A DNA stretch of 64,000 nucleotides from Blastococcus sp. DSM 46786 (GTDB lineage: Bacteria; Actinomycetota; Actinomycetes; Mycobacteriales; Geodermatophilaceae), in assembly GCF_900109665.1 (NCBI RefSeq), contig NZ_FOAO01000024.1, positions 1 through 64,000 on the forward strand, written 5' to 3'. The notes beneath the pieces were generated by a model. It was not told the origin of the DNA and made no database searches. It worked only from the letters and a program-made list of their open reading frames with translations. Positions 1 to 64,000 of this stretch are shown piece after piece (within the stretch, counting starts at the first letter, position 1; every line of letters begins with the position of its first letter). Both the position numbers and the translations under genes were made by a program.

Positions 1-197
1 CACCAGACCATGCGGTCAGCGGTCATATCCGGTATTAGCCCCAATTTCTTGGAGTTATCCCAGAGCCAGGGGCAGGTTGCCCACGTGTTACTCACCCGTT
101 CGCCACTGATCCCCACCGAAGCGGTTCACCGTTCGACTTGCATGTGTTAAGCACGCCGCCAGCGTTCGTCCTGAGCCAGGATCAAACTCTCCGTAGA
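1..197 (-). rRNA. rrs: 16S ribosomal RNA, 5' end (partial)
   Basis: The complement of this stretch is the start of a bacterial 16S rRNA. The universal 27F site (GAGTTTGATCCTGGCTCAG) lies at about 171-189, followed by GACGAACGCTGGCGGCGTG and the V1/V2 region. The gene runs off the left edge, so only about 197 nt are present. The 5' end is placed 8 nt before the 27F site by analogy with E. coli. The V1/V2 sequence (GGTGAACCGCTTCGGTGGGG, CTCCAAGAAATTGGGG) resembles what I recall for Geodermatophilaceae. That is a recognition from memory, not a database match. Confidence 0.97.
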
Positions 198-400
198 TGA
201 TTTGATACCGGCTGAGAACCGAGAGCTGACACTCTCGATATCAATCAACCAAAGGAATCCCAGCCGATCCGAAGACCGGCACGGGGTATTACTTGGCACT
301 GACTTTCGGCACGCTGTTGAGTTCTCAAGGAGCGGATGCGCACGAATCCCGGCCAATTTCTTGGCCTTCGTCCGAGGCGATTTCTCCACTCTACACCGCG
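198..400 (-). promoter_or_regulatory. rrn leader and probable promoter region
   Basis: This is the non-coding region upstream of the 16S gene. On the minus strand it contains TTGAGAACTCAACAGCGTGC (about 309-328), which resembles the conserved pre-rRNA leader block of actinobacterial rrn operons linked to antitermination and 16S processing. A small hairpin (GGCCAA/TTGGCC, 351-366) lies upstream of it. A TAGAGT -10-like hexamer reads on the minus strand at 388-393, but no good TTGACA stands 17 nt upstream, so the exact promoter is uncertain. Further -10-like boxes (TACTGT, 485-490) could be additional rrn promoters. Confidence 0.6.
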
Positions 401-538
401 CTCCGCAGCAGCTCGGCCTCAGGGGCTCTGCCGGCGGTTTCCCGGGCCTCGCGGCCCGGTCCGTTCTCGCTCGGTGCAGGCAGAACAGTACACGCCCTCG
501 GAAGGGCTCTGCAGGGGGGTGGTGAGGCGCTGGAACGG

Positions 539-589
539 CCACCCTTCAGGGACCCGCGCCGAGCCTGCGAGGCGTGGGGGGAAGGGTGG
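539..589 (-). terminator. possible stem-loop after the AlkB-like gene
   Basis: A 9-bp inverted repeat (CCACCCTTC at 539-547, GAAGGGTGG at 581-589) lies just downstream of the AlkB-like gene and before the rrn promoter region. The loop is long (33 nt) and there is no U-tract. It may end the transcript, but this is weak. The rest of 400-597 holds no gene I can support. Confidence 0.25.
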
Positions 590-596
590 TCCTTCT

Positions 597-1226
597 TCAG
601 GCGACGCCGCGCGGGCGGAACTGGACGCTGACCCGCGGGCCCACCGGCCTCGCCGTCTTGGGGATGCAGTGCTCCCACGTCCGCTGGCACGAGCCACCCA
701 TCACGACGAGGTCGCCGTGCCCGAGGGGGAACCGCAGCGACTCCCCCCCACCGGCCGGCCGCAGCAGCAGCGGCCGCGGGGACCCGAAGGAGACGATGGC
801 CACCATGGTGTCCGCCGATCGCCCGCAGCCGATCCGGTCGCCGTGCCAGGCCACGCTGTCGCGCCCGTCCCGGTAGAGGCACATGCCTGCGGTGACGAAG
901 AGTTCGCCGAGCTCCGGCAGGTAGTGGCGGTTCAGCTGCTCGCGCGCGTCGGTCAGCAGCCGGTGCGGGAGCTCCTCCTGGCCGGAGTACCAGCGGAGCA
1001 GCCGTGGCACGGCGACCTCGCGTTCGTACATCTGGCGGCGGTCCTCCCGCCAGCCGATGTCGCCGAGCAGCACGTCCAGCACCTCGTCGGAGCCGGTCAC
1101 CCAGCCCGGCAGGTGGTCGACCCACGCGCCGGCGGAGAGCTCGTGCCGCGCGACGCGGCCGGCGAGGGGCGTGAGCGCGGCCTCCTCGGCCAGGTCCCAG
1201 ATGGAGGGCTGGTGCGCGAGCTGCAT
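597..1226 (-). CDS. alkB: AlkB-like 2-oxoglutarate/Fe(II) dioxygenase
   Basis: This is predicted to oxidatively remove alkyl groups from damaged bases in DNA or RNA, using Fe(II), 2-oxoglutarate and O2 in the cytoplasm. The 209-residue length suits the family. The iron ligands are visible as HGD at 128-130 (in WHGDRIG) and H186 in WEHCIPK. The 2-oxoglutarate-binding RxxxxxR is RVSVQFR at 198-204. The gene follows the RecQ-like helicase on the same strand with a 157-nt gap that contains its own promoter. The -10 box is TAGCGT, 6 nt before the ATG, so the mRNA is probably leaderless. A perfect 24-bp palindrome resembling an SOS box covers the -35 region. Family assignment is firm; substrate (DNA, RNA or protein) is not resolved. 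Confidence 0.9.
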   Translation of the reverse strand: MQLAHQPSIWDLAEEAALTPLAGRVARHELSAGAWVDHLPGWVTGSDEVLDVLLGDIGWREDRRQMYEREVAVPRLLRWYSGQEELPHRLLTDAREQLNRHYLPELGELFVTAGMCLYRDGRDSVAWHGDRIGCGRSADTMVAIVSFGSPRPLLLRPAGGGESLRFPLGHGDLVVMGGSCQRTWEHCIPKTARPVGPRVSVQFRPRGVA

Positions 1227-1244
1227 GCCGGCACGCTACTCCGA

Positions 1245-1268
1245 CTTTTCGCACATGTGTGCGAAAAG
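1245..1268. promoter_or_regulatory. 24-bp perfect palindrome, LexA-box-like, in the alkB promoter
   Basis: The palindrome has the core TCGCACATGTGTGCGA. The actinobacterial LexA box is usually written TCGAACNNNNGTTCGA, so this site has one symmetric change per half. It starts 18 nt upstream of the alkB ATG and overlaps the expected -35 position. LexA control of a repair gene is plausible, but another dimeric repressor could equally use it. Confidence 0.5.
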
Positions 1269-1383
1269 CTGTGGACAGCGGTCCCACCCAAGGACCACCT
1301 GGCGGGCCAGGTGAGCGCGCGAGGCGCGGGCGCTGTGGGCGGACCCGGTAGGCCTCACCCGTCGCCGGCTCACGGACAGGCCG

Positions 1384-3606
1384 TCAGGCGGTGAGCGCCA
1401 GGGCGAACGGCAGGACCGGCGCCGCCCCGGCCCGGCGCAGCTCCCGGCCGGCGACGGTCATGGTCCACCGCGAGTCGGCCAGGTCGTCGACGAGCAGCAC
1501 CGGCCCCGAGACCTCCGCCAGCCGCGCGCGGAGGTCCGGTCCCACGACGATCCGGTCCCACACCGCGGCCAGCCGGAAGGCGCTGTTCCCCCCGGGCTGC
1601 CCGGTCGGCCCACCGTGGGCGAGGGAGAGCTCGCCGAGGTAGGGCAGCCGCCCCATGCGGGCCAGGCCCTGCGCGACGCCGCTCACCAGCTGCGGGCGGC
1701 GTCGCGACGGCATCGCCACCACCGCGGCCGGGCGCTCTGCCCAGTCCCAGGCGGCGAGCACCCGGCCGCAGGCCCGCAGCAGCTCCTCGTCGGGCGGCAC
1801 GTCGGAGACCGAGCGCCGCACCGGGACCTCGAAGGCCGCGTCCGGGTCCTCCTCGATGCCCGGCGCCTCGAGGTCGAGCTCGACCACCCCGCCGACGCCG
1901 TCGTCCCCGAGCAGGCTGCGCAACCGCTGGCCCCAGCCCAGGTCGGTGAGCCGGGCGACCGCCCGGCCCGTCTGCAGCTGCTCCCCCGGCGGGATCTTCC
2001 CCTTCACGTCGACGCCGAGCCGGTCGGCGCCGGTCGGCCACATGGCGCGGGGCGCCAGCTCCACGCCGGGCCGGTCGAGCGCGGCGGAGGCCGCCTCGGA
2101 CGCCGCCTCCGGGACGTCGGTCGCGTACCAGGGGCCGGCGCAGACGTCGCACCGGCCGCACGGGGCGGCCGTCGGGTCGTCGAGCGCGGATTGCAGGAAC
2201 GCCATGCGGCACTCGGCCTCGCCGACCGGCTTGGCGTAGGTCAGCATCGCGCGCTGCTCGGCCTCGCGGGTGCGGGTGACGCGGGCGTAGCGGTCCGCGT
2301 CGTAGACCCACGGCTGCCCGGTCGAGCGCCAGCCGCCCTGCACCCGCTCCACCGCACCGTCGACGGCGAGCACTTTCAGCAGCAGCTCCAGCCGGGAGCG
2401 GCGGACGTCGGCCACCGTCTCCAGCCGGGCCACCGACCACGCCATTCCGTCGGCCATCGCCGTCAGCACCGCGGCGGCGTGGTCCTCCCGCGGCATCGAG
2501 GAGGTGGCGAACCACTGCCAGATGGCGATGTCCTCGAGCCCGGGGAGCAGCAGGACGTCGGCGTGCTCGACGGCGCGCCCGGCGCGGCCGACCTGCTGGT
2601 AGTAGCTGACCGGGGAGGACGGCGCGCCCAAGTGGACGACGAAACCCAGGTCGGGCTTGTCGAAGCCCATGCCGAGGGCCGAGGTGGCGACCAGCGCCTT
2701 CACCTCGTTGCCCCGCAACGCCTCCTCGGCGTCCTTGCGGTCGGCGTCGTCGAGCCGGCCGGTGTAGGCGCGTACCTCGTGGCCGGCGTCGCGCAGCAGG
2801 TTCGCCGTCTCCTCCGCCGCCGCGACGGTGAGCGTGTAGACGATGCCGCTGCCCGGCAGGTCGCCGAGGTGGGCGGCCAGCCAGGCCAGCCGCGCCCGGT
2901 CCGACGGCAGGCGCAGCACGCCGAGCCGCAGCGAGTCGCGGGAGAGCGGGCCGCGGACCGTCGTCACCTCGACGCCACCGGCGCCCAGTTGCTCCGCGAC
3001 GTCGGCGACCACGCGCTCGTTCGCCGTCGCCGTCGTCGCCAGCACGGGGGTGCCGTCGGGAAGGGTGCCCAGCAGGTCGCGGATGCGGCGGTAGTCGGGG
3101 CGGAAGTCGTGCCCCCAGTCGGAGACGCAGTGCGCCTCGTCGACGACGACCAACCCGCAGCGGGCGACCAGCCCGGGCAGCTGCTCCTCGCGGAACCGCG
3201 GGTTGGTGAGCCGCTCGGGCGAGACGAGCAGGACGTCGACGTCGTCGGCGGCCAGGCGTGCCGCGATGTCGTCCCACTCGGTCATGTTGGCGCTGGAGAT
3301 CTCGACCGCGCGGATGCCGGCGCGGGCCGCGGCGGCCACCTGATCGCGCATCAGCGCCAGCAGCGGCGACACGAGCAGCGTCGGGCCCGCGCCGCGGCGG
3401 CGGAGCAGGGCGGTGGAGACGAAGTAGACGGCGGACTTGCCCCAGCCGGTGCGCTGGACGACCAGCGCCCGCTGGGAGCGCTCGACCAGCGCGGCGACGG
3501 CGGCGTCCTGCCCCTCGCGGAAGACGGCGTCGGGGCGGCCGGTCAGCTCCCGGAGGATCTCCAGGGCCTCGTCGGCGATCGAGGACGGCGGTGCGGCGGT
3601 GCTCAT
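1384..3606 (-). CDS. RecQ-like ATP-dependent DNA helicase with C-terminal phosphoribosyltransferase-like domain
   Basis: This 740-residue protein is predicted to be a 3'-5' DNA helicase in repair or replication-fork processing. Visible motifs are Walker A TGWGKS (53-58), DEAH (156-159), ATTATAN (190-196), motif VI QQVGRAGR (337-344) and a RecQ-type zinc site (C466, CGRCDVC at 483-489). No HRDC domain is evident. Residues ~590-740 look like a type I phosphoribosyltransferase fold, ending with VLLVDDLADSRWT (703-715) at the PRPP-loop position, although the usual TGxT is replaced by SRWT. The start is the ATG at 3606, because upstream in-frame sequence is not coding-like. It is divergent from the PHP gene across 119 bp. 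The helicase call is firm and the role of the tail is unknown. Confidence 0.92.
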   Translation of the reverse strand: MSTAAPPSSIADEALEILRELTGRPDAVFREGQDAAVAALVERSQRALVVQRTGWGKSAVYFVSTALLRRRGAGPTLLVSPLLALMRDQVAAAARAGIRAVEISSANMTEWDDIAARLAADDVDVLLVSPERLTNPRFREEQLPGLVARCGLVVVDEAHCVSDWGHDFRPDYRRIRDLLGTLPDGTPVLATTATANERVVADVAEQLGAGGVEVTTVRGPLSRDSLRLGVLRLPSDRARLAWLAAHLGDLPGSGIVYTLTVAAAEETANLLRDAGHEVRAYTGRLDDADRKDAEEALRGNEVKALVATSALGMGFDKPDLGFVVHLGAPSSPVSYYQQVGRAGRAVEHADVLLLPGLEDIAIWQWFATSSMPREDHAAAVLTAMADGMAWSVARLETVADVRRSRLELLLKVLAVDGAVERVQGGWRSTGQPWVYDADRYARVTRTREAEQRAMLTYAKPVGEAECRMAFLQSALDDPTAAPCGRCDVCAGPWYATDVPEAASEAASAALDRPGVELAPRAMWPTGADRLGVDVKGKIPPGEQLQTGRAVARLTDLGWGQRLRSLLGDDGVGGVVELDLEAPGIEEDPDAAFEVPVRRSVSDVPPDEELLRACGRVLAAWDWAERPAAVVAMPSRRRPQLVSGVAQGLARMGRLPYLGELSLAHGGPTGQPGGNSAFRLAAVWDRIVVGPDLRARLAEVSGPVLLVDDLADSRWTMTVAGRELRRAGAAPVLPFALALTA

Positions 3607-3725
3607 GCCGACGACAGTAGGCACGGGCAGGGACGGAACGGGTGGCCGCGCGGCAGAGGTGGCGCGGAGCGCTCCGGCTCCCCAGCGGAGCTGTGACGGG
3701 GACGGCGGGGGAGAATCCACAGGCG

Positions 3726-4571
3726 ATGGCACTCGAGAGGGCACACCAGGGGCAGCTGCCGCCCGACAACCACGTGCACACCCACTGGTCGTGGGACACA
3801 CCCGACTCCTCGACGATGCGCAAGGCCTGCGAGCGGGCGATCGCCCAGGGGCTGCCGGCGATCGCGTTCACCGAGCACCTGGACTTCACCGTGTGGCACG
3901 ACGAGGACCGGGCCACCGAGGAGGGGCTGGTCGACCGCTACCCGGCCCACCAGCTGCCCATCGACGTCGAGGGCTACGTCGCTGAGCTGGCCGAGGTCCG
4001 CGACCGGTTCCCGGAGCTGCGCATCTGGTCGGGGATCGAGACCGGCGAGCCGCACCTGTTCGCCGCGAGCATCGCCAGGCACCTCGAGGACTCCCCGGTC
4101 GACCGGATCCTGGGCTCGCTGCACTCGCTCTCCGACGAGGGCCGGCTGGTCGGGGTGGGGCGGCTGCTGCACGTCGACGCCGACGCGACGATGCGCCGCT
4201 ACCTCGGCGAGATGGTCGGGATGATCGAGAGCAGCGACGTCTTCCAGGTCCTGGCCCACGTGGACTTCCCGCGCCGGTACTGGCCCGGCGGCTCGCACCG
4301 GTACGTGGAGAAGGACTACGAGGAGGAGTACCGGGCGGTGTTCCGGGCGCTCGCCGGCAGCGGCCGGGCGCTGGAGATCAACACCAGCAGCCCGCTCGCC
4401 TCCGCCGACCAGGTGCGCTGGTTCCGCGAGGAGGGCGGCGAGGCGGTCAGCTTCGGCAGCGACGCGCACGCGCCCACGGCCGTCGGGCAGAAGTTCGACC
4501 TGGCCGCCGCCGTCGCCGAGGCCGCCGGATTCCGGCCCGGGCGCGACCGCTTCGACTTCTGGCGCCGCTGA
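3726..4571 (+). CDS. PHP-domain histidinol-phosphatase-like phosphoesterase
   Basis: This is a 281-residue metal-dependent phosphoesterase of the PHP superfamily, resembling the HisK-type histidinol phosphatase that releases phosphate in the penultimate step of histidine synthesis. Metal-binding motifs occur in order: HVHTH (16-20), EHLDF (50-54), GIETGE (103-108), GSLHS (130-134), AHVDF (177-181) and GSDAH (244-248). Length fits the family. The neighbours are not his genes, so the true substrate could be another phosphate monoester. It is transcribed divergently from the helicase and ends 3 nt before the convergent BenE-like gene. Confidence 0.85.
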   Translation: MALERAHQGQLPPDNHVHTHWSWDTPDSSTMRKACERAIAQGLPAIAFTEHLDFTVWHDEDRATEEGLVDRYPAHQLPIDVEGYVAELAEVRDRFPELRIWSGIETGEPHLFAASIARHLEDSPVDRILGSLHSLSDEGRLVGVGRLLHVDADATMRRYLGEMVGMIESSDVFQVLAHVDFPRRYWPGGSHRYVEKDYEEEYRAVFRALAGSGRALEINTSSPLASADQVRWFREEGGEAVSFGSDAHAPTAVGQKFDLAAAVAEAAGFRPGRDRFDFWRR

Positions 4572-4574
4572 CCG

Positions 4575-5744
4575 TCAAGCCGGGGCGACGGCGGGCTGCG
4601 GCCGGTACCAGGCCCAGAACGCCAGGCCGACGACGAGCGACCAGAACGCCGACCCGATGCCGCCCACGGTGACGCCGCTGATCGCCACGAGGAAGGTGGC
4701 GACGACGGGGATCCGGTCCTCCGGCCGCGCCAGCGCGCCGCTCAGGGAGGCCGCCAGCACCGGCCACAGCGCCAGGCCGGCGGCCGCGGCGACGAACCCG
4801 GCCGGGGCGGTGACCACCAGCGCGGCGACGGCGGCCGAGACGAGCGCGAACGCCACGTAGGCCAGCCCGGCGGTGCGGGCGGCGAGGTAGCGGCGCGACG
4901 GGTCGGGGTCCGCCTCGGGGCCGGCGGCGAGCGCCGCGCTGATGGCGGCCAGGTTGATCGCGTGCCCGCCGAACGGGGCGCCGAGCAGCGTGCCGGCGCC
5001 GGTGACGGCCATGGCCGACCGCCAGGGCGCCCGGTAGCCGTAGGCCGCCAGCACCGCCATGCCGGGCACGTTCTGCGAGGCCATGGTGACCAGGAACAGC
5101 GGCAGCGCGAGCCCGATCACGGCGGTCGAGCCCACGTCCGGCGTCGTCCACTCGAGTGCGGGGACCAGGGCGGCGGCGTCCACCCCGCCGTCGCGCCAGG
5201 CCAGCCAGCCGATGATGCCGAGGGTGACGGCGAACGCGGCCGGCACGGCCCAGCGGGGGGAGAAGCGCAGCAGGACCACCCAGACCAGCACGACCGGGAC
5301 CACCAGCCAGGGCATCTCCAGCGCGGACCGGACCGGCTGCAGGCAGAGCGGGACCAGGACGCCGGCCAGCATCGCCTGGGCCAGCACCGGCGGGATCCCC
5401 GCGATCGCGCCGCCCAACCGGGGCCACGCCGCCGTGAGCAGCACGAGCGCACCGACCAGCACGAAGGCGCCGACGGCGACCTCCCAGGACGGCGCGGAGG
5501 CCGTCGCGAGGAGGGCCGCACCGGGCGTGGACCAGGCGACGGTGATCGGCATCCGCGTCCGCTGGGCCAGCAGCACGGTGGCCACCCCCATCGCCACCGA
5601 CAGCACGACCAGGCCCGAGGCCGCCTGCCCCGGTGTGGCGCCGACCGCCCGCAGCCCGGTGAGCACGACGGCGAAGGAGCTCAGGAAGCCGACGAGCGCC
5701 GTCACCAGCCCCGCGACGGTCGTCGACGAGGGGGCGGCGGGCAC
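4575..5744 (-). CDS. BenE-family benzoate/H+ symporter-like permease
   Basis: The 389-residue protein is almost entirely hydrophobic, with about 11-12 predicted membrane spans. It carries the family-typical block WSTPGAALLATA near residue 70 and a matching TxGI-rich second half. BenE proteins import benzoate with protons at the inner membrane. No benzoate-degradation gene is adjacent, so the cargo is open. It converges with the PHP gene (3-nt gap) and is divergent from the GNAT gene. Confidence 0.82.
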   Translation of the reverse strand: MPAAPSSTTVAGLVTALVGFLSSFAVVLTGLRAVGATPGQAASGLVVLSVAMGVATVLLAQRTRMPITVAWSTPGAALLATASAPSWEVAVGAFVLVGALVLLTAAWPRLGGAIAGIPPVLAQAMLAGVLVPLCLQPVRSALEMPWLVVPVVLVWVVLLRFSPRWAVPAAFAVTLGIIGWLAWRDGGVDAAALVPALEWTTPDVGSTAVIGLALPLFLVTMASQNVPGMAVLAAYGYRAPWRSAMAVTGAGTLLGAPFGGHAINLAAISAALAAGPEADPDPSRRYLAARTAGLAYVAFALVSAAVAALVVTAPAGFVAAAAGLALWPVLAASLSGALARPEDRIPVVATFLVAISGVTVGGIGSAFWSLVVGLAFWAWYRPQPAVAPA

Positions 5745-5848
5745 GGCGGGGGACGCTAGCGGAGCGGACCGGGGGCGCTTCGTCGACGCCGGGCCGAGGT
5801 GGCCGACCTCACGCCCGGACCCGGCCCACCCGGCCTACGTTGCCGATC

Positions 5849-6382
5849 ATGGCTGCCTCCGCTCCGACGACCCGGGACGCCACCGTGGCCGACGCCGCCG
5901 CCTGCGCGGCGATCTACGCGCCCTACGTCACCGGCACCGCGATCACCTTCGAGACCGAGCCGCCGACGGCCGAGCAGATGGCCGACCGGATCGCCGCGGC
6001 CCTGCGCAGGCACGCCTGGCTGGTGCTGGAGGACGACGGCGTCGTCGTCGGGTACGCCTACGCCGGGCCGTACAAGGAGCGCGCGGCGTACCGGTGGTCG
6101 TGCGAGGTGAGCGTCTACCTGGCCCAGGGGTACGGGCGGCACGGTGGCGGGCGGGCGCTGTACACCGCCCTGTTCGACCGGCTGGCCGCGCGCGGCTACC
6201 GGACCGCGATCGCCGGCATGACGCTGCCCAACGAGCCGAGCGAGGGGCTGCACGCGGCGATGGGCTTCGAACCGATCGGCACCTACCGGCGCATCGGCTG
6301 GAAGCACGGCCGGTGGCGGGACGTGCTGTGGGCGCAACGGCCGCTGGGCAGCTACGACGACGAGCCGGTCGAGCCGAGCTGA
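5849..6382 (+). CDS. GNAT acetyltransferase of the phosphinothricin acetyltransferase (PAT/Bar) type
   Basis: This 177-residue enzyme is predicted to transfer acetyl from acetyl-CoA to a small amine such as phosphinothricin or methionine sulfoximine. The family block YAGPYKERAAYRWSCEVSVY is clear at about residues 68-87, followed by the acetyl-CoA loop QGYGRHGGGRALY and NEPSEGLHAAMGFEPIG. I chose the ATG at 5849; a TTG three codons upstream is also possible. The product ends 55 nt before the carbamate kinase gene but is separated from it by that gene's own promoter and operator. Confidence 0.9.
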   Translation: MAASAPTTRDATVADAAACAAIYAPYVTGTAITFETEPPTAEQMADRIAAALRRHAWLVLEDDGVVVGYAYAGPYKERAAYRWSCEVSVYLAQGYGRHGGGRALYTALFDRLAARGYRTAIAGMTLPNEPSEGLHAAMGFEPIGTYRRIGWKHGRWRDVLWAQRPLGSYDDEPVEPS

Positions 6383-6398
6383 CCCGGCCCGGGGCAAC

Positions 6399-6413
6399 TA
6401 CTTCACCGCTAAG
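6399..6413 (-). promoter_or_regulatory. regulon operator, site 1 (carbamate kinase promoter)
   Basis: Minus-strand sequence CTTAGCGGTGAAGTA matches the shared 15-mer YTYAGCRSTGARRTA. On the plus strand the same bases carry the -35 hexamer TTCACC (6402-6407), followed 17 nt later by a TAGGGT -10 (6425-6430) and, after 7 nt, the GTG start. The mRNA is therefore probably leaderless, and a protein bound here would block the -35. Confidence 0.7.
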
Positions 6414-6437
6414 GGAAATGCGGCTAGGGTCCCCGGG

Positions 6438-7409
6438 GTGACGTCGAACCGCGTGGTGATCGCCCTCGGCGGCAACGCCATGACCGGCGCCGACGGCTCC
6501 GCGACGCCCGAGGCGCAGCGCGACGCGATCCGGGAGGCCGCCGGGCACGTCGCCGAGGTGGTCGCCGCCGGTGTCCAGGTGGTGCTCACCCACGGCAACG
6601 GCCCGCAGGTGGGCAACCTGCTGGTGAAGAACGAGCTCGCGGCGCACGAGGTGCCGCCGGTGCCGCTGGACTGGAACGTCGCGCAGACCCAGGCCACGAT
6701 CGGCTTCACCGTGGCCGACGAGCTCGACGCCGCTCTCGCCGCGCGCGGCCTGCCCCAGCGCACCGCCGCGCTGGTCACCCGGACGCTCGTCGACGGCGAC
6801 GACCCACACTTCGCCGAACCGTCCAAGCCGGTCGGCCGCTTCCTCCCCCGCGAGCGGGCGGAACGGTTCGTCTCGCTCGGCCAGACCTGGGAGGACCGCG
6901 GCGAGAAGGGCTGGCGGCGCGTCGTCGCCTCCCCGGAGCCGCTGTCCGTCGTCGACTCCCCCGCCATCCACGCCCTGGCCGCGGCGGGGTTCGTCGTCGT
7001 CTGCGCCGGCGGCGGCGGCATCCCCGTCGTCGACGACCACGTGGACGGGCACGCCCTGCGCGGCGTCGAGGCGGTCATCGACAAGGACCTGACCGCCGCG
7101 ATCCTCGCCCGCGACGTCGAGGCCGACACCCTCGTGATCGCCACCGACGTCCCGAACGTCATGGTCGATTTCGGGACGCCGGCGCAGCGCCCGCTGGGCC
7201 GGGTGACCGTCGCCGAGGTCCGCGAGCTCGCCGCCGCGGGCCAGTTCGCCCGCGGCTCGATGGGCCCCAAGGTCGAGGCCGCCCTACGTTTCGTGGAGGG
7301 CTCCACCCCCGGCCACGCCCCGCCCCCGCGCGCCGTCATCACCTCGCTCGACCACATCGCCGACGCCGTCCGCGGCGACGACGCCGGCACCGTCCTCACC
7401 TCCTCCTGA
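6438..7409 (+). CDS. arcC: carbamate kinase
   Basis: This 323-residue amino-acid-kinase-fold enzyme interconverts carbamoyl phosphate + ADP and carbamate + ATP in the cytoplasm. Seen are the N-terminal [44 protein letters not shown] and the C-terminal [15 protein letters not shown], all canonical for carbamate kinase, at normal length. It is the first gene of a two-gene operon with the ring-opening amidohydrolase (11-nt gap). The operon shares its operator with fdrA/DUF1116, whose E. coli relatives make carbamoyl phosphate in the allantoin/oxamate pathway. This suggests a catabolic, ATP-forming role rather than arginine deimination, since no arcA or arcB is seen. The GTG start lies 7 nt from the -10 box. 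Confidence 0.95.
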
Positions 7410-7420
7410 AGGGAATCCGC

Positions 7421-8524
7421 ATGCCCGCACCGATCGAGGTCCGCAAGGTCCCGCTGCACAACGTCAGCGACGCCTCCGAGCTCGCCAAGCTCATCGACGA
7501 CGGCGTGATGGAGGCCGACCGCGTCGTCGCCGTCATCGGCAAGACCGAGGGCAACGGCGGGATCAACGACTACACGCGGATCATCGCCGACCGCGCCTTC
7601 CGTGAGGTGCTCCTCGAGAAGGGCAGCCGCTCCAAGGAGGAGGTCGGTGACATCCCGATCGTGTGGTCCGGCGGCACCGACGGCGTCATCAGCCCACACG
7701 CGACGATCTTCGCCACGCTTCCCGAGGACGCCGTCGAGAAGACCGACGAGCCGCGGCTGACCGTGGGCTACGCGATGAGCGACGTCCTGCTGCCCGAGGA
7801 CATCGGCCGGGTGGCGATGGTCGAGAAGGTCGCCGAGGGCGTGAAGAAGGCGATGGCGGCCGCGGGCATCACCGACCCGGCCGACGTGCACTACGTGCAG
7901 ACCAAGACGCCGCTGCTGACGATCGACACCATTCGCGACGCCCACCAGCGCGGGGAGACGACGATCCTGGAGGAGCCGCACGGCTCGATGGACATCTCCA
8001 ACGGCACGACGGCGCTGGGCATCGCGGTGGCGCTCGGCGAGATCGAGATGCCGACGCAGGAGCAGGTCATGCGCGACCTGTCCCTGTACTCGTCGGTCGC
8101 GTCCTGCTCGTCCGGCGTGGAGCTGGACCGGGCGCAGATCGTCGTCGTCGGCAACGCCCGCGGGCACGGCGGCAGCTACCGCGTCGGCCACTCGGTGATG
8201 AAGGACGCGCTGGACCAGGACGGCATCTGGGCCGCGATCCGCGACGCCGGCCTGGAGCTGCCCGAGCGCCCGCACCACACCGACCTGGGCGACCGGCTGG
8301 TCAACGTCTTCCTCAAGTGCGAGGCCTCGCCCGACGGCAAGGTGCGCGGGCGGCGCAACGCCATGCTGGACGACTCCGACGTCTCCTGGCACCGCCAGAT
8401 CAAGGCGACCGTCGGCGGCGTCACCGCGTCGGTGACCGGCGATCCGGCGGTGTTCGTCTCGGTGGCCGCGGTGCACCAGGGCCCGTCCGGCGGCGGTCCG
8501 GTCGCCGCGATCGTCCGCGCGTGA
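7421..8524 (+). CDS. ring-opening amidohydrolase (barbiturase / cyanuric acid hydrolase family)
   Basis: This 367-residue enzyme hydrolyses a cyclic amide. The family includes cyanuric acid hydrolase (AtzD) and barbiturase, and its fold has three homologous domains, each contributing a Lys-Ser pair. The pairs can be read here as K41/S83 (VWSGGTDGV), K162/S230 (ASCSSGVE) and K299/S356 ([10 protein letters not shown]), so the active site looks complete. I cannot decide between cyanurate and barbiturate from motifs alone. The regulon context (uracil-type permease, molybdenum hydroxylase, FdrA system) favours barbiturate or a related pyrimidine dione, giving a ureido acid. An SD-like GAAGGGA precedes the ATG. 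Confidence 0.92.
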
Positions 8525-8620
8525 CGACAGCCGTTCCTCGAGGGGCATCGCAGCGAGGGACGAGCGAGGAGCGGACCGGGGCGCGGAGTCGCGCCATGAG
8601 CAAGGCGTAGCTCCCAGAAC

Positions 8621-8680
8621 ACGACTTCGGGGAAGCAGGGGTCCGGACGGCGGTCCGGAGCCCTGCTTCCCCGAAGTCGT
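8621..8680. repeat. 60-bp nested palindrome (family 2, copy 1), possible bidirectional terminator
   Basis: Perfect 20-bp arms (ACGACTTCGGGGAAGCAGGG, 8621-8640; its complement, 8661-8680) enclose a smaller inverted repeat (TCCGGAC/GTCCGGA). It lies after the amidohydrolase gene and before a converging minus-strand frame. There is no U-tract. The outer arm matches the arm of the element at 35331-35392 at 16 of 20 positions, so this may be a dispersed repeat as well as a terminator. Confidence 0.75.
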
Positions 8681-8692
8681 CCCCGGGAACGG

Positions 8693-8923
8693 TCAGGCCA
8701 GGAGGCCGCGGAGGCCGACCGTCGTCACCGGCACGGACGTCGGGGTCAGCGTCGTCAGCACGGTCTCGGGGTCGCCGGCCAGGCGCAGGGCCGGCGGATC
8801 GAGGGCGAAGTCCAACCCGGCCGGGGAGCCCGCCTCGGCACGGCCCCGCGCATTCTCGACGCCTGTCCCAGAAGAAAGTCGAGTCGCTGAGTCGACATTT
8901 CCGGGACGGTCACCGAATGGCAC
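8693..8923 (-). pseudogene. possible gene remnant or small hypothetical protein
   Basis: A 76-codon frame opens with GTG at 8923. Its last ~48 codons (from AEAGSPAGLDFALDPP to VGLRGLLA) have the strong G/C third-position bias of real genes here. The first ~28 codons do not and read like intergenic DNA. This looks like the 3' end of a decayed gene, or a short gene with a later start. I do not recognise the product. Position just before the bidirectional hairpin is consistent with a converging transcription unit. The rest of 8524-9057 holds no other gene I can support. Confidence 0.3.
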
Positions 8924-9056
8924 CGGAATGGTCTCCGCCGGGCCGGATCTGCCACCGACCGGCGCGCCTTCCCCGGCCTCGTGCCGTCCGCCCTACGGTT
9001 CCGGGACGGCCCGCTCACGGGCCCGTCCGCCGAGGAGTTGCAGGAGGGAACGGGTC

Positions 9057-10307
9057 GTGCGTCCGTCCACGTCGTCAGGTCCCGCTCCGCTCCCCCCCGC
9101 GACGCCGGCGGTCGTCCCGGCGCCCCCCGCACCCCGCCGCGCCGTCGAGCGGGACACCAGCATGGAGGACGCCGCCCGGCAGGCCGGCGTCCTCGCCCAG
9201 GCCTCGCGCGAGGTCTCCGACACCTCCGCGGAGGCCGCCGCCTCCCTCGCCGAGCTGCGCGCCGCGATCGGCGACATCTCCGCGAGCACCGGCCGGGCCT
9301 CGGCCGTCGCCGAGGAGGCGGTGCAGGACGCGCGGGCGGTCGACGAGCGGATCGCCGCGCTGCAGACCGCGAGCGAGTCGATCACCCAGTTCGTGCGGCT
9401 GATCAGCGCGATCAGCCAGCAGAGCCGCTTTCTCGCGCTGAACGCCTCCGTCGAGGCCGCCCGGGCCGGTGACCTCGGCCGCGGGTTCGCCGTCGTCGCC
9501 GACGAGGTCAAGGAGCTCGCCGACCGGACGGCGCAGGCCGCCCGCGACATCGATGCCCAGATCACGGCGGTGCAGCGGGAGACCCAGCACGCCGTCGAGG
9601 CGGTCCAGCGGATCACCGGCACGCTCGGCTCGATCGCCGAGGCGCAGGACACCATCACCGCCGCGGTCGAGCAGCAGCGGGCGGCCACCGACCGCATCGT
9701 GGAGAACGTCGAGCGCGCTGCCGGCGGCTCCGCCCGGATCAGCGAGGCCGTCGGGCAGCTGGCCGAGAGCCAGCGGGTGGTCTACGTCCGCCGGGCCCTG
9801 GCGGTGGCCGAGCAGCAGCTGGCCGACCTGGGCGGCGCGCGGCTCGGCGCGGGCCGGACCAGGCTGACCGTGCGCGACCAGACCACCGGGGCCACGCACA
9901 CGGCGGAGCTCCCCGACCTGCTGGTCGGCGGCCGGCCGCTGGAGCGCAGCGACGACCCCCGGCGCCCGGCCGTGCTGGTCGATGACGTGGTGCGCGAGGT
10001 CGGGGGCAGCTGCACGGTGTTCCAGCGCCTGGACGGCGACGGCGGCATGGTGCGCGTGGCGACGACGGTGCTGAACCCGGCCGGCCGGCGCAACGTCGGC
10101 ACCGCCATCGGCCGCACGAACGCCGACGGCCGCCCGAACCCGGTGCTCGTGGCGGTCCTCGCCGGCGAGACCTACACCGGCGCCGCCACGGTGGCCGACC
10201 GGCCCTACTTCACCGCCTACACCGGGCTGCGGGACGACGCGGGGGCCCTGATCGGCATGCTCTACGTCGGGCTGCCGCTGGACGCGATGCACGGAACGGG
10301 CGGCTGA
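9057..10307 (+). CDS. soluble MCP-like signalling protein with C-terminal Cache-type sensor
   Basis: This 416-residue protein has no membrane segment or signal peptide. Residues ~35-245 are the coiled-coil methyl-accepting signalling domain, with the hairpin tip AISQQSRFLALNASVEAARA at about 118-137 and GRGFAVVADEVKELADR after it. Residues ~305-410 resemble a single Cache domain (CTVFQRLDGDGGMVRVATTV, ETYTGAATVADRPYFTAY, LIGMLYVGLPL). Order is thus signalling first, sensor last, the reverse of membrane chemoreceptors. The GTG at 9057 is preceded by CAGGAGGGA at 9041-9049. It probably senses a cytoplasmic ligand and speaks to CheA/CheW encoded elsewhere. It lies 89 bp before a SpoIIE-type phosphatase. 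Confidence 0.85.
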   Translation: MRPSTSSGPAPLPPATPAVVPAPPAPRRAVERDTSMEDAARQAGVLAQASREVSDTSAEAAASLAELRAAIGDISASTGRASAVAEEAVQDARAVDERIAALQTASESITQFVRLISAISQQSRFLALNASVEAARAGDLGRGFAVVADEVKELADRTAQAARDIDAQITAVQRETQHAVEAVQRITGTLGSIAEAQDTITAAVEQQRAATDRIVENVERAAGGSARISEAVGQLAESQRVVYVRRALAVAEQQLADLGGARLGAGRTRLTVRDQTTGATHTAELPDLLVGGRPLERSDDPRRPAVLVDDVVREVGGSCTVFQRLDGDGGMVRVATTVLNPAGRRNVGTAIGRTNADGRPNPVLVAVLAGETYTGAATVADRPYFTAYTGLRDDAGALIGMLYVGLPLDAMHGTGG

Positions 10308-10396
10308 CCGCTCCCGGCCTGACCCGGTCCACGGCCGCCGTCCTCTAGGTTGGGCCCGGACGCGCCGCGTCACTGGGCGGGCACGAGGGGGATGCG

Positions 10397-11488
10397 GTGA
10401 AGCGGTCACGGCGCGTGAACGCCGCGCTGCCGGCCCTCGTGCTGCTCCTCGTCGTGATCGCCGAGGTCGTCAGCGGCCGCGGCCAGGTAGTGCTCGGGCT
10501 CAGCGTCATCGCACCGCTCGCCTCGGCCACCTTCCTGGGCCGGCGGACCACGGTCGCCTACGCCGCGGCCGCGTTCGTCGTCGCCACCCTGCTGGGCCTC
10601 TACAGCCAGCAGTACACCGCCGAGACGGCGGTGGCGCAGACCATCCGCCTGATCGCCGTCGCCCTCGGCGGCGCACTGGCCGTGGTCACCTGCCAGCTGC
10701 GGCTGCGCCGGGAGGCCCACGTCGCCCGGCTCGGCGCCGAGGCCGCGGCGACGCGGGCCGCCGTCCGGACCGGGGAGACGCTGCAGCGGGCCCTGCTGGG
10801 CGACATCCCCACCGTCCCGGGGCTGGAGACCACCGCGCGCTACCTCCCCGGCGCCCGGGAGGCCCAGGTGGGCGGCGACTGGTACGACGCCTTCCCGCTG
10901 TCCGACGGGCGGACGATGCTGGTCATCGGCGACGTCGCCGGCCACGACGCCCCGGCGGCGGCCACCATGGCGCAGACCCGGGGCATGCTGCGCGCCCTGG
11001 CCCGGGTGGGGCACGGCTCCCCCGCCGCCGCGCTGACCGTGCTGGACGACGTCCTGGCAGGGCTGGGCCTGGAGACGCTGGTGACGGTCGCCGTGGCCAC
11101 CATCGACCCGCGGGGTGCGGTGGACGGCGCGGTGCCGCTGCAGTGGTCCAACGCGGGGCACCCCCCGCCGGTGGTCGTGCGGGCCGACGGCCGGGTCGAG
11201 GTGCTGGAGCGGATGCCCGACCGGCTGCTGGGCGCCGGCCCCGGCGACGGGCCGGCGCGCACCGACCACGACCTGCTGCTGCACCGGGGCGACACGCTGC
11301 TGCTCTACACCGACGGGCTGGTCGAGCGCCGCGGCATGACCCTCGACGACGGCACGACCTGGCTGGTGCGGACGCTGCGGGAGCTCGGCCGGGAGCCCCT
11401 GGACCGCATGTGCGACGGGCTGCTCAGCGCCCTGGGCAGCCGGGGCGACGACGACATCGCGCTGCTGGTGGTGCGGCTCCCCGCCTGA
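10397..11488 (+). CDS. membrane-anchored SpoIIE/PP2C-type serine phosphatase
   Basis: The 363-residue protein has three or so N-terminal membrane spans (about residues 10-100), a short coiled linker, and a PP2C/SpoIIE domain (about 130-362). Metal-binding and core motifs seen are VGGDWYDAF, VIGDVAGHDAPAA, WSNAGHPPPVV, LLLYTDGLVERR and GDDDIALLVV. Such enzymes dephosphorylate anti-anti-sigma (STAS) proteins and so tune partner-switching sigma control. No RsbV/RsbW-type gene is adjacent, although a HATPase protein is present at 54.6 kb. GTG start; a TAGGTT -10-like box lies about 45 nt upstream. Confidence 0.88.
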   Translation: MKRSRRVNAALPALVLLLVVIAEVVSGRGQVVLGLSVIAPLASATFLGRRTTVAYAAAAFVVATLLGLYSQQYTAETAVAQTIRLIAVALGGALAVVTCQLRLRREAHVARLGAEAAATRAAVRTGETLQRALLGDIPTVPGLETTARYLPGAREAQVGGDWYDAFPLSDGRTMLVIGDVAGHDAPAAATMAQTRGMLRALARVGHGSPAAALTVLDDVLAGLGLETLVTVAVATIDPRGAVDGAVPLQWSNAGHPPPVVVRADGRVEVLERMPDRLLGAGPGDGPARTDHDLLLHRGDTLLLYTDGLVERRGMTLDDGTTWLVRTLRELGREPLDRMCDGLLSALGSRGDDDIALLVVRLPA

Positions 11489-11601
11489 CGGTCAGCGCGG
11501 ATGCCGGGCCGGCCGGGATGCCGCACGATGAGCACACCGCCGGACACGGGCGGTGACCCGGTGCGACGGCGACGCCGCCGTCCCCCACATCAGGAGCTCC
11601 C

Positions 11602-12567
11602 ATGCGATCTGCCCGCGTGCTCGTCGCCCTGCTCGCCGCCACCGCGCTGACCGCCTGCGGCGGCGACGACCCCGGCCCGGGCGCCGGCGGCTTCCCGTCG
11701 GAGAGCGTCCGGCTGCTGGTCCCGTACACCGCGGGCGGCCCGACCGACATCGCGGCGCGCGCCCTGGCCGCGCACATGGAGGAGGAGCTGGGGGAGTCCG
11801 TCGTCGTCGAGAACCTCCCCGGGGCCTCGGGCGCCACCGCGTACCAGCAGCTGATCCAGGAGGAGGCCGACGGGCACACGCTCTCCATGACCGCGCTGCC
11901 GACCGCGGTGCTCAACTACCTGAGCAACGACGTCGGCTACACCCGCGAGGACTTCACCCCGATCGGCGTCGTCACGCGCGTGCCGTCGGGCATCGTGGTG
12001 CCGGCCGACTCGCCGCACCAGGACCTGGCGTCGCTGTTCGGCGCCGCGCAGGACGAACCCGGCTCGGTCACCGTGGGCACGCCGGGCGCCACCAACACCC
12101 ACGCCGCCGAGGCGCGGCGGATCACCCAGCTCTACGACGTCCCGCTGACCGTCGTCCCGTTCGACGGCAACTCGGAGGTCCAGACGGCACTGCTGGGCGG
12201 CAACGTGACCGCCGGCTTCCTCAACCTCTCGCAGGACGTGCTGCCGGCCGTCGAGTCCGGCGACCTGCGCGTCCTCGCCGTCGGCAGCGAGGAGCCGCTG
12301 CCCTACGTGGACGCCCCCACCTTCGTCGACGAGGGGTACCCCGAGCTCGTCCAGAGCACGACGACCTTCGGGGTCATCGCGCCCGCCGGGCTCCCCGACG
12401 ACGTGCGGCAGACGCTCGAGGACACGCTGCGCAGCGCGGCGGAGGAGGCGAGCGTGGTGGAGACGCTGGACGAGCGGTACGTACCCGAGGAGTTCATCGA
12501 CGGCGAGGGCCTGGCCGAGCTGTTCACCGAGACCGAGGAGACCTTCCGCGGCGTCCTGGACGGGTGA
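11602..12567 (+). CDS. TctC/Bug-type solute-binding lipoprotein
   Basis: This is a 321-residue periplasmic-type binding protein of the tripartite tricarboxylate transporter (Bug) family. It has a lipoprotein signal with a lipobox at LTAC (C19), then family blocks VRLLVPYTAGGPTDIAAR and VVVENLPGASGATAYQQL near the mature N-terminus. It would bind a carboxylate outside the membrane. The membrane partners TctA and TctB are not adjacent, so it is an orphan in this window. The ATG follows CAGGAGCTCCC. Confidence 0.9.
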   Translation: MRSARVLVALLAATALTACGGDDPGPGAGGFPSESVRLLVPYTAGGPTDIAARALAAHMEEELGESVVVENLPGASGATAYQQLIQEEADGHTLSMTALPTAVLNYLSNDVGYTREDFTPIGVVTRVPSGIVVPADSPHQDLASLFGAAQDEPGSVTVGTPGATNTHAAEARRITQLYDVPLTVVPFDGNSEVQTALLGGNVTAGFLNLSQDVLPAVESGDLRVLAVGSEEPLPYVDAPTFVDEGYPELVQSTTTFGVIAPAGLPDDVRQTLEDTLRSAAEEASVVETLDERYVPEEFIDGEGLAELFTETEETFRGVLDG

Positions 12568-12583
12568 GCGCGGGCGCGGTGCG

Positions 12584-14395
12584 TCAGCTGCGGCGGACGA
12601 GCACGAAGGCGACGTCGTCGTCCGGGGCGTCGCCGAGCAGCCGCTCGGTGAGCTGCGCCTTCAGCTCCGCCGGACCGAGGTGCCGGCCCTCGGCCAGCGC
12701 CGCCGCGGCCCGGCCGATGCCCTCGTCCATGGCCTCGTCCCGCCGTTCGACCAGGCCGTCGGTGTAGAGCAGCAGCGTGGAACCGGCCGGGAGCACGACC
12801 TCGGCCTCGGGCCGGTCGAGCCCCTCGACCACCGCCAGGGGCAGGGAGGCGGCGTCCTCCAGCAGGCGGGTCCGGCCGTCCGCCTCGGCGAGGACCGCCG
12901 GCGGGTGACCCGCGCTGCTGTAGCGCAGCGACCCGGTGCGCGGATCGAGGACCGCGCAGAACACCGTGCTGACCGCGGCGCCGGGCACCATGGCGGCGAA
13001 CCGGTCGAGCGCCTCGAGGGCGTGGGAGGGGGACCGGCTCTCCAGCAGCAGGGCGCGTCCGGCGCTGCGCAGCTGCCCCATCACCGCGGCGGCGGGCAGC
13101 CCGCGACCGACCACGTCGCCCACGACCACGCCGTATCCGCCGCCGGGCAGGTCCACCACGTCGTACCAGTCGCCGCCCACCTCCAGCGTCCCGGCCGCCG
13201 GCTCGTAGTGGACGGCGAACCCCTCGGGCAGCACGGTGGGGCCGAGGACCGCGCGCTGCAGGGTGACGGCGACGTCGGTGAAGAACTGCGCCCGCGCCCG
13301 CTCGGACCGCGCCCGCTCCTGGGCCCGGCGGCGCTCGGCCGCGACCGCCTGCGCATCGGCGACGGTCGCGGCGACCTGCCCCGCGACCAGCGCCATGAAG
13401 ACGCGGTAGTCGTCGTCCAGGGGGAGGTGGGGGCTCGCGCCCAGGACCAGGGCGCCGATCGGCCGCTCGGCGCCCGCGGCGGTGAGGGGCAGGACGACGG
13501 CGGTGTCGACGTCGACCTGTGCGACGGGGCTCGCGCCGGCGATCGAGAACCCCGAAAGGAGCTCCGCCAGGCCGGTGACCGTCTGCGCCTCGCCCGTGGC
13601 CATCGCCCGGAACACCTGCTCGGGGACGTCGCCGGTGGCCGGCCCCCCGCGCACGGCGAGGCCCTGCCCGGCGACGAAGCGCGGCCCCCCTGCGTCGTCG
13701 GCCAGGTAGACCAGACCGAACGGGCAGTCGGGCCGGGCGTCGGCGAGCAGCTCGAGCGCGGTGACGACCGCCTCGGTCGTGTCCCCGTGCGCGGCCCGCG
13801 GCAGGCTGCCCAGCCGCTGCAGGACGCCGAGCCGGCGGGCGGTGAGCACCCGGGACGTGGTCTCGACGACCGTGTCGAGCAGCCCGACCACCGCGCCGCC
13901 GGGCTCGACGACCGGGCTGTAGGCGAAGCTGAAGTAGGTCTCCTCGTCGTACCCGTGCCGGGTCATCACGAGCGGGAGGTCCTCGTCGTAGGTGGCACCG
14001 CCGGCGTAGACCTCGGCGATCATGGGCTCGATGTCGGCCCACACGTCGGGCCAGACGTCGGCCACCCGCTCGCCGAGGGCCGCGGGGTGCCGCTCACCCA
14101 GGATCGGCGCGTAGCCGTCGTTGTAGACCATGACCAGCTCGGGCCCCCACATGAGCAGCATGGGGAACCGGGAGTTCAGGCAGATGCTGACCGCGCTGCG
14201 CAGCGTCGGCGACCAGTCCTGCTGCGGCCCCAGCGGGGTGTCCGCCCAGTCGTGCTCGAGGACCATCCGCTGGAGCTCCGACCGGGGGTCACCGGGGATC
14301 AGCTCCGCCAGTTGCCTGTCCAGCGCTTCGCTCCCCACCGGCCGGGCACGCCTCGCGCCGCCGATCCGGTGACCGTCCGCTCGTGCCGCGCGCAT
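12584..14395 (-). CDS. PAS-GAF-SpoIIE serine phosphatase
   Basis: This protein of about 603 residues carries an N-terminal PAS-like domain (FPMLLMWGPELVMVYNDGY region), a GAF domain (about 190-345) and a C-terminal PP2C/SpoIIE domain with EVGGDWYDVVDL, VVGDVVGRGLPAA, YSSAGHPPAVL and LLYTDGLVERR. It has no membrane span. It probably integrates a soluble signal and dephosphorylates a STAS-type regulator. The start is uncertain: ATG 14395 is chosen, but a GTG at 14338 is equally plausible. It converges with the TctC-type gene (16-nt gap). Confidence 0.87.
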   Translation of the reverse strand: MRAARADGHRIGGARRARPVGSEALDRQLAELIPGDPRSELQRMVLEHDWADTPLGPQQDWSPTLRSAVSICLNSRFPMLLMWGPELVMVYNDGYAPILGERHPAALGERVADVWPDVWADIEPMIAEVYAGGATYDEDLPLVMTRHGYDEETYFSFAYSPVVEPGGAVVGLLDTVVETTSRVLTARRLGVLQRLGSLPRAAHGDTTEAVVTALELLADARPDCPFGLVYLADDAGGPRFVAGQGLAVRGGPATGDVPEQVFRAMATGEAQTVTGLAELLSGFSIAGASPVAQVDVDTAVVLPLTAAGAERPIGALVLGASPHLPLDDDYRVFMALVAGQVAATVADAQAVAAERRRAQERARSERARAQFFTDVAVTLQRAVLGPTVLPEGFAVHYEPAAGTLEVGGDWYDVVDLPGGGYGVVVGDVVGRGLPAAAVMGQLRSAGRALLLESRSPSHALEALDRFAAMVPGAAVSTVFCAVLDPRTGSLRYSSAGHPPAVLAEADGRTRLLEDAASLPLAVVEGLDRPEAEVVLPAGSTLLLYTDGLVERRDEAMDEGIGRAAAALAEGRHLGPAELKAQLTERLLGDAPDDDVAFVLVRRS

Positions 14396-14542
14396 CCTCG
14401 CACCCGCACCCGCGGCAGGTGCATCGGGCACGACCGGGAGGCACCCCGCCGGGTCGCCCCTGCCGCGGATCGCCGGCCCCGGGGGCCCGGACTCGTGGCC
14501 GCCGGCGCCGACGGCCACGAGTACGCGGGGTCCGCGCGCTGC

Positions 14543-15145
14543 TCAGCGGGAGTAGTACTCCACGACCAGCTGCTCCTCGCAGACCACCGGTACCTCGTCG
14601 CGGCCCGGTGTCCGCTCGTAGCGGCAGACCAGGTCGGCCAGCCGCACCTCGAGGTAGGCCGGTGCCTCGGCGTGCGCCCCGGAGGCGGCGACGACGAACG
14701 GCTCCTTGGCCCGCGACTTCTCGGCGACCTGCACGAAGTCACCGGGCTGGAGCCGGTAGGAGGGGCGGTCGACGCGCTTGCCGTTGACCAGCACGTGCTG
14801 GTGGGTGACGAACTGGCGGGCCTGGTAGATCGTGCGGGCGAAGCCGGCCCGCAGCACGGTGGCGTCCAGTCGCGACTCGAGGTCCTGGATCAGCGCCTCA
14901 CCGGTCTTCCCGCCGGTGCGCTTGGCGCGGTCGAAGGCGGCGCGCAGCTGGGTCTCGCTGATGCCGTACTGCGCGCGCAGCCGCTGCTTCTCCTTGAGGC
15001 GGGTGGAGTAGTCGCTGTCCTTGCGACGCTTCCGCCCGTGCTCGCCCGGCGGGTAGGGGCGGCGCTCGAAGTACTGGACGCACTTCGGCGTGAGCGGGAT
15101 GCCCAGCGCGCGGCTGAGCCGGACCTTGGGACGGGGCGTGTTCAC
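14543..15145 (-). CDS. rpsD: ribosomal protein S4 paralogue lacking the N-terminal metal-binding cysteines
   Basis: The 200-residue protein is a clear S4: RPYPPGEHG, an S4 RNA-binding domain (LESRLDATVLRAGFA, FVTHQHVLVNGKRVDRPSYR) and the C-terminal EQLVVEYYS. Actinobacterial S4 normally has four cysteines near the N-terminus; here only one (C22 in TPKCVQYF) remains, so this is a cysteine-minus form. It stands alone rather than in the usual S11-S4-RpoA cluster, so it is probably a second copy. The GTG start has a GGAGGT SD. An iron-box-like site lies 14 nt upstream, shared with the divergent DUF2470 gene, suggesting expression under iron limitation. Confidence 0.93.
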   Translation of the reverse strand: MNTPRPKVRLSRALGIPLTPKCVQYFERRPYPPGEHGRKRRKDSDYSTRLKEKQRLRAQYGISETQLRAAFDRAKRTGGKTGEALIQDLESRLDATVLRAGFARTIYQARQFVTHQHVLVNGKRVDRPSYRLQPGDFVQVAEKSRAKEPFVVAASGAHAEAPAYLEVRLADLVCRYERTPGRDEVPVVCEEQLVVEYYSR

Positions 15146-15158
15146 TCGGGACCTCCGG

Positions 15159-15177
15159 TTTGGTTAGGCTCACCTTA
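15159..15177. promoter_or_regulatory. IdeR/DtxR iron-box-like operator between the S4 paralogue and the DUF2470 gene
   Basis: TTTGGTTAGGCTCACCTTA matches the DtxR/IdeR consensus TWAGGTTAGSCTAACCTWA at 17 of 19 positions. It occupies the 63-bp divergent promoter region, ending 32 nt before the DUF2470 ATG and starting 14 nt before the S4 GTG. Confidence 0.7.
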
Positions 15178-15208
15178 CTAGTCGCCCACGAGCACACCGA
15201 GGTGGTCC

Positions 15209-15964
15209 ATGACGGCCGGTCCCACGCACTCGTCCGCGGCCGTCGACCGGCAGCCGCCGGCGGCCGAGCGCGCCCGCACGGTGGCGGTGTGCTGCGCCGC
15301 CACCCTCCACGTGGCCGGGACCGGGTCCTGCTCGGTGCTCGCCGCGACGACGACGGCGGACGGCGACGTCCTGCTCGTCGTCCCCACCGGCGGCGGCGTG
15401 ATGACGGCGCTGCGCGGCTCCCCGCTGGGCGACGTCCCCGCACGGCTGACCGTCGCCGACCGCGCCCCCTTCCCGCTGCGCCACCCGGTGCGGGGCCTGG
15501 TGCAGCTGACCGGCTGGCTGGTGCCCGTGGAAGAGCCGGACGTGCCGCAGCTGGTGCTCGACTTCGCCGACAGCTCGCCGGCGGACGTGCTCTTCGAGGT
15601 GGGGCTGGGCGCGGCGCTGGTGCGGCTGGACCTGGCCGAGGTCGAGCTCGAGGAGTCCGGCACCCGCGCCGAGGTGGACCCCGACGACTTCCGCGCCGCC
15701 CGGCCCGACGCCGTCAGCGCGGCGGAGACCGAGCTGGTGTCCGCCCACCGGGTGCCGCTGGGCCGGCTGTGCACGCGGGTGCAGCACTGGGCGGGGCGAC
15801 ACGACGACGTCCGGCTGCTGGGGCTGGACCGCTTCGGCGTCCGTTTCCGGGTGCAGGGCCGCGACGGCTGCTACGACCTGCGGGTGCCGTTCGCCGAGGC
15901 GCTGGACGGCGTCGACGGGTTCGCCACCGCCGTCGACCACCTGGTCAGCTGCGGCCCCGCCTGA
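15209..15964 (+). CDS. DUF2470-containing protein (HugZ/haem-related fold)
   Basis: The 251-residue protein has an N-terminal split-barrel-like region (about 25-110, TTADGDVLLVVPTGGGV) and a C-terminal DUF2470 region with HRVPLGRLCTRVQH and CYDLRVPFAEALDGVDGF. DUF2470 is related to the C-terminus of haem-utilisation HugZ-type proteins, so a role in haem or iron handling is likely. The iron-box-like site in its promoter supports this. The exact reaction is unknown. The ATG at 15209 has a GAGGTGG SD-like stretch 4 nt upstream. Confidence 0.75.
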   Translation: MTAGPTHSSAAVDRQPPAAERARTVAVCCAATLHVAGTGSCSVLAATTTADGDVLLVVPTGGGVMTALRGSPLGDVPARLTVADRAPFPLRHPVRGLVQLTGWLVPVEEPDVPQLVLDFADSSPADVLFEVGLGAALVRLDLAEVELEESGTRAEVDPDDFRAARPDAVSAAETELVSAHRVPLGRLCTRVQHWAGRHDDVRLLGLDRFGVRFRVQGRDGCYDLRVPFAEALDGVDGFATAVDHLVSCGPA

Positions 15965-16100
15965 GCGCGGAGAAGCCCCCGCGTCCCCGGTGACGACACG
16001 CCGGTCGGGGTCTTGCCGGTAACGCGGCCCGCGTACACCTCGCCCCGCTAGCCTGCGCGCGATCGAGGACGCACCCGTTCTGGATGGAGGAGGGGTCGGG

Positions 16101-16895
16101 ATGCCGGAGAACGCGGGGGTGGACTACCCGGAAGCCCGCACCGTGGTGGACCTGCTCGCCACGAGCCGGGGTGACGTGCTGATCAGCCTGGTCGAGTCGG
16201 CGGACCCCACCGAGATCGTGGTGTCGATCGGCGAGGACCGCTCGAGGCGGCGCGTCCGGCTCGACGCCGGCGAGCACGTCGAGGTCATCTGGCGCGGACC
16301 CGAGGAGCTCCGCTCCCTCCCGACCGAGCTGATCGCCGCGGAGCTCCACCCGCCGCAGTGGCGGCTGCGCCCCGTCGGCCCGTCGACCCGGGGGCAGCGC
16401 CGGTCCGCGGTGCGCGCGCCGCTAAGCCTGCAGGTGCGGATGACCGTCGGGCCGGACGTGCTGCACGGCCTGACGGTCGACATCAGCGAGGGCGGGATCC
16501 GGGCCCTGTTCGCGCCGCGGGACCCGGCCCGCGCTGCCGCGCCGGCTCCCGCCGAGCAGCCCTCGCCGGCAGCGCTGACGGAGCAGCCCGCGCCGGCAGT
16601 GCCCGTCGAGGCGTCCGCGCCGGGTTCCCCGGCCGAGCAGGCCGTGACGGACGATCGATCCCGCGGGGAGGCCGAGAACCCCCTGCGCGCCGGTGCGGTC
16701 CTCCCGCTGGTCGTCCGCCTGGAGGAGGGGCAGGAGCTGGCCTGCCGCGGCAAGGTGATCCGGCGGATCCCGCGCCAGGACGGCGGCATCGAGCTGAGCC
16801 TGCGGTTCGTCGACATGCCGGAGAGGACGCAGGACCTGGTCCGCCGGCACGTGTTCGCCGAACTGCGGTCGCTGCGTTCCCGCGGCCTGCTCTGA
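16101..16895 (+). CDS. PilZ-domain c-di-GMP-binding protein
   Basis: The 264-residue protein has a YcgR-like N-terminal domain (about 1-90) and a PilZ domain with the c-di-GMP motifs RSAVR (101-105) and DISEGG (127-132). The PilZ barrel is interrupted by a ~55-residue Ala/Pro/Glu-rich insertion (about 140-195) before it resumes at LRAGAVLPLVVRL. Both diguanylate cyclases in this window (39.4 and 52.2 kb) could supply its ligand. A GGAGGAGGGG SD precedes the ATG. It is followed by palindrome family 1, copy 1. Confidence 0.85.
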   Translation: MPENAGVDYPEARTVVDLLATSRGDVLISLVESADPTEIVVSIGEDRSRRRVRLDAGEHVEVIWRGPEELRSLPTELIAAELHPPQWRLRPVGPSTRGQRRSAVRAPLSLQVRMTVGPDVLHGLTVDISEGGIRALFAPRDPARAAAPAPAEQPSPAALTEQPAPAVPVEASAPGSPAEQAVTDDRSRGEAENPLRAGAVLPLVVRLEEGQELACRGKVIRRIPRQDGGIELSLRFVDMPERTQDLVRRHVFAELRSLRSRGLL

Positions 16896-16941
16896 TCCGG
16901 TCCCGGTGCGGCGGCACCGGTTGCCCTGAGCCGACGCCCAC

Positions 16942-16998
16942 CGAGTGCGACGAATTCGTGGTCATCAGCCGCTGATGGCCCCGAGTTCGTCGCACTCG
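16942..16998. repeat. 57-bp palindromic repeat, family 1, copy 1
   Basis: Outer arms CGAGTGCGACGAA / TTCGTCGCACTCG and an inner CATCAGC / GCTGATG give a near-perfect 28+1+28 palindrome. Two further copies of the same length occur at 18549-18605 and 61606-61662. This copy lies between the PilZ gene and the ECF sigma gene, both on the plus strand. It could form a strong stem-loop and terminate transcription, but there is no U-tract. Confidence 0.9.
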
Positions 16999-17105
16999 CA
17001 CAGGGTTCAGGGGCTCCCGGTGCGGCCACTCGCCCACCCGGGCTCACGTTCCCGGCCGCTCCTGCCGATGACAGGGCAGACGCCCATGCCGGTCGGAGGT
17101 GAGCC

Positions 17106-17663
17106 GTGGCGATCGGAACCCCTTTCCCGGAGGTCCTCTCCGCGGCGCAGGCCGGCGCGGCCTGGGCCTTCGAGGCGCTGTACCGCGACCTCGCCCCCTC
17201 CGTGACCGGGTACCTGCGGCTGCACGGCGCGCTCGAGCCCGACGACCTCGCGAGCGAGACCTTCATCGGCCTGTTCACCGGGTTGTCCTCGTTCGAGGGC
17301 GACGAGGGGGCCCTGCGGGCCTGGGTGTTCACCATCGCGCACCGCCGGCTCGTCGACGACTGGCGACGCCGCAGCCGCCGTCCGCAGACCTCCGGATCCG
17401 ACGAGGACCTGCTCGGCAGCACCGTGGGCGGGAACGTCGAGGAGGACGCCCTCGTGCTCCTGGGCTCGACCGCCGTCGAGCAGCTGTGCGCCTCCCTGCC
17501 GGACGACCAGCGCTCGGTCCTCCTCATGCGCATCGTCGCCGACCTCAGCCTGGAGCAGGTCGCTGCGGCCATGGGCCGGTCGGTGGCGGCGGTCAAGGCG
17601 CTCCAGCGCCGCGGCCTGCTCACCCTCCGGAGTGAGCTCGAACGCACCGGCGCGCCCCTGTGA
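17106..17663 (+). CDS. ECF-type RNA polymerase sigma factor
   Basis: This 185-residue protein has sigma region 2 (about 20-90: AFEALYRDLAPSVTGYLRL, PDDLASETFIGLF, LRAWVFTIAHRRLVDDWRR) and region 4 (about 125-178: LPDDQRSVLLMRIVADLSLE, VAAAMGRSVAAVKALQRRGL). It directs RNA polymerase to alternative promoters. The GTG start has GGAGGTGA upstream. It overlaps the next gene by 4 bp (GTGA), and the pair is bracketed by two copies of palindrome family 1. Confidence 0.92.
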   Translation: MAIGTPFPEVLSAAQAGAAWAFEALYRDLAPSVTGYLRLHGALEPDDLASETFIGLFTGLSSFEGDEGALRAWVFTIAHRRLVDDWRRRSRRPQTSGSDEDLLGSTVGGNVEEDALVLLGSTAVEQLCASLPDDQRSVLLMRIVADLSLEQVAAAMGRSVAAVKALQRRGLLTLRSELERTGAPL

Positions 17664-18535
17664 AGCGCGCCGGCGATGACGGGGATGAGATGACCACCAG
17701 CCAGCTCGACGAGGCCTTCGAGGCCTACCTCGCGGGACGCCCCGTCCCGGCCGAGGCAGCCTCGCTCATGGCGTTCGCCGACTCGGTCCGCGAGATGTCC
17801 TCCCGGCCCGCGCGGCCGAACGCGGCCCTCGCGGAGCTGCTGACCACCGGTCTCCTCACCGTCCCCGCCCCGGCGGAGACGGTCCCCACTGCCCGGGGAG
17901 CGGCGTCCACCGCGCTCCCGGGGCGACCGAGAAGGAGAAACCGCATGTTCACCGTCCTCGCCGCCGCCGTCGCCAAGTTCGCCTCCGCCGGGGCCGTGGC
18001 CCAGGCCTCCGCCGGCCTGGGTGCCGCCCTGGTCGGTGTCAGCACCGCCGGCGTCGCCGGCGTCCTGCCCGCCCCGGTCCAGGACGGCGTGGCCACCACC
18101 ATCGAGGCCGTGACGCCGTTCGACCTGCCCGACTCGACCGACGCCGAGGAGACCACCGAACCGACCTCCGAGGGGACCACCACGGAGGAGGCGCCGGAGG
18201 CCGGCACCGGCCCGGCCGACATCCCCGCCATCCCCGACTTCGGCACCTCGGTCAGCGAGGACGCCCGGGACGGCGGGGTGGACGGCGGCCAGATCAGCGA
18301 GGACGCCCGCAGCACCCACCAGCCCGAGCAGGCCGGTGAGCAGGCCGACCGGGCGACCACGGAGCGCCCGGCCACCTCGTCGGCGCCCGCGGCGCGGCCG
18401 ACGCAGGCCCCGGCCCCGGCCCCGGCCCCGGCTCCGGCTCCGGCTCCGGCCCCGGTCGAGCGCCCCGCTGCGGGCGGCGACGCCGCTCCGGCGGCCCCGG
18501 GTGGCCCGGCGCAGGCGGGCACCGGTCGCCCCTGA
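17660..18535 (+). CDS. probable ECF-partner (anti-sigma-like) protein with extracytoplasmic acidic/Pro-Ala tail
   Basis: The 291-residue protein has a short N-terminal domain (about 11-65), a hydrophobic Ala/Gly/Val segment (about 96-140) that may be a membrane span, an acidic Thr/Glu-rich stretch, and a Pro-Ala dipeptide repeat (about 251-266). By position and translational coupling it is the natural partner of the sigma factor, but no canonical anti-sigma zinc motif is seen. The start may be GTG 17660 or ATG 17690. A strong SD (GAAGGAGA, 17931-17938) stands 6 nt before an in-frame internal ATG at 17945, so a second, shorter product is possible. Confidence 0.7.
   Translation: MKRAGDDGDEMTTSQLDEAFEAYLAGRPVPAEAASLMAFADSVREMSSRPARPNAALAELLTTGLLTVPAPAETVPTARGAASTALPGRPRRRNRMFTVLAAAVAKFASAGAVAQASAGLGAALVGVSTAGVAGVLPAPVQDGVATTIEAVTPFDLPDSTDAEETTEPTSEGTTTEEAPEAGTGPADIPAIPDFGTSVSEDARDGGVDGGQISEDARSTHQPEQAGEQADRATTERPATSSAPAARPTQAPAPAPAPAPAPAPAPVERPAAGGDAAPAAPGGPAQAGTGRP
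18411..18459 (+). repeat. in-gene Pro-Ala hexanucleotide repeat
   Basis: Tandem CCGGCC/CCGGCT units encode alternating Pro-Ala residues near the C-terminus of the sigma-partner protein. Such repeats slip easily in replication and probably give a rigid extended spacer. Confidence 0.8.
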
Positions 18536-18548
18536 CCCGAGGCTCCCC

Positions 18549-18605
18549 CGAGTGCGACGAACGCGTGGCCATCAGCTGCTGATGGCCACGCGTTCGTCGC
18601 ATTCG
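18549..18605. repeat. 57-bp palindromic repeat, family 1, copy 2
   Basis: This copy has outer arms CGAGTGCGACGAA / TTCGTCGCATTCG with inner GGCCATCAGC / GCTGATGGCC. It is the most perfect of the three copies. It separates the sigma-partner gene (plus) from the converging DUF1116 gene (minus, ends at 18615), so it may serve both as a terminator. Confidence 0.9.
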
Positions 18606-18614
18606 CGGTGGGGC

Positions 18615-20033
18615 TCAGGCGGTGCGGGCCTCCTCGGCCAGCGCGGCCAGCGCCTGCTCGAAGCACGCCTGCGGCGGCTGCACGAGACCCGCGCCGACCT
18701 GCCCGGTGCCGGCCACCCGCCCGGCCATGCCGGTGTTGATCTGCGGCAGCCAACCGGTGCGGGCCACCTTCAGCACGTCGATGCCGGTCGGTGAGCCGCG
18801 GAAGCCCATGATCGGGATCGCCATCGCCGGGTTCTCGGCCAGGGTCAGCTGGTACATGCGCTCGGTCGTCGCCAGCGCGTCGGGCACGGTGCCGCCGACG
18901 AAGCGCACGATCGCCGGGGCCGCGGCCATGGCGAACCCGCCGATGCCGTAGGTCTCCATGATCGCGGAGTCACCGATGTCGGGGTTGGCGTCGTCCGGGC
19001 CGTAGTCACCGAGGAACAGGCCGACCGGGGTGTTGGCCGGGCCGGTGAACCAGCGGTCACCGGTGCCGGCGGTCTGGATGCCGAACTCGGTGCCGTTGCG
19101 CGACATCACGGTGAGCATCGTCGAGCCGGGGATGCCCCGGGCGGCGTCGAGCGCGAGCTTCGCCGTCGGCATGCCGAGGTTGAGGAAGAAGTGCTCGTTG
19201 CCGCCGATGAAGCGCAGCACGTCGGCGATGTCGGACGACGGGGCGCCGCTGGCCACGATGGACGGCGAGAGCTCGCGCAGCGCCATGAGCGAGCCGGCGC
19301 GGTTGCGGTTGTGTCCCTCGTCGCCCATCTGCAGCATCTGGGCCAGCACGGCCTTGACGTCGAGGGGGTCGTTGCCGGCGTCGATCGAGCCGCGCACCGC
19401 CTGCGACAGCACCGGACCGAGGACGTCGCGCATCCACCGCAGCCGGGTCTGCACCTCCTCGTTGAAGGCGCCCATGCGCAGCACCTTGCCGAGGCCCTCG
19501 TTCAGGTTGCAGAACGCCTGCCCGCCGGTGACCGGGTCCTCCAGGCACCACATCCACATCGACGGGCTGGTCACGCCCGCCATCGGCCCCACGGTGCGGT
19601 GGTGGTGGCAGGGCTCGAGGGTGACCGCTCCGGTGGAGAGGAGGATCTCGGCCTCCTCGACGTCGGCCGCCCACCCCTCGAACAGGCAGGCGCCCACCAG
19701 GGCGCCGCGCATCGGCCCGGAGGCGTTCTCCCACTCCAGCGGCGGGCCGGAGTGCAGCAGCGTGCGGTCGGTGAGGCCGATGACCTCGCGGGCGGGCCGG
19801 ACGTCGACGAGCACGGAACCGGCCGCCATGAGCCGCTCGACGGCGGTGCGGTTGGCCGATGCGCGGCGGGCGTCGAGCGCGAGCGCGGCGAGGTCGGCCG
19901 GATCGCCGAAGCCCGGCGGACGCCAGTCGACGTCGTGCACGTCGGCGCCCTGGGCGCGCAGCGCCTCGGAGAAGACGTCGACGCCGGCGGCGACGATCAC
20001 CGGCGGGCCGGAGAGCAGATTCCCGAGCGTCAT
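18615..20033 (-). CDS. DUF1116 protein (YlbE/AllG-like), oxamate carbamoyltransferase-type subunit
   Basis: This 472-residue protein belongs to DUF1116, the family of E. coli YlbE. The E. coli genes fdrA/ylbE/ylbF (allFGH) have been reported to encode oxamate carbamoyltransferase, which splits a carbamoylated acid with phosphate to carbamoyl phosphate. Seen blocks are GPPLEWENASGPMRGALVGA, EPCHHHRTVGPMAGV, MWCLEDP, DEGHNRNRAGS and IMGFRGSPTGIDV. ATG 20033 overlaps the fdrA stop by 4 bp (ATGA), so the two are translationally coupled. The DUF2877 (YlbF/AllH) partner is not found nearby. The substrate here is unknown; a ureido acid is likely from context. Confidence 0.88.
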   Translation of the reverse strand: MTLGNLLSGPPVIVAAGVDVFSEALRAQGADVHDVDWRPPGFGDPADLAALALDARRASANRTAVERLMAAGSVLVDVRPAREVIGLTDRTLLHSGPPLEWENASGPMRGALVGACLFEGWAADVEEAEILLSTGAVTLEPCHHHRTVGPMAGVTSPSMWMWCLEDPVTGGQAFCNLNEGLGKVLRMGAFNEEVQTRLRWMRDVLGPVLSQAVRGSIDAGNDPLDVKAVLAQMLQMGDEGHNRNRAGSLMALRELSPSIVASGAPSSDIADVLRFIGGNEHFFLNLGMPTAKLALDAARGIPGSTMLTVMSRNGTEFGIQTAGTGDRWFTGPANTPVGLFLGDYGPDDANPDIGDSAIMETYGIGGFAMAAAPAIVRFVGGTVPDALATTERMYQLTLAENPAMAIPIMGFRGSPTGIDVLKVARTGWLPQINTGMAGRVAGTGQVGAGLVQPPQACFEQALAALAEEARTA

Positions 20034-21535
20034 GCCGAAGCTCCCAGCAGGTCGAGGGCGTACCGCGTGGCCGCGGCGTTGGAGGAGAAGACGGCGCAGC
20101 CGGCGGCGGCGAGCGCGTCGGCCTGCCCGGACCAGCCCTGCGGATCGCCCTCGGTGCCGATCAGCGCGACGACGACCGGCAGCGATCGGCGCGCGCGGGC
20201 GGCGGTCAGCGCCGGCGCCAGCGCGGCGGCGGGATCGGGGTCCGCGCCGTACCCGAGGACGACGTCGAGCAGCAGGACGGCGGGCTCGTCGGAGGCGGCC
20301 AGCGCCTCGATCGCCTCCAGCCGCAGCGTCGGGTCGATCATCGGGTGCGCGCGGCCCACGGTCAGGGCGTCGTCGCCGAAGTCGATGACGAGGTGGCCGG
20401 AGGCGGACAGGTCCGTACCGAGATCGAGCTCCGGCCGCAGCGGGATGTTGGAGCGGATGCCGCCGAGCGCCGGGCCGGCGACGAGCATCGCCTCGTCGGC
20501 CAGCGTGCCGCCGGAGTAGAGGCCCTTGAGCACCGCACCGGGGACGGCGGCCTCGGCGGGCCCGGGGCGGGACGGCCACACCGGCACGTCGAGCCCCATG
20601 TCGGCGAGCAGCGCCTCGACGGCGGCGGTCAGGTCGGGGCTCTCGGGCGAGAGGACGGCGGAGCGCACCGGCACCGAGAGCTGCGCCGCGGCGTCGGTGA
20701 CCGCGGCGGCCACCGAGGGCGCGGGCGGCTTGGACACCAGCAGCACCCGCTCGGTGGCGGGGTCGGCGTCCAGGGCGGCCAGCGCGTCGAGGGTGGCGAG
20801 CCCGCCGACCTCCTCCTTGAGGTCCCGCCCGCCCACGCCGAGCACGTGCGAGACGCCGACGCCGGCCATGTCGAGCAGGCAGGAGACCTGCTGCGCGCCG
20901 GTGCCGCTGGCGGCGACCAGGCCCACCGGCCCGGGGCGGACGACGTTGGCGAAGCCCAGGGCGACACCCGAGACGATCGCCGTCCCGCAGTCGGGGCCCA
21001 TGACGAGCACGCCGGCGTTCCGGGCGGCGCGCTTGAGCGCGACCTCGTGCTCGACCGGGACACCGTCGGAGAACACCAGCACGCTGCGCCCGGCGGCGAT
21101 CGCGTCGGCGGCCTCGGCGACGGCGTGCTGGCCGGGCACGCTCACGATCGCCAGCGCCGGCGCCTCCGGGGAGAGCTCGTCGAGCCCCGCGCCGATGGTG
21201 CGGTGCGGGATCGCGGCGGCGGTGCCCGTCGAGCGCTCGCGCTCGACCAGGGCGGCGTCGACGTCGGCGAGCGCGTCGGCGAGCGTCTCGTCGTCGACGG
21301 CGCGGACGGCGATGAGGAGCTGCTCGGGGCTGGTCTGCTCCTCGGGCGCCAGGCCCATGCCGGCCGCGAGCTCGAGGTTCAGCGGCGTGGCCATGGCGAC
21401 GAGGACGGCGGAGACGCCCTCGCGGGCGCCGATCCGGCGGCTCACCTGCATCAGCTTCACCGAGTCGGCGTAGACGCCGGATCGCAGCTGCACCGAGACC
21501 GCGGCGTCTCCACCGGAGGGGGCTGAGGGGCTCAT
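20030..21535 (-). CDS. fdrA: FdrA family protein (AllF-like), carbamoyltransferase subunit
   Basis: The 501-residue protein has the succinyl-CoA-synthetase-like architecture of FdrA, with VLVMGPDCGTAIVSG, VGLVAASGTGAQQVSCLLD and VLGVGGRDLK in the first half and LYSGGTLADEAMLV, HPMIDPTLRLEAI and LLLDVVLGYGADPDP in the second. The E. coli homologue is a subunit of oxamate carbamoyltransferase. I chose ATG 21535 because a promoter ends 7 nt upstream (TTCACC, 17 nt, TACGGT) with the regulon operator over the -35; a GTG at 21544 lies inside the -10. It heads the operon with DUF1116 and is divergent from the permease. Confidence 0.9.
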   Translation of the reverse strand: MSPSAPSGGDAAVSVQLRSGVYADSVKLMQVSRRIGAREGVSAVLVAMATPLNLELAAGMGLAPEEQTSPEQLLIAVRAVDDETLADALADVDAALVERERSTGTAAAIPHRTIGAGLDELSPEAPALAIVSVPGQHAVAEAADAIAAGRSVLVFSDGVPVEHEVALKRAARNAGVLVMGPDCGTAIVSGVALGFANVVRPGPVGLVAASGTGAQQVSCLLDMAGVGVSHVLGVGGRDLKEEVGGLATLDALAALDADPATERVLLVSKPPAPSVAAAVTDAAAQLSVPVRSAVLSPESPDLTAAVEALLADMGLDVPVWPSRPGPAEAAVPGAVLKGLYSGGTLADEAMLVAGPALGGIRSNIPLRPELDLGTDLSASGHLVIDFGDDALTVGRAHPMIDPTLRLEAIEALAASDEPAVLLLDVVLGYGADPDPAAALAPALTAARARRSLPVVVALIGTEGDPQGWSGQADALAAAGCAVFSSNAAATRYALDLLGASA

Positions 21536-21559
21536 CCTCGGCACCGTACCGACAGATCT

Positions 21560-21574
21560 CTCAGCGGTGAAGTA
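21560..21574 (+). promoter_or_regulatory. regulon operator, site 2 (fdrA promoter)
   Basis: CTCAGCGGTGAAGTA matches YTYAGCRSTGARRTA. On the minus strand it contains the -35 TTCACC (21571-21566), 17 nt before the -10 TACGGT (21548-21543), itself 7 nt before the fdrA ATG. This is the same spacing as at site 1. Confidence 0.7.
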
Positions 21575-21597
21575 TCGGCATCTGCCCGCAATAACGA

Positions 21598-21612
21598 TTT
21601 AGCACTGAGGTA
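21598..21612 (+). promoter_or_regulatory. regulon operator, site 3 (permease promoter)
   Basis: TTTAGCACTGAGGTA matches the shared 15-mer. It lies 23 bp from site 2 in the divergent fdrA/permease region. The 50 bases from here align with those at site 4 (both continue to GGTGACA-AGTGACG 34 nt downstream), so sites 3 and 4 belong to similar promoters. Here the motif sits just upstream of the likely -35. Confidence 0.7.
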
Positions 21613-21718
21613 CTTCCGTCGGACGTGTGTGCGGTGACACAGTGACGCCTTCTGGTGCGCCGACACCCCCGTCGACCAGCACCGCATCGAGTTCGAAGTG
21701 CACGTCGAGGAGGCACTC

Positions 21719-23197
21719 ATGGCGTTCGGGTGGAAGCTCTACGGGGACGGCAAGACGCCCCCACTCGGGGAGGCCGTCGCCCCCGACGAACGCCTCTCCT
21801 GGCCGCGCACGGTCGGGATCGGCGCGCAGCACGTCGTCGCCATGTTCGGGGCGACCTTCGTCTTCCCGCTCATCATGGGCCTGGACGCCAACCTGGCGAT
21901 CATGATGAGCGGCATCGCGACGATCATCTTCCTGCTGATCGTCAAGGGGCAGGTCCCCAGCTACCTGGGCACCAGCGCCGCCTTCGTCGGCGGCGTGCTG
22001 GCGGTACGGGCGCAGACCGACAGCGACGCCGCCGTCCTGGGCGCGATCCTGGTGTCCGGCGTCGTGCTGGCCCTGGCCGGCCTCGCGATCCACTTCATGG
22101 GCGCCCGGGCGATCAATGCGGCGCTCCCGCCGGCGGTCACCGGCGCGGTCGTCCTGCTGATCGGCTTCAACCTCGCGCCGGTGGTGGCCAACGTGTACTG
22201 GCCGCAGGACCAGTGGGTCGGCCTGGCGACCATGACGTTCGTGATCGTCGCCTCGCTGCTGCTGCGCGGCTTCTGGTCGCGGATCTCGATCCTGCTCGGC
22301 CTGATCTTCGGCTACCTGCTCTCGGTCCTGCTCGACGCGGCCGCCGGTCCGATCACCTCGCCGGACGGCACGGGAGCGGTCGTCACCCGTGACCGGATCA
22401 ACTTCGACGCGGTCGCCCAGGCTGACTGGATCGGGCTGCCGGAGTTCACCGCCCCGAGCTTCTCGGTGAACTTCACGCTGCTGGTGCTGCCCGCGGTGAT
22501 CGCGCTGATCGCCGAGAACGCCGGGCACGTCAAGGCCGTCGCGGCGATGACCAAGCGCGACCTGGACCCGGTCATGGGCCGGGCGGTCTTCGCCGACGGC
22601 GTCGCCACCGTCGTCGCCACCTCGGTCGGCGGCTCCCCGACGACGACGTACGCGGAGAACATCGGGGTCATGGCCGCCACTCGCGTGTACTCGACGGCGG
22701 CCTACTACGTGGCCGCGATCGTCGCGATCCTGCTGGGCCTGGTGCCGAAGTTCGGCGCGCTGATCAACATCATCCCGGGCGGGGTGCTCGGCGGGATCAC
22801 CGTCGTCCTCTACGGGATGATCGGCCTCCTCGGCGCCAAGATCTGGAAGGAGAACCGGGTCGACTTCGCCAACCCGATCAACCTGGTGCCGCTGGCGGCC
22901 GGGATCATCATCGCCATCGGCAACGTGACCCTGAACGTCACGGACACGTTCCCGCTCAGCGGCATCGCCCTGGGCACGATCGTCGTCGTCGTCGGCTGGC
23001 ACCTGGCCCGGGCCGTTGCGCCCCCGGAGATGAAGGCCGCACTCCTCGAGGAGGACGGGTTCGTGCAGGGCACCGGGCCGGCCCTGGGGCACGCCGGTAG
23101 GCACGAGGTCCGGCCGGATCCGTCGTCGGTCGACCAGCTGGGCCGCCCCGGCGTGCTGGGTGGCAACACCCCCGGGACGGACACGCGCAAGCGCTGA
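21719..23197 (+). CDS. NCS2 family nucleobase permease, uracil type
   Basis: The 492-residue protein has about 14 membrane spans and is an NCS2 (UraA/UapA fold) proton symporter for nucleobases. The substrate-site glutamates of the uracil group are present: AENAGHVKAV (E in TM8) and TTTYAENIGV (E in TM10), where xanthine/urate carriers typically have Gln in the second motif. This favours uracil, thymine or a related pyrimidine. The ATG at 21719 has a strong SD (CGAGGAGG, 21706-21713). It is divergent from fdrA with regulon sites 2 and 3 between them, and it probably imports the substrate of the regulon. The last ~40 residues are a hydrophilic tail. Confidence 0.92.
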   Translation: MAFGWKLYGDGKTPPLGEAVAPDERLSWPRTVGIGAQHVVAMFGATFVFPLIMGLDANLAIMMSGIATIIFLLIVKGQVPSYLGTSAAFVGGVLAVRAQTDSDAAVLGAILVSGVVLALAGLAIHFMGARAINAALPPAVTGAVVLLIGFNLAPVVANVYWPQDQWVGLATMTFVIVASLLLRGFWSRISILLGLIFGYLLSVLLDAAAGPITSPDGTGAVVTRDRINFDAVAQADWIGLPEFTAPSFSVNFTLLVLPAVIALIAENAGHVKAVAAMTKRDLDPVMGRAVFADGVATVVATSVGGSPTTTYAENIGVMAATRVYSTAAYYVAAIVAILLGLVPKFGALINIIPGGVLGGITVVLYGMIGLLGAKIWKENRVDFANPINLVPLAAGIIIAIGNVTLNVTDTFPLSGIALGTIVVVVGWHLARAVAPPEMKAALLEEDGFVQGTGPALGHAGRHEVRPDPSSVDQLGRPGVLGGNTPGTDTRKR

Positions 23198-23322
23198 CCC
23201 GCTCTCCCCGCCGCCCCCGGCACCCGGACCTCACCGTCCGGGCGCCGGGGGCGGCGTGCGTCCGCGGGCCGGTGGGGCTCGGCGCCGTCGTCCCCGTCCG
23301 CTGACGGAACTCGCAACGAAGT

Positions 23323-23337
23323 TTTAGCGCTGAGGTA
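23323..23337 (+). promoter_or_regulatory. regulon operator, site 4 (molybdenum hydroxylase operon)
   Basis: TTTAGCGCTGAGGTA matches the shared 15-mer and is the closest to a true palindrome (TTAGCGCTGA). A CAGAGT -10-like box follows at 23363-23368. The first gene starts at 23405 with a GGAGGTGA SD. Confidence 0.7.
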
Positions 23338-23404
23338 CTTTCGCCCACCCTCCCGCCGGTGACAGAGTGACGTCTCGCAGCGAGCACGGAGGTGACCGGA
23401 GCCG

Positions 23405-24274
23405 GTGAAGCCCGCCCCCTTCCGCTACGCCGATCCCAGCAGCCTGGGAGAGGCCCTGGCGGTCCTGTCCGACGAGGGCGCCAAGGTGCTCGCGGGTGGC
23501 CAGTCGCTGCTGCCCCTGCTGTCCATGCGCCTGGCGGCGCCGGCCACGCTGGTCGACATCAACCGGATCCCCGGCCTGGACGCCGTCGAGGTGACCGCCG
23601 ACGGCGTGACGGTCGGGGCTCTGGTGCGGCACGACGCGCTGCTCCGCCACGAGGGAGCCTCCGCGGTGCAGCCGCTGCTGGCCCGGGCGACCGCGAACGT
23701 CGCCCACCCGGCGATCCGCAACCGCGGCACCACCGTGGGCTCGATCGCGCACGCCGACCCCTCGGGCGAGATGACCTCGGTGTTCGCGCTCACCGACGGC
23801 TCGGTCACCGTGGCGACGACGGCCGGCAGCGAGGTCGTCGGTTGGCGCGACTTCTTCGTCGGCCCGCTGGAGACCTCGATCCCCGCCGGCGCCGTCGTCA
23901 CCGCCGCCACCTTCCCGGCCCTGCCCCCGCGCTCGGGCACCGCGTTCGCCGAGGTCGCCCGCCGCAAGGGCGACTACGCGGTCTGCGGCGCCGGCGTCGT
24001 CGTCACCCTGTCCGAGGACCGGCGGGTCGAGCGGGTGCTGGCCTCCTACGTCTCGGTGGGGCTGACCCCCGAGGTGCACGACCTGACCGAGGCCGTCGCC
24101 GGCTCGCCGGTGGAGAAGGCCGACTGGGCCGCCGCCGGGGCGCTCGCGCGCACGCTGGTCGACCCGGACACCGACATCCACGCCAGCGCCGACTACCGGC
24201 GCCTGCTGGTGGGGGTGCTGACCGAGCGGACGCTGGCGGACGCCGCCGCAGAGGCCGCTGGGAGGGCCGCATGA
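23405..24274 (+). CDS. molybdenum hydroxylase FAD subunit (CoxM/XdhB-like)
   Basis: This 289-residue FAD-binding subunit passes electrons from the iron-sulphur subunit to an external acceptor. FAD-binding blocks are LAGGQSLLPLLSMRLAAPA (about 34-52), ATANVAHPAIRNRGTTVGSI (about 97-116) and HADPSGEM. GTG start with GGAGGTGA SD. It overlaps the 2Fe-2S subunit gene by ATGA. It is first in a four-gene operon (FAD, 2Fe-2S, Mo, CoxG). Confidence 0.93.
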   Translation: MKPAPFRYADPSSLGEALAVLSDEGAKVLAGGQSLLPLLSMRLAAPATLVDINRIPGLDAVEVTADGVTVGALVRHDALLRHEGASAVQPLLARATANVAHPAIRNRGTTVGSIAHADPSGEMTSVFALTDGSVTVATTAGSEVVGWRDFFVGPLETSIPAGAVVTAATFPALPPRSGTAFAEVARRKGDYAVCGAGVVVTLSEDRRVERVLASYVSVGLTPEVHDLTEAVAGSPVEKADWAAAGALARTLVDPDTDIHASADYRRLLVGVLTERTLADAAAEAAGRAA

Positions 24275-24789
24275 CCAGCATCGACACCGAACGGACCATC
24301 ACCGTCACCGTGAACGGTGTTCCACGTGAAGCCACGGTGCCGGTGCGCCGGCTGCTCTCCGACGCGCTGCGCCACGACCTGGGGCTGACCGGCACGCACG
24401 TCGGCTGCGAGCACGGCGTCTGCGGTGCCTGCACGGTGGTCGTGGACGGCGCCCCGGTGCGCTCGTGCCTGATGCTCGCCGTGCAGGTGGACGGCGCGGA
24501 GGTGCGCACCGTCGAGGGGCTGGCGCGCGAGGACCACCAGGGCGGGCAGGTGCTGCACCCGGTGCAGGAGGCCTTCCGCGAGTGCCACGCGCTGCAGTGC
24601 GGGTTCTGCACGCCGGGCTTCCTCATGACGATCGCGGCCGGGCTCGAGGCGCGGGACAACGCCGAGGAGCTCACCGAGGACGAGGTCGAGGACATGGTCG
24701 GCGGCAACCTCTGCCGGTGCACCGGCTACGCCAACATCAAGAAGGCCGTGCACCACGCGGCCGCCGCGATGAAGGACGCCGACGCATGA
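24271..24789 (+). CDS. molybdenum hydroxylase 2Fe-2S subunit (CoxS/XdhC-like)
   Basis: This 172-residue subunit carries two [2Fe-2S] clusters. The plant-type ferredoxin cluster is at CEHGVCGAC with a distal Cys in RSCLML. The all-helical cluster is at CGFCTPG and CRCTGY. It moves electrons from the molybdenum site to FAD. ATGA overlaps link it to both neighbours, consistent with stoichiometric assembly. Its N-terminus (about 20 residues before the ferredoxin fold) is slightly extended. Confidence 0.94.
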   Translation: MTSIDTERTITVTVNGVPREATVPVRRLLSDALRHDLGLTGTHVGCEHGVCGACTVVVDGAPVRSCLMLAVQVDGAEVRTVEGLAREDHQGGQVLHPVQEAFRECHALQCGFCTPGFLMTIAAGLEARDNAEELTEDEVEDMVGGNLCRCTGYANIKKAVHHAAAAMKDADA

Positions 24790-27209
24790 CCACCAAGCTC
24801 TTCGGCGAACCGGTCCGCCGGCGCGAGGACCAGCGGCTGATCACCGGTAAGGGCCGCTACCTCGACGACATCGGGCACACCGCCCTGGCCGCCGCCTTCG
24901 TGCGCTCCCCGCACGCGCACGCCCGGATCGTCTCGATCGACGTGGACGAGGCGCTGGACGTCGAGGGCCTCGTCGCGATCTACACCTACGAGGACCTCAC
25001 CGGCCCGATGGCCGAGCCGCTGCCGGTGCTCATCCCGCACCCGCAGCTGCACTCGCCGCGCACCGGGTTCCCGCTGGCCAACGGCGAGGTCAACCACGTC
25101 GGGGAGCCGGTGGTCATGGTGGTCGCCACCGACCGGTACGTCGCCGAGGACGTCTGCGACCGCATCGTCGTCACCTACGAGGAGCTCCCGGTCGTCGTCG
25201 GGGTGGACGCCGCACGCGCGGCGCAGCACGCGGTGCACGAGGAGATCCCGGACAACATCGCGGCCCGGCACCACCAGGAGACCGGCGACGTCGAGCCCGT
25301 GCTGGCCGCCTCCCCGCGGGCCCTGAGCTTTACCCAGTACATCGAGCGCAGCGCCTGCATGCCGATGGAGGGCAAGGGCGTGCACGCGAAGTGGGACGCC
25401 GACGACTCGTCGCTGCGGGTGTACACGAGCACCCAGGCGTCGACGTCGGTCCGCGCGGCGATCGCGGCGAAGCTGGACCTGAGCCTGGACAAGGTCGAGG
25501 TGATCGCGCCGGACGTCGGCGGCGGCTTCGGCGTGAAGATCGTGCACCCGTGGCCCGAGGAGCTGCTGGTGCCGATGGCGGCGATCGCGCTGGGCCGGGA
25601 GGTGAAGTGGGCCGAGGACCGGCGGGAGCACTTCATCGGCTCCGCGCACGAGCGCCAGCAGCGGCAGGAGATCACCGTCGGGTACGACGACGACGGCCGG
25701 ATCACCGCCCTCGACGTGCACATCTGGCACGACAACGGCGCCTACACGCCCTACGGGATCATCGTGCCGATCGTGACGGCGACCCAGCTGGTGGGGCCGT
25801 ACGCGATCCCGGTGTACCGCGTCATCGTCGAGTCGGTGTTCACCAACACCGTCATCGTGACCCCTTATCGCGGCGCCGGGCGGCCGCAGGGCTGCTACGC
25901 GATGGAGCGGACGATGGACCGCATCGCCGACGAGCTGGGCCTGGACCGGGCGCTGGTGCGCGAGCGGAACCTCATCCAGCCCGACCAGTTCCCCTACGAC
26001 CACCACCTGACGTTCCAGGACGGCCGGCCGGTCATCTACGACTCGGGCGACTACCCGGGGCTGCTGGTCAAGCTCAAGGACCTCGTGGGCTGGGACGAGG
26101 CCTCGCGGCTGCGGTCCGACGCCGAGGCGCGCGGCAAGCTGCTCGGCGTCGGGATGGCGCTGTACGTGGAGGGCACCGGACCCGGGCCGTACGAGGGCGG
26201 GCACGTGCAGGTGCTCGGCAGCGGCAAGGTGCTGGTCTCGACCGGGCTGACCTCGCAGGGGCAGGGGCACGAGACGGCGTTCGCCCAGATCGTCGCCAGC
26301 GAGCTCGGGGTGCCGATCGAGGACGTCGAGGTGACCACCGGCGACACCCGCCGCTTCGGGTACGCCGTCGGCACGTTCGCCTCGCGGGCCGCGGTGATGA
26401 GCGGCAACGCGATCGCGCTGGCCGCCCGCGGGGTGCGCGAGAAGGCCCTGCGGATCGCCGCCGACGTCCTGGAGGCCGAGCCTGCGGACCTCGAGATCGA
26501 CGAGGGCCTGGTGCAGGTGAAGGGCGTGCCGGGGACGTCGATCCCGCTGCGCACCGTGGCCGTGCTCTCGAACCCGCTGCGGTACGCCTTCGACGAGGCG
26601 GCGCGGCAGGCCACGCAGTTCGCCAAGCCCGGCGACGACGACAAGCCGCCGATCGCCGAGGGCGACGCGCCCGGGCTCGAGCACCGCGACTACTACTCGC
26701 CGATCCGGTCGACGTTCGCGTCGGGCGCGCACGCGGCGATCGTGGAGATCGACCCGGCCACGTGGGAGATCGACGTCGTCAAGTACGCGGTGGTGCACGA
26801 CTGCGGCAACGTGGTGAACCCGATGATCGTCGAGGGCCAGGTGCACGGCGGCGTCGCGCAGGGCGTGGGCGGGGCGCTGTACGAGCGGATGGCCTACGAC
26901 GCCGACGGGCAGCTGCAGAACGCCTCGTTCATGGACTTCCTGATGCCGTACGCCTCCGAGGTGCCCGACATCGACATCGACCACCAGCAGACCCCCTCGC
27001 CGCTGAACCCGCTGGGCATCAAGGGCGCCGGCGAGGCCGGCGTGATCCCGGGGACGGCGGCGCTGGCCTCGGCGATCGAGGACGCGGTGGGGCGGCGGAT
27101 CGCGTCGATGCCGATCTCGCCGACCGAGCTGTACGACCTGGTGCGTTCCCCTGATTCGGAGATGACCGCGACGGCCGGGCGCCGGGCGGGGACTGGAGTG
27201 ATGGCGTGA
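24786..27209 (+). CDS. molybdenum hydroxylase large subunit (aldehyde oxidase/xanthine dehydrogenase family)
   Basis: This 807-residue subunit binds the molybdopterin cytosine dinucleotide cofactor and hydroxylates its substrate with water-derived oxygen. DVGGGFGVK and the active-site loop PYRGAGRPQG (about 361-370) are seen, with the catalytic Glu in KGAGEAGVIPG (about 744-754). CO dehydrogenase form I has AYRCSFR in the loop, so this is not a classical CO dehydrogenase. Shared regulation with a uracil-type permease and a ring-opening amidohydrolase suggests hydroxylation of a heterocycle such as uracil. That is inference. ATGA overlap upstream, GTGA overlap downstream. Confidence 0.93.
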   Translation: MTTKLFGEPVRRREDQRLITGKGRYLDDIGHTALAAAFVRSPHAHARIVSIDVDEALDVEGLVAIYTYEDLTGPMAEPLPVLIPHPQLHSPRTGFPLANGEVNHVGEPVVMVVATDRYVAEDVCDRIVVTYEELPVVVGVDAARAAQHAVHEEIPDNIAARHHQETGDVEPVLAASPRALSFTQYIERSACMPMEGKGVHAKWDADDSSLRVYTSTQASTSVRAAIAAKLDLSLDKVEVIAPDVGGGFGVKIVHPWPEELLVPMAAIALGREVKWAEDRREHFIGSAHERQQRQEITVGYDDDGRITALDVHIWHDNGAYTPYGIIVPIVTATQLVGPYAIPVYRVIVESVFTNTVIVTPYRGAGRPQGCYAMERTMDRIADELGLDRALVRERNLIQPDQFPYDHHLTFQDGRPVIYDSGDYPGLLVKLKDLVGWDEASRLRSDAEARGKLLGVGMALYVEGTGPGPYEGGHVQVLGSGKVLVSTGLTSQGQGHETAFAQIVASELGVPIEDVEVTTGDTRRFGYAVGTFASRAAVMSGNAIALAARGVREKALRIAADVLEAEPADLEIDEGLVQVKGVPGTSIPLRTVAVLSNPLRYAFDEAARQATQFAKPGDDDKPPIAEGDAPGLEHRDYYSPIRSTFASGAHAAIVEIDPATWEIDVVKYAVVHDCGNVVNPMIVEGQVHGGVAQGVGGALYERMAYDADGQLQNASFMDFLMPYASEVPDIDIDHQQTPSPLNPLGIKGAGEAGVIPGTAALASAIEDAVGRRIASMPISPTELYDLVRSPDSEMTATAGRRAGTGVMA

Positions 27210-27889
27210 AGCTCGACGGCTCTGCGGTGCTGCACGGCGACCCCGAGAAGGTGTGGGCCGTGATCACCGACCCGACCGTGCTGGCGCGGACGATCCCCGG
27301 CTGCGAGTCGCTGGAGCAGGTCGGCGACGACGAGTACAAGATGAACGTCTCGGTCGGCGTCGGCGCGATCAAGGGGACCTACGCCGGCGAGGTGCGGCTG
27401 TCGGACCAGCAGCGGCCCTCCTCCTACGTGATGCACGCGTCGGGCGCCGGTGCGCCGGGCAATGCGCGGGCGACGGTGACGATCACCCTGGCCCCGTCCG
27501 AGGACGGCGCCACGAACCTCACCTACTCGGCGGACGCCGTCATCGGCGGGCCGGTCGCGGGTGTGGGCCAGCGGATGATCACCGGCGTGGCCAAGCGGAT
27601 GGCCGGCCAGTTCTTCAAGGCCATCGACGCCGAGCTGACCGGCGCCGCGGTGCCGGCGGCCGTCGCGCCGTCCGCGGCCGCGGTGAGCTCGACGGCGGAG
27701 GCGGAGGCGGCCGGCAAGCACGCCGCCCCCGCTCCCGAGGGCGCGCCGCAGGTGTTCACCGGCCGCGCGGGCGTTTCCGCGGGAACGCCCGGCGATGCGC
27801 AGACCCTGGCGCTCGGCGCCGTGGGCGGCGCTTTGCTGACGCTGATCGGCATCCTGGTCGGCTACCGCATGGGCCGCCGCCGCGACTGA
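27206..27889 (+). CDS. CoxG-like SRPBCC protein with C-terminal membrane anchor
   Basis: The 227-residue protein has a CoxG-type SRPBCC domain (about 1-150; GDPEKVWAVITDPTVLARTI, IPGCESLEQVGDDEY), a Pro/Ala-rich linker, and a C-terminal membrane span (LALGAVGGALLTLIGILVGY) followed by basic residues. CoxG in the CO dehydrogenase cluster anchors the enzyme to the membrane, and the same role is likely here. It is last in the molybdenum hydroxylase operon and overlaps the large-subunit gene by GTGA. Confidence 0.9.
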   Translation: MKLDGSAVLHGDPEKVWAVITDPTVLARTIPGCESLEQVGDDEYKMNVSVGVGAIKGTYAGEVRLSDQQRPSSYVMHASGAGAPGNARATVTITLAPSEDGATNLTYSADAVIGGPVAGVGQRMITGVAKRMAGQFFKAIDAELTGAAVPAAVAPSAAAVSSTAEAEAAGKHAAPAPEGAPQVFTGRAGVSAGTPGDAQTLALGAVGGALLTLIGILVGYRMGRRRD

Positions 27890-28048
27890 ACGCGCCGGTA
27901 TGCGCGGGTCGGTCGCCACCCGGTTCTGCCCGACCCGCGCGTGACCCACCGTAAGGAGTCCGGTCCGGGTGGTGACCCTCCGGTGGCGCGGCCTCCGGCG
28001 ACCCGGCCGGGTCCGCCCGGCGCCCGTTCCCGCTCACGACGACCGGCT

Positions 28049-28105
<57 letters not shown>

Positions 28106-28134
28106 AGGGTGACACCGTCGAGCTTCCCGAGTTG

Positions 28135-28824
28135 ATGACCAGCTCCGACGGATCGGTCCGTCCCGGCGCCGATCCGGTGCGGATCACGCTGCGCCCGCTC
28201 GGAAGCGCCGTGCCGCTGGGTTTCTTCGTCTTCGGCACCGGGATGGCCGTGCTCGGCGGCATCGGGCTCGGCTGGATCCCGATCCCGCAGGTGCCGCAGG
28301 CCGGCGTCCTCCTGCTGACCTTCGTGGCCCCGCTCGAGCTGATCGCCGCGGTCTTCGCGTTCCTCTCGCGCGACGGGCTCGCCGGCACCGGCCTCGGCGT
28401 CTTCGCCGGCTCGTGGGCCACCGTCGGCGTCCAGTACCTCGTCGGTCGGCCGGGCTCCACGAGCGTCGTCCTCGGCCTGTACCTGCTGACCTTCGCCGCT
28501 GTGGTCCTCCTGCTGGGGGTGATCGCGACCAACGGCCAGCTGCTGCTCGCCGTGATCCTCTTCGTCGCCGCGGTCCGGACGCTGCTCGCCGGCCTGTACG
28601 AACTGCCGGCTGCCACCGGGCTGCAGACAGCGGCGGGAACCCTCTCCCTCGCCATCACCGTGCTGGCGTTCTACGGCGCCGCCGCGCTGCTGCTCGAGGA
28701 CACCGCGCACCGGACGGTCCTGCCGCTCGGCCGGCGGAACCAGGCCCGGACGGCGCTGGACCAGCCACTGGCCCAGCAGACCGAGCAGCTCGAGCAGGAG
28801 GCCGGCGTCCGCCGCAACCTGTGA
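28135..28824 (+). CDS. six-span membrane protein, GPR1/FUN34/YaaH-like
   Basis: The 229-residue protein has six hydrophobic segments between residues ~20 and ~200 and a hydrophilic tail. The N-terminal block RPLGSAVPLGFFVFGTGMAV resembles the NPAPLGL/FG signature of the acetate/succinate-transporter family GPR1/FUN34/YaaH, but the match is partial. The ATG at 28135 lacks a clear SD. The gene starts 30 nt after the poly-C tract, so tract length could affect its promoter. It converges with the phosphatase gene. Confidence 0.6.
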   Translation: MTSSDGSVRPGADPVRITLRPLGSAVPLGFFVFGTGMAVLGGIGLGWIPIPQVPQAGVLLLTFVAPLELIAAVFAFLSRDGLAGTGLGVFAGSWATVGVQYLVGRPGSTSVVLGLYLLTFAAVVLLLGVIATNGQLLLAVILFVAAVRTLLAGLYELPAATGLQTAAGTLSLAITVLAFYGAAALLLEDTAHRTVLPLGRRNQARTALDQPLAQQTEQLEQEAGVRRNL

Positions 28825-28842
28825 GCCCGGACGCCGCCGGGG

Positions 28843-30249
28843 TCAGGACGCGGACACCACGAACGGCACCTCGACCACGCGGTTGTCCGGCCCCAGCGCC
28901 GTCATCGCCTCCGGCTCGCCGTCCGCCCCGAGCGCCGCGTACGGCGTGACGGTGAGCGTGTCGCCGCCCACGGCGGCCAGGAGCAGGTGCGACTGCGCGG
29001 CCCACGCCACCGTGTGCGCCGCCTCGAAATCCCGCGGCGCCTCCTCGCGCAGCTGCCCGCCCGCGCCGGAGAGGAAGTAGTCGATCCCGTCGGCGCGGGA
29101 GACCTGGAAGTTGTGCTCGTGCCCGGCGAACACCGCCCGCACCCCGGAGCGGCGGAACAACGGCACGAGCTTGTCGACCATCGACGCGGTGTTGGGGTGG
29201 TGGGGTCCGGCGCAGTAGGTCGGGTGGTGGGAGAACGGGAACCGCCAGGTCGGGCCCCCGGCATCGTCGGCCGGGAACGCACGGTCGAGGAAGCCCTGGT
29301 GCTCCGGGCTCTCGAAGAAGTGCCGGTTGGGCAGCGAGTCGGCCAGCGACGTGTCCAGGCACACGAATTCGACGTCGGCGCCGAACCGGAAGCGGTAGAA
29401 CATCCCCGGCTCCACCGAGGCCCGTTCCCCCGCCGCGGCCGGGGTGAAGCGAAGGTCGGTGAAGAAGTTGTCGCGCACCTCCTCGCGGTCGTCTGCGGTC
29501 TCGCTGTCGCTGGTGTCGTGATTGCCGACCGCCGGGTAGAAGGGCACCCGCGCCAGGGCGTAGCGGTAGGGCTGGTAGAAGCTCGAGTACCAGTCGTCGT
29601 CGTGCCCGCCGCTCTCACCGTCCACCCGGTCGACCTGCCCCTGGTAGACGTTGTCGCCGGTGCCCACCACCAGCCGGACGCCGGACCGGTCCACGAGCCG
29701 CTCGAGCACCCGGGCGACCCGCCGCTGCCGGCGGGCGCTCTCGGAGTCGACGACGATCCCGACGCCGTAGTCGCCCAGGACCACGAAATCCAGGGATACC
29801 CGCGCATCCGGTGCCGGGTGGGTGCGGAAGCGCAGGTCGTAGGACCGTCCGCCCGGCCGCAGGTCCAGCCCGCCGCGCGGCACCGGTCCCCAGTCCCACC
29901 GCTCGCCGGCGGCCCACGGCCGGCCGTCCACGGTGATCCGGTAGCGGTAGCCGGTGTCCGGCCGCAGCCCCTCGACCCAGGTGTGGTTGGCCGTGTCCGT
30001 CCGCGCCGCGGCGACGACGTCGCCGGAGTCGTCGAGCACCTCGACCAGCGCCGCACCGTAGGGGGCCGAGCGCGCACCGATGCTGTCGATCCGGCCTGGA
30101 TCGACCTCGTCGAGCAGCTCGTCCTCCACCACCCGCCAGCGCCCCGCAGGCGCGTCGCGTCGGAACCAGAAGCCACCCCAGGCGACGAGAGCTCGCTCGG
30201 GGCCGACGTCGACGAGGTGGACGAAGGACTCGAATCGGGTCTCCGGCAT
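28843..30249 (-). CDS. metallophosphoesterase with N-terminal fibronectin-like domain (PhoD/purple acid phosphatase-like)
   Basis: This 468-residue protein has an N-terminal beta-sandwich-like region (about 1-145; WVEGLRPDTGYRYRITVDG) and a calcineurin-type phosphoesterase domain. Metal-binding motifs are FVVLGDYG, GTGDNVY, AVGNHDT, FPFSHHPTYC and GHEHNFQ. It is expected to hydrolyse phosphate esters. No signal peptide is visible, which is unusual for secreted relatives. The ATG is at 30249. It is divergent from the SDR gene (141 bp). Confidence 0.85.
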   Translation of the reverse strand: MPETRFESFVHLVDVGPERALVAWGGFWFRRDAPAGRWRVVEDELLDEVDPGRIDSIGARSAPYGAALVEVLDDSGDVVAAARTDTANHTWVEGLRPDTGYRYRITVDGRPWAAGERWDWGPVPRGGLDLRPGGRSYDLRFRTHPAPDARVSLDFVVLGDYGVGIVVDSESARRQRRVARVLERLVDRSGVRLVVGTGDNVYQGQVDRVDGESGGHDDDWYSSFYQPYRYALARVPFYPAVGNHDTSDSETADDREEVRDNFFTDLRFTPAAAGERASVEPGMFYRFRFGADVEFVCLDTSLADSLPNRHFFESPEHQGFLDRAFPADDAGGPTWRFPFSHHPTYCAGPHHPNTASMVDKLVPLFRRSGVRAVFAGHEHNFQVSRADGIDYFLSGAGGQLREEAPRDFEAAHTVAWAAQSHLLLAAVGGDTLTVTPYAALGADGEPEAMTALGPDNRVVEVPFVVSAS

Positions 30250-30390
30250 GGACGGGCGCCTACCCGCAACCGCCGCTGGTCCACCACGGTCCGTCGTGCG
30301 GCCGAGCCGAGCCGGGCGCGCTCGTTGCGGGAACAGGACGGGGAACGCACGCGCTGACGAGCCCGGACGCCCGACGAAGGAGACCCCAGC

Positions 30391-31221
30391 ATGGCCAAGA
30401 CCTGGTTCATCACCGGCGCATCCCGCGGCTTCGGCCGCGAGTGGTCGATCGCCGCCCTCGAGCGCGGTGACACCGTCGCCGCCACCGCCCGGGACACCGC
30501 GAGCCTCGACGACCTGGTGCAGCGGTTCGGCGACCGGGTGCTGCCGATCCGGCTCGACGTCGACGACCGCGAGGCCGTGTTCGCCGCGGTCGCGCAGACG
30601 CACGACCGGTTCGGCGGGCTCGACGTCGTCGTCAACAACGCCGGCTACGGCCAGTTCGGCATGGTCGAGGAGATCAGCGAGGCCGAGGCCCGCGCCCAGT
30701 TCGACACCAACGTCTTCGGCGCCCTGTTCGTCACCCAGGCCGCGCTGCCCTACCTGCGCGCCCAGGGTTCGGGCCACATCCTGCAGGTGAGCAGCATCGG
30801 CGGGATCAGCGCGTTCCCGAACATCGGCATCTACAACGCCTCGAAGTGGGCGCTGGAGGGGTTCAGCCAGTCCCTGGCCGCGGAGGTGGCCGACTTCGGC
30901 ATCAAGGTGACGATCATCGAGCCCGGCGCCTACTCCACCGACTGGGGCGGCACCTCGGCGAAGCACGCCACCCCCGACCCGGCCTACGACGCCTTCCGCG
31001 AGAAGGCCGCCGAGCAGCGCAAGGCCCGCGCCGGCAACCCCGGCGACCCGCTCGCCACCCGCGAGGCGGTGCTGCAACTGATCGATGCGAAGAACCCGCC
31101 GCTGCGGGTCTTCTTCGGCGACGGGCCGCTGGCTATCGCCACCCGCGACTACGAGTCCCGGCTGGCCGAGTGGCGTGCCTGGGAGCCGCTCTCCGTCGCC
31201 GCCCACGGCAACAAGCCCTGA
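30391..31221 (+). CDS. short-chain dehydrogenase/reductase
   Basis: This 276-residue classical SDR has the NAD(P)-binding TGASRGFG (8-15), NNAG (85-88 region) and the catalytic Ser and YNASK. It oxidises or reduces an alcohol/carbonyl; the substrate is unknown. A GAAGGAGA SD precedes the ATG. It stands alone. About 245 bp after it (31222-31465) contain no gene I can support. Confidence 0.9.
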   Translation: MAKTWFITGASRGFGREWSIAALERGDTVAATARDTASLDDLVQRFGDRVLPIRLDVDDREAVFAAVAQTHDRFGGLDVVVNNAGYGQFGMVEEISEAEARAQFDTNVFGALFVTQAALPYLRAQGSGHILQVSSIGGISAFPNIGIYNASKWALEGFSQSLAAEVADFGIKVTIIEPGAYSTDWGGTSAKHATPDPAYDAFREKAAEQRKARAGNPGDPLATREAVLQLIDAKNPPLRVFFGDGPLAIATRDYESRLAEWRAWEPLSVAAHGNKP

Positions 31222-31465
31222 CGCAGCAGGGTCCCTCCCGCACAAGCGAGGGCGAGCGGGGCGGCGACGGGCCGAAGGCGCACGAGACGTCCTCGATGGG
31301 AACGGACCACTGGGGCCGGGTCTGCGATCAGCTGCGGGCGAGCAGTGGTCCGCAGGGGGCGAGGTCAGCGCGGTGGCAGCCAGCCGAGCCAGGCCCAGGC
31401 GACGACGGGCAGGATCACCCGCGTGCTCCGCAGCAGCGCCGCCGCTGCGGTAGGGAGATGAGCGG

Positions 31466-31861
31466 TCAGGCTCCCGGTTGCGACACGTCCAGTCCGGCCG
31501 CGGCGGCCGCCTCCAGGAGGCGGGCGTCGTAGGCGACGAAGGTCTCCAGGTCGGGATCGAGCGCCAGCGCGCTGGCCAGGTGCAGCGCATCGAGGCTGCG
31601 TAGCGACGGCTCCGGGAGCTCGGCCGCCGCGGTCAGGACGTGGTCATCCAGAGGCACGAGATCCAGCACCGCCAGGACGGCACGCCCCTGCTCCCCCAGC
31701 CGCGGGTCGATGCGCCGGCACGAGCGGAGCACCTCGACCGGCGCCAGCGCGCTGCTCACGAGTGGCACGTCAGGGCGATCGGTCAGCCAGGCGGCCAGCG
31801 CGGCGCTGTGCTCTTCGGCACGGACCAGCTTCAGGATGGCCGACGAATCGAGGTAGATCAC
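31466..31861 (-). CDS. vapC: VapC-type PIN-domain toxin
   Basis: The 131-residue protein is a PIN-domain ribonuclease. Acidic active-site residues can be read in MIYLDSSAILKL (D5), the central E in LAPVEVLRS, LDALHLASAL and VAYDARLLEAA. VapC toxins cleave tRNA or rRNA when freed from the antitoxin. The ATG overlaps the antitoxin stop by 4 bp, the usual arrangement. Confidence 0.92.
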   Translation of the reverse strand: MIYLDSSAILKLVRAEEHSAALAAWLTDRPDVPLVSSALAPVEVLRSCRRIDPRLGEQGRAVLAVLDLVPLDDHVLTAAAELPEPSLRSLDALHLASALALDPDLETFVAYDARLLEAAAAAGLDVSQPGA

Positions 31862-32127
31862 CCGCGGTCCGCGCGGAGCTCGTCCAGCACATCGGTGGCG
31901 GACGGCCCCTCGACGACGAGCGGCGCCGGCAACCGACGCGGAGCGGCGGCCGGCCGCAGCTTCCCCGCGGCGATCAGCCGGTCGCGCGCCGCATCCCCCT
32001 GGTGCGGAGGCACCAGCCGGGCGACGAGCGCGCCCCGCTCGGTGATCTCGACGGTCTCTCCTGCCTTGACCCGCGCCAGATACTTGCTCGCGTTCTGCCG
32101 GAGCTCGCGCACGCCGATCCGCAGCAT
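31858..32127 (-). CDS. vapB: VapB/Phd-YefM-type antitoxin
   Basis: The 89-residue protein begins with a Phd/YefM-like DNA-binding domain (MLRIGVRELRQNASKYLARV, EITERGALVARLVPP) and ends with a disordered toxin-binding tail. It neutralises the PIN toxin and probably represses the operon with it. The promoter carries an inverted repeat 10 nt upstream of the ATG. Confidence 0.9.
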   Translation of the reverse strand: MLRIGVRELRQNASKYLARVKAGETVEITERGALVARLVPPHQGDAARDRLIAAGKLRPAAAPRRLPAPLVVEGPSATDVLDELRADRG

Positions 32128-32136
32128 GCCGAGCAG

Positions 32137-32157
32137 AGTAGCACTGGACGTGCTACT
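32137..32157. promoter_or_regulatory. inverted repeat, likely vapBC autoregulatory operator
   Basis: Perfect 8-bp arms AGTAGCAC and GTGCTACT flank a 5-nt spacer, directly before the antitoxin start. This fits a dimeric antitoxin site. Confidence 0.7.
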
Positions 32158-32204
32158 AGCCGGTCTGCTGGACGGCGGCTGACCGCGGGCACCATGCTGG
32201 CCGG

Positions 32205-32522
32205 GTGCCGGAGGACGAGCTCGACCGCCTGCGGGCCGACGTCGTCGAGCCGGTGGCCCGCAGCGTCCTGCGCGACGACGAGTTCGAGTCCGCCGAGCTG
32301 TGGCGGGAGGACGGCGTGGCCCCGGACGAGATCTGGGTGCGCGTCGTCGCCCGCGGCGAGATGTTCCGCGACCTGCTGAGCAGCCCGTCGTGGGAGGGGT
32401 TCGAGCGGGCCGGACCGGGGGCCCTGGCCGCGCGCCTCGCCGACCACCTCGAGGACTGGGTCTGCGAGACCCGCTTCGCCTGGGGAGAGCGCCGCAGGGC
32501 CGATCCGACCGCCCGCCGCTGA
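32205..32522 (+). CDS. hypothetical protein, 105 residues
   Basis: I do not recognise this small acidic protein. It begins MPEDELDRLRADVVEPVARS, contains FESAELWREDG and ends with a charged helix (LADHLEDWVCETRFAWGERR). Codon bias is typical of real genes here. GTG start. It lies between the toxin-antitoxin module and the thioesterase gene and is probably cytoplasmic. Confidence 0.65.
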   Translation: MPEDELDRLRADVVEPVARSVLRDDEFESAELWREDGVAPDEIWVRVVARGEMFRDLLSSPSWEGFERAGPGALAARLADHLEDWVCETRFAWGERRRADPTARR

Positions 32523-32590
32523 TCCGGGCGGCTGTGCGGAAACCGGGGTCACGGGGCGGTGGGTGACCCCGGCGAGCGCACACCCGTGAC

Positions 32591-33343
32591 TCAGCCGGCC
32601 GGGAGCCGCCGGGTCTGCCGGCCGCGGGCGACCAGCGAGCCGTCCTCCGCCCGCAGCTCGACGTCGTCGATCGCGACGTCGTCGTCGCACCAGACGGTCC
32701 GCTGGTCCACCCGCACCCACGCCCCGGTCGCCGGCACCGGCCCGGTCAGGTGGGCGGTCAGCTCCACCGTCGGCATCGCCGCCGGGGCGGTGCGGACGGC
32801 GAACAGCGACGGCGGCAGCGCGTCCAGCAGCACGCCGAGCTGCACGAGCGGCGCCAGCTCCCCGCCGCGGATGCGCACCCAGGCGTGCAGCCGCGGCTCG
32901 CTGCCCCCGGCCAGCGGGCGTGACGCGCCGAGCGCCCGGATCTCGGTGTGCTCGGCGACCGGCACGTACTCGCGCGGCAGCTCGAAGGGGATGCCGTCGG
33001 CCACCCGCGGCTGCTCCGCCGGCGCCCCGTGCTCGATCCCCGCGGACGCCGGACGGGCGAGCGTGAGCACCTGGGCCACCGCGCGCAGCTCGCCGCCCTG
33101 CCGCAGCTCGCTGCGCACGCTGCCGGTGCGGCCGGTCCGGTCGGCGGCGGCCGTCACCTCCGCCTCGACGTCGGCGGCCACCCCGCCGAGCAGGTGCGCG
33201 GTCACGGCGCGCGGCGGCGCCCCGGCCAGCGCGGCGGCGGCGTCGAGCAGGTGGCCGACGACCAGCCCGCCCTGCGTCGCGGTGAACGAGCGCCAGGTCG
33301 GGTCGAACGAGAGCCGGCGTCCGGCGGTGGTCGTGGCGGTCAC
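32591..33343 (-). CDS. acyl-CoA thioesterase-like protein (double hot-dog)
   Basis: The 250-residue protein resembles TesB-like thioesterase-family proteins with two hot-dog units: FDPTWRSFTATQGGLVVGHL (about 13-32) and HAWVRIRGGELAPLVQLGVL in the second half. It probably hydrolyses or binds an acyl-CoA; the substrate is unknown. GTG 33343 overlaps the upstream MFS gene stop by 4 bp, so the two are co-transcribed and both are probably under the HxlR regulator. Confidence 0.8.
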   Translation of the reverse strand: MTATTTAGRRLSFDPTWRSFTATQGGLVVGHLLDAAAALAGAPPRAVTAHLLGGVAADVEAEVTAAADRTGRTGSVRSELRQGGELRAVAQVLTLARPASAGIEHGAPAEQPRVADGIPFELPREYVPVAEHTEIRALGASRPLAGGSEPRLHAWVRIRGGELAPLVQLGVLLDALPPSLFAVRTAPAAMPTVELTAHLTGPVPATGAWVRVDQRTVWCDDDVAIDDVELRAEDGSLVARGRQTRRLPAG

Positions 33344-34764
33344 GGGGCTTCCTCTCGGGGGGCGGGGCGGAGATCGGGGTGCTGGGCGCGGCCGATGGCC
33401 AGCGCGAGCGCACTGGCCCCGGCGGCGAGGACGACGACGAGCAGCCAGCCCCGGTCGGCCCCGGGCAGCTCCCCGCCGCTGCGGGCGACGGCGGCCAGCA
33501 GCAGCGCGACGCCGAGGGTCGCGCCGAGCTGCCGGGACGCCCCGAACGTGGCGGTCCCGGTGGCCAGCGCACCCGGGGGCAGCGCGGAGGACGCCGCCGC
33601 CGACAGGTTGGTGAGCGTGAGCCCCACGCCGAGACCGGTGAGCAGCTGGCCGGGCAGGAAGGCGGTGAGGTAGTCGGCGTCCGCGCCGACCTGGGTGAGC
33701 CACCACAGCCCGCCCAGCGCGAACAGCGCCGTCCCGGCCGCGGCCACCACCCCGCAGCCGACCCGCGCGCCGAGCCGGCCGGCCGGCACGGCGGCGAGCG
33801 CGGCCAGCAGCGGCCCGGGCACCAGCGCGAAGCCGGCCTCGACCGCCGTGTAGCCCCAGCCGCCGGTCAGCCACAGCACGTTTCCCAGCAGCATCGCGGC
33901 GAACGCGGCCATGAACGCGGCGATGGACGGGCAGGCCAGCGCGAACGCCCGGGCGCGGAACAGCGGCAGGGGCAGCACCGGCACGAGCCCTGCCGGCGCC
34001 CGCGCCGCCCGGACGACGACGAGCACGCCCGCGACCACGGCCGCGGCGAAGGAGGCGACGACGACCGCGTCGCCCCAGCCCCGCTCGGGCGCGTCGACCA
34101 GCGCGTAGGCCAGCGCGCCGACGGCCAGCACGAGGAGGGCGGTGCCGACGACGTCGGGGCGGCGGGTCTCGGTCTCGTCCCACGACTCGGGCAGCACCCG
34201 CAGGCCCACCACCAGCGCCGCGACGACGACCGGCAGGTTGACCAGGAACACCCACCGCCACGACGCCTCGACCAGCAGCCCGCCGATCGGCGGCCCCAGC
34301 GCGGCGGCGACCCCGCCCACCGCCGACCAGACCGCGATCGCCTGCGCCCGCCGGGCCGGCGGGAAGGTGTGCAGCAGCAGCGCCAGCGACGTCGCCGTCA
34401 CCAGGGCGGCACCCACGGACTGCACGACGCGGAAGGCGACCAGGCTGCCGACGTCCCAGGCCAGCGCGCAGCCCAGCGACCCGGCGCCGAAGGCCGCGAG
34501 CCCGGTGAGGAAGACCCGCCGCCGGCCGATGCGGTCGGCGACCCGGCCGGCCGGCGCGAGCAGCGCGGCGAAGCCGATCGTGTAGCCGTTGAGGACCCAG
34601 GACAGCGCCGTCGTCGAGGCGTCGAGCGACCGGCTCAGCGCCGGGAACGCCACGTTGACGATGAACAGGTCGAGGCTGGCCAGGAACACCGCCGCCGACA
34701 CCACGAGGAGCACCAGCCCCGGCCGGGTCGCCCTCGCCGCCTGCGGTTCCGCCGTCGTGCTCAT
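33340..34764 (-). CDS. MFS drug/H+ antiporter, DHA2 (14-span) type
   Basis: The 474-residue protein has ~14 membrane spans and MFS motifs: motif A GRVADRIGRRRVFLTG, and LDLFIVNVAFPAL in TM1 and PPIGGLLVEASWRWVFLVN (motif C region). It is expected to export drugs or metabolites. It is divergent from an HxlR regulator with two matching operators between them, so it is probably the regulator's target. ATG at 34764. Confidence 0.93.
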   Translation of the reverse strand: MSTTAEPQAARATRPGLVLLVVSAAVFLASLDLFIVNVAFPALSRSLDASTTALSWVLNGYTIGFAALLAPAGRVADRIGRRRVFLTGLAAFGAGSLGCALAWDVGSLVAFRVVQSVGAALVTATSLALLLHTFPPARRAQAIAVWSAVGGVAAALGPPIGGLLVEASWRWVFLVNLPVVVAALVVGLRVLPESWDETETRRPDVVGTALLVLAVGALAYALVDAPERGWGDAVVVASFAAAVVAGVLVVVRAARAPAGLVPVLPLPLFRARAFALACPSIAAFMAAFAAMLLGNVLWLTGGWGYTAVEAGFALVPGPLLAALAAVPAGRLGARVGCGVVAAAGTALFALGGLWWLTQVGADADYLTAFLPGQLLTGLGVGLTLTNLSAAASSALPPGALATGTATFGASRQLGATLGVALLLAAVARSGGELPGADRGWLLVVVLAAGASALALAIGRAQHPDLRPAPREEAP

Positions 34765-34785
34765 GGGCACCCCTGCACCGTCGAT

Positions 34786-34802
34786 GGTTCGGTTTCCGAA
34801 CC
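34786..34802. promoter_or_regulatory. HxlR operator-like palindrome, copy 1
   Basis: GGTTCGGTTTCCGAACC is a 6-5-6 palindrome. A second GGTTCG-N5-CGAACC occurs at 34829. This copy lies 21 nt before the MFS ATG. Confidence 0.7.
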
Positions 34803-34828
34803 AGATGGGTCGGGACGTTACACGAGTC

Positions 34829-34845
34829 GGTTCGATATGCGAACC
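34829..34845. promoter_or_regulatory. HxlR operator-like palindrome, copy 2
   Basis: GGTTCGATATGCGAACC has the same half-sites and spacing as copy 1. It ends 7 nt before the regulator ATG and so would block its own promoter. Confidence 0.7.
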
Positions 34846-34852
34846 TGTAGGC

Positions 34853-35320
34853 ATGACGACGCGACTGGACGCGCTCCCGGGCCGGCGCTGCTCGATCGCG
34901 GGCGCGCTCGACGTCGTCGGCGACCGGTGGGCGCTGCTGATCGTCCGCGAGGTGTCGCTGGGCGCGCACCGGTTCAGCGAGATCCTCCGCGGCACCGGTG
35001 CTCCCCGGGAACGGCTGGCCGCCCGGCTCGCCGCACTCGTCGACGCCGGCGTGCTGGAGCGGCGCGAGTACAGCCGCACCCCGCCGCGCGCCGACTACCA
35101 CCTGACGCGGGCCGGCACCGACCTGCTGCCGGTGCTGCAGGCGCTCATGCAGTGGGGCGACCGCCACGTCGCCGACTCACCGCCGGTGGAGCTGCACCAC
35201 CACGGGCACCGCATCGCCGCCTCCTGGGTGTGCGACGTCTGCGGGGAACGGGTCGGGCGGGGCACCGAGCGGCACGTGCCCGGCGGCAGCGAGCCCGGGC
35301 ACGGCCCGCTCCCCCGCTGA
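34853..35320 (+). CDS. HxlR-family transcriptional regulator
   Basis: The 155-residue winged-helix protein has the HxlR signature: CSIAGALDVVGDRWALLIVR near the N-terminus, RFSEILRGTGAPRERLAARL and YHLTRAGTDLLPVL. Cys13 stands where redox- or electrophile-sensing members have theirs, and a C-terminal CDVC pair adds a possible metal or redox site. It is divergent from the MFS efflux operon, with two palindromes between them. Confidence 0.92.
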   Translation: MTTRLDALPGRRCSIAGALDVVGDRWALLIVREVSLGAHRFSEILRGTGAPRERLAARLAALVDAGVLERREYSRTPPRADYHLTRAGTDLLPVLQALMQWGDRHVADSPPVELHHHGHRIAASWVCDVCGERVGRGTERHVPGGSEPGHGPLPR

Positions 35321-35330
35321 GCCCGGGCGA

Positions 35331-35392
35331 CCCGACTTCCGGGAAACCGGGCCCCGTCGGCCCCACCGGGCCCCTACTTCCCGGAAGTCGGG
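35331..35392. repeat. 62-bp palindrome (family 2, copy 2), possible bidirectional terminator
   Basis: 15-bp perfect arms (CCCGACTTCCGGGAA and TTCCCGGAAGTCGGG) lie between converging genes (HxlR and SDR). The first 20 bases match the arm of the element at 8621 at 16 of 20 positions. There is no U-tract. Confidence 0.75.
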
Positions 35393-35424
35393 GCGCGGGC
35401 ACGCGGGTCAGGCGGGCACGCGGG

Positions 35425-36348
35425 TCAGGCGGGCGGCACCTCCAGCGGGACGCCGGTCTCCCGCGCCGACACCTCCCACAGGACGTCGATCTGCTCCTGC
35501 AGGGCCCACCGGCGCAGGATCGGCCGGCGCACCGCTGGTCCGTTGGAGCCGAACCGGGGCGCGTAGAGCTCCCCACCCCCGGCCCGCGGGTCGGTCGCCG
35601 CCCGCAGCTGCGGCCGGGCGCCCTCGAACGGCGTCATCCCCGACCGCGCCGTCAGCGCCTCGAAGAACGCCCCCACCCACCCGGCGCCGCCCTCCCGCAC
35701 CGACCGCGCCTGCAGGTCGGTGTTCGACAGCCCGGGGTGCGCGACCAGCGAGGCCGCGGACACCCCGGCCCGCGCGAACCGCTGCTGCAGCCCCAGGGCG
35801 AAGTGGAGGTTGGCCATCTTGGCCCGGGCGTAGGAGGCCCACGCCCCGTAGCCGCGCCGCAGGTGCGGGTCGGCCGGGTCCAGCCGCCGGGCGCGGTGGC
35901 GCGCCGTGCTCGTCACCGTCACCACCCGGGCCGACGGCGCATGGAGGAGGGCGGGGAGCAGGTGCGCGGTGAGCGCCCAGTGCCCGAGGTGGTTCACCCC
36001 GAGCTGCAGCTCGAAGCCGTCGACGGTGGTGCACTGCGGCATCGCCATCACCCCGGCGTTGTTCACCAGCAGGTCGACCCGCTCGTGCCCGGCCAGCACC
36101 GCGCCCGCCGCGGCCCGCACTGCCGCGAGATCGCCCAGGTCGAGCGGCACGACCTCCAGCGACGCCGCCGGGTACCGCTCGGCGATCCGGGCGACCGCGG
36201 CCGTCGTCTTCTGCGGGTCCCGCGCGGCCAGGACGACGTGCGCACCCGCACCGGCCAGCGCGAGCGACGTCTGCAGGCCGAGGCCGCCGTTGGCACCGGT
36301 CACCACCGCGGTGCGCCCGGCGAGGTCGGGGATGTCCTTCTCGGCCAA
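35425..36348 (-). CDS. short-chain dehydrogenase/reductase (retinol dehydrogenase-like)
   Basis: The ~307-residue SDR has TGANGGLG, NNAGVM, VTSTARH and the catalytic YARAKMAN. It resembles the extended-substrate oxidoreductases related to retinol dehydrogenase; the substrate is unknown. The start is uncertain: TTG 36348 would give the family-typical N-terminus (AEKDIPDLAGRTAVVTGANG), whereas the next ATG upstream (36447) adds 33 residues that do not look coding. Confidence 0.85.
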   Translation of the reverse strand: MAEKDIPDLAGRTAVVTGANGGLGLQTSLALAGAGAHVVLAARDPQKTTAAVARIAERYPAASLEVVPLDLGDLAAVRAAAGAVLAGHERVDLLVNNAGVMAMPQCTTVDGFELQLGVNHLGHWALTAHLLPALLHAPSARVVTVTSTARHRARRLDPADPHLRRGYGAWASYARAKMANLHFALGLQQRFARAGVSAASLVAHPGLSNTDLQARSVREGGAGWVGAFFEALTARSGMTPFEGARPQLRAATDPRAGGGELYAPRFGSNGPAVRRPILRRWALQEQIDVLWEVSARETGVPLEVPPA

Positions 36349-36479
36349 GCCATGGGCGGATCGTGCCGGGCGGATGCGCCACGCGTCACGGCCGCCCCCC
36401 ACCGACGATGTGCGCCGGCCGCCGGGTGCTGGACGCCGGGCCCTCACTGTCAGCGCGCATGCTCGAAGGGGGTGACGGG

Positions 36480-37034
36480 TCAGGGCAGGCGGCCGGTGGC
36501 CTTGAGCTCCACCGCCGTCAGCACCTCCCAGCGGACCGCCGAGCTGCCCGGCCGGATCAGCCGCCAGTAGCGGTCGAACCGGCGGCGGGTGACCTCGTCG
36601 GTCGACGTGATGCGGGTCTCCGAGCTCAGGTCCGTGCCGCCGCCGCGCGCGGTCAACCGGAAGTCGATCGCCGCCTTGACCCAGCCGCGCTGGGTGAACC
36701 GGCGGAAGGCCGGCGCATCCAACGCCGGGCCGTCGTCGCCGCCGTCCAGGCGCCAGGCCTGCAGCGGACCGCCGAAGACCACCGACGACGGCCCCTCGGC
36801 GCCCAGCAGCGGCACCGGCAGCGCGTCCAGGAACGGCCGGTCGTGCAGCTGCCCGAGGCCGCGGCCGGAGAGCACCACCGGCAGGAACCGGGCCGCGCCC
36901 AGCACCAGCGTCACCGGCAGCTGGGAGAGACGGACCGCGTGCAGCGCGTCCCAGACGGCCTCGGGCCCGGCCGCGATCCAGCGCGTCTGCCGGGTGACGT
37001 GCTCCGGCCGCGGCAGGACGTCGTCGAGGTCCAT
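36480..37034 (-). CDS. SRPBCC-like hypothetical protein
   Basis: The 184-residue protein contains an SRPBCC/START-like pattern (TRQTRWIAAGPEAVWDALHA at the start; FRLTARGGGTDLSSETRI, FDRYWRLIRPGSSAVRWEV at the end). This fold binds hydrophobic ligands. I cannot assign a function. Its ATG overlaps the stop of the upstream serine hydrolase gene by one base (TGATG), so it is co-translated with it. Confidence 0.75.
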   Translation of the reverse strand: MDLDDVLPRPEHVTRQTRWIAAGPEAVWDALHAVRLSQLPVTLVLGAARFLPVVLSGRGLGQLHDRPFLDALPVPLLGAEGPSSVVFGGPLQAWRLDGGDDGPALDAPAFRRFTQRGWVKAAIDFRLTARGGGTDLSSETRITSTDEVTRRRFDRYWRLIRPGSSAVRWEVLTAVELKATGRLP

Positions 37035-38167
37035 CAGGCCAGCGCGTCGTACACGGCCCGCACGTAGGCCTCGCTGCGCGGCGAGCCGATCAGCCCGCCG
37101 CCCATCCGGTTCATCATGTAGGTGATCGTCAGCCGCCGGTCGAGGTCCACCACCGCCAGCGAGCCGCCCCAGCCGCCCCAGAAGAAGGTCCGGCCCTCGG
37201 GCACGTAGGGCACCGTCGGGGAGCCGAGGCAGAAGCCCGTCCCCCAGCGGAACGGCGCGCCCAGCACCAGGTCCACGCCGTCGGCCTGCACGTCGAGCAC
37301 CTTCTCCACGGTGGCGGGCTGCAGCAGCCGCACCCCGCCGGCCTCGCCGCCCAGCGACAGCGTGCGCAGCACCCGCATGACGCCGCGGGCGTTGGAGTGG
37401 CCGTTGAGCGCACCGAGGTCGGCGGCCCGCCACTCCGGGCTGTTGGCGGCCTTCGCCGAGGCCAGCGGGCCGGTGAAGGTCTTCACCGCCACCGATTCCG
37501 GGTCGAGCGTGCGCGGGTCGACGTCCGGGCGCGGCGGGGGCACCACCGGCGCGATCCGCGACACCTCCGACTCCCGCGCCCCGATCTGGAAGTCCGCGCC
37601 CAGCGGGTCGGCGATCCGGTCGGCCACGAACTTCTTGAACGTCGTGTTGGTGATCCGCCGGATCACCTCGCCGACCAGGTGCCCCTGGTTGTTGGCGTGG
37701 TAGCCCGACGCCGTCCCCGGCTCCCACCAGGGGCGCTGCTGGGCGAGCCGCTCGGTGGCCAAGTGCCAGTCGTACATGTCGCGGATGGAGAAGGGCTGCT
37801 CCCAGCCCGAGACGCCGGAGGTGTGTGACAGCAGCTGCCGCACCCGCACGTCCTTCTTGCCCTTCGCGCAGAACTCCGGCCAGTAGTCGCCCACCGGGGC
37901 GTCGAGGTCCAGCTCGCCGCGGTCGACGAGCATGAGGGCGGCCAGCGCCAGCACGCACTTCGTCGTCGACCAGACGTTGACGATCGTGTGCTCCGACCAC
38001 GGGAGGGTGCGCGCCTCGTCGCGGTGACCGCCCCAGAGGTCGACGACGGTCTCGCCGTCGAGGTCCACGGCGACCGATGCGCCGAGCTCCTCGCCGTCCA
38101 GCTGCTGCGCCAGCGCCTCGCGCACCCCCGCGAACCGCTCGTCGCACCTGCCGTGGACCTCCGCCAT
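37034..38167 (-). CDS. serine hydrolase of the beta-lactamase class C/EstB family
   Basis: The 377-residue enzyme carries the active-site STTK (WSTTKCVLAL) and the YxN motif (GYHANN). HTSGVSGW and FFWGGWGG follow. No signal peptide is visible, so this is probably an intracellular esterase or peptidase rather than an antibiotic-resistance enzyme. ATG 38167. It forms an operon with the SRPBCC-like gene. Confidence 0.88.
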   Translation of the reverse strand: MAEVHGRCDERFAGVREALAQQLDGEELGASVAVDLDGETVVDLWGGHRDEARTLPWSEHTIVNVWSTTKCVLALAALMLVDRGELDLDAPVGDYWPEFCAKGKKDVRVRQLLSHTSGVSGWEQPFSIRDMYDWHLATERLAQQRPWWEPGTASGYHANNQGHLVGEVIRRITNTTFKKFVADRIADPLGADFQIGARESEVSRIAPVVPPPRPDVDPRTLDPESVAVKTFTGPLASAKAANSPEWRAADLGALNGHSNARGVMRVLRTLSLGGEAGGVRLLQPATVEKVLDVQADGVDLVLGAPFRWGTGFCLGSPTVPYVPEGRTFFWGGWGGSLAVVDLDRRLTITYMMNRMGGGLIGSPRSEAYVRAVYDALA

Positions 38168-38379
38168 GGGACCTCCTCGCTCGCCCGCGACCTCGTCGTC
38201 GCGTCCGGAACCGATCATGGACACACTCCCCGGCCCGGCCGTGCTGCGCCACCGAAGACCTCGCGACGGCGGCGCCGGGGCCGGGGATCCCCTCGGGAGG
38301 TTCTGCCCCTGGTCCGCACGGGGAGCAGAGGCGGAGCGTCGTCCGGGGCGCCCCGCCGGGAGCGCCGTGCCGCACGTGA

Positions 38380-38700
38380 CGCTCCGGGGAGCAGGCCTGG
38401 TCCCCGCCGGGCCCGTCGGCAGGGCGCTTCCTCGACGACCGGGACGACTGGTGGGATGCGCCGGACCTGGGAGCGTGCTCCGCGCAACTGCTGCGCCGGC
38501 TCGACGCGGAGCTGATCGAGCTGCGCGACGATGCCCGGGACGAGGCAGGCAACTCGCCGGTGCCGGGGCCGGCCCTGCTGTCGCACGACACAGCGCGTGC
38601 CCTGCTGGCCGACCCAGAGCGGTGGTACGAGGAGCGGACGGGCGGCTGCACCCTCGTCCACGCCACCGAGCTCGGGCGGAGCACCCGGCGGTCCGCTGGC
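38380..38700 (+). pseudogene. remnant of an unrecognised gene
   Basis: A plus-strand frame encodes protein-like sequence with good codon bias (FLDDRDDWWDAPDLGACSAQ, LLRRLDAELIELRDDARDEA, LLADPERWYEERTGG). The frame opens just after a stop at 38377 and has no usable start before the GTG at 38560. Downstream it runs on into the antisense of the next gene without a stop of its own. This looks like the middle of a decayed gene. Confidence 0.35.
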
Positions 38701-38745
38701 CCTGAGGTGGGCGGCGGCGGGTTCCACGTGGAACCCGCTGCCGGC

Positions 38746-39369
38746 TCACCCCGGGAGCGTCAGGTCCCCGGTCTCCAGCTCGCCCACCCGCCGGTAGGCC
38801 GCCATCACGGCTCCGGTCGACGTCACCTCCGACGAGGTCAGCCGCCACGAGCGCGGCGCCGCGTCGTCGGCGAACAGGCGCTTGCCCGCGCCGACCACGA
38901 CCGGGAAGGTGATCAGCCGCAGCTCGTCGACCAGGTCCTCGCGCAGCAGCGTGTGCACCAGCCCGGCCGAGCCGTGCACCTGCAGCTCGCCGCCGTCCCG
39001 CTGCGTCAGCTCCCGCACCGCCGAGGGCACGTCACCCTCGAGCAGCCGCGCGGTATCCCACTCCAGCGGCGCGGTGAGCGTCCGCGACGCCACGTGCTTG
39101 GTCAACGTGTTCAGCGCCGTGCCGACCGGGTCGCCCTCCGTCGGGGCCTTCGGCCAGTGCGCGGCGAAGATCTCGTAGGTGCCGCGGCCCAGGAGGAAGT
39201 CCTCGGCGGGGGCGAACCACCGCTCCATCTGGGCGCCCATGGCCTCGTCGAAGAACGGCACCAGCCAGCCGCCGTGGCGGAAGCCGCCCGAGGTGTCCTC
39301 CTGCGGGCCGCCGGGGGCCTGCACGACCCCGTCGAGGGTCAGGAACGTGGTGACGACGATCGGGCGCAC
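38746..39369 (-). CDS. RibD/dihydrofolate reductase-like protein
   Basis: The 207-residue protein matches the RibD C-terminal/DHFR-like fold found in many actinobacterial paralogues: VTTFLTLDGVVQAPGGPQED at the start, LLGRGTYEIFAAHWP in the middle and LRLITFPVVVGAGKRLF toward the end. These are NADPH-binding reductases of unknown substrate. GTG 39369 with a strong AAGGAGG SD. Confidence 0.88.
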   Translation of the reverse strand: MRPIVVTTFLTLDGVVQAPGGPQEDTSGGFRHGGWLVPFFDEAMGAQMERWFAPAEDFLLGRGTYEIFAAHWPKAPTEGDPVGTALNTLTKHVASRTLTAPLEWDTARLLEGDVPSAVRELTQRDGGELQVHGSAGLVHTLLREDLVDELRLITFPVVVGAGKRLFADDAAPRSWRLTSSEVTSTGAVMAAYRRVGELETGDLTLPG

Positions 39370-39442
39370 GGTGTCCTCCTTGCGTGGGGCGGGACGGTCT
39401 CCGGGTAGACGACCGCCGGCCCCGGAACTCATCGCCGCCGGG

Positions 39443-40411
39443 TCAGGGCAGCCGCCGCGCCCGCCGCCGCTCCGTGCTCTTCGCCCCGTACATGGCGCGG
39501 TCCGCGCGGGCGATGACGTCGTCCGACGGCTCCCCGGGGCGCCCGATGGTCGCCCCGACGCTCACCCCGATCGACAGCGGCGCGTCGGGCCCCGGGAAGG
39601 GCATGCCCAGCCGGGCGACGACGCGCTGCGACAGGTCGGCCAGCGCCGCCTCGCTGGCCACGGAGCAGAGGATCACGAACTCGTCGCCACCGAAGCGCGC
39701 CACGAGGTGCTCGGGGCCGGCGACCTCCACCAGCCGGGTGGCCGCCTCGGCGAGCAGGCGGTCGCCCACGCCGTGCCCGTACTGGTCGTTGACCCGCTTG
39801 AACTCGTCGAGGTCGCAGAAGAGCAGCCCGCAACCGGTCGTGCTCAACCGCAGCCCCAGCTCGTCGAACAGGGCCCCGCGGTTGGCCACGCCCGTGAGCG
39901 GATCGGTGCGGGTCTTCTCGTGCAGCCGTGCCTCCCGGGCCCGCTCCTCCGTCACGTCGAGGCCCACGCAGGCGATCGCCCAGGGCTGCCCGTCGTCGTC
40001 CCGCAGGACGGTGTTGCGCATGGTGATCCGCCGGAAGCCACCGTGCGCGTCGACCCAGTCGGCCTCCAACGGGTAGGCCTTGCCGCTCCGGATCGCCAGC
40101 TGCACGGCCTCCTCGGCGTAGGGCACGTCGCCGGGGATCACCCACACCTCGACGAACCGCCGGCCGAGCAGCGCGTCGCGGTCGAGCCCGGTGAAGCGCT
40201 GCAGGGCGAGGTTGGCGAGCACGATCCGGCCCTCGGCGTCGATGATGCACAGCAGCGCGTCCACCGCCTGCACGAAGGCGCACGCCAGGTGGGTGTCCGG
40301 CAGGCCGGGGCCCGCGACCCTCCACGGCACGGCGCCCTCCTGCGCAGGCATCCCGCGCTCACCCCCGCTGCTCGTCGGACGGACCGGTTCCGCGCCCGGG
40401 GCGGTGACCAT
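39443..40411 (-). CDS. PAS-GGDEF diguanylate cyclase
   Basis: The 322-residue soluble protein has a PAS domain (about 45-155; ALLCIIDAEGRIVLANLALQ) and an intact GGDEF domain (FGGDEFVIL). It should make c-di-GMP from two GTP in response to a PAS-sensed signal. No EAL domain is present. The ATG is 40411; ATG 40351 is also possible. It is divergent from the flavohaemoglobin gene, so oxygen or NO could be its cue, but this is speculation. Confidence 0.9.
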   Translation of the reverse strand: MVTAPGAEPVRPTSSGGERGMPAQEGAVPWRVAGPGLPDTHLACAFVQAVDALLCIIDAEGRIVLANLALQRFTGLDRDALLGRRFVEVWVIPGDVPYAEEAVQLAIRSGKAYPLEADWVDAHGGFRRITMRNTVLRDDDGQPWAIACVGLDVTEERAREARLHEKTRTDPLTGVANRGALFDELGLRLSTTGCGLLFCDLDEFKRVNDQYGHGVGDRLLAEAATRLVEVAGPEHLVARFGGDEFVILCSVASEAALADLSQRVVARLGMPFPGPDAPLSIGVSVGATIGRPGEPSDDVIARADRAMYGAKSTERRRARRLP

Positions 40412-40513
40412 ACGGCGCGAGGTGACCTCCCGGGACCGTTCCGGACCTGCCCCGGCACCCCGTGTTGCCTAACGTGGCCCTGGTACGGGGAACCGAGGGG
40501 GAAGGAGTTCCGC

Positions 40514-41722
40514 ATGTTGTCCGACAGGTCCGCACCCGTCATCCAGGCCACGCTGCCGGTCGTCGCGGAGAACATCCAGGAGATCGCGCGGCGGTTCTAC
40601 GCGCACCTGTTCGGGGAGCACCCCGAGCTGTTCGACGGCACGTTCAACCGCGGCAACCAGGCCGAGGGCACCCAGCAGGTCGCGCTCGCCGGTTCCGTGG
40701 CGGTGTTCGCCAGCGCGCTGGTGAACCACCCCGACCGGCTGCCCGAGCACCTGATGAGCCGCATCGCCCACAAGCACACCTCGCTGGGCATCACGCCCGA
40801 GCAGTACCAGGTGGTGCACGACAACCTGTTCTGGGCGATCGTCGAGGTCCTCGGCGACGCCGTCACGCCCGAGGTCGCCGCCGCCTGGGACGAGGTCTAC
40901 TGGCTGATGGCCAACGCGCTCATCAACCAGGAGCGCGGCCTGTACAGCGCCCGGGGCGTCCGCCCGGACACCGTCTGGCGGCAGTGGGAGGTCACCGAGA
41001 AGACCCCCGAGACCGACGACGTCGTCACCTTCAAGGTCAAGCGGGTCGACGACCGGCTGGTGAAGACCTCGCTGCCCGGCCAGTACGTGACGGTGCGCCC
41101 TGTCATGCCCGACGGCGTCCGCCAGCCGCGGCAGTACAGCCTCACCCGCGCCGACGACGGCGAGCACCGCCAGTTCTCCGTCAAGCGGGTGCACGGCGGC
41201 GGCACGCCCGACGGCGAGGTGTCGAACCTGCTGCACGACTCGGTCGGTGTCGGCGACCGGCTCGAGCTGTCGGTGCCGTTCGGCGACGTCGTCCTCGACG
41301 ACTCCGGGCGCCCGGTGGTCTTCGCCAGCGCCGGCATCGGCATCACGCCGATGGCCGGGATGCTCTCGCACCTGGCGCACGCCGGTTCCGGCCTGGACGT
41401 ACGGCTGTGGCACGCCGACGTCGACGAGGCCTCCTGGGCGCTGCGGGAGCAGGTGGTCGGCGACGTCCACAAGCTGCCCAACGCCTCGGTGCACGTCTGG
41501 TTCGAGCAGGGCGACGGGTGCTCGATGCCGGTCGCCGGGGCGCACGCCGGCCAGATGGACCTCTCGCAGGTCGACCTGCCCTGGGGTGCCGTGTATTACC
41601 TCTGCGGCCCGCTGCCCTTCATGCAGGCGGTGCGCAGCACGCTCATCGACCGGGGCGTCCCGGCCAGGGACATCCAGTACGAGGTCTTCGGGCCCGACCT
41701 CTGGCAGGCCGATCTGGACTGA
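40514..41722 (+). CDS. hmp: flavohaemoglobin, nitric oxide dioxygenase
   Basis: The 402-residue protein converts NO and O2 to nitrate using NAD(P)H. The globin domain (1-~140) has distal Y29 and proximal H88 (AHKHTSLGI). The FAD domain has QYVTVRPV and RQYSLTRADDG, and the NAD domain has FASAGIGITPMAGML and YYLCGPLPFMQAV. Length is normal. A GAAGGAG SD precedes the ATG. It protects against nitrosative stress. Confidence 0.96.
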   Translation: MLSDRSAPVIQATLPVVAENIQEIARRFYAHLFGEHPELFDGTFNRGNQAEGTQQVALAGSVAVFASALVNHPDRLPEHLMSRIAHKHTSLGITPEQYQVVHDNLFWAIVEVLGDAVTPEVAAAWDEVYWLMANALINQERGLYSARGVRPDTVWRQWEVTEKTPETDDVVTFKVKRVDDRLVKTSLPGQYVTVRPVMPDGVRQPRQYSLTRADDGEHRQFSVKRVHGGGTPDGEVSNLLHDSVGVGDRLELSVPFGDVVLDDSGRPVVFASAGIGITPMAGMLSHLAHAGSGLDVRLWHADVDEASWALREQVVGDVHKLPNASVHVWFEQGDGCSMPVAGAHAGQMDLSQVDLPWGAVYYLCGPLPFMQAVRSTLIDRGVPARDIQYEVFGPDLWQADLD

Positions 41723-41770
41723 ACCGCGGGGCCGGGGCGGCGCGGCGCGGCGTGGACGACGGCGCGAGCC

Positions 41771-43612
41771 TCAGCCGGCGAGGGCGGCGTCCCGCTGGGC
41801 GAGGCCGGCCAGCCGGGCGTACCGGCCGCCGAGCGCCAGGAGCTCCTCGTGGGCGCCCTGCTCGGCGACCCGGCCGGCGTCCAGGACGACGATGCGGTCG
41901 GCGTCGCGCACGGTGGAGAGCCGGTGGGCGATGGTGATGGTCGTGCGGCCGCGGGCGGCCTCGTCCAGCGCGGCCTGCACCGCCCGCTCGGTCTCGTTGT
42001 CCAGCGCACTGGTCGCCTCGTCGAGCACCAGCACCCGCGGGTCGCGCAGCAGCGTGCGGGCGATCGCCAGGCGCTGCTTCTCCCCGCCCGAGAAGCGGTG
42101 CCCGCGCGCCCCGACCACCGTGTCGTAGCCGTCGGGCAGCGCCGCGATGACGTGGTGCACCTGGGCGCGGCGGGCGGCGTCGACCAGCTCGGCGTCGGTG
42201 GCGTCGGGCTTCGCGTGCAGCAGGTTCTCCCGCACCGTGCCGTGCAGCAGGTACGTCTCCTGGGAGACGACGCCGACGACGCGCGCGAGGTCGGCGAGCC
42301 GCATGTCGCGCACGTCCACGCCGTCGACCAGCACCCGCCCGGTGGTGGGGTCGTTCAGCCGGGCCACCAGGGAGGCGAGCGTGCTCTTGCCCGAGCCCGT
42401 CTCGCCCACCAGCGCCAGGGTGGAGCCGGCGGGCACGGTGACGTCGACGTCGTCGAGCGCGGGCCGCACGCCGTCGGGGTAGCGGAAGCCGACGTGCTCG
42501 AAGCGCACCTCCCCGCGCACCCGCGCCGGGTCGACCGGCACGGGGTGGGCCGGGTCGTCGATGTCGACCGGCAGGTCGAGGTACTCGAACACCCGGCTGA
42601 AGAGCGCCATCGAGGCGGTGAGCGAGACGCCGATGTCCAGCAGCTGCATGAGCGGGCGGAAGAGCGCGCCCTGCAGCGTGGTGAAGGCGACCAGCGTGCC
42701 GATCGTCATGCCGCCCGACGTCGCCGGCAGGCCCGCGGCCAGGTAGATCAGCGCCGGGATGCCGGCGAAGACGACGCTCATCGTGGCCATCCGCCAGCGC
42801 CCGGCCAGCTGCGAGCGGACCTCGAGGTCCACGAGGAACTCCGACGTGCCGGCGAAGCGCTGCGACTGCACCGGCCCCGCGCCGAGGGTCTTGCCCAGCA
42901 GCACGCCGCTGACGCTGAGCCCCTCCTCGACCTGGGAGTGCAGGTCGGAGAGGTGCCGCTGCCGCTGGGCGGTGATCGTGCGGCGCATGCGGGCCACGCG
43001 GCGGGTCAGCCAGATCGCCGGCGGCAGGACGATCAGCGAGAGCAGTGACAGCCGCCAGCTCAGCACCACCATGGCGACGGCCGTGCCGATGACCGTGGTC
43101 GCGCTGGAGGCGAACGAGGTGGCGGTCGAGGTGACGACCGACTGCATGCTGCCGATGTCGTTCATCAGCCGCGACTGCACCTCGCCGCCCTTGGTGCGGG
43201 TGAAGAAGCCGAGGGACTGGCGCTGCAGGTGGGTGAAGACCGCCGTCCGCAGGCCGTGCATGACCCGCTGGCCGACGGTCGTGCTCATCCACGTCTGCAC
43301 GACGCCGAAGACGGCCGTGACCACGGTGACGGCGAGCATCCCGCCGACCGCCCACAGCAGCAGCGGCACGTCCTGCTCGGGGATCGCCTCGTCGATGACC
43401 AGGCGGATGAGGAAGGGCGTGGCCAGCGCCACGGCCGATGACGCCACGATGAGCGCGACCACGACGGCGAGCTGCCCGCGAAACGGGCGGAACAGCGCCG
43501 CGACCCGGCCCCAGCGCACCGGGGACCGCTCCAGCTGGGCGAGGTCGGCCGGGTCGGGCCTGCGGCCGGAATTGCCCCCGCCGCCACCACCGCGGCCTCC
43601 GCCGCCGGTCAT
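41771..43612 (-). CDS. ABC exporter half-transporter (MsbA/BmrA type)
   Basis: The 613-residue protein fuses a six-span transmembrane domain (about 40-330) to an ATPase domain with Walker A GETGSGKST, signature FSGGEKQR, Walker B VLVLDEATS and IAHRLSTVRDAD. It probably works as a homodimer exporting drugs or lipids. The N-terminal ~15 residues are Gly-rich. It is divergent from a MarR regulator with a palindromic operator between them. GTG/ATG alternatives are not needed; the ATG is clear. Confidence 0.95.
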   Translation of the reverse strand: MTGGGGRGGGGGGNSGRRPDPADLAQLERSPVRWGRVAALFRPFRGQLAVVVALIVASSAVALATPFLIRLVIDEAIPEQDVPLLLWAVGGMLAVTVVTAVFGVVQTWMSTTVGQRVMHGLRTAVFTHLQRQSLGFFTRTKGGEVQSRLMNDIGSMQSVVTSTATSFASSATTVIGTAVAMVVLSWRLSLLSLIVLPPAIWLTRRVARMRRTITAQRQRHLSDLHSQVEEGLSVSGVLLGKTLGAGPVQSQRFAGTSEFLVDLEVRSQLAGRWRMATMSVVFAGIPALIYLAAGLPATSGGMTIGTLVAFTTLQGALFRPLMQLLDIGVSLTASMALFSRVFEYLDLPVDIDDPAHPVPVDPARVRGEVRFEHVGFRYPDGVRPALDDVDVTVPAGSTLALVGETGSGKSTLASLVARLNDPTTGRVLVDGVDVRDMRLADLARVVGVVSQETYLLHGTVRENLLHAKPDATDAELVDAARRAQVHHVIAALPDGYDTVVGARGHRFSGGEKQRLAIARTLLRDPRVLVLDEATSALDNETERAVQAALDEAARGRTTITIAHRLSTVRDADRIVVLDAGRVAEQGAHEELLALGGRYARLAGLAQRDAALAG

Positions 43613-43646
43613 CGTCTCGCTGATGTCGCCACCTCCAGGTTGCTGA

Positions 43647-43669
43647 GGTTACCTCACTGTCCGGTAACC
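43647..43669. promoter_or_regulatory. inverted repeat, likely MarR operator
   Basis: GGTTACC and GGTAACC flank a 9-nt spacer in the 82-bp divergent region between the ABC exporter and the MarR gene. The -10-like TACCAT (43683-43688) of the MarR gene follows, 6 nt before its GTG. Confidence 0.65.
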
Positions 43670-43694
43670 GGAGCACCGCCGCTACCATTCCCCC

Positions 43695-44111
43695 GTGGCG
43701 GAGGACCGGACCGGCGAGCTGGGCGACCTGCTGATGCGGGTGGCCCGCACCCAGCGCCGCCGGTGGCGCGACGCGCTGGCCCCCTGGGACCTCTCCCCCC
43801 ACCAGGCCCGGGCCCTCCGGGTGGTCTGCGAGCGCGAGGGCGTCCGGCTCTCCGACCTGGCGGAGGCGCTGCACATCGCGCCCCGGTCGGCGACCGAGGT
43901 GGCCGACGGGCTGCAGGAGCGCGGGCTGGTCGAGCGGTCGCCCGACCCCGCCGACCGCCGGGCGGTGCTGCTGCGGCCGACCGACGAGGGGCGGCGGCTC
44001 CGGGGCGAGATCGGCCGCGCGCGGGCCGCCGACTCCGCCGAGCTCTTCGCCCGCCTGGGCCCCGAGGACCGCGCCGCGCTCGCCCGGATCCTGCGCACGC
44101 TCGCCGACTGA
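43695..44111 (+). CDS. MarR-family transcriptional regulator
   Basis: The 138-residue winged-helix protein has LSPHQARALRVVCEREGVRL, LADLAEALHIAPRSATEVAD-type recognition helix and the wing DPADRRAVLLRPTDEG. It probably represses itself and the divergent ABC exporter. The GTG is 6 nt after a -10-like box, so the mRNA is likely leaderless. Confidence 0.9.
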   Translation: MAEDRTGELGDLLMRVARTQRRRWRDALAPWDLSPHQARALRVVCEREGVRLSDLAEALHIAPRSATEVADGLQERGLVERSPDPADRRAVLLRPTDEGRRLRGEIGRARAADSAELFARLGPEDRAALARILRTLAD

Positions 44112-44221
44112 CCGCGCCGGGCGCCTGGCCTGCCGAGCTGTTGCCCCCGGGAGGCGCGCAGCCGCGGCGGCGGACGCCCCCGAGAATGGGGCTGACCCAC
44201 ACCGCCGTCCGGGGAGGCCCG

Positions 44222-44788
44222 ATGAGGGACCAGCTGGGGATCGACTGGCAGACGGCCGGCCTCGTCGTCCTGACCACCGTGTCCATGTACCTGGTGCTGA
44301 TCCTCTGCGTCCGGCTGGTCGGCCAGCGCAGCCTCGCCACCATGTCCAGCTTCGACCTCGGCTGCGCCATCGCGCTCGGCGCGGTGATCGGCCGGACCGC
44401 GCTGCTGCTCGACCCGACCCTGCTCACCGGGGTCGTCGCGATCGTCACCCTCTTCACCACGCAGATCGCGCTGGTGCGGGTCCGGCGCAGCCGCTGGGTG
44501 GACCGGCTGCTGAACCGCCCCCCGGTGCTGCTCATGGCCGGGGACGTGCCGCTGCGGGAGAACCTGCGGGCGGCCCACGTCGGCGAGGACGAGCTGCGGC
44601 AGAAGCTCCGGCTGGCCGGCATCCGCGACCTCGCCGAGGTGGGCTGCGTCGTGCTCGAGCGCACCGGGGCGGTGAGCGTGGTGCGCAGGTCCGAGCGGCT
44701 GGACCCGTGGCTGTTCTCCGACGTGCCCGGCGCCGAGCGCCTCCCCGCGACGGCGGAGGAGCCCGGCGCGCGGCGGGCGCCGGGCTGA
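44222..44788 (+). CDS. DUF421 (YetF-like) membrane protein
   Basis: The 188-residue protein has three N-terminal membrane spans (about 12-85), including VRLVGQRSLATMSSFDLGCA and the family-typical IALGAVIGR, and a C-terminal soluble domain (RPPVLLMAGDVPLRENLRAA, GIRDLAEVGCVVLERTGAVS). The function of the family is poorly known. It ends directly at the converging redoxin pseudogene. Confidence 0.88.
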   Translation: MRDQLGIDWQTAGLVVLTTVSMYLVLILCVRLVGQRSLATMSSFDLGCAIALGAVIGRTALLLDPTLLTGVVAIVTLFTTQIALVRVRRSRWVDRLLNRPPVLLMAGDVPLRENLRAAHVGEDELRQKLRLAGIRDLAEVGCVVLERTGAVSVVRRSERLDPWLFSDVPGAERLPATAEEPGARRAPG

Positions 44789-45448
44789 CTACTGGCGCTC
44801 CGGCGGGTGCTCGGCCCGCCAGCGGTCGAACGACTCCAGGAAGGAGGCGGCCATCCGGTTCTCGGTGCGGACCTCCTCGCGGTCCCGGTCGTCGCGCATC
44901 CGGTCGGCCAGCGCCATGGTGTTGAACTTGATGGCGCGGAAGTACGGGATGAAGGAGCCGGGCGTGAACGCCCGCTTCGACGGCCGGGGCTCGACGCCCT
45001 CCGGGGCCCACGGCCCGGGCTCGGGGAGCGGGGGCAGGCCCAGCCCCTCCAGCGCGGTGAGGAAGGGCTCGTCGTCCGTCCGGTCGGTGAAGTCGCGGGA
45101 AAGTTCCCGGAACACCTCCCGGCCGTCGGGGGCGACCGCGATGACGACCGGCCGGAAGATCGAGGCGTCCTCGTCCCAGGCGTCCAGCGGCTTCGCCAGC
45201 CGGGAGCCGTCGGGATCGCTCACCCAGCGGTAGGGCACGTGCCAGGTGCGGTCGAACGCGAGCTGCACCTCGGGCGGGTCGACCGAGGCGAGCACGACCT
45301 CGGTGCCGGCGGCGGCGAGACGGGGCAGAGACGGGGCCAGGCGGACCGCCTGGGCGCAGCAGTAGGGCTACCAGTCGCCCCGCAGGCCGATCAGGAGCAG
45401 GGCCGCGCGGTCGTCGGACCGCAGCGCGAGCAGGTCGGCGGTGTCCAT
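44789..45448 (-). pseudogene. redoxin (AhpC/TSA-like) gene interrupted by an in-frame TAG
   Basis: From ATG 45448 the frame reads MDTADLLALRSDDRAALLLI then GLRGDW-TAG-PYCCAQAV and continues without further stops to 44789 (219 codons plus stop). The TAG (45370-45368) falls where thioredoxin-fold redoxins have the first Cys of the W-C-P-Y-C motif. The downstream part has intact codon bias and recognisable fold (VVLASVDPPEVQLAFDRTW). Either this is a young nonsense mutation or a sequencing error. A truncated product could start at GTG 45295 but would lack the active site. Confidence 0.75.
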
Positions 45449-45513
45449 CGGCCCACGGTAGGCATGGGTCCGCGCGGGGCGCACCCGCGGCGGCGGGAGT
45501 CTTCCGATCCGGT

Positions 45514-45528
45514 TATCTCACCGCTAAG
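45514..45528 (-). promoter_or_regulatory. regulon operator, site 5 (hyuAB promoter)
   Basis: Minus-strand CTTAGCGGTGAGATA matches the shared 15-mer. On the plus strand it overlaps the -10 TAAGGT (45525-45530), with TTCCGA 17 nt upstream as -35, and ends 10 nt before the hyuA ATG. There is no SD, so the mRNA is probably leaderless. Confidence 0.65.
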
Positions 45529-45538
45529 GTTTCTTCCC

Positions 45539-47641
45539 ATGAGCGAGCGCCGGGTCCGCATCGGCATCGACACCGGCGGGACGTTCACCGACGTCGTCGC
45601 GGTGGACGAGGAGACCGGGCGGACGACCACCACCAAGACGCCGTCCACGCCCGCCGATCCGGCCGAGGGTTTCCTCACCGGCGTCCGCAAGGTGCTGGAC
45701 CTGATGGGCCTGACCGGCGAGGCGGTGACCGCCGTCAGCCACGGGACGACGGTGGCCACCAACCAGCTGCTCGAGGGCAAGCTGGACCGCCTGGGCTTCA
45801 TCACCACCGAGGGCTACGAGTCGGTGCTCGAGATCGCCCGCCAGTCGGTGCCCGACGGCTACGGCAACAGCTACTTCTGGGTCAAGCCGCCGCGGATCGT
45901 CCCGGCCGACCTGGTCCACACCGTGCGCGGGCGGCTGGACCACACCGGCGCGGAGGTGCGCCCCTTCGACGAGGACGACGCCCGCGCCGCCGCCCGCTTC
46001 TTCCGCGACGCCGGCATCACCACCGTCGGCGTCTGCTTCCTGCACGCCTACGCCGACGACGCGCACGAGCGCCGGATGCTCGAGGTGATCCGCGAGGAGC
46101 ACCCCGACGCCGTGGTGAGCATCAGCTCCGAGGTGCTGCGCGAGTACCGGGAGTACGAGCGCTCGGTGACGACGCTGGTCGACGCCGCCGTGAAGCCGAA
46201 GGTCGGCGCGTACGTCACCAACATCCGCACCCGCCTCGACGAGATCGCGCCCGGCGTGCCGTTCTACGTCATGAAGAGCAACGGCGGCGTGCTCTCGGCC
46301 GCCGAGGTGGTGCACCAGCCGATCACCACGATGCTCTCCGGCCCGGCCGCCGGGGCGCTGGGCGCGGCGCTGATCGCGGGCACCGCCGGGTTCGACCGGG
46401 TGCTCACCTGCGACGGCGGCGGCACCTCCACCGACGTCACGGTGGTCATCGACGGGGAGCCCGCGCTCACCACCGAGGGTTCGGTGGGCGACTACCCGTC
46501 CAAGATCCCGATGATCGACGTCGTCACCGTGGGCGCGGGCGGCGGCTCCATCGCCTGGCTCTCGCCGGAGGGCACGCTCAAGGTGGGCCCGAAGTCGGCC
46601 GGTGCCGACCCCGGCCCGATGTGCTACCGGAACGGCGGCGACCAGCCGACCGTCACCGACGCCCACGTCGTCCTCGGCCGGATCCCCCCGCACCTGCTGG
46701 GCGGCGAGATCCCGCTGTCGGTCGATGCCGCGCGGGACGGGCTGCAGCAGCTCGGCGCGAAGCTGGACATGGACCTCGAGCGGGCGGCCACCGGGATCCT
46801 GGAGATCTCCGCGTGGAACCAGGCCAACGCGCTGCGCCAGGTGACCGTGGCCAAGGGCCTGGACGTCCGGGACTTCACGCTGACCACCTTCGGCGGCTCG
46901 GGCTCGCTGCTGGCCTGCCGGCTCATGGACATCCTCGGCCTGCCCCGCACCCTGGTGCCGCCGAACCCGGGCAACGTCAGCGCCTTCGGCCTGCTCACCG
47001 TCGACGTCCGCAACGACTACGTGCAGACCGTGATCAGCCGGCACGCCGACCTGGACCTGGCCCGGGTGCGCGCCGTCTACGCCGACCTCGAGGCCCAGGC
47101 GCAGGTCGCCCTGGACGGCGAGGGCTTCGGCCGCGACCAGCAGCGCATGCAGCGGACGGCGGACCTGCGCTACGTCGGCCAGGCGTTCGAGGTGCGGGTG
47201 CCGGTCGCCGACGGCGAGCTCGACGCCGAGGCCACCGAGGCGGTGGCGCGGGAGTTCCACGCCGCGCACCGCCAGCTGTACGGCTACGACTTCGCCGACG
47301 ACCCGCGCCAGGCCGTGGAGTGGGTGAACCTGCGGGTCAGCGGGATCGGCCCGATCCGGCGTCCCGACCTCGTCGAGCTGGCGCCGGCCGACGGCGGGAC
47401 GGACCGGGCCGTCACGGGCTCCCGTCCCGTCTTCTTCGACGCTGTGCAGCCGTCGTCGTCCTCCGGAGGCGACTGGGTGGAGACGCCGACCTACGACCGC
47501 CTGCGCCTGGCCCCCGGCGACGTCGTCAGCGGCCCGGCGATCGTCGAGGAGTTCGGCTCCACCGTCCCGGTGCACCCCGGCTTCGCCGCCACCGTGGACG
47601 CCTACGGAAACCTGCTGCTCACGAAGGAGACCGGCCGATGA
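45539..47641 (+). CDS. hyuA: hydantoinase/oxoprolinase family protein, subunit A
   Basis: The 700-residue protein is the HyuA/OplA-type subunit of ATP-dependent hydantoinase, 5-oxoprolinase or acetone-carboxylase relatives. The ATP-binding IGIDTGGTFTDVVAVDEE is at residues 8-25. SHGTTVATNQLLEGK, MKSNGGVLSA, LSGPAAGALGA, CDGGGTSTDV and GAGGGSIAWL are typical. It probably opens or carboxylates a cyclic amide or related substrate with ATP. It shares the regulon operator with the permease, molybdenum hydroxylase, FdrA and amidohydrolase operons. Overlaps hyuB by 4 bp. Confidence 0.92.
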   Translation: MSERRVRIGIDTGGTFTDVVAVDEETGRTTTTKTPSTPADPAEGFLTGVRKVLDLMGLTGEAVTAVSHGTTVATNQLLEGKLDRLGFITTEGYESVLEIARQSVPDGYGNSYFWVKPPRIVPADLVHTVRGRLDHTGAEVRPFDEDDARAAARFFRDAGITTVGVCFLHAYADDAHERRMLEVIREEHPDAVVSISSEVLREYREYERSVTTLVDAAVKPKVGAYVTNIRTRLDEIAPGVPFYVMKSNGGVLSAAEVVHQPITTMLSGPAAGALGAALIAGTAGFDRVLTCDGGGTSTDVTVVIDGEPALTTEGSVGDYPSKIPMIDVVTVGAGGGSIAWLSPEGTLKVGPKSAGADPGPMCYRNGGDQPTVTDAHVVLGRIPPHLLGGEIPLSVDAARDGLQQLGAKLDMDLERAATGILEISAWNQANALRQVTVAKGLDVRDFTLTTFGGSGSLLACRLMDILGLPRTLVPPNPGNVSAFGLLTVDVRNDYVQTVISRHADLDLARVRAVYADLEAQAQVALDGEGFGRDQQRMQRTADLRYVGQAFEVRVPVADGELDAEATEAVAREFHAAHRQLYGYDFADDPRQAVEWVNLRVSGIGPIRRPDLVELAPADGGTDRAVTGSRPVFFDAVQPSSSSGGDWVETPTYDRLRLAPGDVVSGPAIVEEFGSTVPVHPGFAATVDAYGNLLLTKETGR

Positions 47642-49512
47642 GCCTCACCGACGCCACGACCGCCGACCCGGTGCTCGTCGAGATCGTCGCCGGCACGCTG
47701 GCCGCGATCGAGAAGGAGGTCGAGACCTCCATCGGCCGCACCTCCCGCTCCCCGATGATCCGCGACGCGCACGACTTCCGGGCCGGCATCCACGACCGGC
47801 TGCTGCGCAAGCTCACCGGCCGCTCGTACTCCGCGCTGGTGCAGCCGGTCGTGCGGGACTACCCGCTGGACTCGATGAACCCCGGCGACGTCTACTTCCA
47901 CAACGACGTCTACCTCTCCGAGGGCGGGATCGGCCACCTGCCCGACCTCTGCGTCACCGTGCCGGTCTTCGCGCACGTGAACGGCGCCGAGAGGGTGGTC
48001 GCCTTCATCCAGGCGTTCGGCCACCACGACGACATCGGCGGCGCCGTGCCGGGCTCGATGCCGTCGGCGGCGACCAGCGTGTACGAGGAGGGCCTGATGG
48101 TCCCCCCGATCAAGCTGTGGGACCGCGGCGTGCCCAACGAGAGCGCGCTGAAGATCATGACCCGCAACTCGCGGATGCCCGACTCGCTCGCGGCCGACCT
48201 CGATGCGGAGTGCTCGGCCTGCCTGGCGGGCGCCCGCCGGCTCGGGGAGCTGTTCGAGCGGTACGGCGTGCAGGCCGTGGAGGCCGCCTTCGACGCGATC
48301 CTCGACAGCTCCACCGAGGTGTACCGGCGGGAGATCCTGTCGCAGATCCCCGACGGCACCTACGTCTGGGAGGACTACGCCGAGCACGACGGCGTCGAGG
48401 AGCCGCAGCTGCACCGGCAGCGGATCACGCTGACCATGGACTCCTCGGAGGAGACGCCGCTGGTCATCGACTTCACCGGCACCGGCCCGCAGGCCAAGGG
48501 ACCGATCAACCACTGCGGCGACTACGCCGACGGCAACTTCCTCAAGAAGTGGCTGGCGCCGATCCTGCGCAACCTGGCCGAGACGCCGGAGCGCATGGCG
48601 CAGCTCGACGTCAACGAGGGCGTCGTCCCGCTGATCGAGATGCGCTTCCCGGAGAAGGGCACGCTGCTCACCCCGATCTTCCCGGCGCCGACCAACGCCC
48701 GGACGTTCGTCATCCTGCGGCTGCTCGGCGTGCTCGCCGGGGTGCTGGCGAAGGCCACCGGCGGCCGCATGCCCGCCGACCAGGAGACGATCCGATACAC
48801 CGGCGTCTACGGCACGGACTTCGACGGCGAGCCGTACCTGATGCGCGAGGTGCTGGGCGGCGGCTCGGGCGGGCGCTACTACGCCGACGGCGAGGACACC
48901 ATCCACGTCGTCCCCGACTCGCGGAACCTGCCGACGGAGTTCACCGAGGGCCGCTTCCCGCTGCGGGTCGAGCGGCTGGGGCTGGCGATGGACTCCGGCG
49001 GGCCGGGGCGCTACCGCGGCGGCTGCGGCTACGAGAAGCACATCCGCGTGCTGCGCGACGCCCACTTCATGTCGATCGCCGACCGCTCGATCCTCGCCTG
49101 CTGGGGCGTCAAGGGCGGCAAGGCCGGGCGGCCGTTCCAGATCACCGTCGACCCGGGCGGCCCGGACGAGCACGACGTCGACGCGCTCGCCGACGCCGAG
49201 CCGCTGAAGGCCGGCACCGTGGTGCGCATTCGGACGACGGGCGGCGGCGGCTGGGGCGACCCGCTGGACCGGCCGGTCGACGAGGTGCTGCGCGACATCT
49301 CCTGGCGGAAGGTGTCGGTCGCCGGCGCCCGGGAGGACTACGGCGTCGTCGTCCTCGAGTCGGGTGAGGCCGACCTGGCCGCCACCGAGGAGCTGCGGGC
49401 CTCCCTGCGGGGCGCCCGCACCGGCGACGAGCCGTTCTTCGACCGCGGGCCCGGCTACGCCACCCTCTCCGGCGGTGCGGCGTTCAACGAGTTCGACGTC
49501 CTGCCGGGGTAG
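47638..49512 (+). CDS. hyuB: hydantoinase/oxoprolinase family protein, subunit B
   Basis: The 624-residue partner of HyuA begins DPVLVEIVAGTLAAIEKEVE and has family blocks GDVYFHNDVYLSEGGIGHLP, FGHHDDIGGAVPGSMP, VIDFTGTGPQAKGPIN, LGGGSGGRYY, and the C-terminal TTGGGGWGDPLDRP. Together HyuA and HyuB form the active enzyme. The ATG overlaps the hyuA stop (ATGA). A long stem-loop follows 30 nt downstream. Confidence 0.93.
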   Translation: MSLTDATTADPVLVEIVAGTLAAIEKEVETSIGRTSRSPMIRDAHDFRAGIHDRLLRKLTGRSYSALVQPVVRDYPLDSMNPGDVYFHNDVYLSEGGIGHLPDLCVTVPVFAHVNGAERVVAFIQAFGHHDDIGGAVPGSMPSAATSVYEEGLMVPPIKLWDRGVPNESALKIMTRNSRMPDSLAADLDAECSACLAGARRLGELFERYGVQAVEAAFDAILDSSTEVYRREILSQIPDGTYVWEDYAEHDGVEEPQLHRQRITLTMDSSEETPLVIDFTGTGPQAKGPINHCGDYADGNFLKKWLAPILRNLAETPERMAQLDVNEGVVPLIEMRFPEKGTLLTPIFPAPTNARTFVILRLLGVLAGVLAKATGGRMPADQETIRYTGVYGTDFDGEPYLMREVLGGGSGGRYYADGEDTIHVVPDSRNLPTEFTEGRFPLRVERLGLAMDSGGPGRYRGGCGYEKHIRVLRDAHFMSIADRSILACWGVKGGKAGRPFQITVDPGGPDEHDVDALADAEPLKAGTVVRIRTTGGGGWGDPLDRPVDEVLRDISWRKVSVAGAREDYGVVVLESGEADLAATEELRASLRGARTGDEPFFDRGPGYATLSGGAAFNEFDVLPG

Positions 49513-49541
49513 CCGGCGGAGCCGTGCAGGGGTCCCGAGGA

Positions 49542-49581
49542 CAGTCGCTCTCTGCCCCGTCGAGCGGGGCAGAGAGCGACT
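49542..49581 (+). terminator. stem-loop after hyuB
   Basis: 17-bp perfect arms (CAGTCGCTCTCTGCCCC and its complement) with a small loop follow the hyuB stop by 29 nt. There is no clear U-tract, as is common in high-GC actinobacteria. It probably ends the hyuAB transcript and lies before the converging small gene. Confidence 0.7.
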
Positions 49582-49641
49582 GCGCCCGGCACGGGACACC
49601 GTCCGGCCCAGGTCGCGGCGCGGGACGGGTTCCCGCCCGGC

Positions 49642-49809
49642 TCACGTCACGGGATCGGCGGTCCCGGCGTCCGGCTTGGCCTGGTTCCCGTCCTGGCCCT
49701 CGTCACCCCCGGTGGACGTGTCCTGCTCGACGCCCTCCGGGGTGATCGGGGTCTCCTCGAGCACGTTCTCCCGGGCCTCGTCACGGTCGGTCCCTGGTAC
49801 CTCGGTCAT
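49642..49809 (-). CDS. small acidic hypothetical protein, 55 residues
   Basis: The frame begins MTEVPGTDRDEARENVLEET and ends with a Gly/Asp/Glu-rich tail. A strong SD (GAGGAGG) lies 6 nt before the ATG, and codon bias is typical. The protein is highly acidic and probably disordered. I do not recognise it. Confidence 0.6.
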   Translation of the reverse strand: MTEVPGTDRDEARENVLEETPITPEGVEQDTSTGGDEGQDGNQAKPDAGTADPVT

Positions 49810-49989
49810 GTCGGCCTCCTCCTCGGCGGATCCGGCCCCTACCCCGGCCCCACGCCGCCGACGCGGGTTCCGCCACGAGCGGACGCCGCGGCACCCGCTC
49901 CACCGGCCCGGCCGCGCAGCGCCTCCGCCGCACCCAGACGGTGTCGACGCCGGCCTGCGCCGGCGCTGAGGCCGCGGGCCCGGCGGCGC

Positions 49990-50466
49990 TCAGCCGCGCC
50001 GGCGCCACCAGCGCCGGCGCACGGGGGGCGCGGGCGGGGCGGGAGCCGGCTCCTCGGCGGGTCGGTCGCGCCGCCAGCCCTCGACCAGCGCCTCGACGTC
50101 GGCCAGCCCCGGCACCGGCGACCACCGGCTGGGCTGCGGGGTGCGCCAGAAGGCCTCGACCCGCGCGTTGTAGTCCTCGGCCAGCGCCCGGACCGCCTCC
50201 TCCGTGCCCAGCCGGGCCGCGCGCTGCGGGAGCACGTCGCGCTCCCGGCGCAGGGCGAGGCCGGGGGGCAGCATCTCCGCGGTCTCGATGCCCTCGCGCC
50301 GGGCCTTGGCCACGACCCAGTCGTAGGCGGTGGTGTCGCGCTCCAGGCCCGCGATCGGCTTGCCGGCGCCGTCCAGGCCGTCGAAGTCACCGCGCTCCCG
50401 GGCACGCGCGATCTGGGTGTCCACCCAGGTCTCGAAGGAGACCCCCGGCGGCTTGCGCTCGGTCAT
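49990..50466 (-). CDS. DUF1992 (DnaJ-associated) protein
   Basis: The 158-residue protein has the DUF1992 pattern: WVDTQIARARERGDFDGLDG then GAGKPI and AYDWVVAKARREGIETAEML followed by PPGLALRRERD. This domain occurs in DnaJ-like proteins but no J domain is seen here. The C-terminus is Pro/Arg-rich. It is divergent from the Nudix gene with only 8 bp between the starts. Confidence 0.88.
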   Translation of the reverse strand: MTERKPPGVSFETWVDTQIARARERGDFDGLDGAGKPIAGLERDTTAYDWVVAKARREGIETAEMLPPGLALRRERDVLPQRAARLGTEEAVRALAEDYNARVEAFWRTPQPSRWSPVPGLADVEALVEGWRRDRPAEEPAPAPPAPPVRRRWWRRRG

Positions 50467-50474
50467 CGCCGTCC

Positions 50475-51026
50475 ATGGTCCACGTCTCTGGCACGCTCGC
50501 CACCGTGCGGACGACGAGCAGCCGGGAGGTGTACCGCAACCCGTGGATCCGGGTGCGGGAGGACAGCGTCGAGCGGGCCGACGGGTCCCGCGGCGTCTAC
50601 GGCGTGGTGGAGAAACCCCACTTCGCCCTGGTGCTGCCCGCCGAGCGGGACGGTTTCTGGCTGGTGCAGCAGCACCGCCACCCGCTCGGCCGCCGCGCCT
50701 GGGAGTTCCCGCAGGGCACCTGGACCCAGGGCGCGGAGGGCTCGGCCGAGGAGCTCGCCCGGGCGGAGCTCGCCGAGGAGACGGGGCTGCGCGCCGGCAC
50801 GCTGACCCACCTCGGCCACCTCGACCTGGCGCCGGGGCTCTCCACGCAGGAGTTCGACGTCTGGCTGGCGACAGGGCTCGTGCCCGGCCCTCCCGCGCGG
50901 GAGGCGACCGAGGCCGACATGGTGACCGCGTTCGTCCCCGAGCAGGAGCTGCGGGCGATGATCCGCGACGGCCGCTTCACCGACGGGCCCTCGCTGGCGG
51001 CCTACGCGCTGCTGCTTCTCGGCTGA
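50475..51026 (+). CDS. Nudix hydrolase (ADP-ribose pyrophosphatase-like)
   Basis: The 183-residue protein resembles ADP-ribose pyrophosphatases: NPWIRVREDSVERADGSRGV then FWLVQQHRHPLGRRAWEFPQ, and a Nudix box in GTWTQGAEGSAEELARAELA followed by EETGL. In the usual REUxEE core the Arg is Ala here (AELAEE), while the metal-binding glutamates remain. It may hydrolyse an NDP-sugar. ATG 50475 is chosen; a GTG at 50505 is possible. Confidence 0.85.
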   Translation: MVHVSGTLATVRTTSSREVYRNPWIRVREDSVERADGSRGVYGVVEKPHFALVLPAERDGFWLVQQHRHPLGRRAWEFPQGTWTQGAEGSAEELARAELAEETGLRAGTLTHLGHLDLAPGLSTQEFDVWLATGLVPGPPAREATEADMVTAFVPEQELRAMIRDGRFTDGPSLAAYALLLLG

Positions 51027-51136
51027 GAGGCCGCCCCGCGCCCGGGTGGCGACGGAGCGTGGTGACCGGCCCCCGAACGGGTGTGCCGACCCGCCGCCGG
51101 CGTGCGCGGCGCCCGGGCTCCCCGCAGGCTGTCCCG

Positions 51137-52147
51137 GTGCCCCTGTCCGCCCCGGGTCTGCCCGCGCTGCCGCCCGAGCTCGCCGGGCCCGTCGCCGTGG
51201 AGCTGGCCAAGCCGGTCCGCCAGATCCCGTCGCCCGCCGCGCTGAGCGGGGGGTGCCGGTACGAGCCCAAGTGGGACGGCTACCGGCTGGTGGTCGTGCG
51301 CGACCGCAGCGCCACCCGGCTGTGGTCCAAGCAGGGGCGCGACCTCACCGACCGCTTCCCCGACGTCGCCGCCGCCGCGCTCGCCCAGGTTCCTCCCGGC
51401 ACCGTGGTCGACGGCGAGGTCGTCATCTGGCACGACGACCGGCTCGATTTCGGCCTGCTGCAGCAGCGCATGGTGACCTCGGCCGGGCGCATCGCGGCGC
51501 AGGTCTCCACCGCGCCCGCCTCCTACGTGGCCTTCGACCTGCTGGCCGCCGGTGGGGAGGACCTGCGCGGCCGGACGTTCACCCGGCGCCGCGCCGCCCT
51601 CGAGCAGCTGGCCGCCCGCTGGGCCCCGCCGATGCAGCTCTCCCCGGTGACCGCCGACCCCGCCGAGGCGCGGAGGTGGTTCGACGACTTCCGCCCGGCC
51701 GGCGTCGAGGGGCTGGTCGTGAAGGGGGCGGCGACCCGCTACGCCCCCGGGCGCCGGGAGTGGCTGAAGGTCAAGAGCTGGGAGACGACCGAGGTGCTGG
51801 CCGGCGGCGTCATCGGTGACCTGGACCGGCCGAGCCAGCTGGTGGCCGGCCGCTACCGCGACGGCGAGCTCGTCGTCGTCGGCCGGAGCAGCCCGCTCTC
51901 GCCCGCCCAGTCCGCCGAGCTGGCCGCCGTGCTCCGCCCCGCCGGCCCGGACCACCCCTGGCCCGAGCGGATCGGCACCGGCCGGTTCGGCGGCGGCCGC
52001 CTGGCCGTGCCCCTCACGCGCGTGGAGCCGAGCGCCGTCGTCGAGGTGAGCGCCGACGCCGCTCTGCAGGCCGGGGTGTTCCGCCACCCCCTGCGCTTCG
52101 TCCGGGTGCGCCCCGACCTCCGCCGCGAGGACCTCCCCGCGATCTGA
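51137..52147 (+). CDS. ligC: ATP-dependent DNA ligase (LigC/LigD ligase-domain type)
   Basis: The ~336-residue enzyme has the adenylation motif EPKWDGYR (K45), VDGEVVIW, SYVAFDLLA, EGLVVKG and the WLKVKSW motif V, plus a C-terminal OB-fold (about 215-330). It seals DNA nicks using ATP. No Ku, polymerase or nuclease domain is adjacent, so it is a stand-alone ligase. The start is uncertain (GTG 51137 chosen; GTG 51061 also in frame). Confidence 0.9.
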   Translation: MPLSAPGLPALPPELAGPVAVELAKPVRQIPSPAALSGGCRYEPKWDGYRLVVVRDRSATRLWSKQGRDLTDRFPDVAAAALAQVPPGTVVDGEVVIWHDDRLDFGLLQQRMVTSAGRIAAQVSTAPASYVAFDLLAAGGEDLRGRTFTRRRAALEQLAARWAPPMQLSPVTADPAEARRWFDDFRPAGVEGLVVKGAATRYAPGRREWLKVKSWETTEVLAGGVIGDLDRPSQLVAGRYRDGELVVVGRSSPLSPAQSAELAAVLRPAGPDHPWPERIGTGRFGGGRLAVPLTRVEPSAVVEVSADAALQAGVFRHPLRFVRVRPDLRREDLPAI

Positions 52148-52213
52148 GGGGGGGCCCTCCCCCCTGCGGGTGAACCGGATCACCCACCCGCGGTCGGCGG
52201 CCGATGGGATCGG

Positions 52214-54067
52214 GTGACCACCTCTCCCTCCCGGGCCCCGGCCACCGCGCGCGCCGCGTGGTGCCACGCCGGGCTGGCCGCGGTCGTGGCGCTCCTCGTG
52301 TCCACGGTCGTGCCGATCGGTCCCTGGCGACCGGCGGCCGAGGTGCCGCTCTTCCTGCTCGGCGTGGCGGCCGGCGCCACCGCGCTGCGCGACCACCGGT
52401 CACCGCTGACCACCGCCTGGCGCGCGCTCTGCGTGGGGCTGGCCTGCTTCGCCGCCAGCAGTGCGGTGGAGACGCCGGCCCTCGCCGGCGTGCTCCCGGG
52501 GCCGCTCGGCACCGTGGAGTCCGGTCTCGACGTCGCTGCCTACCTGGCGGTCGTGGTGGGCGCGATCGCGGTCGTGCGCGGCCCCCGGCGGCGCGACTGG
52601 GCCGCCACCGGCGACACCGCGACCTTGCTGCTGGCCGCCGGGCTCGCCGTCCTCGCCATCGTCGGCGGCCGGCACGACGTGCCGGCCGACCTGCTCGAGA
52701 CCGGCATCGGCACGCCGCTGATCACCGTGGTGCTCCTCATCGTCTGCGTCCCGCTGGCCATGGCCCGCGGCCGTCGGTCGGTGAGCTCCCTGGCCCTGCT
52801 CGCCGCGGGGGTCCTCACCGTCGCCGGCTACGCCGGACGCCTGGTGGCCGGACCGCTCCGCGAGAACCCCTGGCTGGACCCGCTGCCGCTGCTGGCGATC
52901 GCCGCCCTCGTGCTCGCCATGCGGCACCCGTCGGTCCGCGCCCTGGGCGCACGCCCCGAAACCGAGCAGGAGGCCGCGTCGAGCCGGGTCCTCGGCCTGG
53001 GCGCCGCCCTGCTGATCAGCCCGGCGCTGCTGCTCCTGTGGAGCATCGGCCACGGCGGCGTCGGCTACCTCCTGGGCCTGGGCAGCACGCTGCTCACCGG
53101 GCTGGCGCTGTGGCGGCTGGCAGCGCTGACCCGCGAACGCGAACGGGCCCGGGCCGCCCTGGCCGCCGGCGAGGCACGCCTCCAGATCCTGCTCGAGAAC
53201 GCCGCCGACGTCATCGCCATCGTCGACGCCGCGGGATCGGTCGCGTACATGAGCCCGGCGGTCCAGTCGCTCCTCGGCCGCCCCCCGGCGGACTACGTCG
53301 GGCGCGACGCCATCTCGCTGGCCGATCCCCGCGACCAGCCGCGCCTGCAGGCTGCTGTCGCCGCGGCCGGCCGCTCGCCGGGCGGCGGCTCCGGCGTCGT
53401 GGACACCGACATCCGCGTCCAGCACAGCTCGGGCGGCACCCGGTGGGTGGAGATGCGGATCAGCGGTCGCGTGGACGCCGTCGGCATCGAGGGCTGGGTC
53501 GTGAACTTCCGCGAGGTCACCGACCGGAAGCTGTTCGAGGACGAGTTGCGGCGCCAGGCGCGCACCGACCCCCTGACCGGGCTGCTCAACCGGACCGCCT
53601 TCAACGAGCGGCTCGCCTCCGCGACCGCCGACGCCGGACCGGGCACCTCGCCGGCGGTGCTCTTCGTCGACGTCGACGATTTCAAGGACGTGAACGACAC
53701 CCTGGGGCACGCGGCCGGGGACGAGCTGCTGCTGGCCGTCGCCGCCCGGCTCTCCGCCGGCGTGCGCGGGGAGGACGTGGTCGCGCGGCTGGGCGGTGAC
53801 GAGTTCGCCCTCCTGCTGGCCGACGCCGATGCCGTGCGGCTGCGCGAGGTCGCCGACCGGCTGCTGACCGCGCTGCGCGCGCCGGTCCGGGTCGGCACCC
53901 GCACCATCACCGTGACCGTGACCGCCAGCATCGGCGGCGCGCTCGGGACGGCCGGCTGCACCGCCGAGGAGCTGCTGCACCGCGCCGACACCGCCATGTA
54001 CGCCGCCAAGCGGACCGGCAAGGACTCGCATGTCCTGCTGGGGGCGGCGGAGGACGCGCTGCCCTGA
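52214..54067 (+). CDS. membrane-bound PAS-GGDEF diguanylate cyclase
   Basis: The 617-residue protein has about nine to ten N-terminal membrane spans (about 15-300), a PAS domain (about 315-435; QILLENAADVIAIVDAAGSV) and a GGDEF domain with LGGDEFALLLAD. It should synthesise c-di-GMP in response to a membrane or small-molecule signal. It has no EAL domain. It is the second cyclase in the window and converges with a MarR gene. Confidence 0.9.
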   Translation: MTTSPSRAPATARAAWCHAGLAAVVALLVSTVVPIGPWRPAAEVPLFLLGVAAGATALRDHRSPLTTAWRALCVGLACFAASSAVETPALAGVLPGPLGTVESGLDVAAYLAVVVGAIAVVRGPRRRDWAATGDTATLLLAAGLAVLAIVGGRHDVPADLLETGIGTPLITVVLLIVCVPLAMARGRRSVSSLALLAAGVLTVAGYAGRLVAGPLRENPWLDPLPLLAIAALVLAMRHPSVRALGARPETEQEAASSRVLGLGAALLISPALLLLWSIGHGGVGYLLGLGSTLLTGLALWRLAALTRERERARAALAAGEARLQILLENAADVIAIVDAAGSVAYMSPAVQSLLGRPPADYVGRDAISLADPRDQPRLQAAVAAAGRSPGGGSGVVDTDIRVQHSSGGTRWVEMRISGRVDAVGIEGWVVNFREVTDRKLFEDELRRQARTDPLTGLLNRTAFNERLASATADAGPGTSPAVLFVDVDDFKDVNDTLGHAAGDELLLAVAARLSAGVRGEDVVARLGGDEFALLLADADAVRLREVADRLLTALRAPVRVGTRTITVTVTASIGGALGTAGCTAEELLHRADTAMYAAKRTGKDSHVLLGAAEDALP

Positions 54068-54080
54068 CGGAACGGGCGGC

Positions 54081-54593
54081 TCAGGGCTGCTGCGGCACCC
54101 GCCCCAGGCCCACGAGAAGGCGGCGCAGCAGCGCCGCCAGCTGCTCCCGGTCCTCCGACGGCAGCGCCTCCAGCAGCCGCCGCTCGGTCTCCAGGTGATC
54201 GGGCAGCGCCGCGTCCAGCGCCGCGCGCCCCGCGTCGGTGAGCGTGACGACGACGGCCCGGCCGTCGGCCTCGCTGCGCTCGCGGGTGATCAGGCCCCGC
54301 TCCTCCAGCCGGTCCAGCCGCTGCGTGATCGCGCCGGAGGTGACCAGCGCCGTGCGCATGAGGGCGGTCGGCGTGAGCTGGTAGGGCGCGCCCGCCCGCC
54401 GCAGGGCCGCCAGCACGTCGAAGGACGGCGCGTCGAGGCCATACCGGGCGAACGTGGCCCGCTGGGCGAGGTGGACCTCGCGCTGGAGCTGGGTGATGCG
54501 CCCGACGATCCCCATCGGCGAGCAGTCGAGGTCCGGACGCTCCCGGGCCCACTGCTCGAGGATCAGGTCGACGGCGTCCTCCACGTCGCTCAC
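54081..54593 (-). CDS. MarR-family transcriptional regulator
   Basis: The 170-residue protein has the MarR winged helix: YGLDAPSFDVLAALRRAGAP then LTPTALMRTALVTSGAITQR and the wing RSEADGRAVVVTLTDAGRAA. The N-terminal extension is longer than in many relatives. GTG start. Its targets are not obvious; the divergent side is a same-strand MEDS gene 37 bp upstream. Confidence 0.9.
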   Translation of the reverse strand: MSDVEDAVDLILEQWARERPDLDCSPMGIVGRITQLQREVHLAQRATFARYGLDAPSFDVLAALRRAGAPYQLTPTALMRTALVTSGAITQRLDRLEERGLITRERSEADGRAVVVTLTDAGRAALDAALPDHLETERRLLEALPSEDREQLAALLRRLLVGLGRVPQQP

Positions 54594-54630
54594 CGTAACG
54601 GCCCCGGCGGCGCAGACGGATCGGCGCGCA

Positions 54631-55641
54631 TCAGCGCAGGCGGGAGCTGAGCCGGACGGTGAAGCCGGCCGGCCCCGGGACCAGGTCGACGTGGTCCCAG
54701 AGCTTGCGGGTCAGCCACAGGCCCATGCCGCCCTTCGCGAGGTCCACGCCGTGCGCCGGGTGGAAGCCGGGGAAGGGGACGTCGGTGCCGTGCCCCTGGT
54801 CGGTGATGGCGCACACCAGCCGCTCGCCGTCGCCCCACACGCGGGCCGACACGGGGCGGGCCCCGTGCCGGAAGGCGTTGCTGGCGATCTCGCTGGCGGC
54901 GAAGTGCAGGTCGGCGGCCTGGTCGGGATCGGGCACCCGGGCCTGGATCACCGTCCGCAGGAGCCGGCGCAGCTCGGAGAGCGACGGGGCGTCGTCCACC
55001 GCCAGCGCCGGGGCCTGCCCCTCCAGCGGCTCACGGGGCACCGGCAGCCGGCGCGCGTAGCCGGCAGGGTCCTCGAAGGCCCCGCTCGGGACCACCCGGC
55101 CGCCGGTGAGCACCCAGGGGTGCGTGGCGGCCACGCCGGCGAGCACCTCGGCGGAGAGCTCGCGGCGGTCGAGCAGGCACAGGCCCGACACCGGCCGGGC
55201 GGCCAGCAGCAGGTTCGCGGCGGCCTCGTAGCGCAGCCCCTCGCACCAGTCGCGCGGTGTCGGCCCGAACCGGACCTGACCCGCGACCCGCAACCGGCCC
55301 GATCCGGTGCCCCGCGCCCGCCGCACCAGGTCGCGGCCGGCGGCGACGGCGTCGGGCACCGTCGTGCCGAGGAGGCACAGCCGGGTGTCCTCCTCGACCG
55401 TTCCGGCACGCTCGCCCAGCGCACCGGTGACCAGCGCCGCCGTCTCCGGGGGGCAGGAGAGGACGACCAGGTCGTCCGCCCGCAGCCCCTCGTCGATGTA
55501 GGGCAGGACGGCGGCCAGCAGCTCCTCGTCGGAGCCGACCGGCGCGGCGAGGTGCGCGACGCCCGGGAGGGTGTCCACCGGGCGGGCACGGGAACGGTCG
55601 GGCGCAACCGTCGCCGCGCCCTCGCCGGTTCCCTGCTCCAT
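54631..55641 (-). CDS. MEDS-domain protein with HATPase_c (anti-sigma-factor-type kinase)
   Basis: The 336-residue protein has an N-terminal MEDS (DcmR-like) sensory domain (about 25-185; HLAAPVGSDEELLAAVLPYI, DDLVVLSCPPETAALV) and a C-terminal RsbW-like HATPase (about 215-335; ADLHFAASEIASNAFRHGAR, GMGLWLTRKLWDHVDL). This architecture is common in actinobacteria and probably works in partner switching with STAS proteins and SpoIIE-type phosphatases such as those at 10.4 and 12.6 kb. ATG 55641 has a CAGGAGA SD. Confidence 0.88.
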   Translation of the reverse strand: MEQGTGEGAATVAPDRSRARPVDTLPGVAHLAAPVGSDEELLAAVLPYIDEGLRADDLVVLSCPPETAALVTGALGERAGTVEEDTRLCLLGTTVPDAVAAGRDLVRRARGTGSGRLRVAGQVRFGPTPRDWCEGLRYEAAANLLLAARPVSGLCLLDRRELSAEVLAGVAATHPWVLTGGRVVPSGAFEDPAGYARRLPVPREPLEGQAPALAVDDAPSLSELRRLLRTVIQARVPDPDQAADLHFAASEIASNAFRHGARPVSARVWGDGERLVCAITDQGHGTDVPFPGFHPAHGVDLAKGGMGLWLTRKLWDHVDLVPGPAGFTVRLSSRLR

Positions 55642-55782
55642 CCGGTCTCCTGCACCCTCGGACCGGAACCTTCCCGGCCGACTGGTTGAGCATTCTGCGA
55701 CATCGTCGGTCAGGTCCCGCACCGGGGCGCGGCGAACGACCGGTCCTCACCCCTCGGGGCGACCGCAGAGGCCCGGACGCGA

Positions 55783-55817
55783 CCGGTGGCGGTGGGGTCG
55801 GACCCCACCGCCACCGG
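55783..55817 (-). terminator. GC-rich stem-loop after the MCP gene
   Basis: 17-bp perfect arms (CCGGTGGCGGTGGGGTC and complement) separated by one base lie 43 nt downstream of the MCP stop codon. No gene is seen in 55642-55859. Confidence 0.7.
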
Positions 55818-55859
55818 CCGGTCGCGCCGCGCCGCGCCGCGCCCACGGCTACCGGCGGG

Positions 55860-57443
55860 TCAGCTCTGGAACGCCCCGGCCACCTTCCGCAGCTCACCGG
55901 ACATGCGCACGAGATCGTCCGCCGCGGTCTGCATCGCGGCCACCCCTGCGGAGGTCTCCTGAGCACCCTGGGCCACCTCGCCGACGGTGCCGGCGATCGA
56001 CCGGCCGCTCTCCGCGGCGTCCCCGATCGCCCGGCTCATCTCGTTCGTCGTCGCGGTCTGCTCCTCGACGGCGGAGGCGATCGTCGTCTGGTAGTCGTTG
56101 ATCTCCGCGATGATCGCGGTGACGCTGCCGATCGCCTGGACGGCGCTGCCCGTGTCGGTCTGGATGGCCTCGACCCGCCTGGCGATGTCCTCGGTGGCCT
56201 TCGCCGTCTCCTGCGCCAGCTCCTTGACCTCGTTGGCGACGACGGCGAAGCCCTTGCCGGCCTCACCGGCCCGCGCGGCCTCGATCGTGGCGTTCAGCGC
56301 CAGCAGGTTCGTCTGCTCGGCGATGCTCGTGATGACCTTCACCACGTTGCCGATCTCCGCCGAGGACTCCCCCAGCTTGCCGATCGTGGCCGAGGTCGAC
56401 TCCGCCGCGGACACCGCGCTGCCGGCGATGCGCGCGGCCTCGGCGGCGTTGTGCGCGATCTCGCGGATGGATGCGCCCATCTCCTCCGCGCCCGCGGCGA
56501 CCGCCTCGATGCCGTTGCTCACCTCGCGGGTGGCCTCGGTGACGTCCCGGGCCTGGCCCTGCGAACGATCGGCCGTGCCGGCGATCGACTCGCTGGTGGA
56601 CGACAGGGTGCGGGCGGCCTCCTCGAGCAGCTGCGATGCCTGGCCGACCTCGCGCACGACGCCGGAGACCCGCCCCAGCGTGGTGTTCACCGCGCCGGCG
56701 AGCTGGTCCAGCTCGGTCCTCCCGGCCCCCTCGTCGAGCCGGCGCTGCAGGTCACCGGTGCTCAGCACCTCGGTCATGGTGCGCAGCGGCCGGCTGATGC
56801 TGCGGGAGATGACCAGCGACAGGGCCACGATGAGCAGGCACACCGGTGCGACCCAGAGCGCCATGACGAGCAGCTCCGCGCGGAAGGCGCCGTCGAGGTC
56901 GGCGACGTAGATGCCGGACCCGACCACCCAGCCCCACGGCTCGTAGCCGGTCACGTAGGAGACCTTGGGCTGCGGCTCCTCCTCGCCAGGCTTCGGCCAC
57001 AGGTAGTCGACGAAGCCGCTGCCCTCGGCCTCGACGACCTCCACGAACTCCACGAAGAGCTTCTTGCCGTCGGGGTCCTCGTTGGCCGAGAGGTCCTGCC
57101 CGTCGAGCTCCGGCTTGATGGGGTGCATGACCATGCGGGGGGTCATGTCGTTGATCCAGAAGTACTCCTCGCCGGAGTACCGCAGGCCACGGACCGCGGC
57201 GACGGCCGCCGCCTGCGCCTCCTCCCGGGTCAGCTCGCCCGCCGCCTCCCGCTCGCCGAAGTGGGCGATCACACCCAGCGCGGCCTCGACGGCCACCCGG
57301 GCCTGGCTGCGCTGCTCCTCCTCGATCGTCGAGCGCACCTGCAGTGCCCCGATCACGGCGATCGTCGCCATCCCGATCACCGCGACGAGCACCAGCGTCA
57401 TCAGACGGGTGCTCACCTTCACGCGGCGCAGTCGCCCGGTCAT
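55860..57443 (-). CDS. methyl-accepting chemotaxis protein with single Cache sensor
   Basis: The 527-residue membrane receptor has TM1 (about 13-33), an extracellular Cache domain (about 35-190; [31 protein letters not shown]), TM2 (about 192-212), HAMP (about 213-268) and an MCP signalling domain with the tip [20 protein letters not shown] and [15 protein letters not shown]. It controls CheA. The ATG 57443 has an AAGGAG SD. The relatives sense small carboxylates or amino acids. Confidence 0.93.
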
Positions 57444-57563
57444 GGATGCTCCTTCGGTCGGATCCTCTCCTCCCGTGGTCGGGCCGCGCGGCGCAGGCTC
57501 AACTCGAACGGACCCACCGATGCCGGATGGTGACCTGGATCGCCATGCGGGATCCACCGACCC

Positions 57564-58694
57564 TCAGCGCCGCCGCGACACCGTCACCGTGAACTTCGGG
57601 TCCCGGTGGGCCACCCGGGTCGGCCCGACCACCCGGTTCAGCGCCGGGCGGTAGCGCAGCGCCGAGTTGTAGACCGTCCACAGCTCGCCGCCGGGGCGCA
57701 GCAACCGCGCCGCCGCCGCGAACAGCCGGTCGGCGGCCGTCGTCACCACCGCCGCACCCACGTGGAACGGCGGGTTGCAGACCACCAGGTCCACCGAGCG
57801 GTCCGGCACGGTCGCGGCGGCGTCGTCACGGCGGACCTCCACCCGGTCGGCGACGCCGTTGGCGGCCGCCGTCGCCGCGGCGGAGGCGACGGCCGCGGCG
57901 GACTGGTCCACGGCAAGGACGCGCAGCTCCGGGCGGTCGCGGGCCAGCAGCGCGGCCAGGACGCCGGTGCCGCAACCGAGGTCCACGGCGGTCCGCGCAC
58001 CGGGCGCCATCTCCGGGAGCGCCCGCAGCAGCGCCCGGGTGCCGATGTCGATCCGCGTGCCGGCGAAGGCTGCCCCGTGGGCGCACACCGTCAGGCCGAG
58101 GTCCGGGTGCTCCTGGCGCCGGGGGAACGACGACGGGCGCGGCTTCGGCCCGCGGGCCACCAGCACCCGGGACTTCTGCCGCGCCAGCGTCGCCTGCACC
58201 TCGCCGAAGGAGGCGCCGAGGACGTCGTTCATCGCGTGCGTCATGTGCTTGACCCGGCCGCCCACCAGGACGGTGACGTCGGGGGCCGCAGCCCCGGCGA
58301 CCACCTCGGCGATCTCGCGCAGCGCGTCCAGCCCCTTGGGCGCCTTGACGAGCACCACCCGCGCCCCGGCCGCCAGCTCGGGGCCCAGCGGCAGGGACCG
58401 GGACGAGCCGGCCAGGCCGACGCGCTCGGCGTTCGCGGCCAGCGCCCGCTCCCCCACCAGCAGGTCCTGGCCCACCCGCACGCCGGTCCGCCCGTGCCGG
58501 GCGACGAGCCCCAGCGCGAGCGCGCCGTAGGAGTCGTCGACGACGGCGACCTCGCCCGGCCCGCAGCCGGGGACCAGCTCGGCCGCGAGGTCCAGCAGCA
58601 GCCGGTCGGTCGCGTCGACGGCGACCAGGTCGGGCGCCTCGACGTCCGGGGTGCGCCGGAGCGCGCCCAGGACCTCGTCGGGGGTCAGCGCCAC
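57564..58694 (-). CDS. RlmG/RsmC-like class I methyltransferase
   Basis: The 376-residue protein has two Rossmann-like halves. The N-terminal half is degenerate; the C-terminal half is catalytic with VDLGCGTGVLA, the SAM-binding loop LAVDQSAAAV, and the NPPF motif (VVCNPPFHVG). This matches RlmG/RsmC rRNA guanine-N2 methyltransferases. It probably methylates 23S or 16S rRNA. It is followed by the dehalogenase gene on the same strand. Confidence 0.9.
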   Translation of the reverse strand: MALTPDEVLGALRRTPDVEAPDLVAVDATDRLLLDLAAELVPGCGPGEVAVVDDSYGALALGLVARHGRTGVRVGQDLLVGERALAANAERVGLAGSSRSLPLGPELAAGARVVLVKAPKGLDALREIAEVVAGAAAPDVTVLVGGRVKHMTHAMNDVLGASFGEVQATLARQKSRVLVARGPKPRPSSFPRRQEHPDLGLTVCAHGAAFAGTRIDIGTRALLRALPEMAPGARTAVDLGCGTGVLAALLARDRPELRVLAVDQSAAAVASAAATAAANGVADRVEVRRDDAAATVPDRSVDLVVCNPPFHVGAAVVTTAADRLFAAAARLLRPGGELWTVYNSALRYRPALNRVVGPTRVAHRDPKFTVTVSRRR

Positions 58695-58701
58695 GCCGGC
58701 C

Positions 58702-59619
58702 TCAGGTGCGCGGTGTCGCGGCGACGAGGTCGGCGACGACGCGGGCGAGCTCGGGGCCGACGTCCTCCTGCAGGAAGTGGCCGCCGCCGGGCAGCGTCGT
58801 GTGCGCCATCCCCCGGGCGCCGGGCACCAGCTTCTGGAACACCCGGTCGCCCCCGCCGGTGATCGGGTCGCCGTCGGAGAAGGCCGTGAGGAACGGCTTC
58901 TCCCAGCTCATCAGCACCTCCCAGGCGGCCCGGTTGGCCGCGGCCGCCGGGTCGTCGGGCGACGTCGGGACCAGCGCGGGGAACTGGCGGGCGCCGGCGG
59001 TGTACCGGTCGTCGGGGAAGGGCGCGTCGTAGGCGGCCAGCACCTCCGGGGCGAGCCCGCCGACGGTGCCGTTGCCGACGATGCGGCCGATGTGGAACTC
59101 GGGGCTCTCCTGGGAGAACCGCTGCCAGGCCAGGAACGCCTCGCTCATCCGCTGGTCGCCGGTGGGGAGCCCGGTGTTGGCGACGACGACGCGGGCGAAG
59201 CGGTCGGGGTTCTCGGCGACCAGCCGCAGCCCGATGAGGCCGCCCCAGTCCTGGCAGACCAGCGTGGCGTCGCGCAGGTCCAGCTCGTCGAGCAACGCCT
59301 GGCGCATCCACCCGACGTGCCGGGCGTAGGTGTAGGCGGACCGCTCGACCGGCTTGTCGGAGCGGCCGAACCCGACCAGGTCGGGCGCCACGACGCGCAG
59401 GCCGGCCTCGACCAGCACCGGGATCATCCGGCGGTAGAGGAAGGACCAGGACGGCTCGCCGTGGAGCAGCAGCACCGTCTCGCCGTCGGCCGGGCCCTCG
59501 TCGACGTAGGCGACCCGCAGCCGGCCGCCGTCGCCGTCGTCGACCTCGACGTAGCGGGGCTCGTACGGGAAGCCGGGCAGATCGGCGAAGCGCTCGTCAG
59601 GGGTGCGGAGAGTGTCCAC
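58702..59619 (-). CDS. haloalkane dehalogenase
   Basis: The 305-residue alpha/beta hydrolase has the haloalkane dehalogenase pattern: HGEPSW (53-58, halide-stabilising region), the nucleophile D124 in VCQDWGG with adjacent W125, and a C-terminal catalytic His in GGGHFLQED. Spacing agrees well with DhlA-like enzymes. It would hydrolyse a carbon-halogen bond. GTG 59619 has a GGAGG SD. A long AT-rich palindrome lies 20 nt upstream. Confidence 0.9.
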   Translation of the reverse strand: MDTLRTPDERFADLPGFPYEPRYVEVDDGDGGRLRVAYVDEGPADGETVLLLHGEPSWSFLYRRMIPVLVEAGLRVVAPDLVGFGRSDKPVERSAYTYARHVGWMRQALLDELDLRDATLVCQDWGGLIGLRLVAENPDRFARVVVANTGLPTGDQRMSEAFLAWQRFSQESPEFHIGRIVGNGTVGGLAPEVLAAYDAPFPDDRYTAGARQFPALVPTSPDDPAAAANRAAWEVLMSWEKPFLTAFSDGDPITGGGDRVFQKLVPGARGMAHTTLPGGGHFLQEDVGPELARVVADLVAATPRT

Positions 59620-59638
59620 GGTCCGGCCTCCACGTCCT

Positions 59639-59700
59639 GGGCATAGGAAGCTATGCATGCGGTTTCGGGGCCTGAACCGTATGCATAGCTTCCTATGCCC
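59639..59700. repeat. 62-bp AT-richer palindrome between msrA and the dehalogenase
   Basis: Perfect 20-bp arms (GGGCATAGGAAGCTATGCAT and complement) continue inwards as GCGGTT/AACCGT with one mismatch. The composition is less GC-rich than its surroundings. Both flanking genes are on the minus strand, so it could terminate msrA transcripts or regulate the dehalogenase. It does not match the other palindrome families. Confidence 0.8.
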
Positions 59701-59718
59701 GGGGAGGGCGGGCCTGGT

Positions 59719-60372
59719 TCAGACGCCGGGGAGGCCCACCGGGCAGGAGACGCCGGTCGAGTGCACCGGGCAGTAGCCGTTCGGCACCTTGTACAGGTAC
59801 TGCTGGTGGTAGTCCTCGGCGTAGAAGAACTCGCCCAGCGGCGCGATCTCGGTGGTGACCTCGCCGTATCCGGCCGCCGTCAGCCGCTCCTGGTACGCCT
59901 CGCGGGTGGCCCGCGCCGCGGCCTCCTGCTCCGGTGAGGCGTGGTAGATCGCCGAGCGGTACTGGGTGCCGACGTCGTTGCCCTGCCGCATGCCCTGGGT
60001 GGGGTCGTGGTCCTCCCAGAACGCCTTCAGCAGCTGCTCGTAGGAGGTCTGCGCCGGGTCGAAGACCACGAGGACGACCTCGGTGTGACCGGTGCGCGCC
60101 GAGCAGACCTCGTCGTAGGTCGGGTTCGGCGTGTGGCCACCGGCGTAACCGGCCGCGGTCGAGTAGACGCCGGGCAGCTGCCAGAACACCTTCTCGACGC
60201 CCCAGAAGCACCCGGCGCCGAAGACGGCGGTCTGCAGGCCCTCGGGGAAGGGCGGCTGGATGCGGTTGCCGTTCACCGCGTGCACCTCGGGCACGTGCGG
60301 CAGCGGGTCGGGACGGCCCGGGAGGGCGTCCTCGGCCGAGACGGGCTGCGTCTTGTACCGGGAGAAGAGCAT
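59719..60372 (-). CDS. msrA: peptide-methionine (S)-S-oxide reductase
   Basis: The 217-residue enzyme reduces methionine-S-sulphoxide in proteins. The catalytic GCFWG is at about 53-57, with family blocks [52 protein letters not shown] and the C-terminal resolving cysteines ([14 protein letters not shown]). It is an oxidative-stress repair enzyme. ATG start. Confidence 0.97.
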
Positions 60373-60477
60373 GCCCCCACTCTAGGTCGGTCGTGCAACA
60401 CCGATCCGGGCGTGGAACACCTCCCCCGACGGCACCGGGGGCTTGCCCCCGGCGGCAACCACCGCTACCGTCGTTCT

Positions 60478-60493
60478 ATAAGTTGTTGCTTAT
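60478..60493. promoter_or_regulatory. inverted repeat, likely ArsR operator
   Basis: ATAAGTTGTTGCTTAT (ATAAG, 6 nt, CTTAT) lies 15 nt before the SRPBCC gene ATG and just upstream of its AGGAGG SD. ArsR-family repressors commonly bind such AT-rich repeats, and the operon encodes one. Confidence 0.65.
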
Positions 60494-60508
60494 GGATAGG
60501 AGGACGAC

Positions 60509-61165
60509 ATGACCACCACCGATCCGGTCTCCACGGCCGGCCTGGTCACGCGCGAGGTGCGCACCGGCTCCCGCGACGGGGCGCCGACGCGCATCGCCGT
60601 CGCCCGGCGCACCTACCGCGCCGACCGGGCGCAGGTCTGGGGGGCGCTCACCGACGCGGAGCGGCTCCCCCGCTGGTTCCTGCCGGTGAGCGGCGACCTG
60701 CATCTCGGCGGCCGGTACCAGCTCGAGGGCAACGCCGGCGGCGTGGTCGAGCGGTGCGAGGAGCCCGAGTCCTTCGCCGTCACGTGGGAGTTCGGCGGGA
60801 TGGTCTCCTGGCTCCAGGTGCACCTCTCGCCGGCGGACGGCGGGACCGCCATGGAACTGGTGCACGAGGCGCCCGTGGACCCCGGGTTCTGGGCGCAGTT
60901 CGGGCCGGGCGCGGTGGGCGTGGGCTGGGACCTGGCGCTCATGGGCCTGGGGCTGCACCTGGACACCGGCGCCCCGGTCGACCCGGAGCTCGCGGCGACG
61001 TTCACCCTGACGCCCGAGGGGGCCGAGTTCGTCCGCCGCGCGGCCGCCGGGTGGGGCGAGGCGGCGGCCGCCGACGGGGACGACCCCGCCGCCGCGCGCG
61101 AGGCGGCCGATCGTACGGTGGCGTTCTACACGACCCCGCCGTCCGAGGATGCCGCCGGGAGCTGA
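60509..61165 (+). CDS. SRPBCC (AHSA1-like) protein
   Basis: The 218-residue protein has the AHSA1/CalC-type SRPBCC fold ([50 protein letters not shown]). It probably binds a hydrophobic ligand or acts on protein folding. It forms an operon with the ArsR gene, whose GTG follows the stop codon without gap. Such SRPBCC/ArsR pairs are common. Confidence 0.88.
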
Positions 61166-61552
61166 GTGAACGGGACCTTCGAGGCGCTGGGGGATCGCAC
61201 CCGCCGGCAGATCCTGGAGCTGCTCTCCGGCGGCGAGCAGCCGGCGGGGGCCCTCGTCCAGGCGCTGCAGGGCGCGGCACCGATCTCGCAGCCCGCGGTG
61301 TCCCAGCACCTGCGGGTGCTGCGGGAGGCCGGGCTGGTCACGGTGCGCGCCGAGGGCACCCGCCGGCTGTACGCCCTGGACCCGTCCGGGCTCGCCGCGG
61401 CCCAGGCCTGGCTCGTCGCCCTCGCCGACCCGCTGGCCGCGTTCGCCCAGCCCCTCGACGCGCTGGCCACCGAGGTGGCACGGGGGCAACGGGCCCGGCG
61501 CGCGGCGCCGGGGCACCCGGGAGCGGGGGAACGCGACGGCCGCTCGGCCTGA
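61166..61552 (+). CDS. ArsR-family transcriptional regulator
   Basis: The 128-residue winged helix has [40 protein letters not shown] and [17 protein letters not shown]. No metal-binding cysteine motif is seen. It probably represses its own operon through the repeat at 60478. GTG start immediately after the SRPBCC stop. Confidence 0.92.
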
Positions 61553-61605
61553 CCTCCGCCCGCCGCTCGGCCCGAGCCCCGGCCGCTCGCCCGCCCCTCT
61601 GGCGA

Positions 61606-61662
61606 CGAGTGCGACGACGTCGTGGCCATCGCACGCTGATCACCACGAGTTCGTCGCACTCG
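61606..61662. repeat. 57-bp palindromic repeat, family 1, copy 3
   Basis: CGAGTGCGACGA and TCGTCGCACTCG outer arms match copies 1 and 2, and the length is identical. The inner part (GGCCATCGCACGCTGATCAC) has diverged more. It lies between the ArsR gene and the reductase gene, both on the plus strand. Confidence 0.85.
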
Positions 61663-61759
61663 ACGCGGGCACCCGCCGGCCGGGGAGAGCGATGGCCGCT
61701 CGGCCCGAGCCCGCCGGGCCGGACGGCGCCGGCGCCCCCTCGCCCGGCAGGATGTCGGC

Positions 61760-62773
61760 ATGCCGATCACGACCCGCGAATGGCAGCTGGCGGCCCGTCC
61801 GCACGGCGAGCCCACCCCCGACGACTTCCGGCTCGTGGAGCTCGAGCGCCCGGACCCGGCCGAGGGGCAGGTCGTCGTGCGGATGCTGGTCATGTCGGTC
61901 GACCCCTACATGCGCGGCCGGATGAACCCGGGGAAGTCCTACGCGGCCCGCTGGGAGATCGGCGAGACGATGAAGGGTGGTGCGGTCGGCCGGGTCGTGG
62001 CCTCCCGCTCCCCCGACGTCTCCGAGGGCGCGCTGGTGCTCGCCGACGCCGCGTGGCGGGACGTCGCCGTCCTGGACGCCGCGCACGTGCGGGTGCTGCC
62101 CGAGCTCCCGGGCATCCCGGCCAGCTACCACCTCGGCGTGCTCGGCATGCCGGGGCTCACCGCCTGGGCCGGGCTCTTCCGGCTCGCGGAGTTCCGGGAG
62201 GGCGACACCGTGTTCGTCTCCGGCGCCGCGGGTGCGGTCGGCAGCCTGGTCGGCCAGTTCGCGAAGCTCAACGGGGCCGCCGCCGTCGTCGGCAGCGCCG
62301 GGACGCCGGAGAAGGTGCGCTGGCTGACCGAGGAGGCCGGCTTCACGCGGGCCTTCGACTACCACGACGGCCCGGTGGCCGAGCTGCTCGCGGGCGCCGC
62401 GCCCGAGGGCATCGACGTCTTCTTCGACAACGTCGGCGGCGAGCACCTCGAGGCCGCCATCGGCGCCTTCAAGGAGTTCGGCCGGGGCGCCCTGTGCGGC
62501 GCCATCTCCGGCTACAACGCCACCGAGCCGGCGCCGGGGCCTCGCAACATGTTCATGATGGTGACCAAGAAGCTCAGCCTGCGCGGCTTCATCGTCGGCG
62601 ACCACGCCGACCTGCGCGACGAGTTCACCACCAAGGTCACCCGCATGGTCACCTCCGGGGACCTCGTCGTCCGGGAGACCGTTCGCGAGGGCCTGGAGAA
62701 CGCCGTCGACACGTTCCTCGACCTCCTGCGCGGCGGGAACACCGGGAAGATGGTGGTGAAGCTCGCGGACTGA
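61760..62773 (+). CDS. medium-chain NADP-dependent oxidoreductase (CurA-like)
   Basis: The 337-residue zinc-independent MDR enzyme has [12 protein letters not shown] near the N-terminus, the Rossmann [18 protein letters not shown] and [16 protein letters not shown], matching curcumin/alkenal reductases. It reduces activated double bonds using NADPH. ATG start. It stands alone downstream of palindrome copy 3. Confidence 0.93.
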
Positions 62774-62813
62774 CGCCGGTTCCCGCCGGGCGGGACGGGG
62801 CAGAGTCCTGGGC

Positions 62814-63023
62814 ATGTGGCTCTTCCTCACCCGCCGGCTGCGCATGTGGCTGGTCCTGACCGTCCTCGTCCCGCTGGCCACCGGCGTCCTGCGCCGGCTC
62901 GGACGTGGCCTCGAGCGGCGCCGCGGACCGTCCACGGTCAGCAACGCCCTGCTCAAGGCCGGCGATCTGGGGGATCGGGCCCGCGCGAGCCTCCGCGGCG
63001 GACGCCGGTCCCGCCGGGCGTGA
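62814..63023 (+). CDS. small membrane protein, 69 residues
   Basis: The protein starts [20 protein letters not shown] with one membrane span followed by a basic tail ([20 protein letters not shown]). It overlaps the next gene by GTGA, which supports it as real. I do not know its function. Confidence 0.65.
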
Positions 63024-63706
63024 CCGAGCCGGTCCTGGAGACCCGTCCCGCGACCGGATCGCCGCGGGCGGTCGCGCTGTTCTGCCACGGCGGGACGGTG
63101 GCCAGCGTGGAGCCGCCCAAGGAGCGGGCGCTCTCGCTGGTGCGCATGCGCGCGATCGAGCAGTTCGTCTCCGGTGCCGCCGCCGGGCAGGGGCTCACGA
63201 CCTGCCTGCTGCGCTACCGGGTGGCCGGCTGGAACGGGGCCGCGGCCGACGCCTACGCCGATGTGCACCGGGCGCTGGACCGCATCCGCGCCGAGCACGG
63301 GGAGCTGCCCGTCGTCCTGGTCGGGCACTCGATGGGCGGGCGGGCCGTGCTGCGCGCGGGTGGGCACGACGGCGTCGCGGCGATCTGCGCGCTGGCGCCC
63401 TGGACGCCGCCCGGCGAGCCCGTCGACCACCTGCGCGACCGCACCGTCGCGATCCTGCACGGCCGGCGCGACCGATGGGTGCCCGCGCAGCTCTCGGCCG
63501 ACTTCGCCGTCCGGGCGCAGCGCGCGGGCGCGCGGGTCGCCCGGTTCACCATCACCGGCGGCCACAGCATGCTGCGCTCGGCGCACCGCTGGCACGCGTT
63601 CACGCGCGACGTCGTCCTCGCCGGCGCGGGGCTGGCCCCGCTGCGACCCGACCTCGCCGGGGCGCTGGCCCGGCCGGCGCCGGAGGGCCTCGCCGTCCCG
63701 CTGTGA
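63020..63706 (+). CDS. alpha/beta hydrolase
   Basis: The 228-residue hydrolase has the nucleophile elbow GHSMGG, the N-terminal strand AVALFCHGGTVAS, and a C-terminal His in GGHSMLRSAH. It is a small esterase-like protein of unknown substrate. GTG 63020 overlaps the small membrane gene by 4 bp. Confidence 0.85.
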   Translation: MTEPVLETRPATGSPRAVALFCHGGTVASVEPPKERALSLVRMRAIEQFVSGAAAGQGLTTCLLRYRVAGWNGAAADAYADVHRALDRIRAEHGELPVVLVGHSMGGRAVLRAGGHDGVAAICALAPWTPPGEPVDHLRDRTVAILHGRRDRWVPAQLSADFAVRAQRAGARVARFTITGGHSMLRSAHRWHAFTRDVVLAGAGLAPLRPDLAGALARPAPEGLAVPL

Positions 63707-63793
63707 GGTCGGCAGCTCCGCTGCGCCGATCGGCAGCCGGGAGCCTCGCCGGCGGGGGCAGGGCGCCGCTATCGTCGGCCCCGGCCCCGGGCG

Positions 63794-64000
63794 TCAGCTG
63801 CGGGTGCTGATCTCGGGCGCCGGGTCGTCCGCGAGGCGGGCCCACAGGAGCTCGTCGTGCTTCACGCCGTCGCCGTAGCGGTAGGAGCGGCGCAGCCGGC
63901 CCTCGCGGGTGAAGCCCGCCTTCTCGGCGACCCGGCCGGAGGCGGGGTTGTCCACCGCGTGGCACAGCTCGACCCGGTCGACGGGCAGCGCGCCGAAGGC
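63794..64000 (-). CDS. GNAT acetyltransferase (RimJ/RimL-like), C-terminal part
   Basis: The last 68 codons before the stop are present and the gene runs off the right edge. The sequence (VELCHAVDNPASGRVAEKAG, FTREGRLRRSYRYGDGVKHD) is typical of the C-terminus of ribosomal-protein-type GNAT acetyltransferases. It is probably an N-acetyltransferase; the substrate cannot be told. Confidence 0.85.
   Translation of the reverse strand, partial: AFGALPVDRVELCHAVDNPASGRVAEKAGFTREGRLRRSYRYGDGVKHDELLWARLADDPAPEISTRS

What the first reader, a model, noticed from the sequence alone, without database searches (positions are those of the whole stretch)
6399..45528. One operator motif ties five promoters into a dispersed heterocycle/ureide catabolic regulon
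YTYAGCRSTGARRTA occurs at 6399-6413, 21560-21574, 21598-21612, 23323-23337 and 45514-45528. Nine of 15 positions are invariant and the rest two-fold. The five sites precede carbamate kinase/ring-opening amidohydrolase, fdrA/DUF1116, a uracil-type permease, a molybdenum hydroxylase operon and hyuAB. At sites 1 and 2 the -35, 17-nt spacer, -10 and 7-nt gap to the start are the same, with the motif on the -35. Sites 3 and 4 share about 50 aligned bases with the motif just upstream of the -35, so the same protein may repress some promoters and activate others. I noticed no sixth copy in the window and no regulator gene beside any site.
Basis: partly seen in the sequence, partly recalled or inferred. 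Interest (0 to 1): 0.82.

Follow-up and report, generated by a model that had tools for sequence, protein, structure and literature searches.

The report
MarR regulon for pyrimidine breakdown
A short DNA signal found at five gene switches in a soil bacterium really does tie them into one system, most likely for breaking down pyrimidine bases through barbiturate, and the protein that probably reads the signal is encoded in the same stretch of DNA.

Summary
The 15-mer occurs five times in the window (0 in 100 shuffles) and six times in the 4.59-Mb genome (reversed control 0). It is the core of an 18-bp inverted repeat. Of 112 family genomes, 85 carry motif and MarR orthologue, 1 the MarR alone, 0 the motif alone, 26 neither. 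Twelve genomes keep barbiturase without the MarR; none has the motif. Outside the window's genus the operator precedes marR or nmrA-marR in 29 of 33 loci examined. A matrix of family sites finds tandem copies beside MarR homologues of other families. The target genes match the barbiturase cluster of Rhodococcus erythropolis, so the regulon is probably oxidative pyrimidine catabolism. In three genomes targets and marR form one cluster in which allK, allF and allG are missing and an operator-preceded amidase is present, suggesting that AllFG/AllK stands in for ureidomalonase. Binding, repression, ligand and enzyme reactions are inferred.

The parts
6399..6416 (-). operator 1, over the -35 of allK-barbiturase; TTCACC 6402-6407, -10 TAGGGT 6425-6430, start GTG 6438
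   Evidence: exact site upstream of AllK in 23 of 23 cluster loci and 56 of 72 named barbiturase loci
6438..7409 (+). allK, carbamate kinase
   Evidence: below the arcC equivalog cut-off, above the PRK12352 subfamily cut-off
7421..8524 (+). barbiturase (AtzD/TrzD family)
   Evidence: 646.6 bits to solved barbiturase 5hwe against 342.1 to the best cyanuric acid hydrolase; NCBIfam places it above the cut-off of a cyanuric acid amidohydrolase model
18615..20030 (-). allG (DUF1116), oxamate carbamoyltransferase-like subunit
   Evidence: PF06545, E 1.6e-91 for the longer ORF 18615-20579
20030..21535 (-). allF (FdrA), likely leaderless ATG at 21535 (the ORF tool starts at GTG 21544)
21557..21574 (+). 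operator 2, over the -35 of allF-allG
   Evidence: exact site upstream of AllF in 24 of 25 cluster loci and 35 of 43 named loci
21595..21612 (+). operator 3, upstream of the presumed permease -35
   Evidence: exact site upstream of the permease in 24 of 25 cluster loci (the 220-nt stretch scanned also contains operator 2)
21719..23197 (+). NCS2 uracil/RutG-like permease (likely ATG at 21719)
23320..23337 (+). operator 4, upstream of the presumed Mo-hydroxylase -35
   Evidence: exact within 140 bp upstream of MoFAD in 13 of 22 cluster loci and further upstream in 2 more; the other 7 have MoFAD 0-51 bp after the permease
23405..24274 (+). molybdenum hydroxylase FAD subunit
24271..24789 (+). molybdenum hydroxylase 2Fe-2S subunit
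   Evidence: Fer2_2 and Fer2
24789..27209 (+). molybdenum hydroxylase Mo subunit (profile starts at residue 109 of the ORF 24465-27209); PYRGAGR stretch
27206..27889 (+). CoxG-like accessory protein
45514..45531 (+). operator 5, its end forming a putative -10 TAAGGT of leaderless hyuA
   Evidence: exact in L084 and with one mismatch in L066, L067, L068
45539..47641 (+). hyuA, hydantoinase/oxoprolinase A
47638..49512 (+). hyuB, hydantoinase/oxoprolinase B
54093..54593 (-). MarR-family regulator, PecS-like; proposed reader of the operator

Best explanation
The motif is the operator of a PecS-like MarR-family dimer encoded at 54093-54593 (-). The dimer binds an 18-bp inverted repeat (9-bp half-site about TAYCTYAGC). 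It most likely represses the allK-barbiturase, allFG and hyuAB operons by covering their -35 or -10, and also controls the pyrimidine permease, the molybdenum hydroxylase and a distant CoA-transferase gene. A nucleobase or pathway intermediate such as uracil, thymine or barbiturate probably releases it. The target genes make up an oxidative pyrimidine pathway: uptake, oxidation to barbiturate, ring opening to ureidomalonate, then removal of the carbamoyl group by AllF/AllG and carbamate kinase. Shown by computation: the operator, its conservation, its co-occurrence with this MarR, its place before marR in relatives, and the gene content. Inferred: direct binding, repression, ligand and enzyme reactions.
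For: Motif and MarR orthologue co-occur in 85 of 112 genomes; MarR alone in 1 (G033, 76% complete), motif alone in 0, neither in 26; AllG against motif is looser (80/5/8/19). Of 96 barbiturase genomes, 84 of 84 with the MarR have the motif and 0 of 12 without it do. In 43 MarR-centred family loci a site (at most 1 mismatch) lies directly upstream of marR in 7 and upstream of an nmrA-marR pair in 22; outside the window's genus that is 29 of 33. In G326, another family, the stringent palindrome hits once, 28 bp before the called start of a MarR homologue of about 59% identity. A matrix of family sites hits 31 times within 200 bp upstream of MarR homologues, in 12 of 19 loci, and 20 times in the other 287 kb of those loci. 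Aligned homologues reading TQR in the recognition helix have these palindromes upstream or, for L241 and L242, just 3'; four reading TNR (L254, L256, L258, L259) have no hit there. In three genomes marR sits inside the target cluster.
Against: No binding or expression data. In the 10 genomes of the window's own genus that have it, marR has no site within 1.4 kb upstream, and 4 further family loci lack one (window 54560-56000). Independence is limited: most motif-free genomes fall into a few clades. L241, L242 and L249 have the palindromes just 3' of the homologue, not upstream. Of 35 order-wide rows of the stringent palindrome 8 are at a MarR, and 12 other-family genomes have single or paired hits that I did not explain. 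Two Blastococcus loci (L167, L213) lack an AllF site within 1 mismatch and one Geodermatophilus locus (L188) lacks an AllK site.
Confidence: 0.86

Rival explanations
1. A different, unidentified DNA-binding protein reads the motif, and the MarR co-occurs only because it is linked to the pathway cluster.
For: In the window's genus no site was found before marR in 10 of 10 loci, and marR is about 9 to 48 kb from its presumed targets in the window.
Against: In G024 marR is on another contig than the cluster yet both are kept. AllG or barbiturase without the MarR never comes with the motif. Sites precede marR or nmrA-marR in 29 of 33 family loci outside the genus and MarR homologues in other families.
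Confidence: 0.07
2. The motif is a core-promoter element (a -35 variant), not an operator.
For: At sites 1 and 2 TTCACC inside the motif is at -35 spacing from a -10.
Against: It occurs in three registers: over -35, over -10, and upstream of -35. It is an inverted repeat and is absent from genomes that keep the same genes without the MarR (L271, L277, L278).
Confidence: 0.03
3. The MarR is a dual regulator: repressor at allK, allF, hyuA and nmrA/marR, activator at the permease, Mo-hydroxylase and CoA-transferase promoters.
For: At these latter promoters the operator abuts the presumed -35 from upstream, with a conserved stretch downstream at the permease and Mo-hydroxylase genes.
Against: A dimer can also repress from that place; no expression data exist.
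Confidence: 0.25
4. The regulon serves purine/allantoin (oxalurate) or hydantoin catabolism, not pyrimidines: AllF/AllG/AllK act on oxalurate as in E. coli.
For: AllFGH makes oxamate and carbamoyl phosphate from oxalurate in E. coli (PMC11326118, passages); HyuAB is a hydantoinase-type pair; PecS relatives bind urate (PMC6391409, passages).
Against: The AtzD-family enzyme is closest to barbiturase. A permease, Mo enzyme, barbiturase and HyuA genes cluster in R. erythropolis. AllF/G/K is replaced by an amidase while barbiturase stays.
Confidence: 0.12

Closest known systems
PecS/PecM and urate-responsive MarR regulators (PecS, MftR, HucR)
   Same: MarR family; 18-bp inverted repeat with 9-bp half-sites, outer bases alike (V. 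vulnificus TATCTTTAT, PMC6391409 passages, against TAYCTYAGC here); several homologues in other families sit opposite an EamA/PecM-like gene with 2-3 tandem operators
   Different: Here marR is not opposite a PecM gene but follows an nmrA or a MEDS-HATPase gene, and its operator lies at catabolic operons; urate binding was not tested
Oxidative pyrimidine (barbiturase) cluster of Rhodococcus erythropolis
   Same: Permease, barbiturase, Mo-hydroxylase FAD and Mo subunits, CoxG and HyuA relatives in one stretch (L224)
   Different: There two PucR regulators and an amidase sit in the cluster; here a MarR operator, and AllF/AllG/AllK instead of the amidase; the motif was not found within one mismatch in L217, L221, L222 or L224
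E. coli AllFGHK oxamate carbamoyltransferase and carbamate kinase
   Same: AllF and AllG families and a carbamate kinase; possibly phosphorolytic carbamoyl transfer
   Different: Sits with barbiturase; no AllH found beside AllG; one AllH-family hit lies on another contig with no site within one mismatch in the 17 kb around it

Membership tests
MarR family | winged-helix MarR domain | tested here: met
   Orthologue in L069: PF12802 E 3.8e-15, PF01047 E 1.7e-10; the window protein (88% identical over 163 residues) matches 59 PDB sequences, most of them named MarR-type regulators
PecS subgroup | 18-bp inverted-repeat operator in own promoter | tested here: inconclusive
   A site lies upstream of marR or nmrA-marR in 29 of 43 family loci but in 0 of 10 of the window's genus
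PecS subgroup | divergent from a PecM/EamA transporter | tested here: not met
   The window gene follows a MEDS-HATPase gene on the same strand; in other families five of six printed loci have a PecM-like opposite gene, EamA confirmed by Pfam for one. Hence 'PecS-like', not PecS
PecS subgroup | urate or xanthine as ligand | not testable with these tools
   No binding assay; the published ligand residues were not read, only recalled
Barbiturase (AtzD family) | closer to barbiturase than to cyanuric acid hydrolase | tested here: met
   646.6 against 342.1 bits. By my own count on the alignments the place of CAH Arg188 is Asn in both 5hwe and the window protein; PMC4051656 (passage) gives glutamine for the barbiturase subgroup
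Oxamate carbamoyltransferase AllFGH | all three subunits AllF, AllG, AllH | tested here: inconclusive
   AllF and AllG present; ORF 17725-18753 next to AllG has no Pfam match; one AllH-family hit on contig C27
Aerobic CO dehydrogenase | form I CoxL active-site loop AYxCSFR (recalled) | tested here: not met
   Not found by pattern search; PYRGAGR found instead, although NCBIfam NF040766 scores 1470 against a 950 cut-off

The most novel reading that the evidence does not exclude
A MarR-controlled pyrimidine pathway in which AllF/AllG is a carbamoyltransferase for ureidomalonate (the analogue of oxalurate that is one CH2 longer): it splits it with phosphate to malonamate and carbamoyl phosphate, from which AllK makes ATP, so that hydrolytic ureidomalonase is replaced by an energy-saving step. 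The Mo enzyme that annotation calls CO dehydrogenase would be the uracil/thymine dehydrogenase.
Probability: 0.45. Interest if true: 0.78.

Novelty: new variant of a known kind. Interest (0 to 1): 0.64.

Why it matters
It gives oxidative pyrimidine catabolism in these actinobacteria a named, testable regulator and operator, shows a PecS-like MarR operator placed at a catabolic regulon, and supplies candidate genes for steps that can now be tested directly: the uracil/thymine dehydrogenase, and a possible ATP-yielding alternative to ureidomalonase that is swapped against an amidase under the same operator. In the search listings that I saw, no paper joins barbiturase with FdrA/AllF (two searches listed 20 of 25 and 12 of 23 papers) and none holds both 'barbiturase' and 'MarR' (0 papers). 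Only open-licence papers are held.

Tried and rejected
A core-promoter reading was set aside because the motif sits in three registers and is missing where the MarR is missing. A WYL regulator near a site in G024 (L074) was set aside because the site lies 3' of it and upstream of the next gene. An AllH next to AllG was looked for and not found; a hit lies elsewhere. The 1-mismatch hit on C11 (L009) looks by eye to be inside a coding region and was treated as chance. The PDB entries closest to the MarR (8ylf, 8ylh) are named in no paper of the library. No structure was predicted.

The sets were copied by hand from the printed tables. Three genomes not listed (G074, G088, G094) and four (G090, G093, G096, G099) were taken as without a match because they are not among the listed matches. 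G003, G071 and G108, with only 44-49% matches, were counted as lacking the orthologue. One search was given 19 of the 20 loci (the in-family orthologue locus L255 was left out); 17 of the 19 are from other families, L258 and L259 are in-family paralogues. L249 was not in the protein alignment. The output was cut in the middle by one wrongly placed start; counts come. The family-wide site list was truncated after G058.
Full report
OBSERVATION. The pattern YTYAGCRSTGARRTA matches the window five times at exactly the stated places, with none in 100 shuffles. In the whole 4.59-Mb genome it matches six times, with none for the reversed pattern. The sixth copy is on contig C24, between a MatC-type dicarboxylate carrier gene and a class III CoA-transferase gene and in front of the latter. 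With up to two mismatches there are 72 hits against 24 for the control (palindromic places count twice), so a good part of the weak matches is chance.

CONSERVATION. In 112 genomes of the family, 85 have at least one exact copy; the reversed control hits 3 genomes. In 25 cluster loci (the window plus 24 stretches from relatives) the exact site lies upstream of allK in 23 of 23, of allF in 24 of 25 and of the permease in 24 of 25. Within 140 bp upstream of the Mo FAD gene it is found in 13 of 22; two of the nine misses (L143, L083) have an exact site a little further upstream, after the permease gene, and in the other seven the FAD gene starts 0-51 bp after the permease. The scanned stretches upstream of barbiturase (24 loci), allG (25), the Mo subunit (4), CoxG (4) and the neighbours SpoIIE (17), MCP (12) and TctC (8) have none, nor does the reversed pattern anywhere. 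Because allF and the permease are divergent, their two stretches overlap. In 80 named barbiturase loci, 72 have enough sequence upstream of an allK: 56 have the exact site, 6 more have it with one mismatch, and 10 have none (L184, L188 and eight more distant loci). For allF it is 35 of 43 exact, 4 more with one mismatch, 4 with none (L167, L180, L184, L213).

PROMOTERS. At allK and allF the motif carries TTCACC as -35, 17 nt before TAGGGT or TACGGT, 7 nt before the start codon in the window, so these look leaderless. At hyuA, nmrA and marR the end of the operator forms a putative -10 just before the start. At the permease, Mo-hydroxylase and CoA-transferase genes it abuts the presumed -35 from upstream. 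Promoter elements are read by eye.

THE REGULATOR. In three genomes (L066, L068, L069) the 18-bp operator ends 5-6 bp before a MarR-family gene (Pfam was run on the L069 protein). The window holds its orthologue at 54093-54593 on the minus strand. Orthologues (79% identity or more; the next class is 52% or less) occur in 86 of 112 genomes. Motif and orthologue together: 85; motif alone: 0; orthologue alone: 1 (G033, 76% complete); neither: 26. For AllG the same table is 80, 5, 8, 19. The eight AllG genomes without the MarR all lack the motif. For barbiturase, 84 of 84 genomes with the MarR and 0 of 12 without it have the motif. In 43 fetched family loci centred on the orthologue, a site with at most one mismatch lies directly before marR in 7 and before an nmrA-marR pair in 22. 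The 14 without are the 10 loci of the window's genus and 4 others (L116, L120, L233, L235). The number of independent events is small, so the Fisher values should not be taken at face value.

OTHER FAMILIES. In 397 genomes of the order (the family's own among them), 104 have a homologue at E 1e-40 or better. The stringent palindrome hits 31 of 397 genomes in 35 rows. Eight rows are at a marR gene, directly or one nmrA-length upstream; one of them (G326) is outside the family. Twelve other-family genomes have hits that I did not follow; one of these, G211, has its stringent hit on another contig than its MarR homologue. A matrix built from family sites only was run on 19 homologue loci, 17 of them from other families. 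It hit 31 times within 200 bp upstream of the homologue, in 12 of 19 loci, and 20 times in the other 287 kb; three loci (L241, L242, L249) have a pair just 3' of the gene instead. In five of the six loci whose gene calls I printed the opposite gene looks like a PecM-type transporter; Pfam confirmed EamA for the one tested (L253). Homologues whose recognition helix reads TQR have these palindromes (11 upstream, L241 and L242 just 3'); L257, reading AQR, has a weaker one; four reading TNR (L254, L256, L258, L259) have none there and show other palindromes by eye. The nearest characterised group that I can name is PecS, whose Vibrio operator is TATCTTTATATTAAGATA and which represses and is released by urate or xanthine (PMC6391409, passages).

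THE PATHWAY. The AtzD-family enzyme matches the solved barbiturase 5hwe at 646.6 bits, against 342.1 for the best cyanuric acid hydrolase, although NCBIfam puts it over the cut-off of a cyanuric acid hydrolase model. In Rhodococcus erythropolis NBRC 15567 one 21-kb stretch holds a permease, barbiturase, an amidase, a second permease, Mo FAD and Mo subunits, CoxG and the start of HyuA, with two PucR regulators. Aeromicrobium and Mumia have HyuA, HyuB, an NmrA-like gene, AllK and barbiturase together. The genes joined by the motif are thus joined by position in organisms where I did not find it upstream of them.

THE SWAP. They hold one cluster of barbiturase, permease, Mo genes, HyuA, HyuB, NmrA, MarR and amidase, with operators (exact or one mismatch) before barbiturase, permease, hyuA and amidase. 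What looks like the old allK promoter, with operator and TAGGGT, is still there in front of barbiturase. The amidase is 41% identical to, and in the same NCBIfam subfamily (NF005686) as, the amidase beside the Rhodococcus barbiturase. Among 80 named barbiturase loci, AllK without amidase in the fetched stretch occurs in 72, amidase without AllK in 4, both in 1 (L223) and neither in 3. Of those three, two are the Modestobacter loci whose amidase is beyond the fetched stretch and one is Trujillonella. G108 lacks AllK but keeps AllF/AllG, which is against a strict unit. My reading is that AllF/AllG/AllK and the amidase do the same job, removing the carbamoyl group of ureidomalonate, which differs from oxalurate, the substrate of E. 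coli AllFGH (PMC11326118, passages), by one CH2. That chemistry is an inference; E. coli needs AllH, and here only one AllH-family hit was found, on another contig. That barbiturase makes ureidomalonate and that uracil is oxidised to barbiturate is established knowledge that I recalled; the papers on it were seen only as references.

VERDICT. The finding is real, and stronger than claimed. Regulator identity is well supported, repression likely, ligand unknown, dual action open. The kind of system is known (a MarR regulon); its operator-target set and the AllFGK-for-amidase swap appear new in the listings that I could search (some searches showed only part of their hits).

Noticed in passing
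window 24789-27209: The Mo subunit scores far above the cut-off of an NCBIfam CO dehydrogenase model (NF040766) but sits in the pyrimidine regulon; annotation as CO dehydrogenase is probably misleading.
   Followed up: partly
window 21613-21660 and 23338-23375: Downstream of operators 3 and 4 a stretch like GTGACAnAGTGACG is kept in many relatives; perhaps an extended -10, perhaps a second binding site.
   Followed up: partly
L007/L032 (G000 contig C8) and L070: A perfect palindrome TTCCTCAGCGCTGAGGAA lies upstream of a HAMP/MCP chemotaxis receptor gene on C8; in G020 (L070) a site lies upstream of a gene of similar size that was not identified.
   Followed up: partly
L010/L033 (G000 contig C19, about 60228-60245): A one-mismatch palindrome lies just upstream of a carboxymuconolactone decarboxylase-family gene next to a LplA/LipB-type gene.
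   Followed up: no
L077, with like-looking sites in L078, L081 and L074: An operator lies upstream of a Bmp/PnrA-type substrate-binding protein gene (Pfam only for L077; sites), suggesting nucleoside uptake may join the regulon.
   Followed up: partly
window 54631-55722: A MEDS plus HATPase gene stands directly upstream of marR here and in L069; elsewhere an nmrA gene takes that place.
   Followed up: partly
window 45368-45448 (-): A reading frame starting MDTADLLALR near hyuA meets a TAG after 26 codons (by eye); possibly a decayed gene.
   Followed up: no
L152 (SPQJ01000043.1): A record titled 'UNVERIFIED_ORG: Bacillus sp. AZ43' carries a barbiturase 96% identical to the window's and is very probably a Geodermatophilaceae.
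   Followed up: no
L031:7898-8620 (-): A GntR/FCD regulator gene stands opposite the MatC carrier next to the sixth operator, so that operon may have a second regulator.
   Followed up: no
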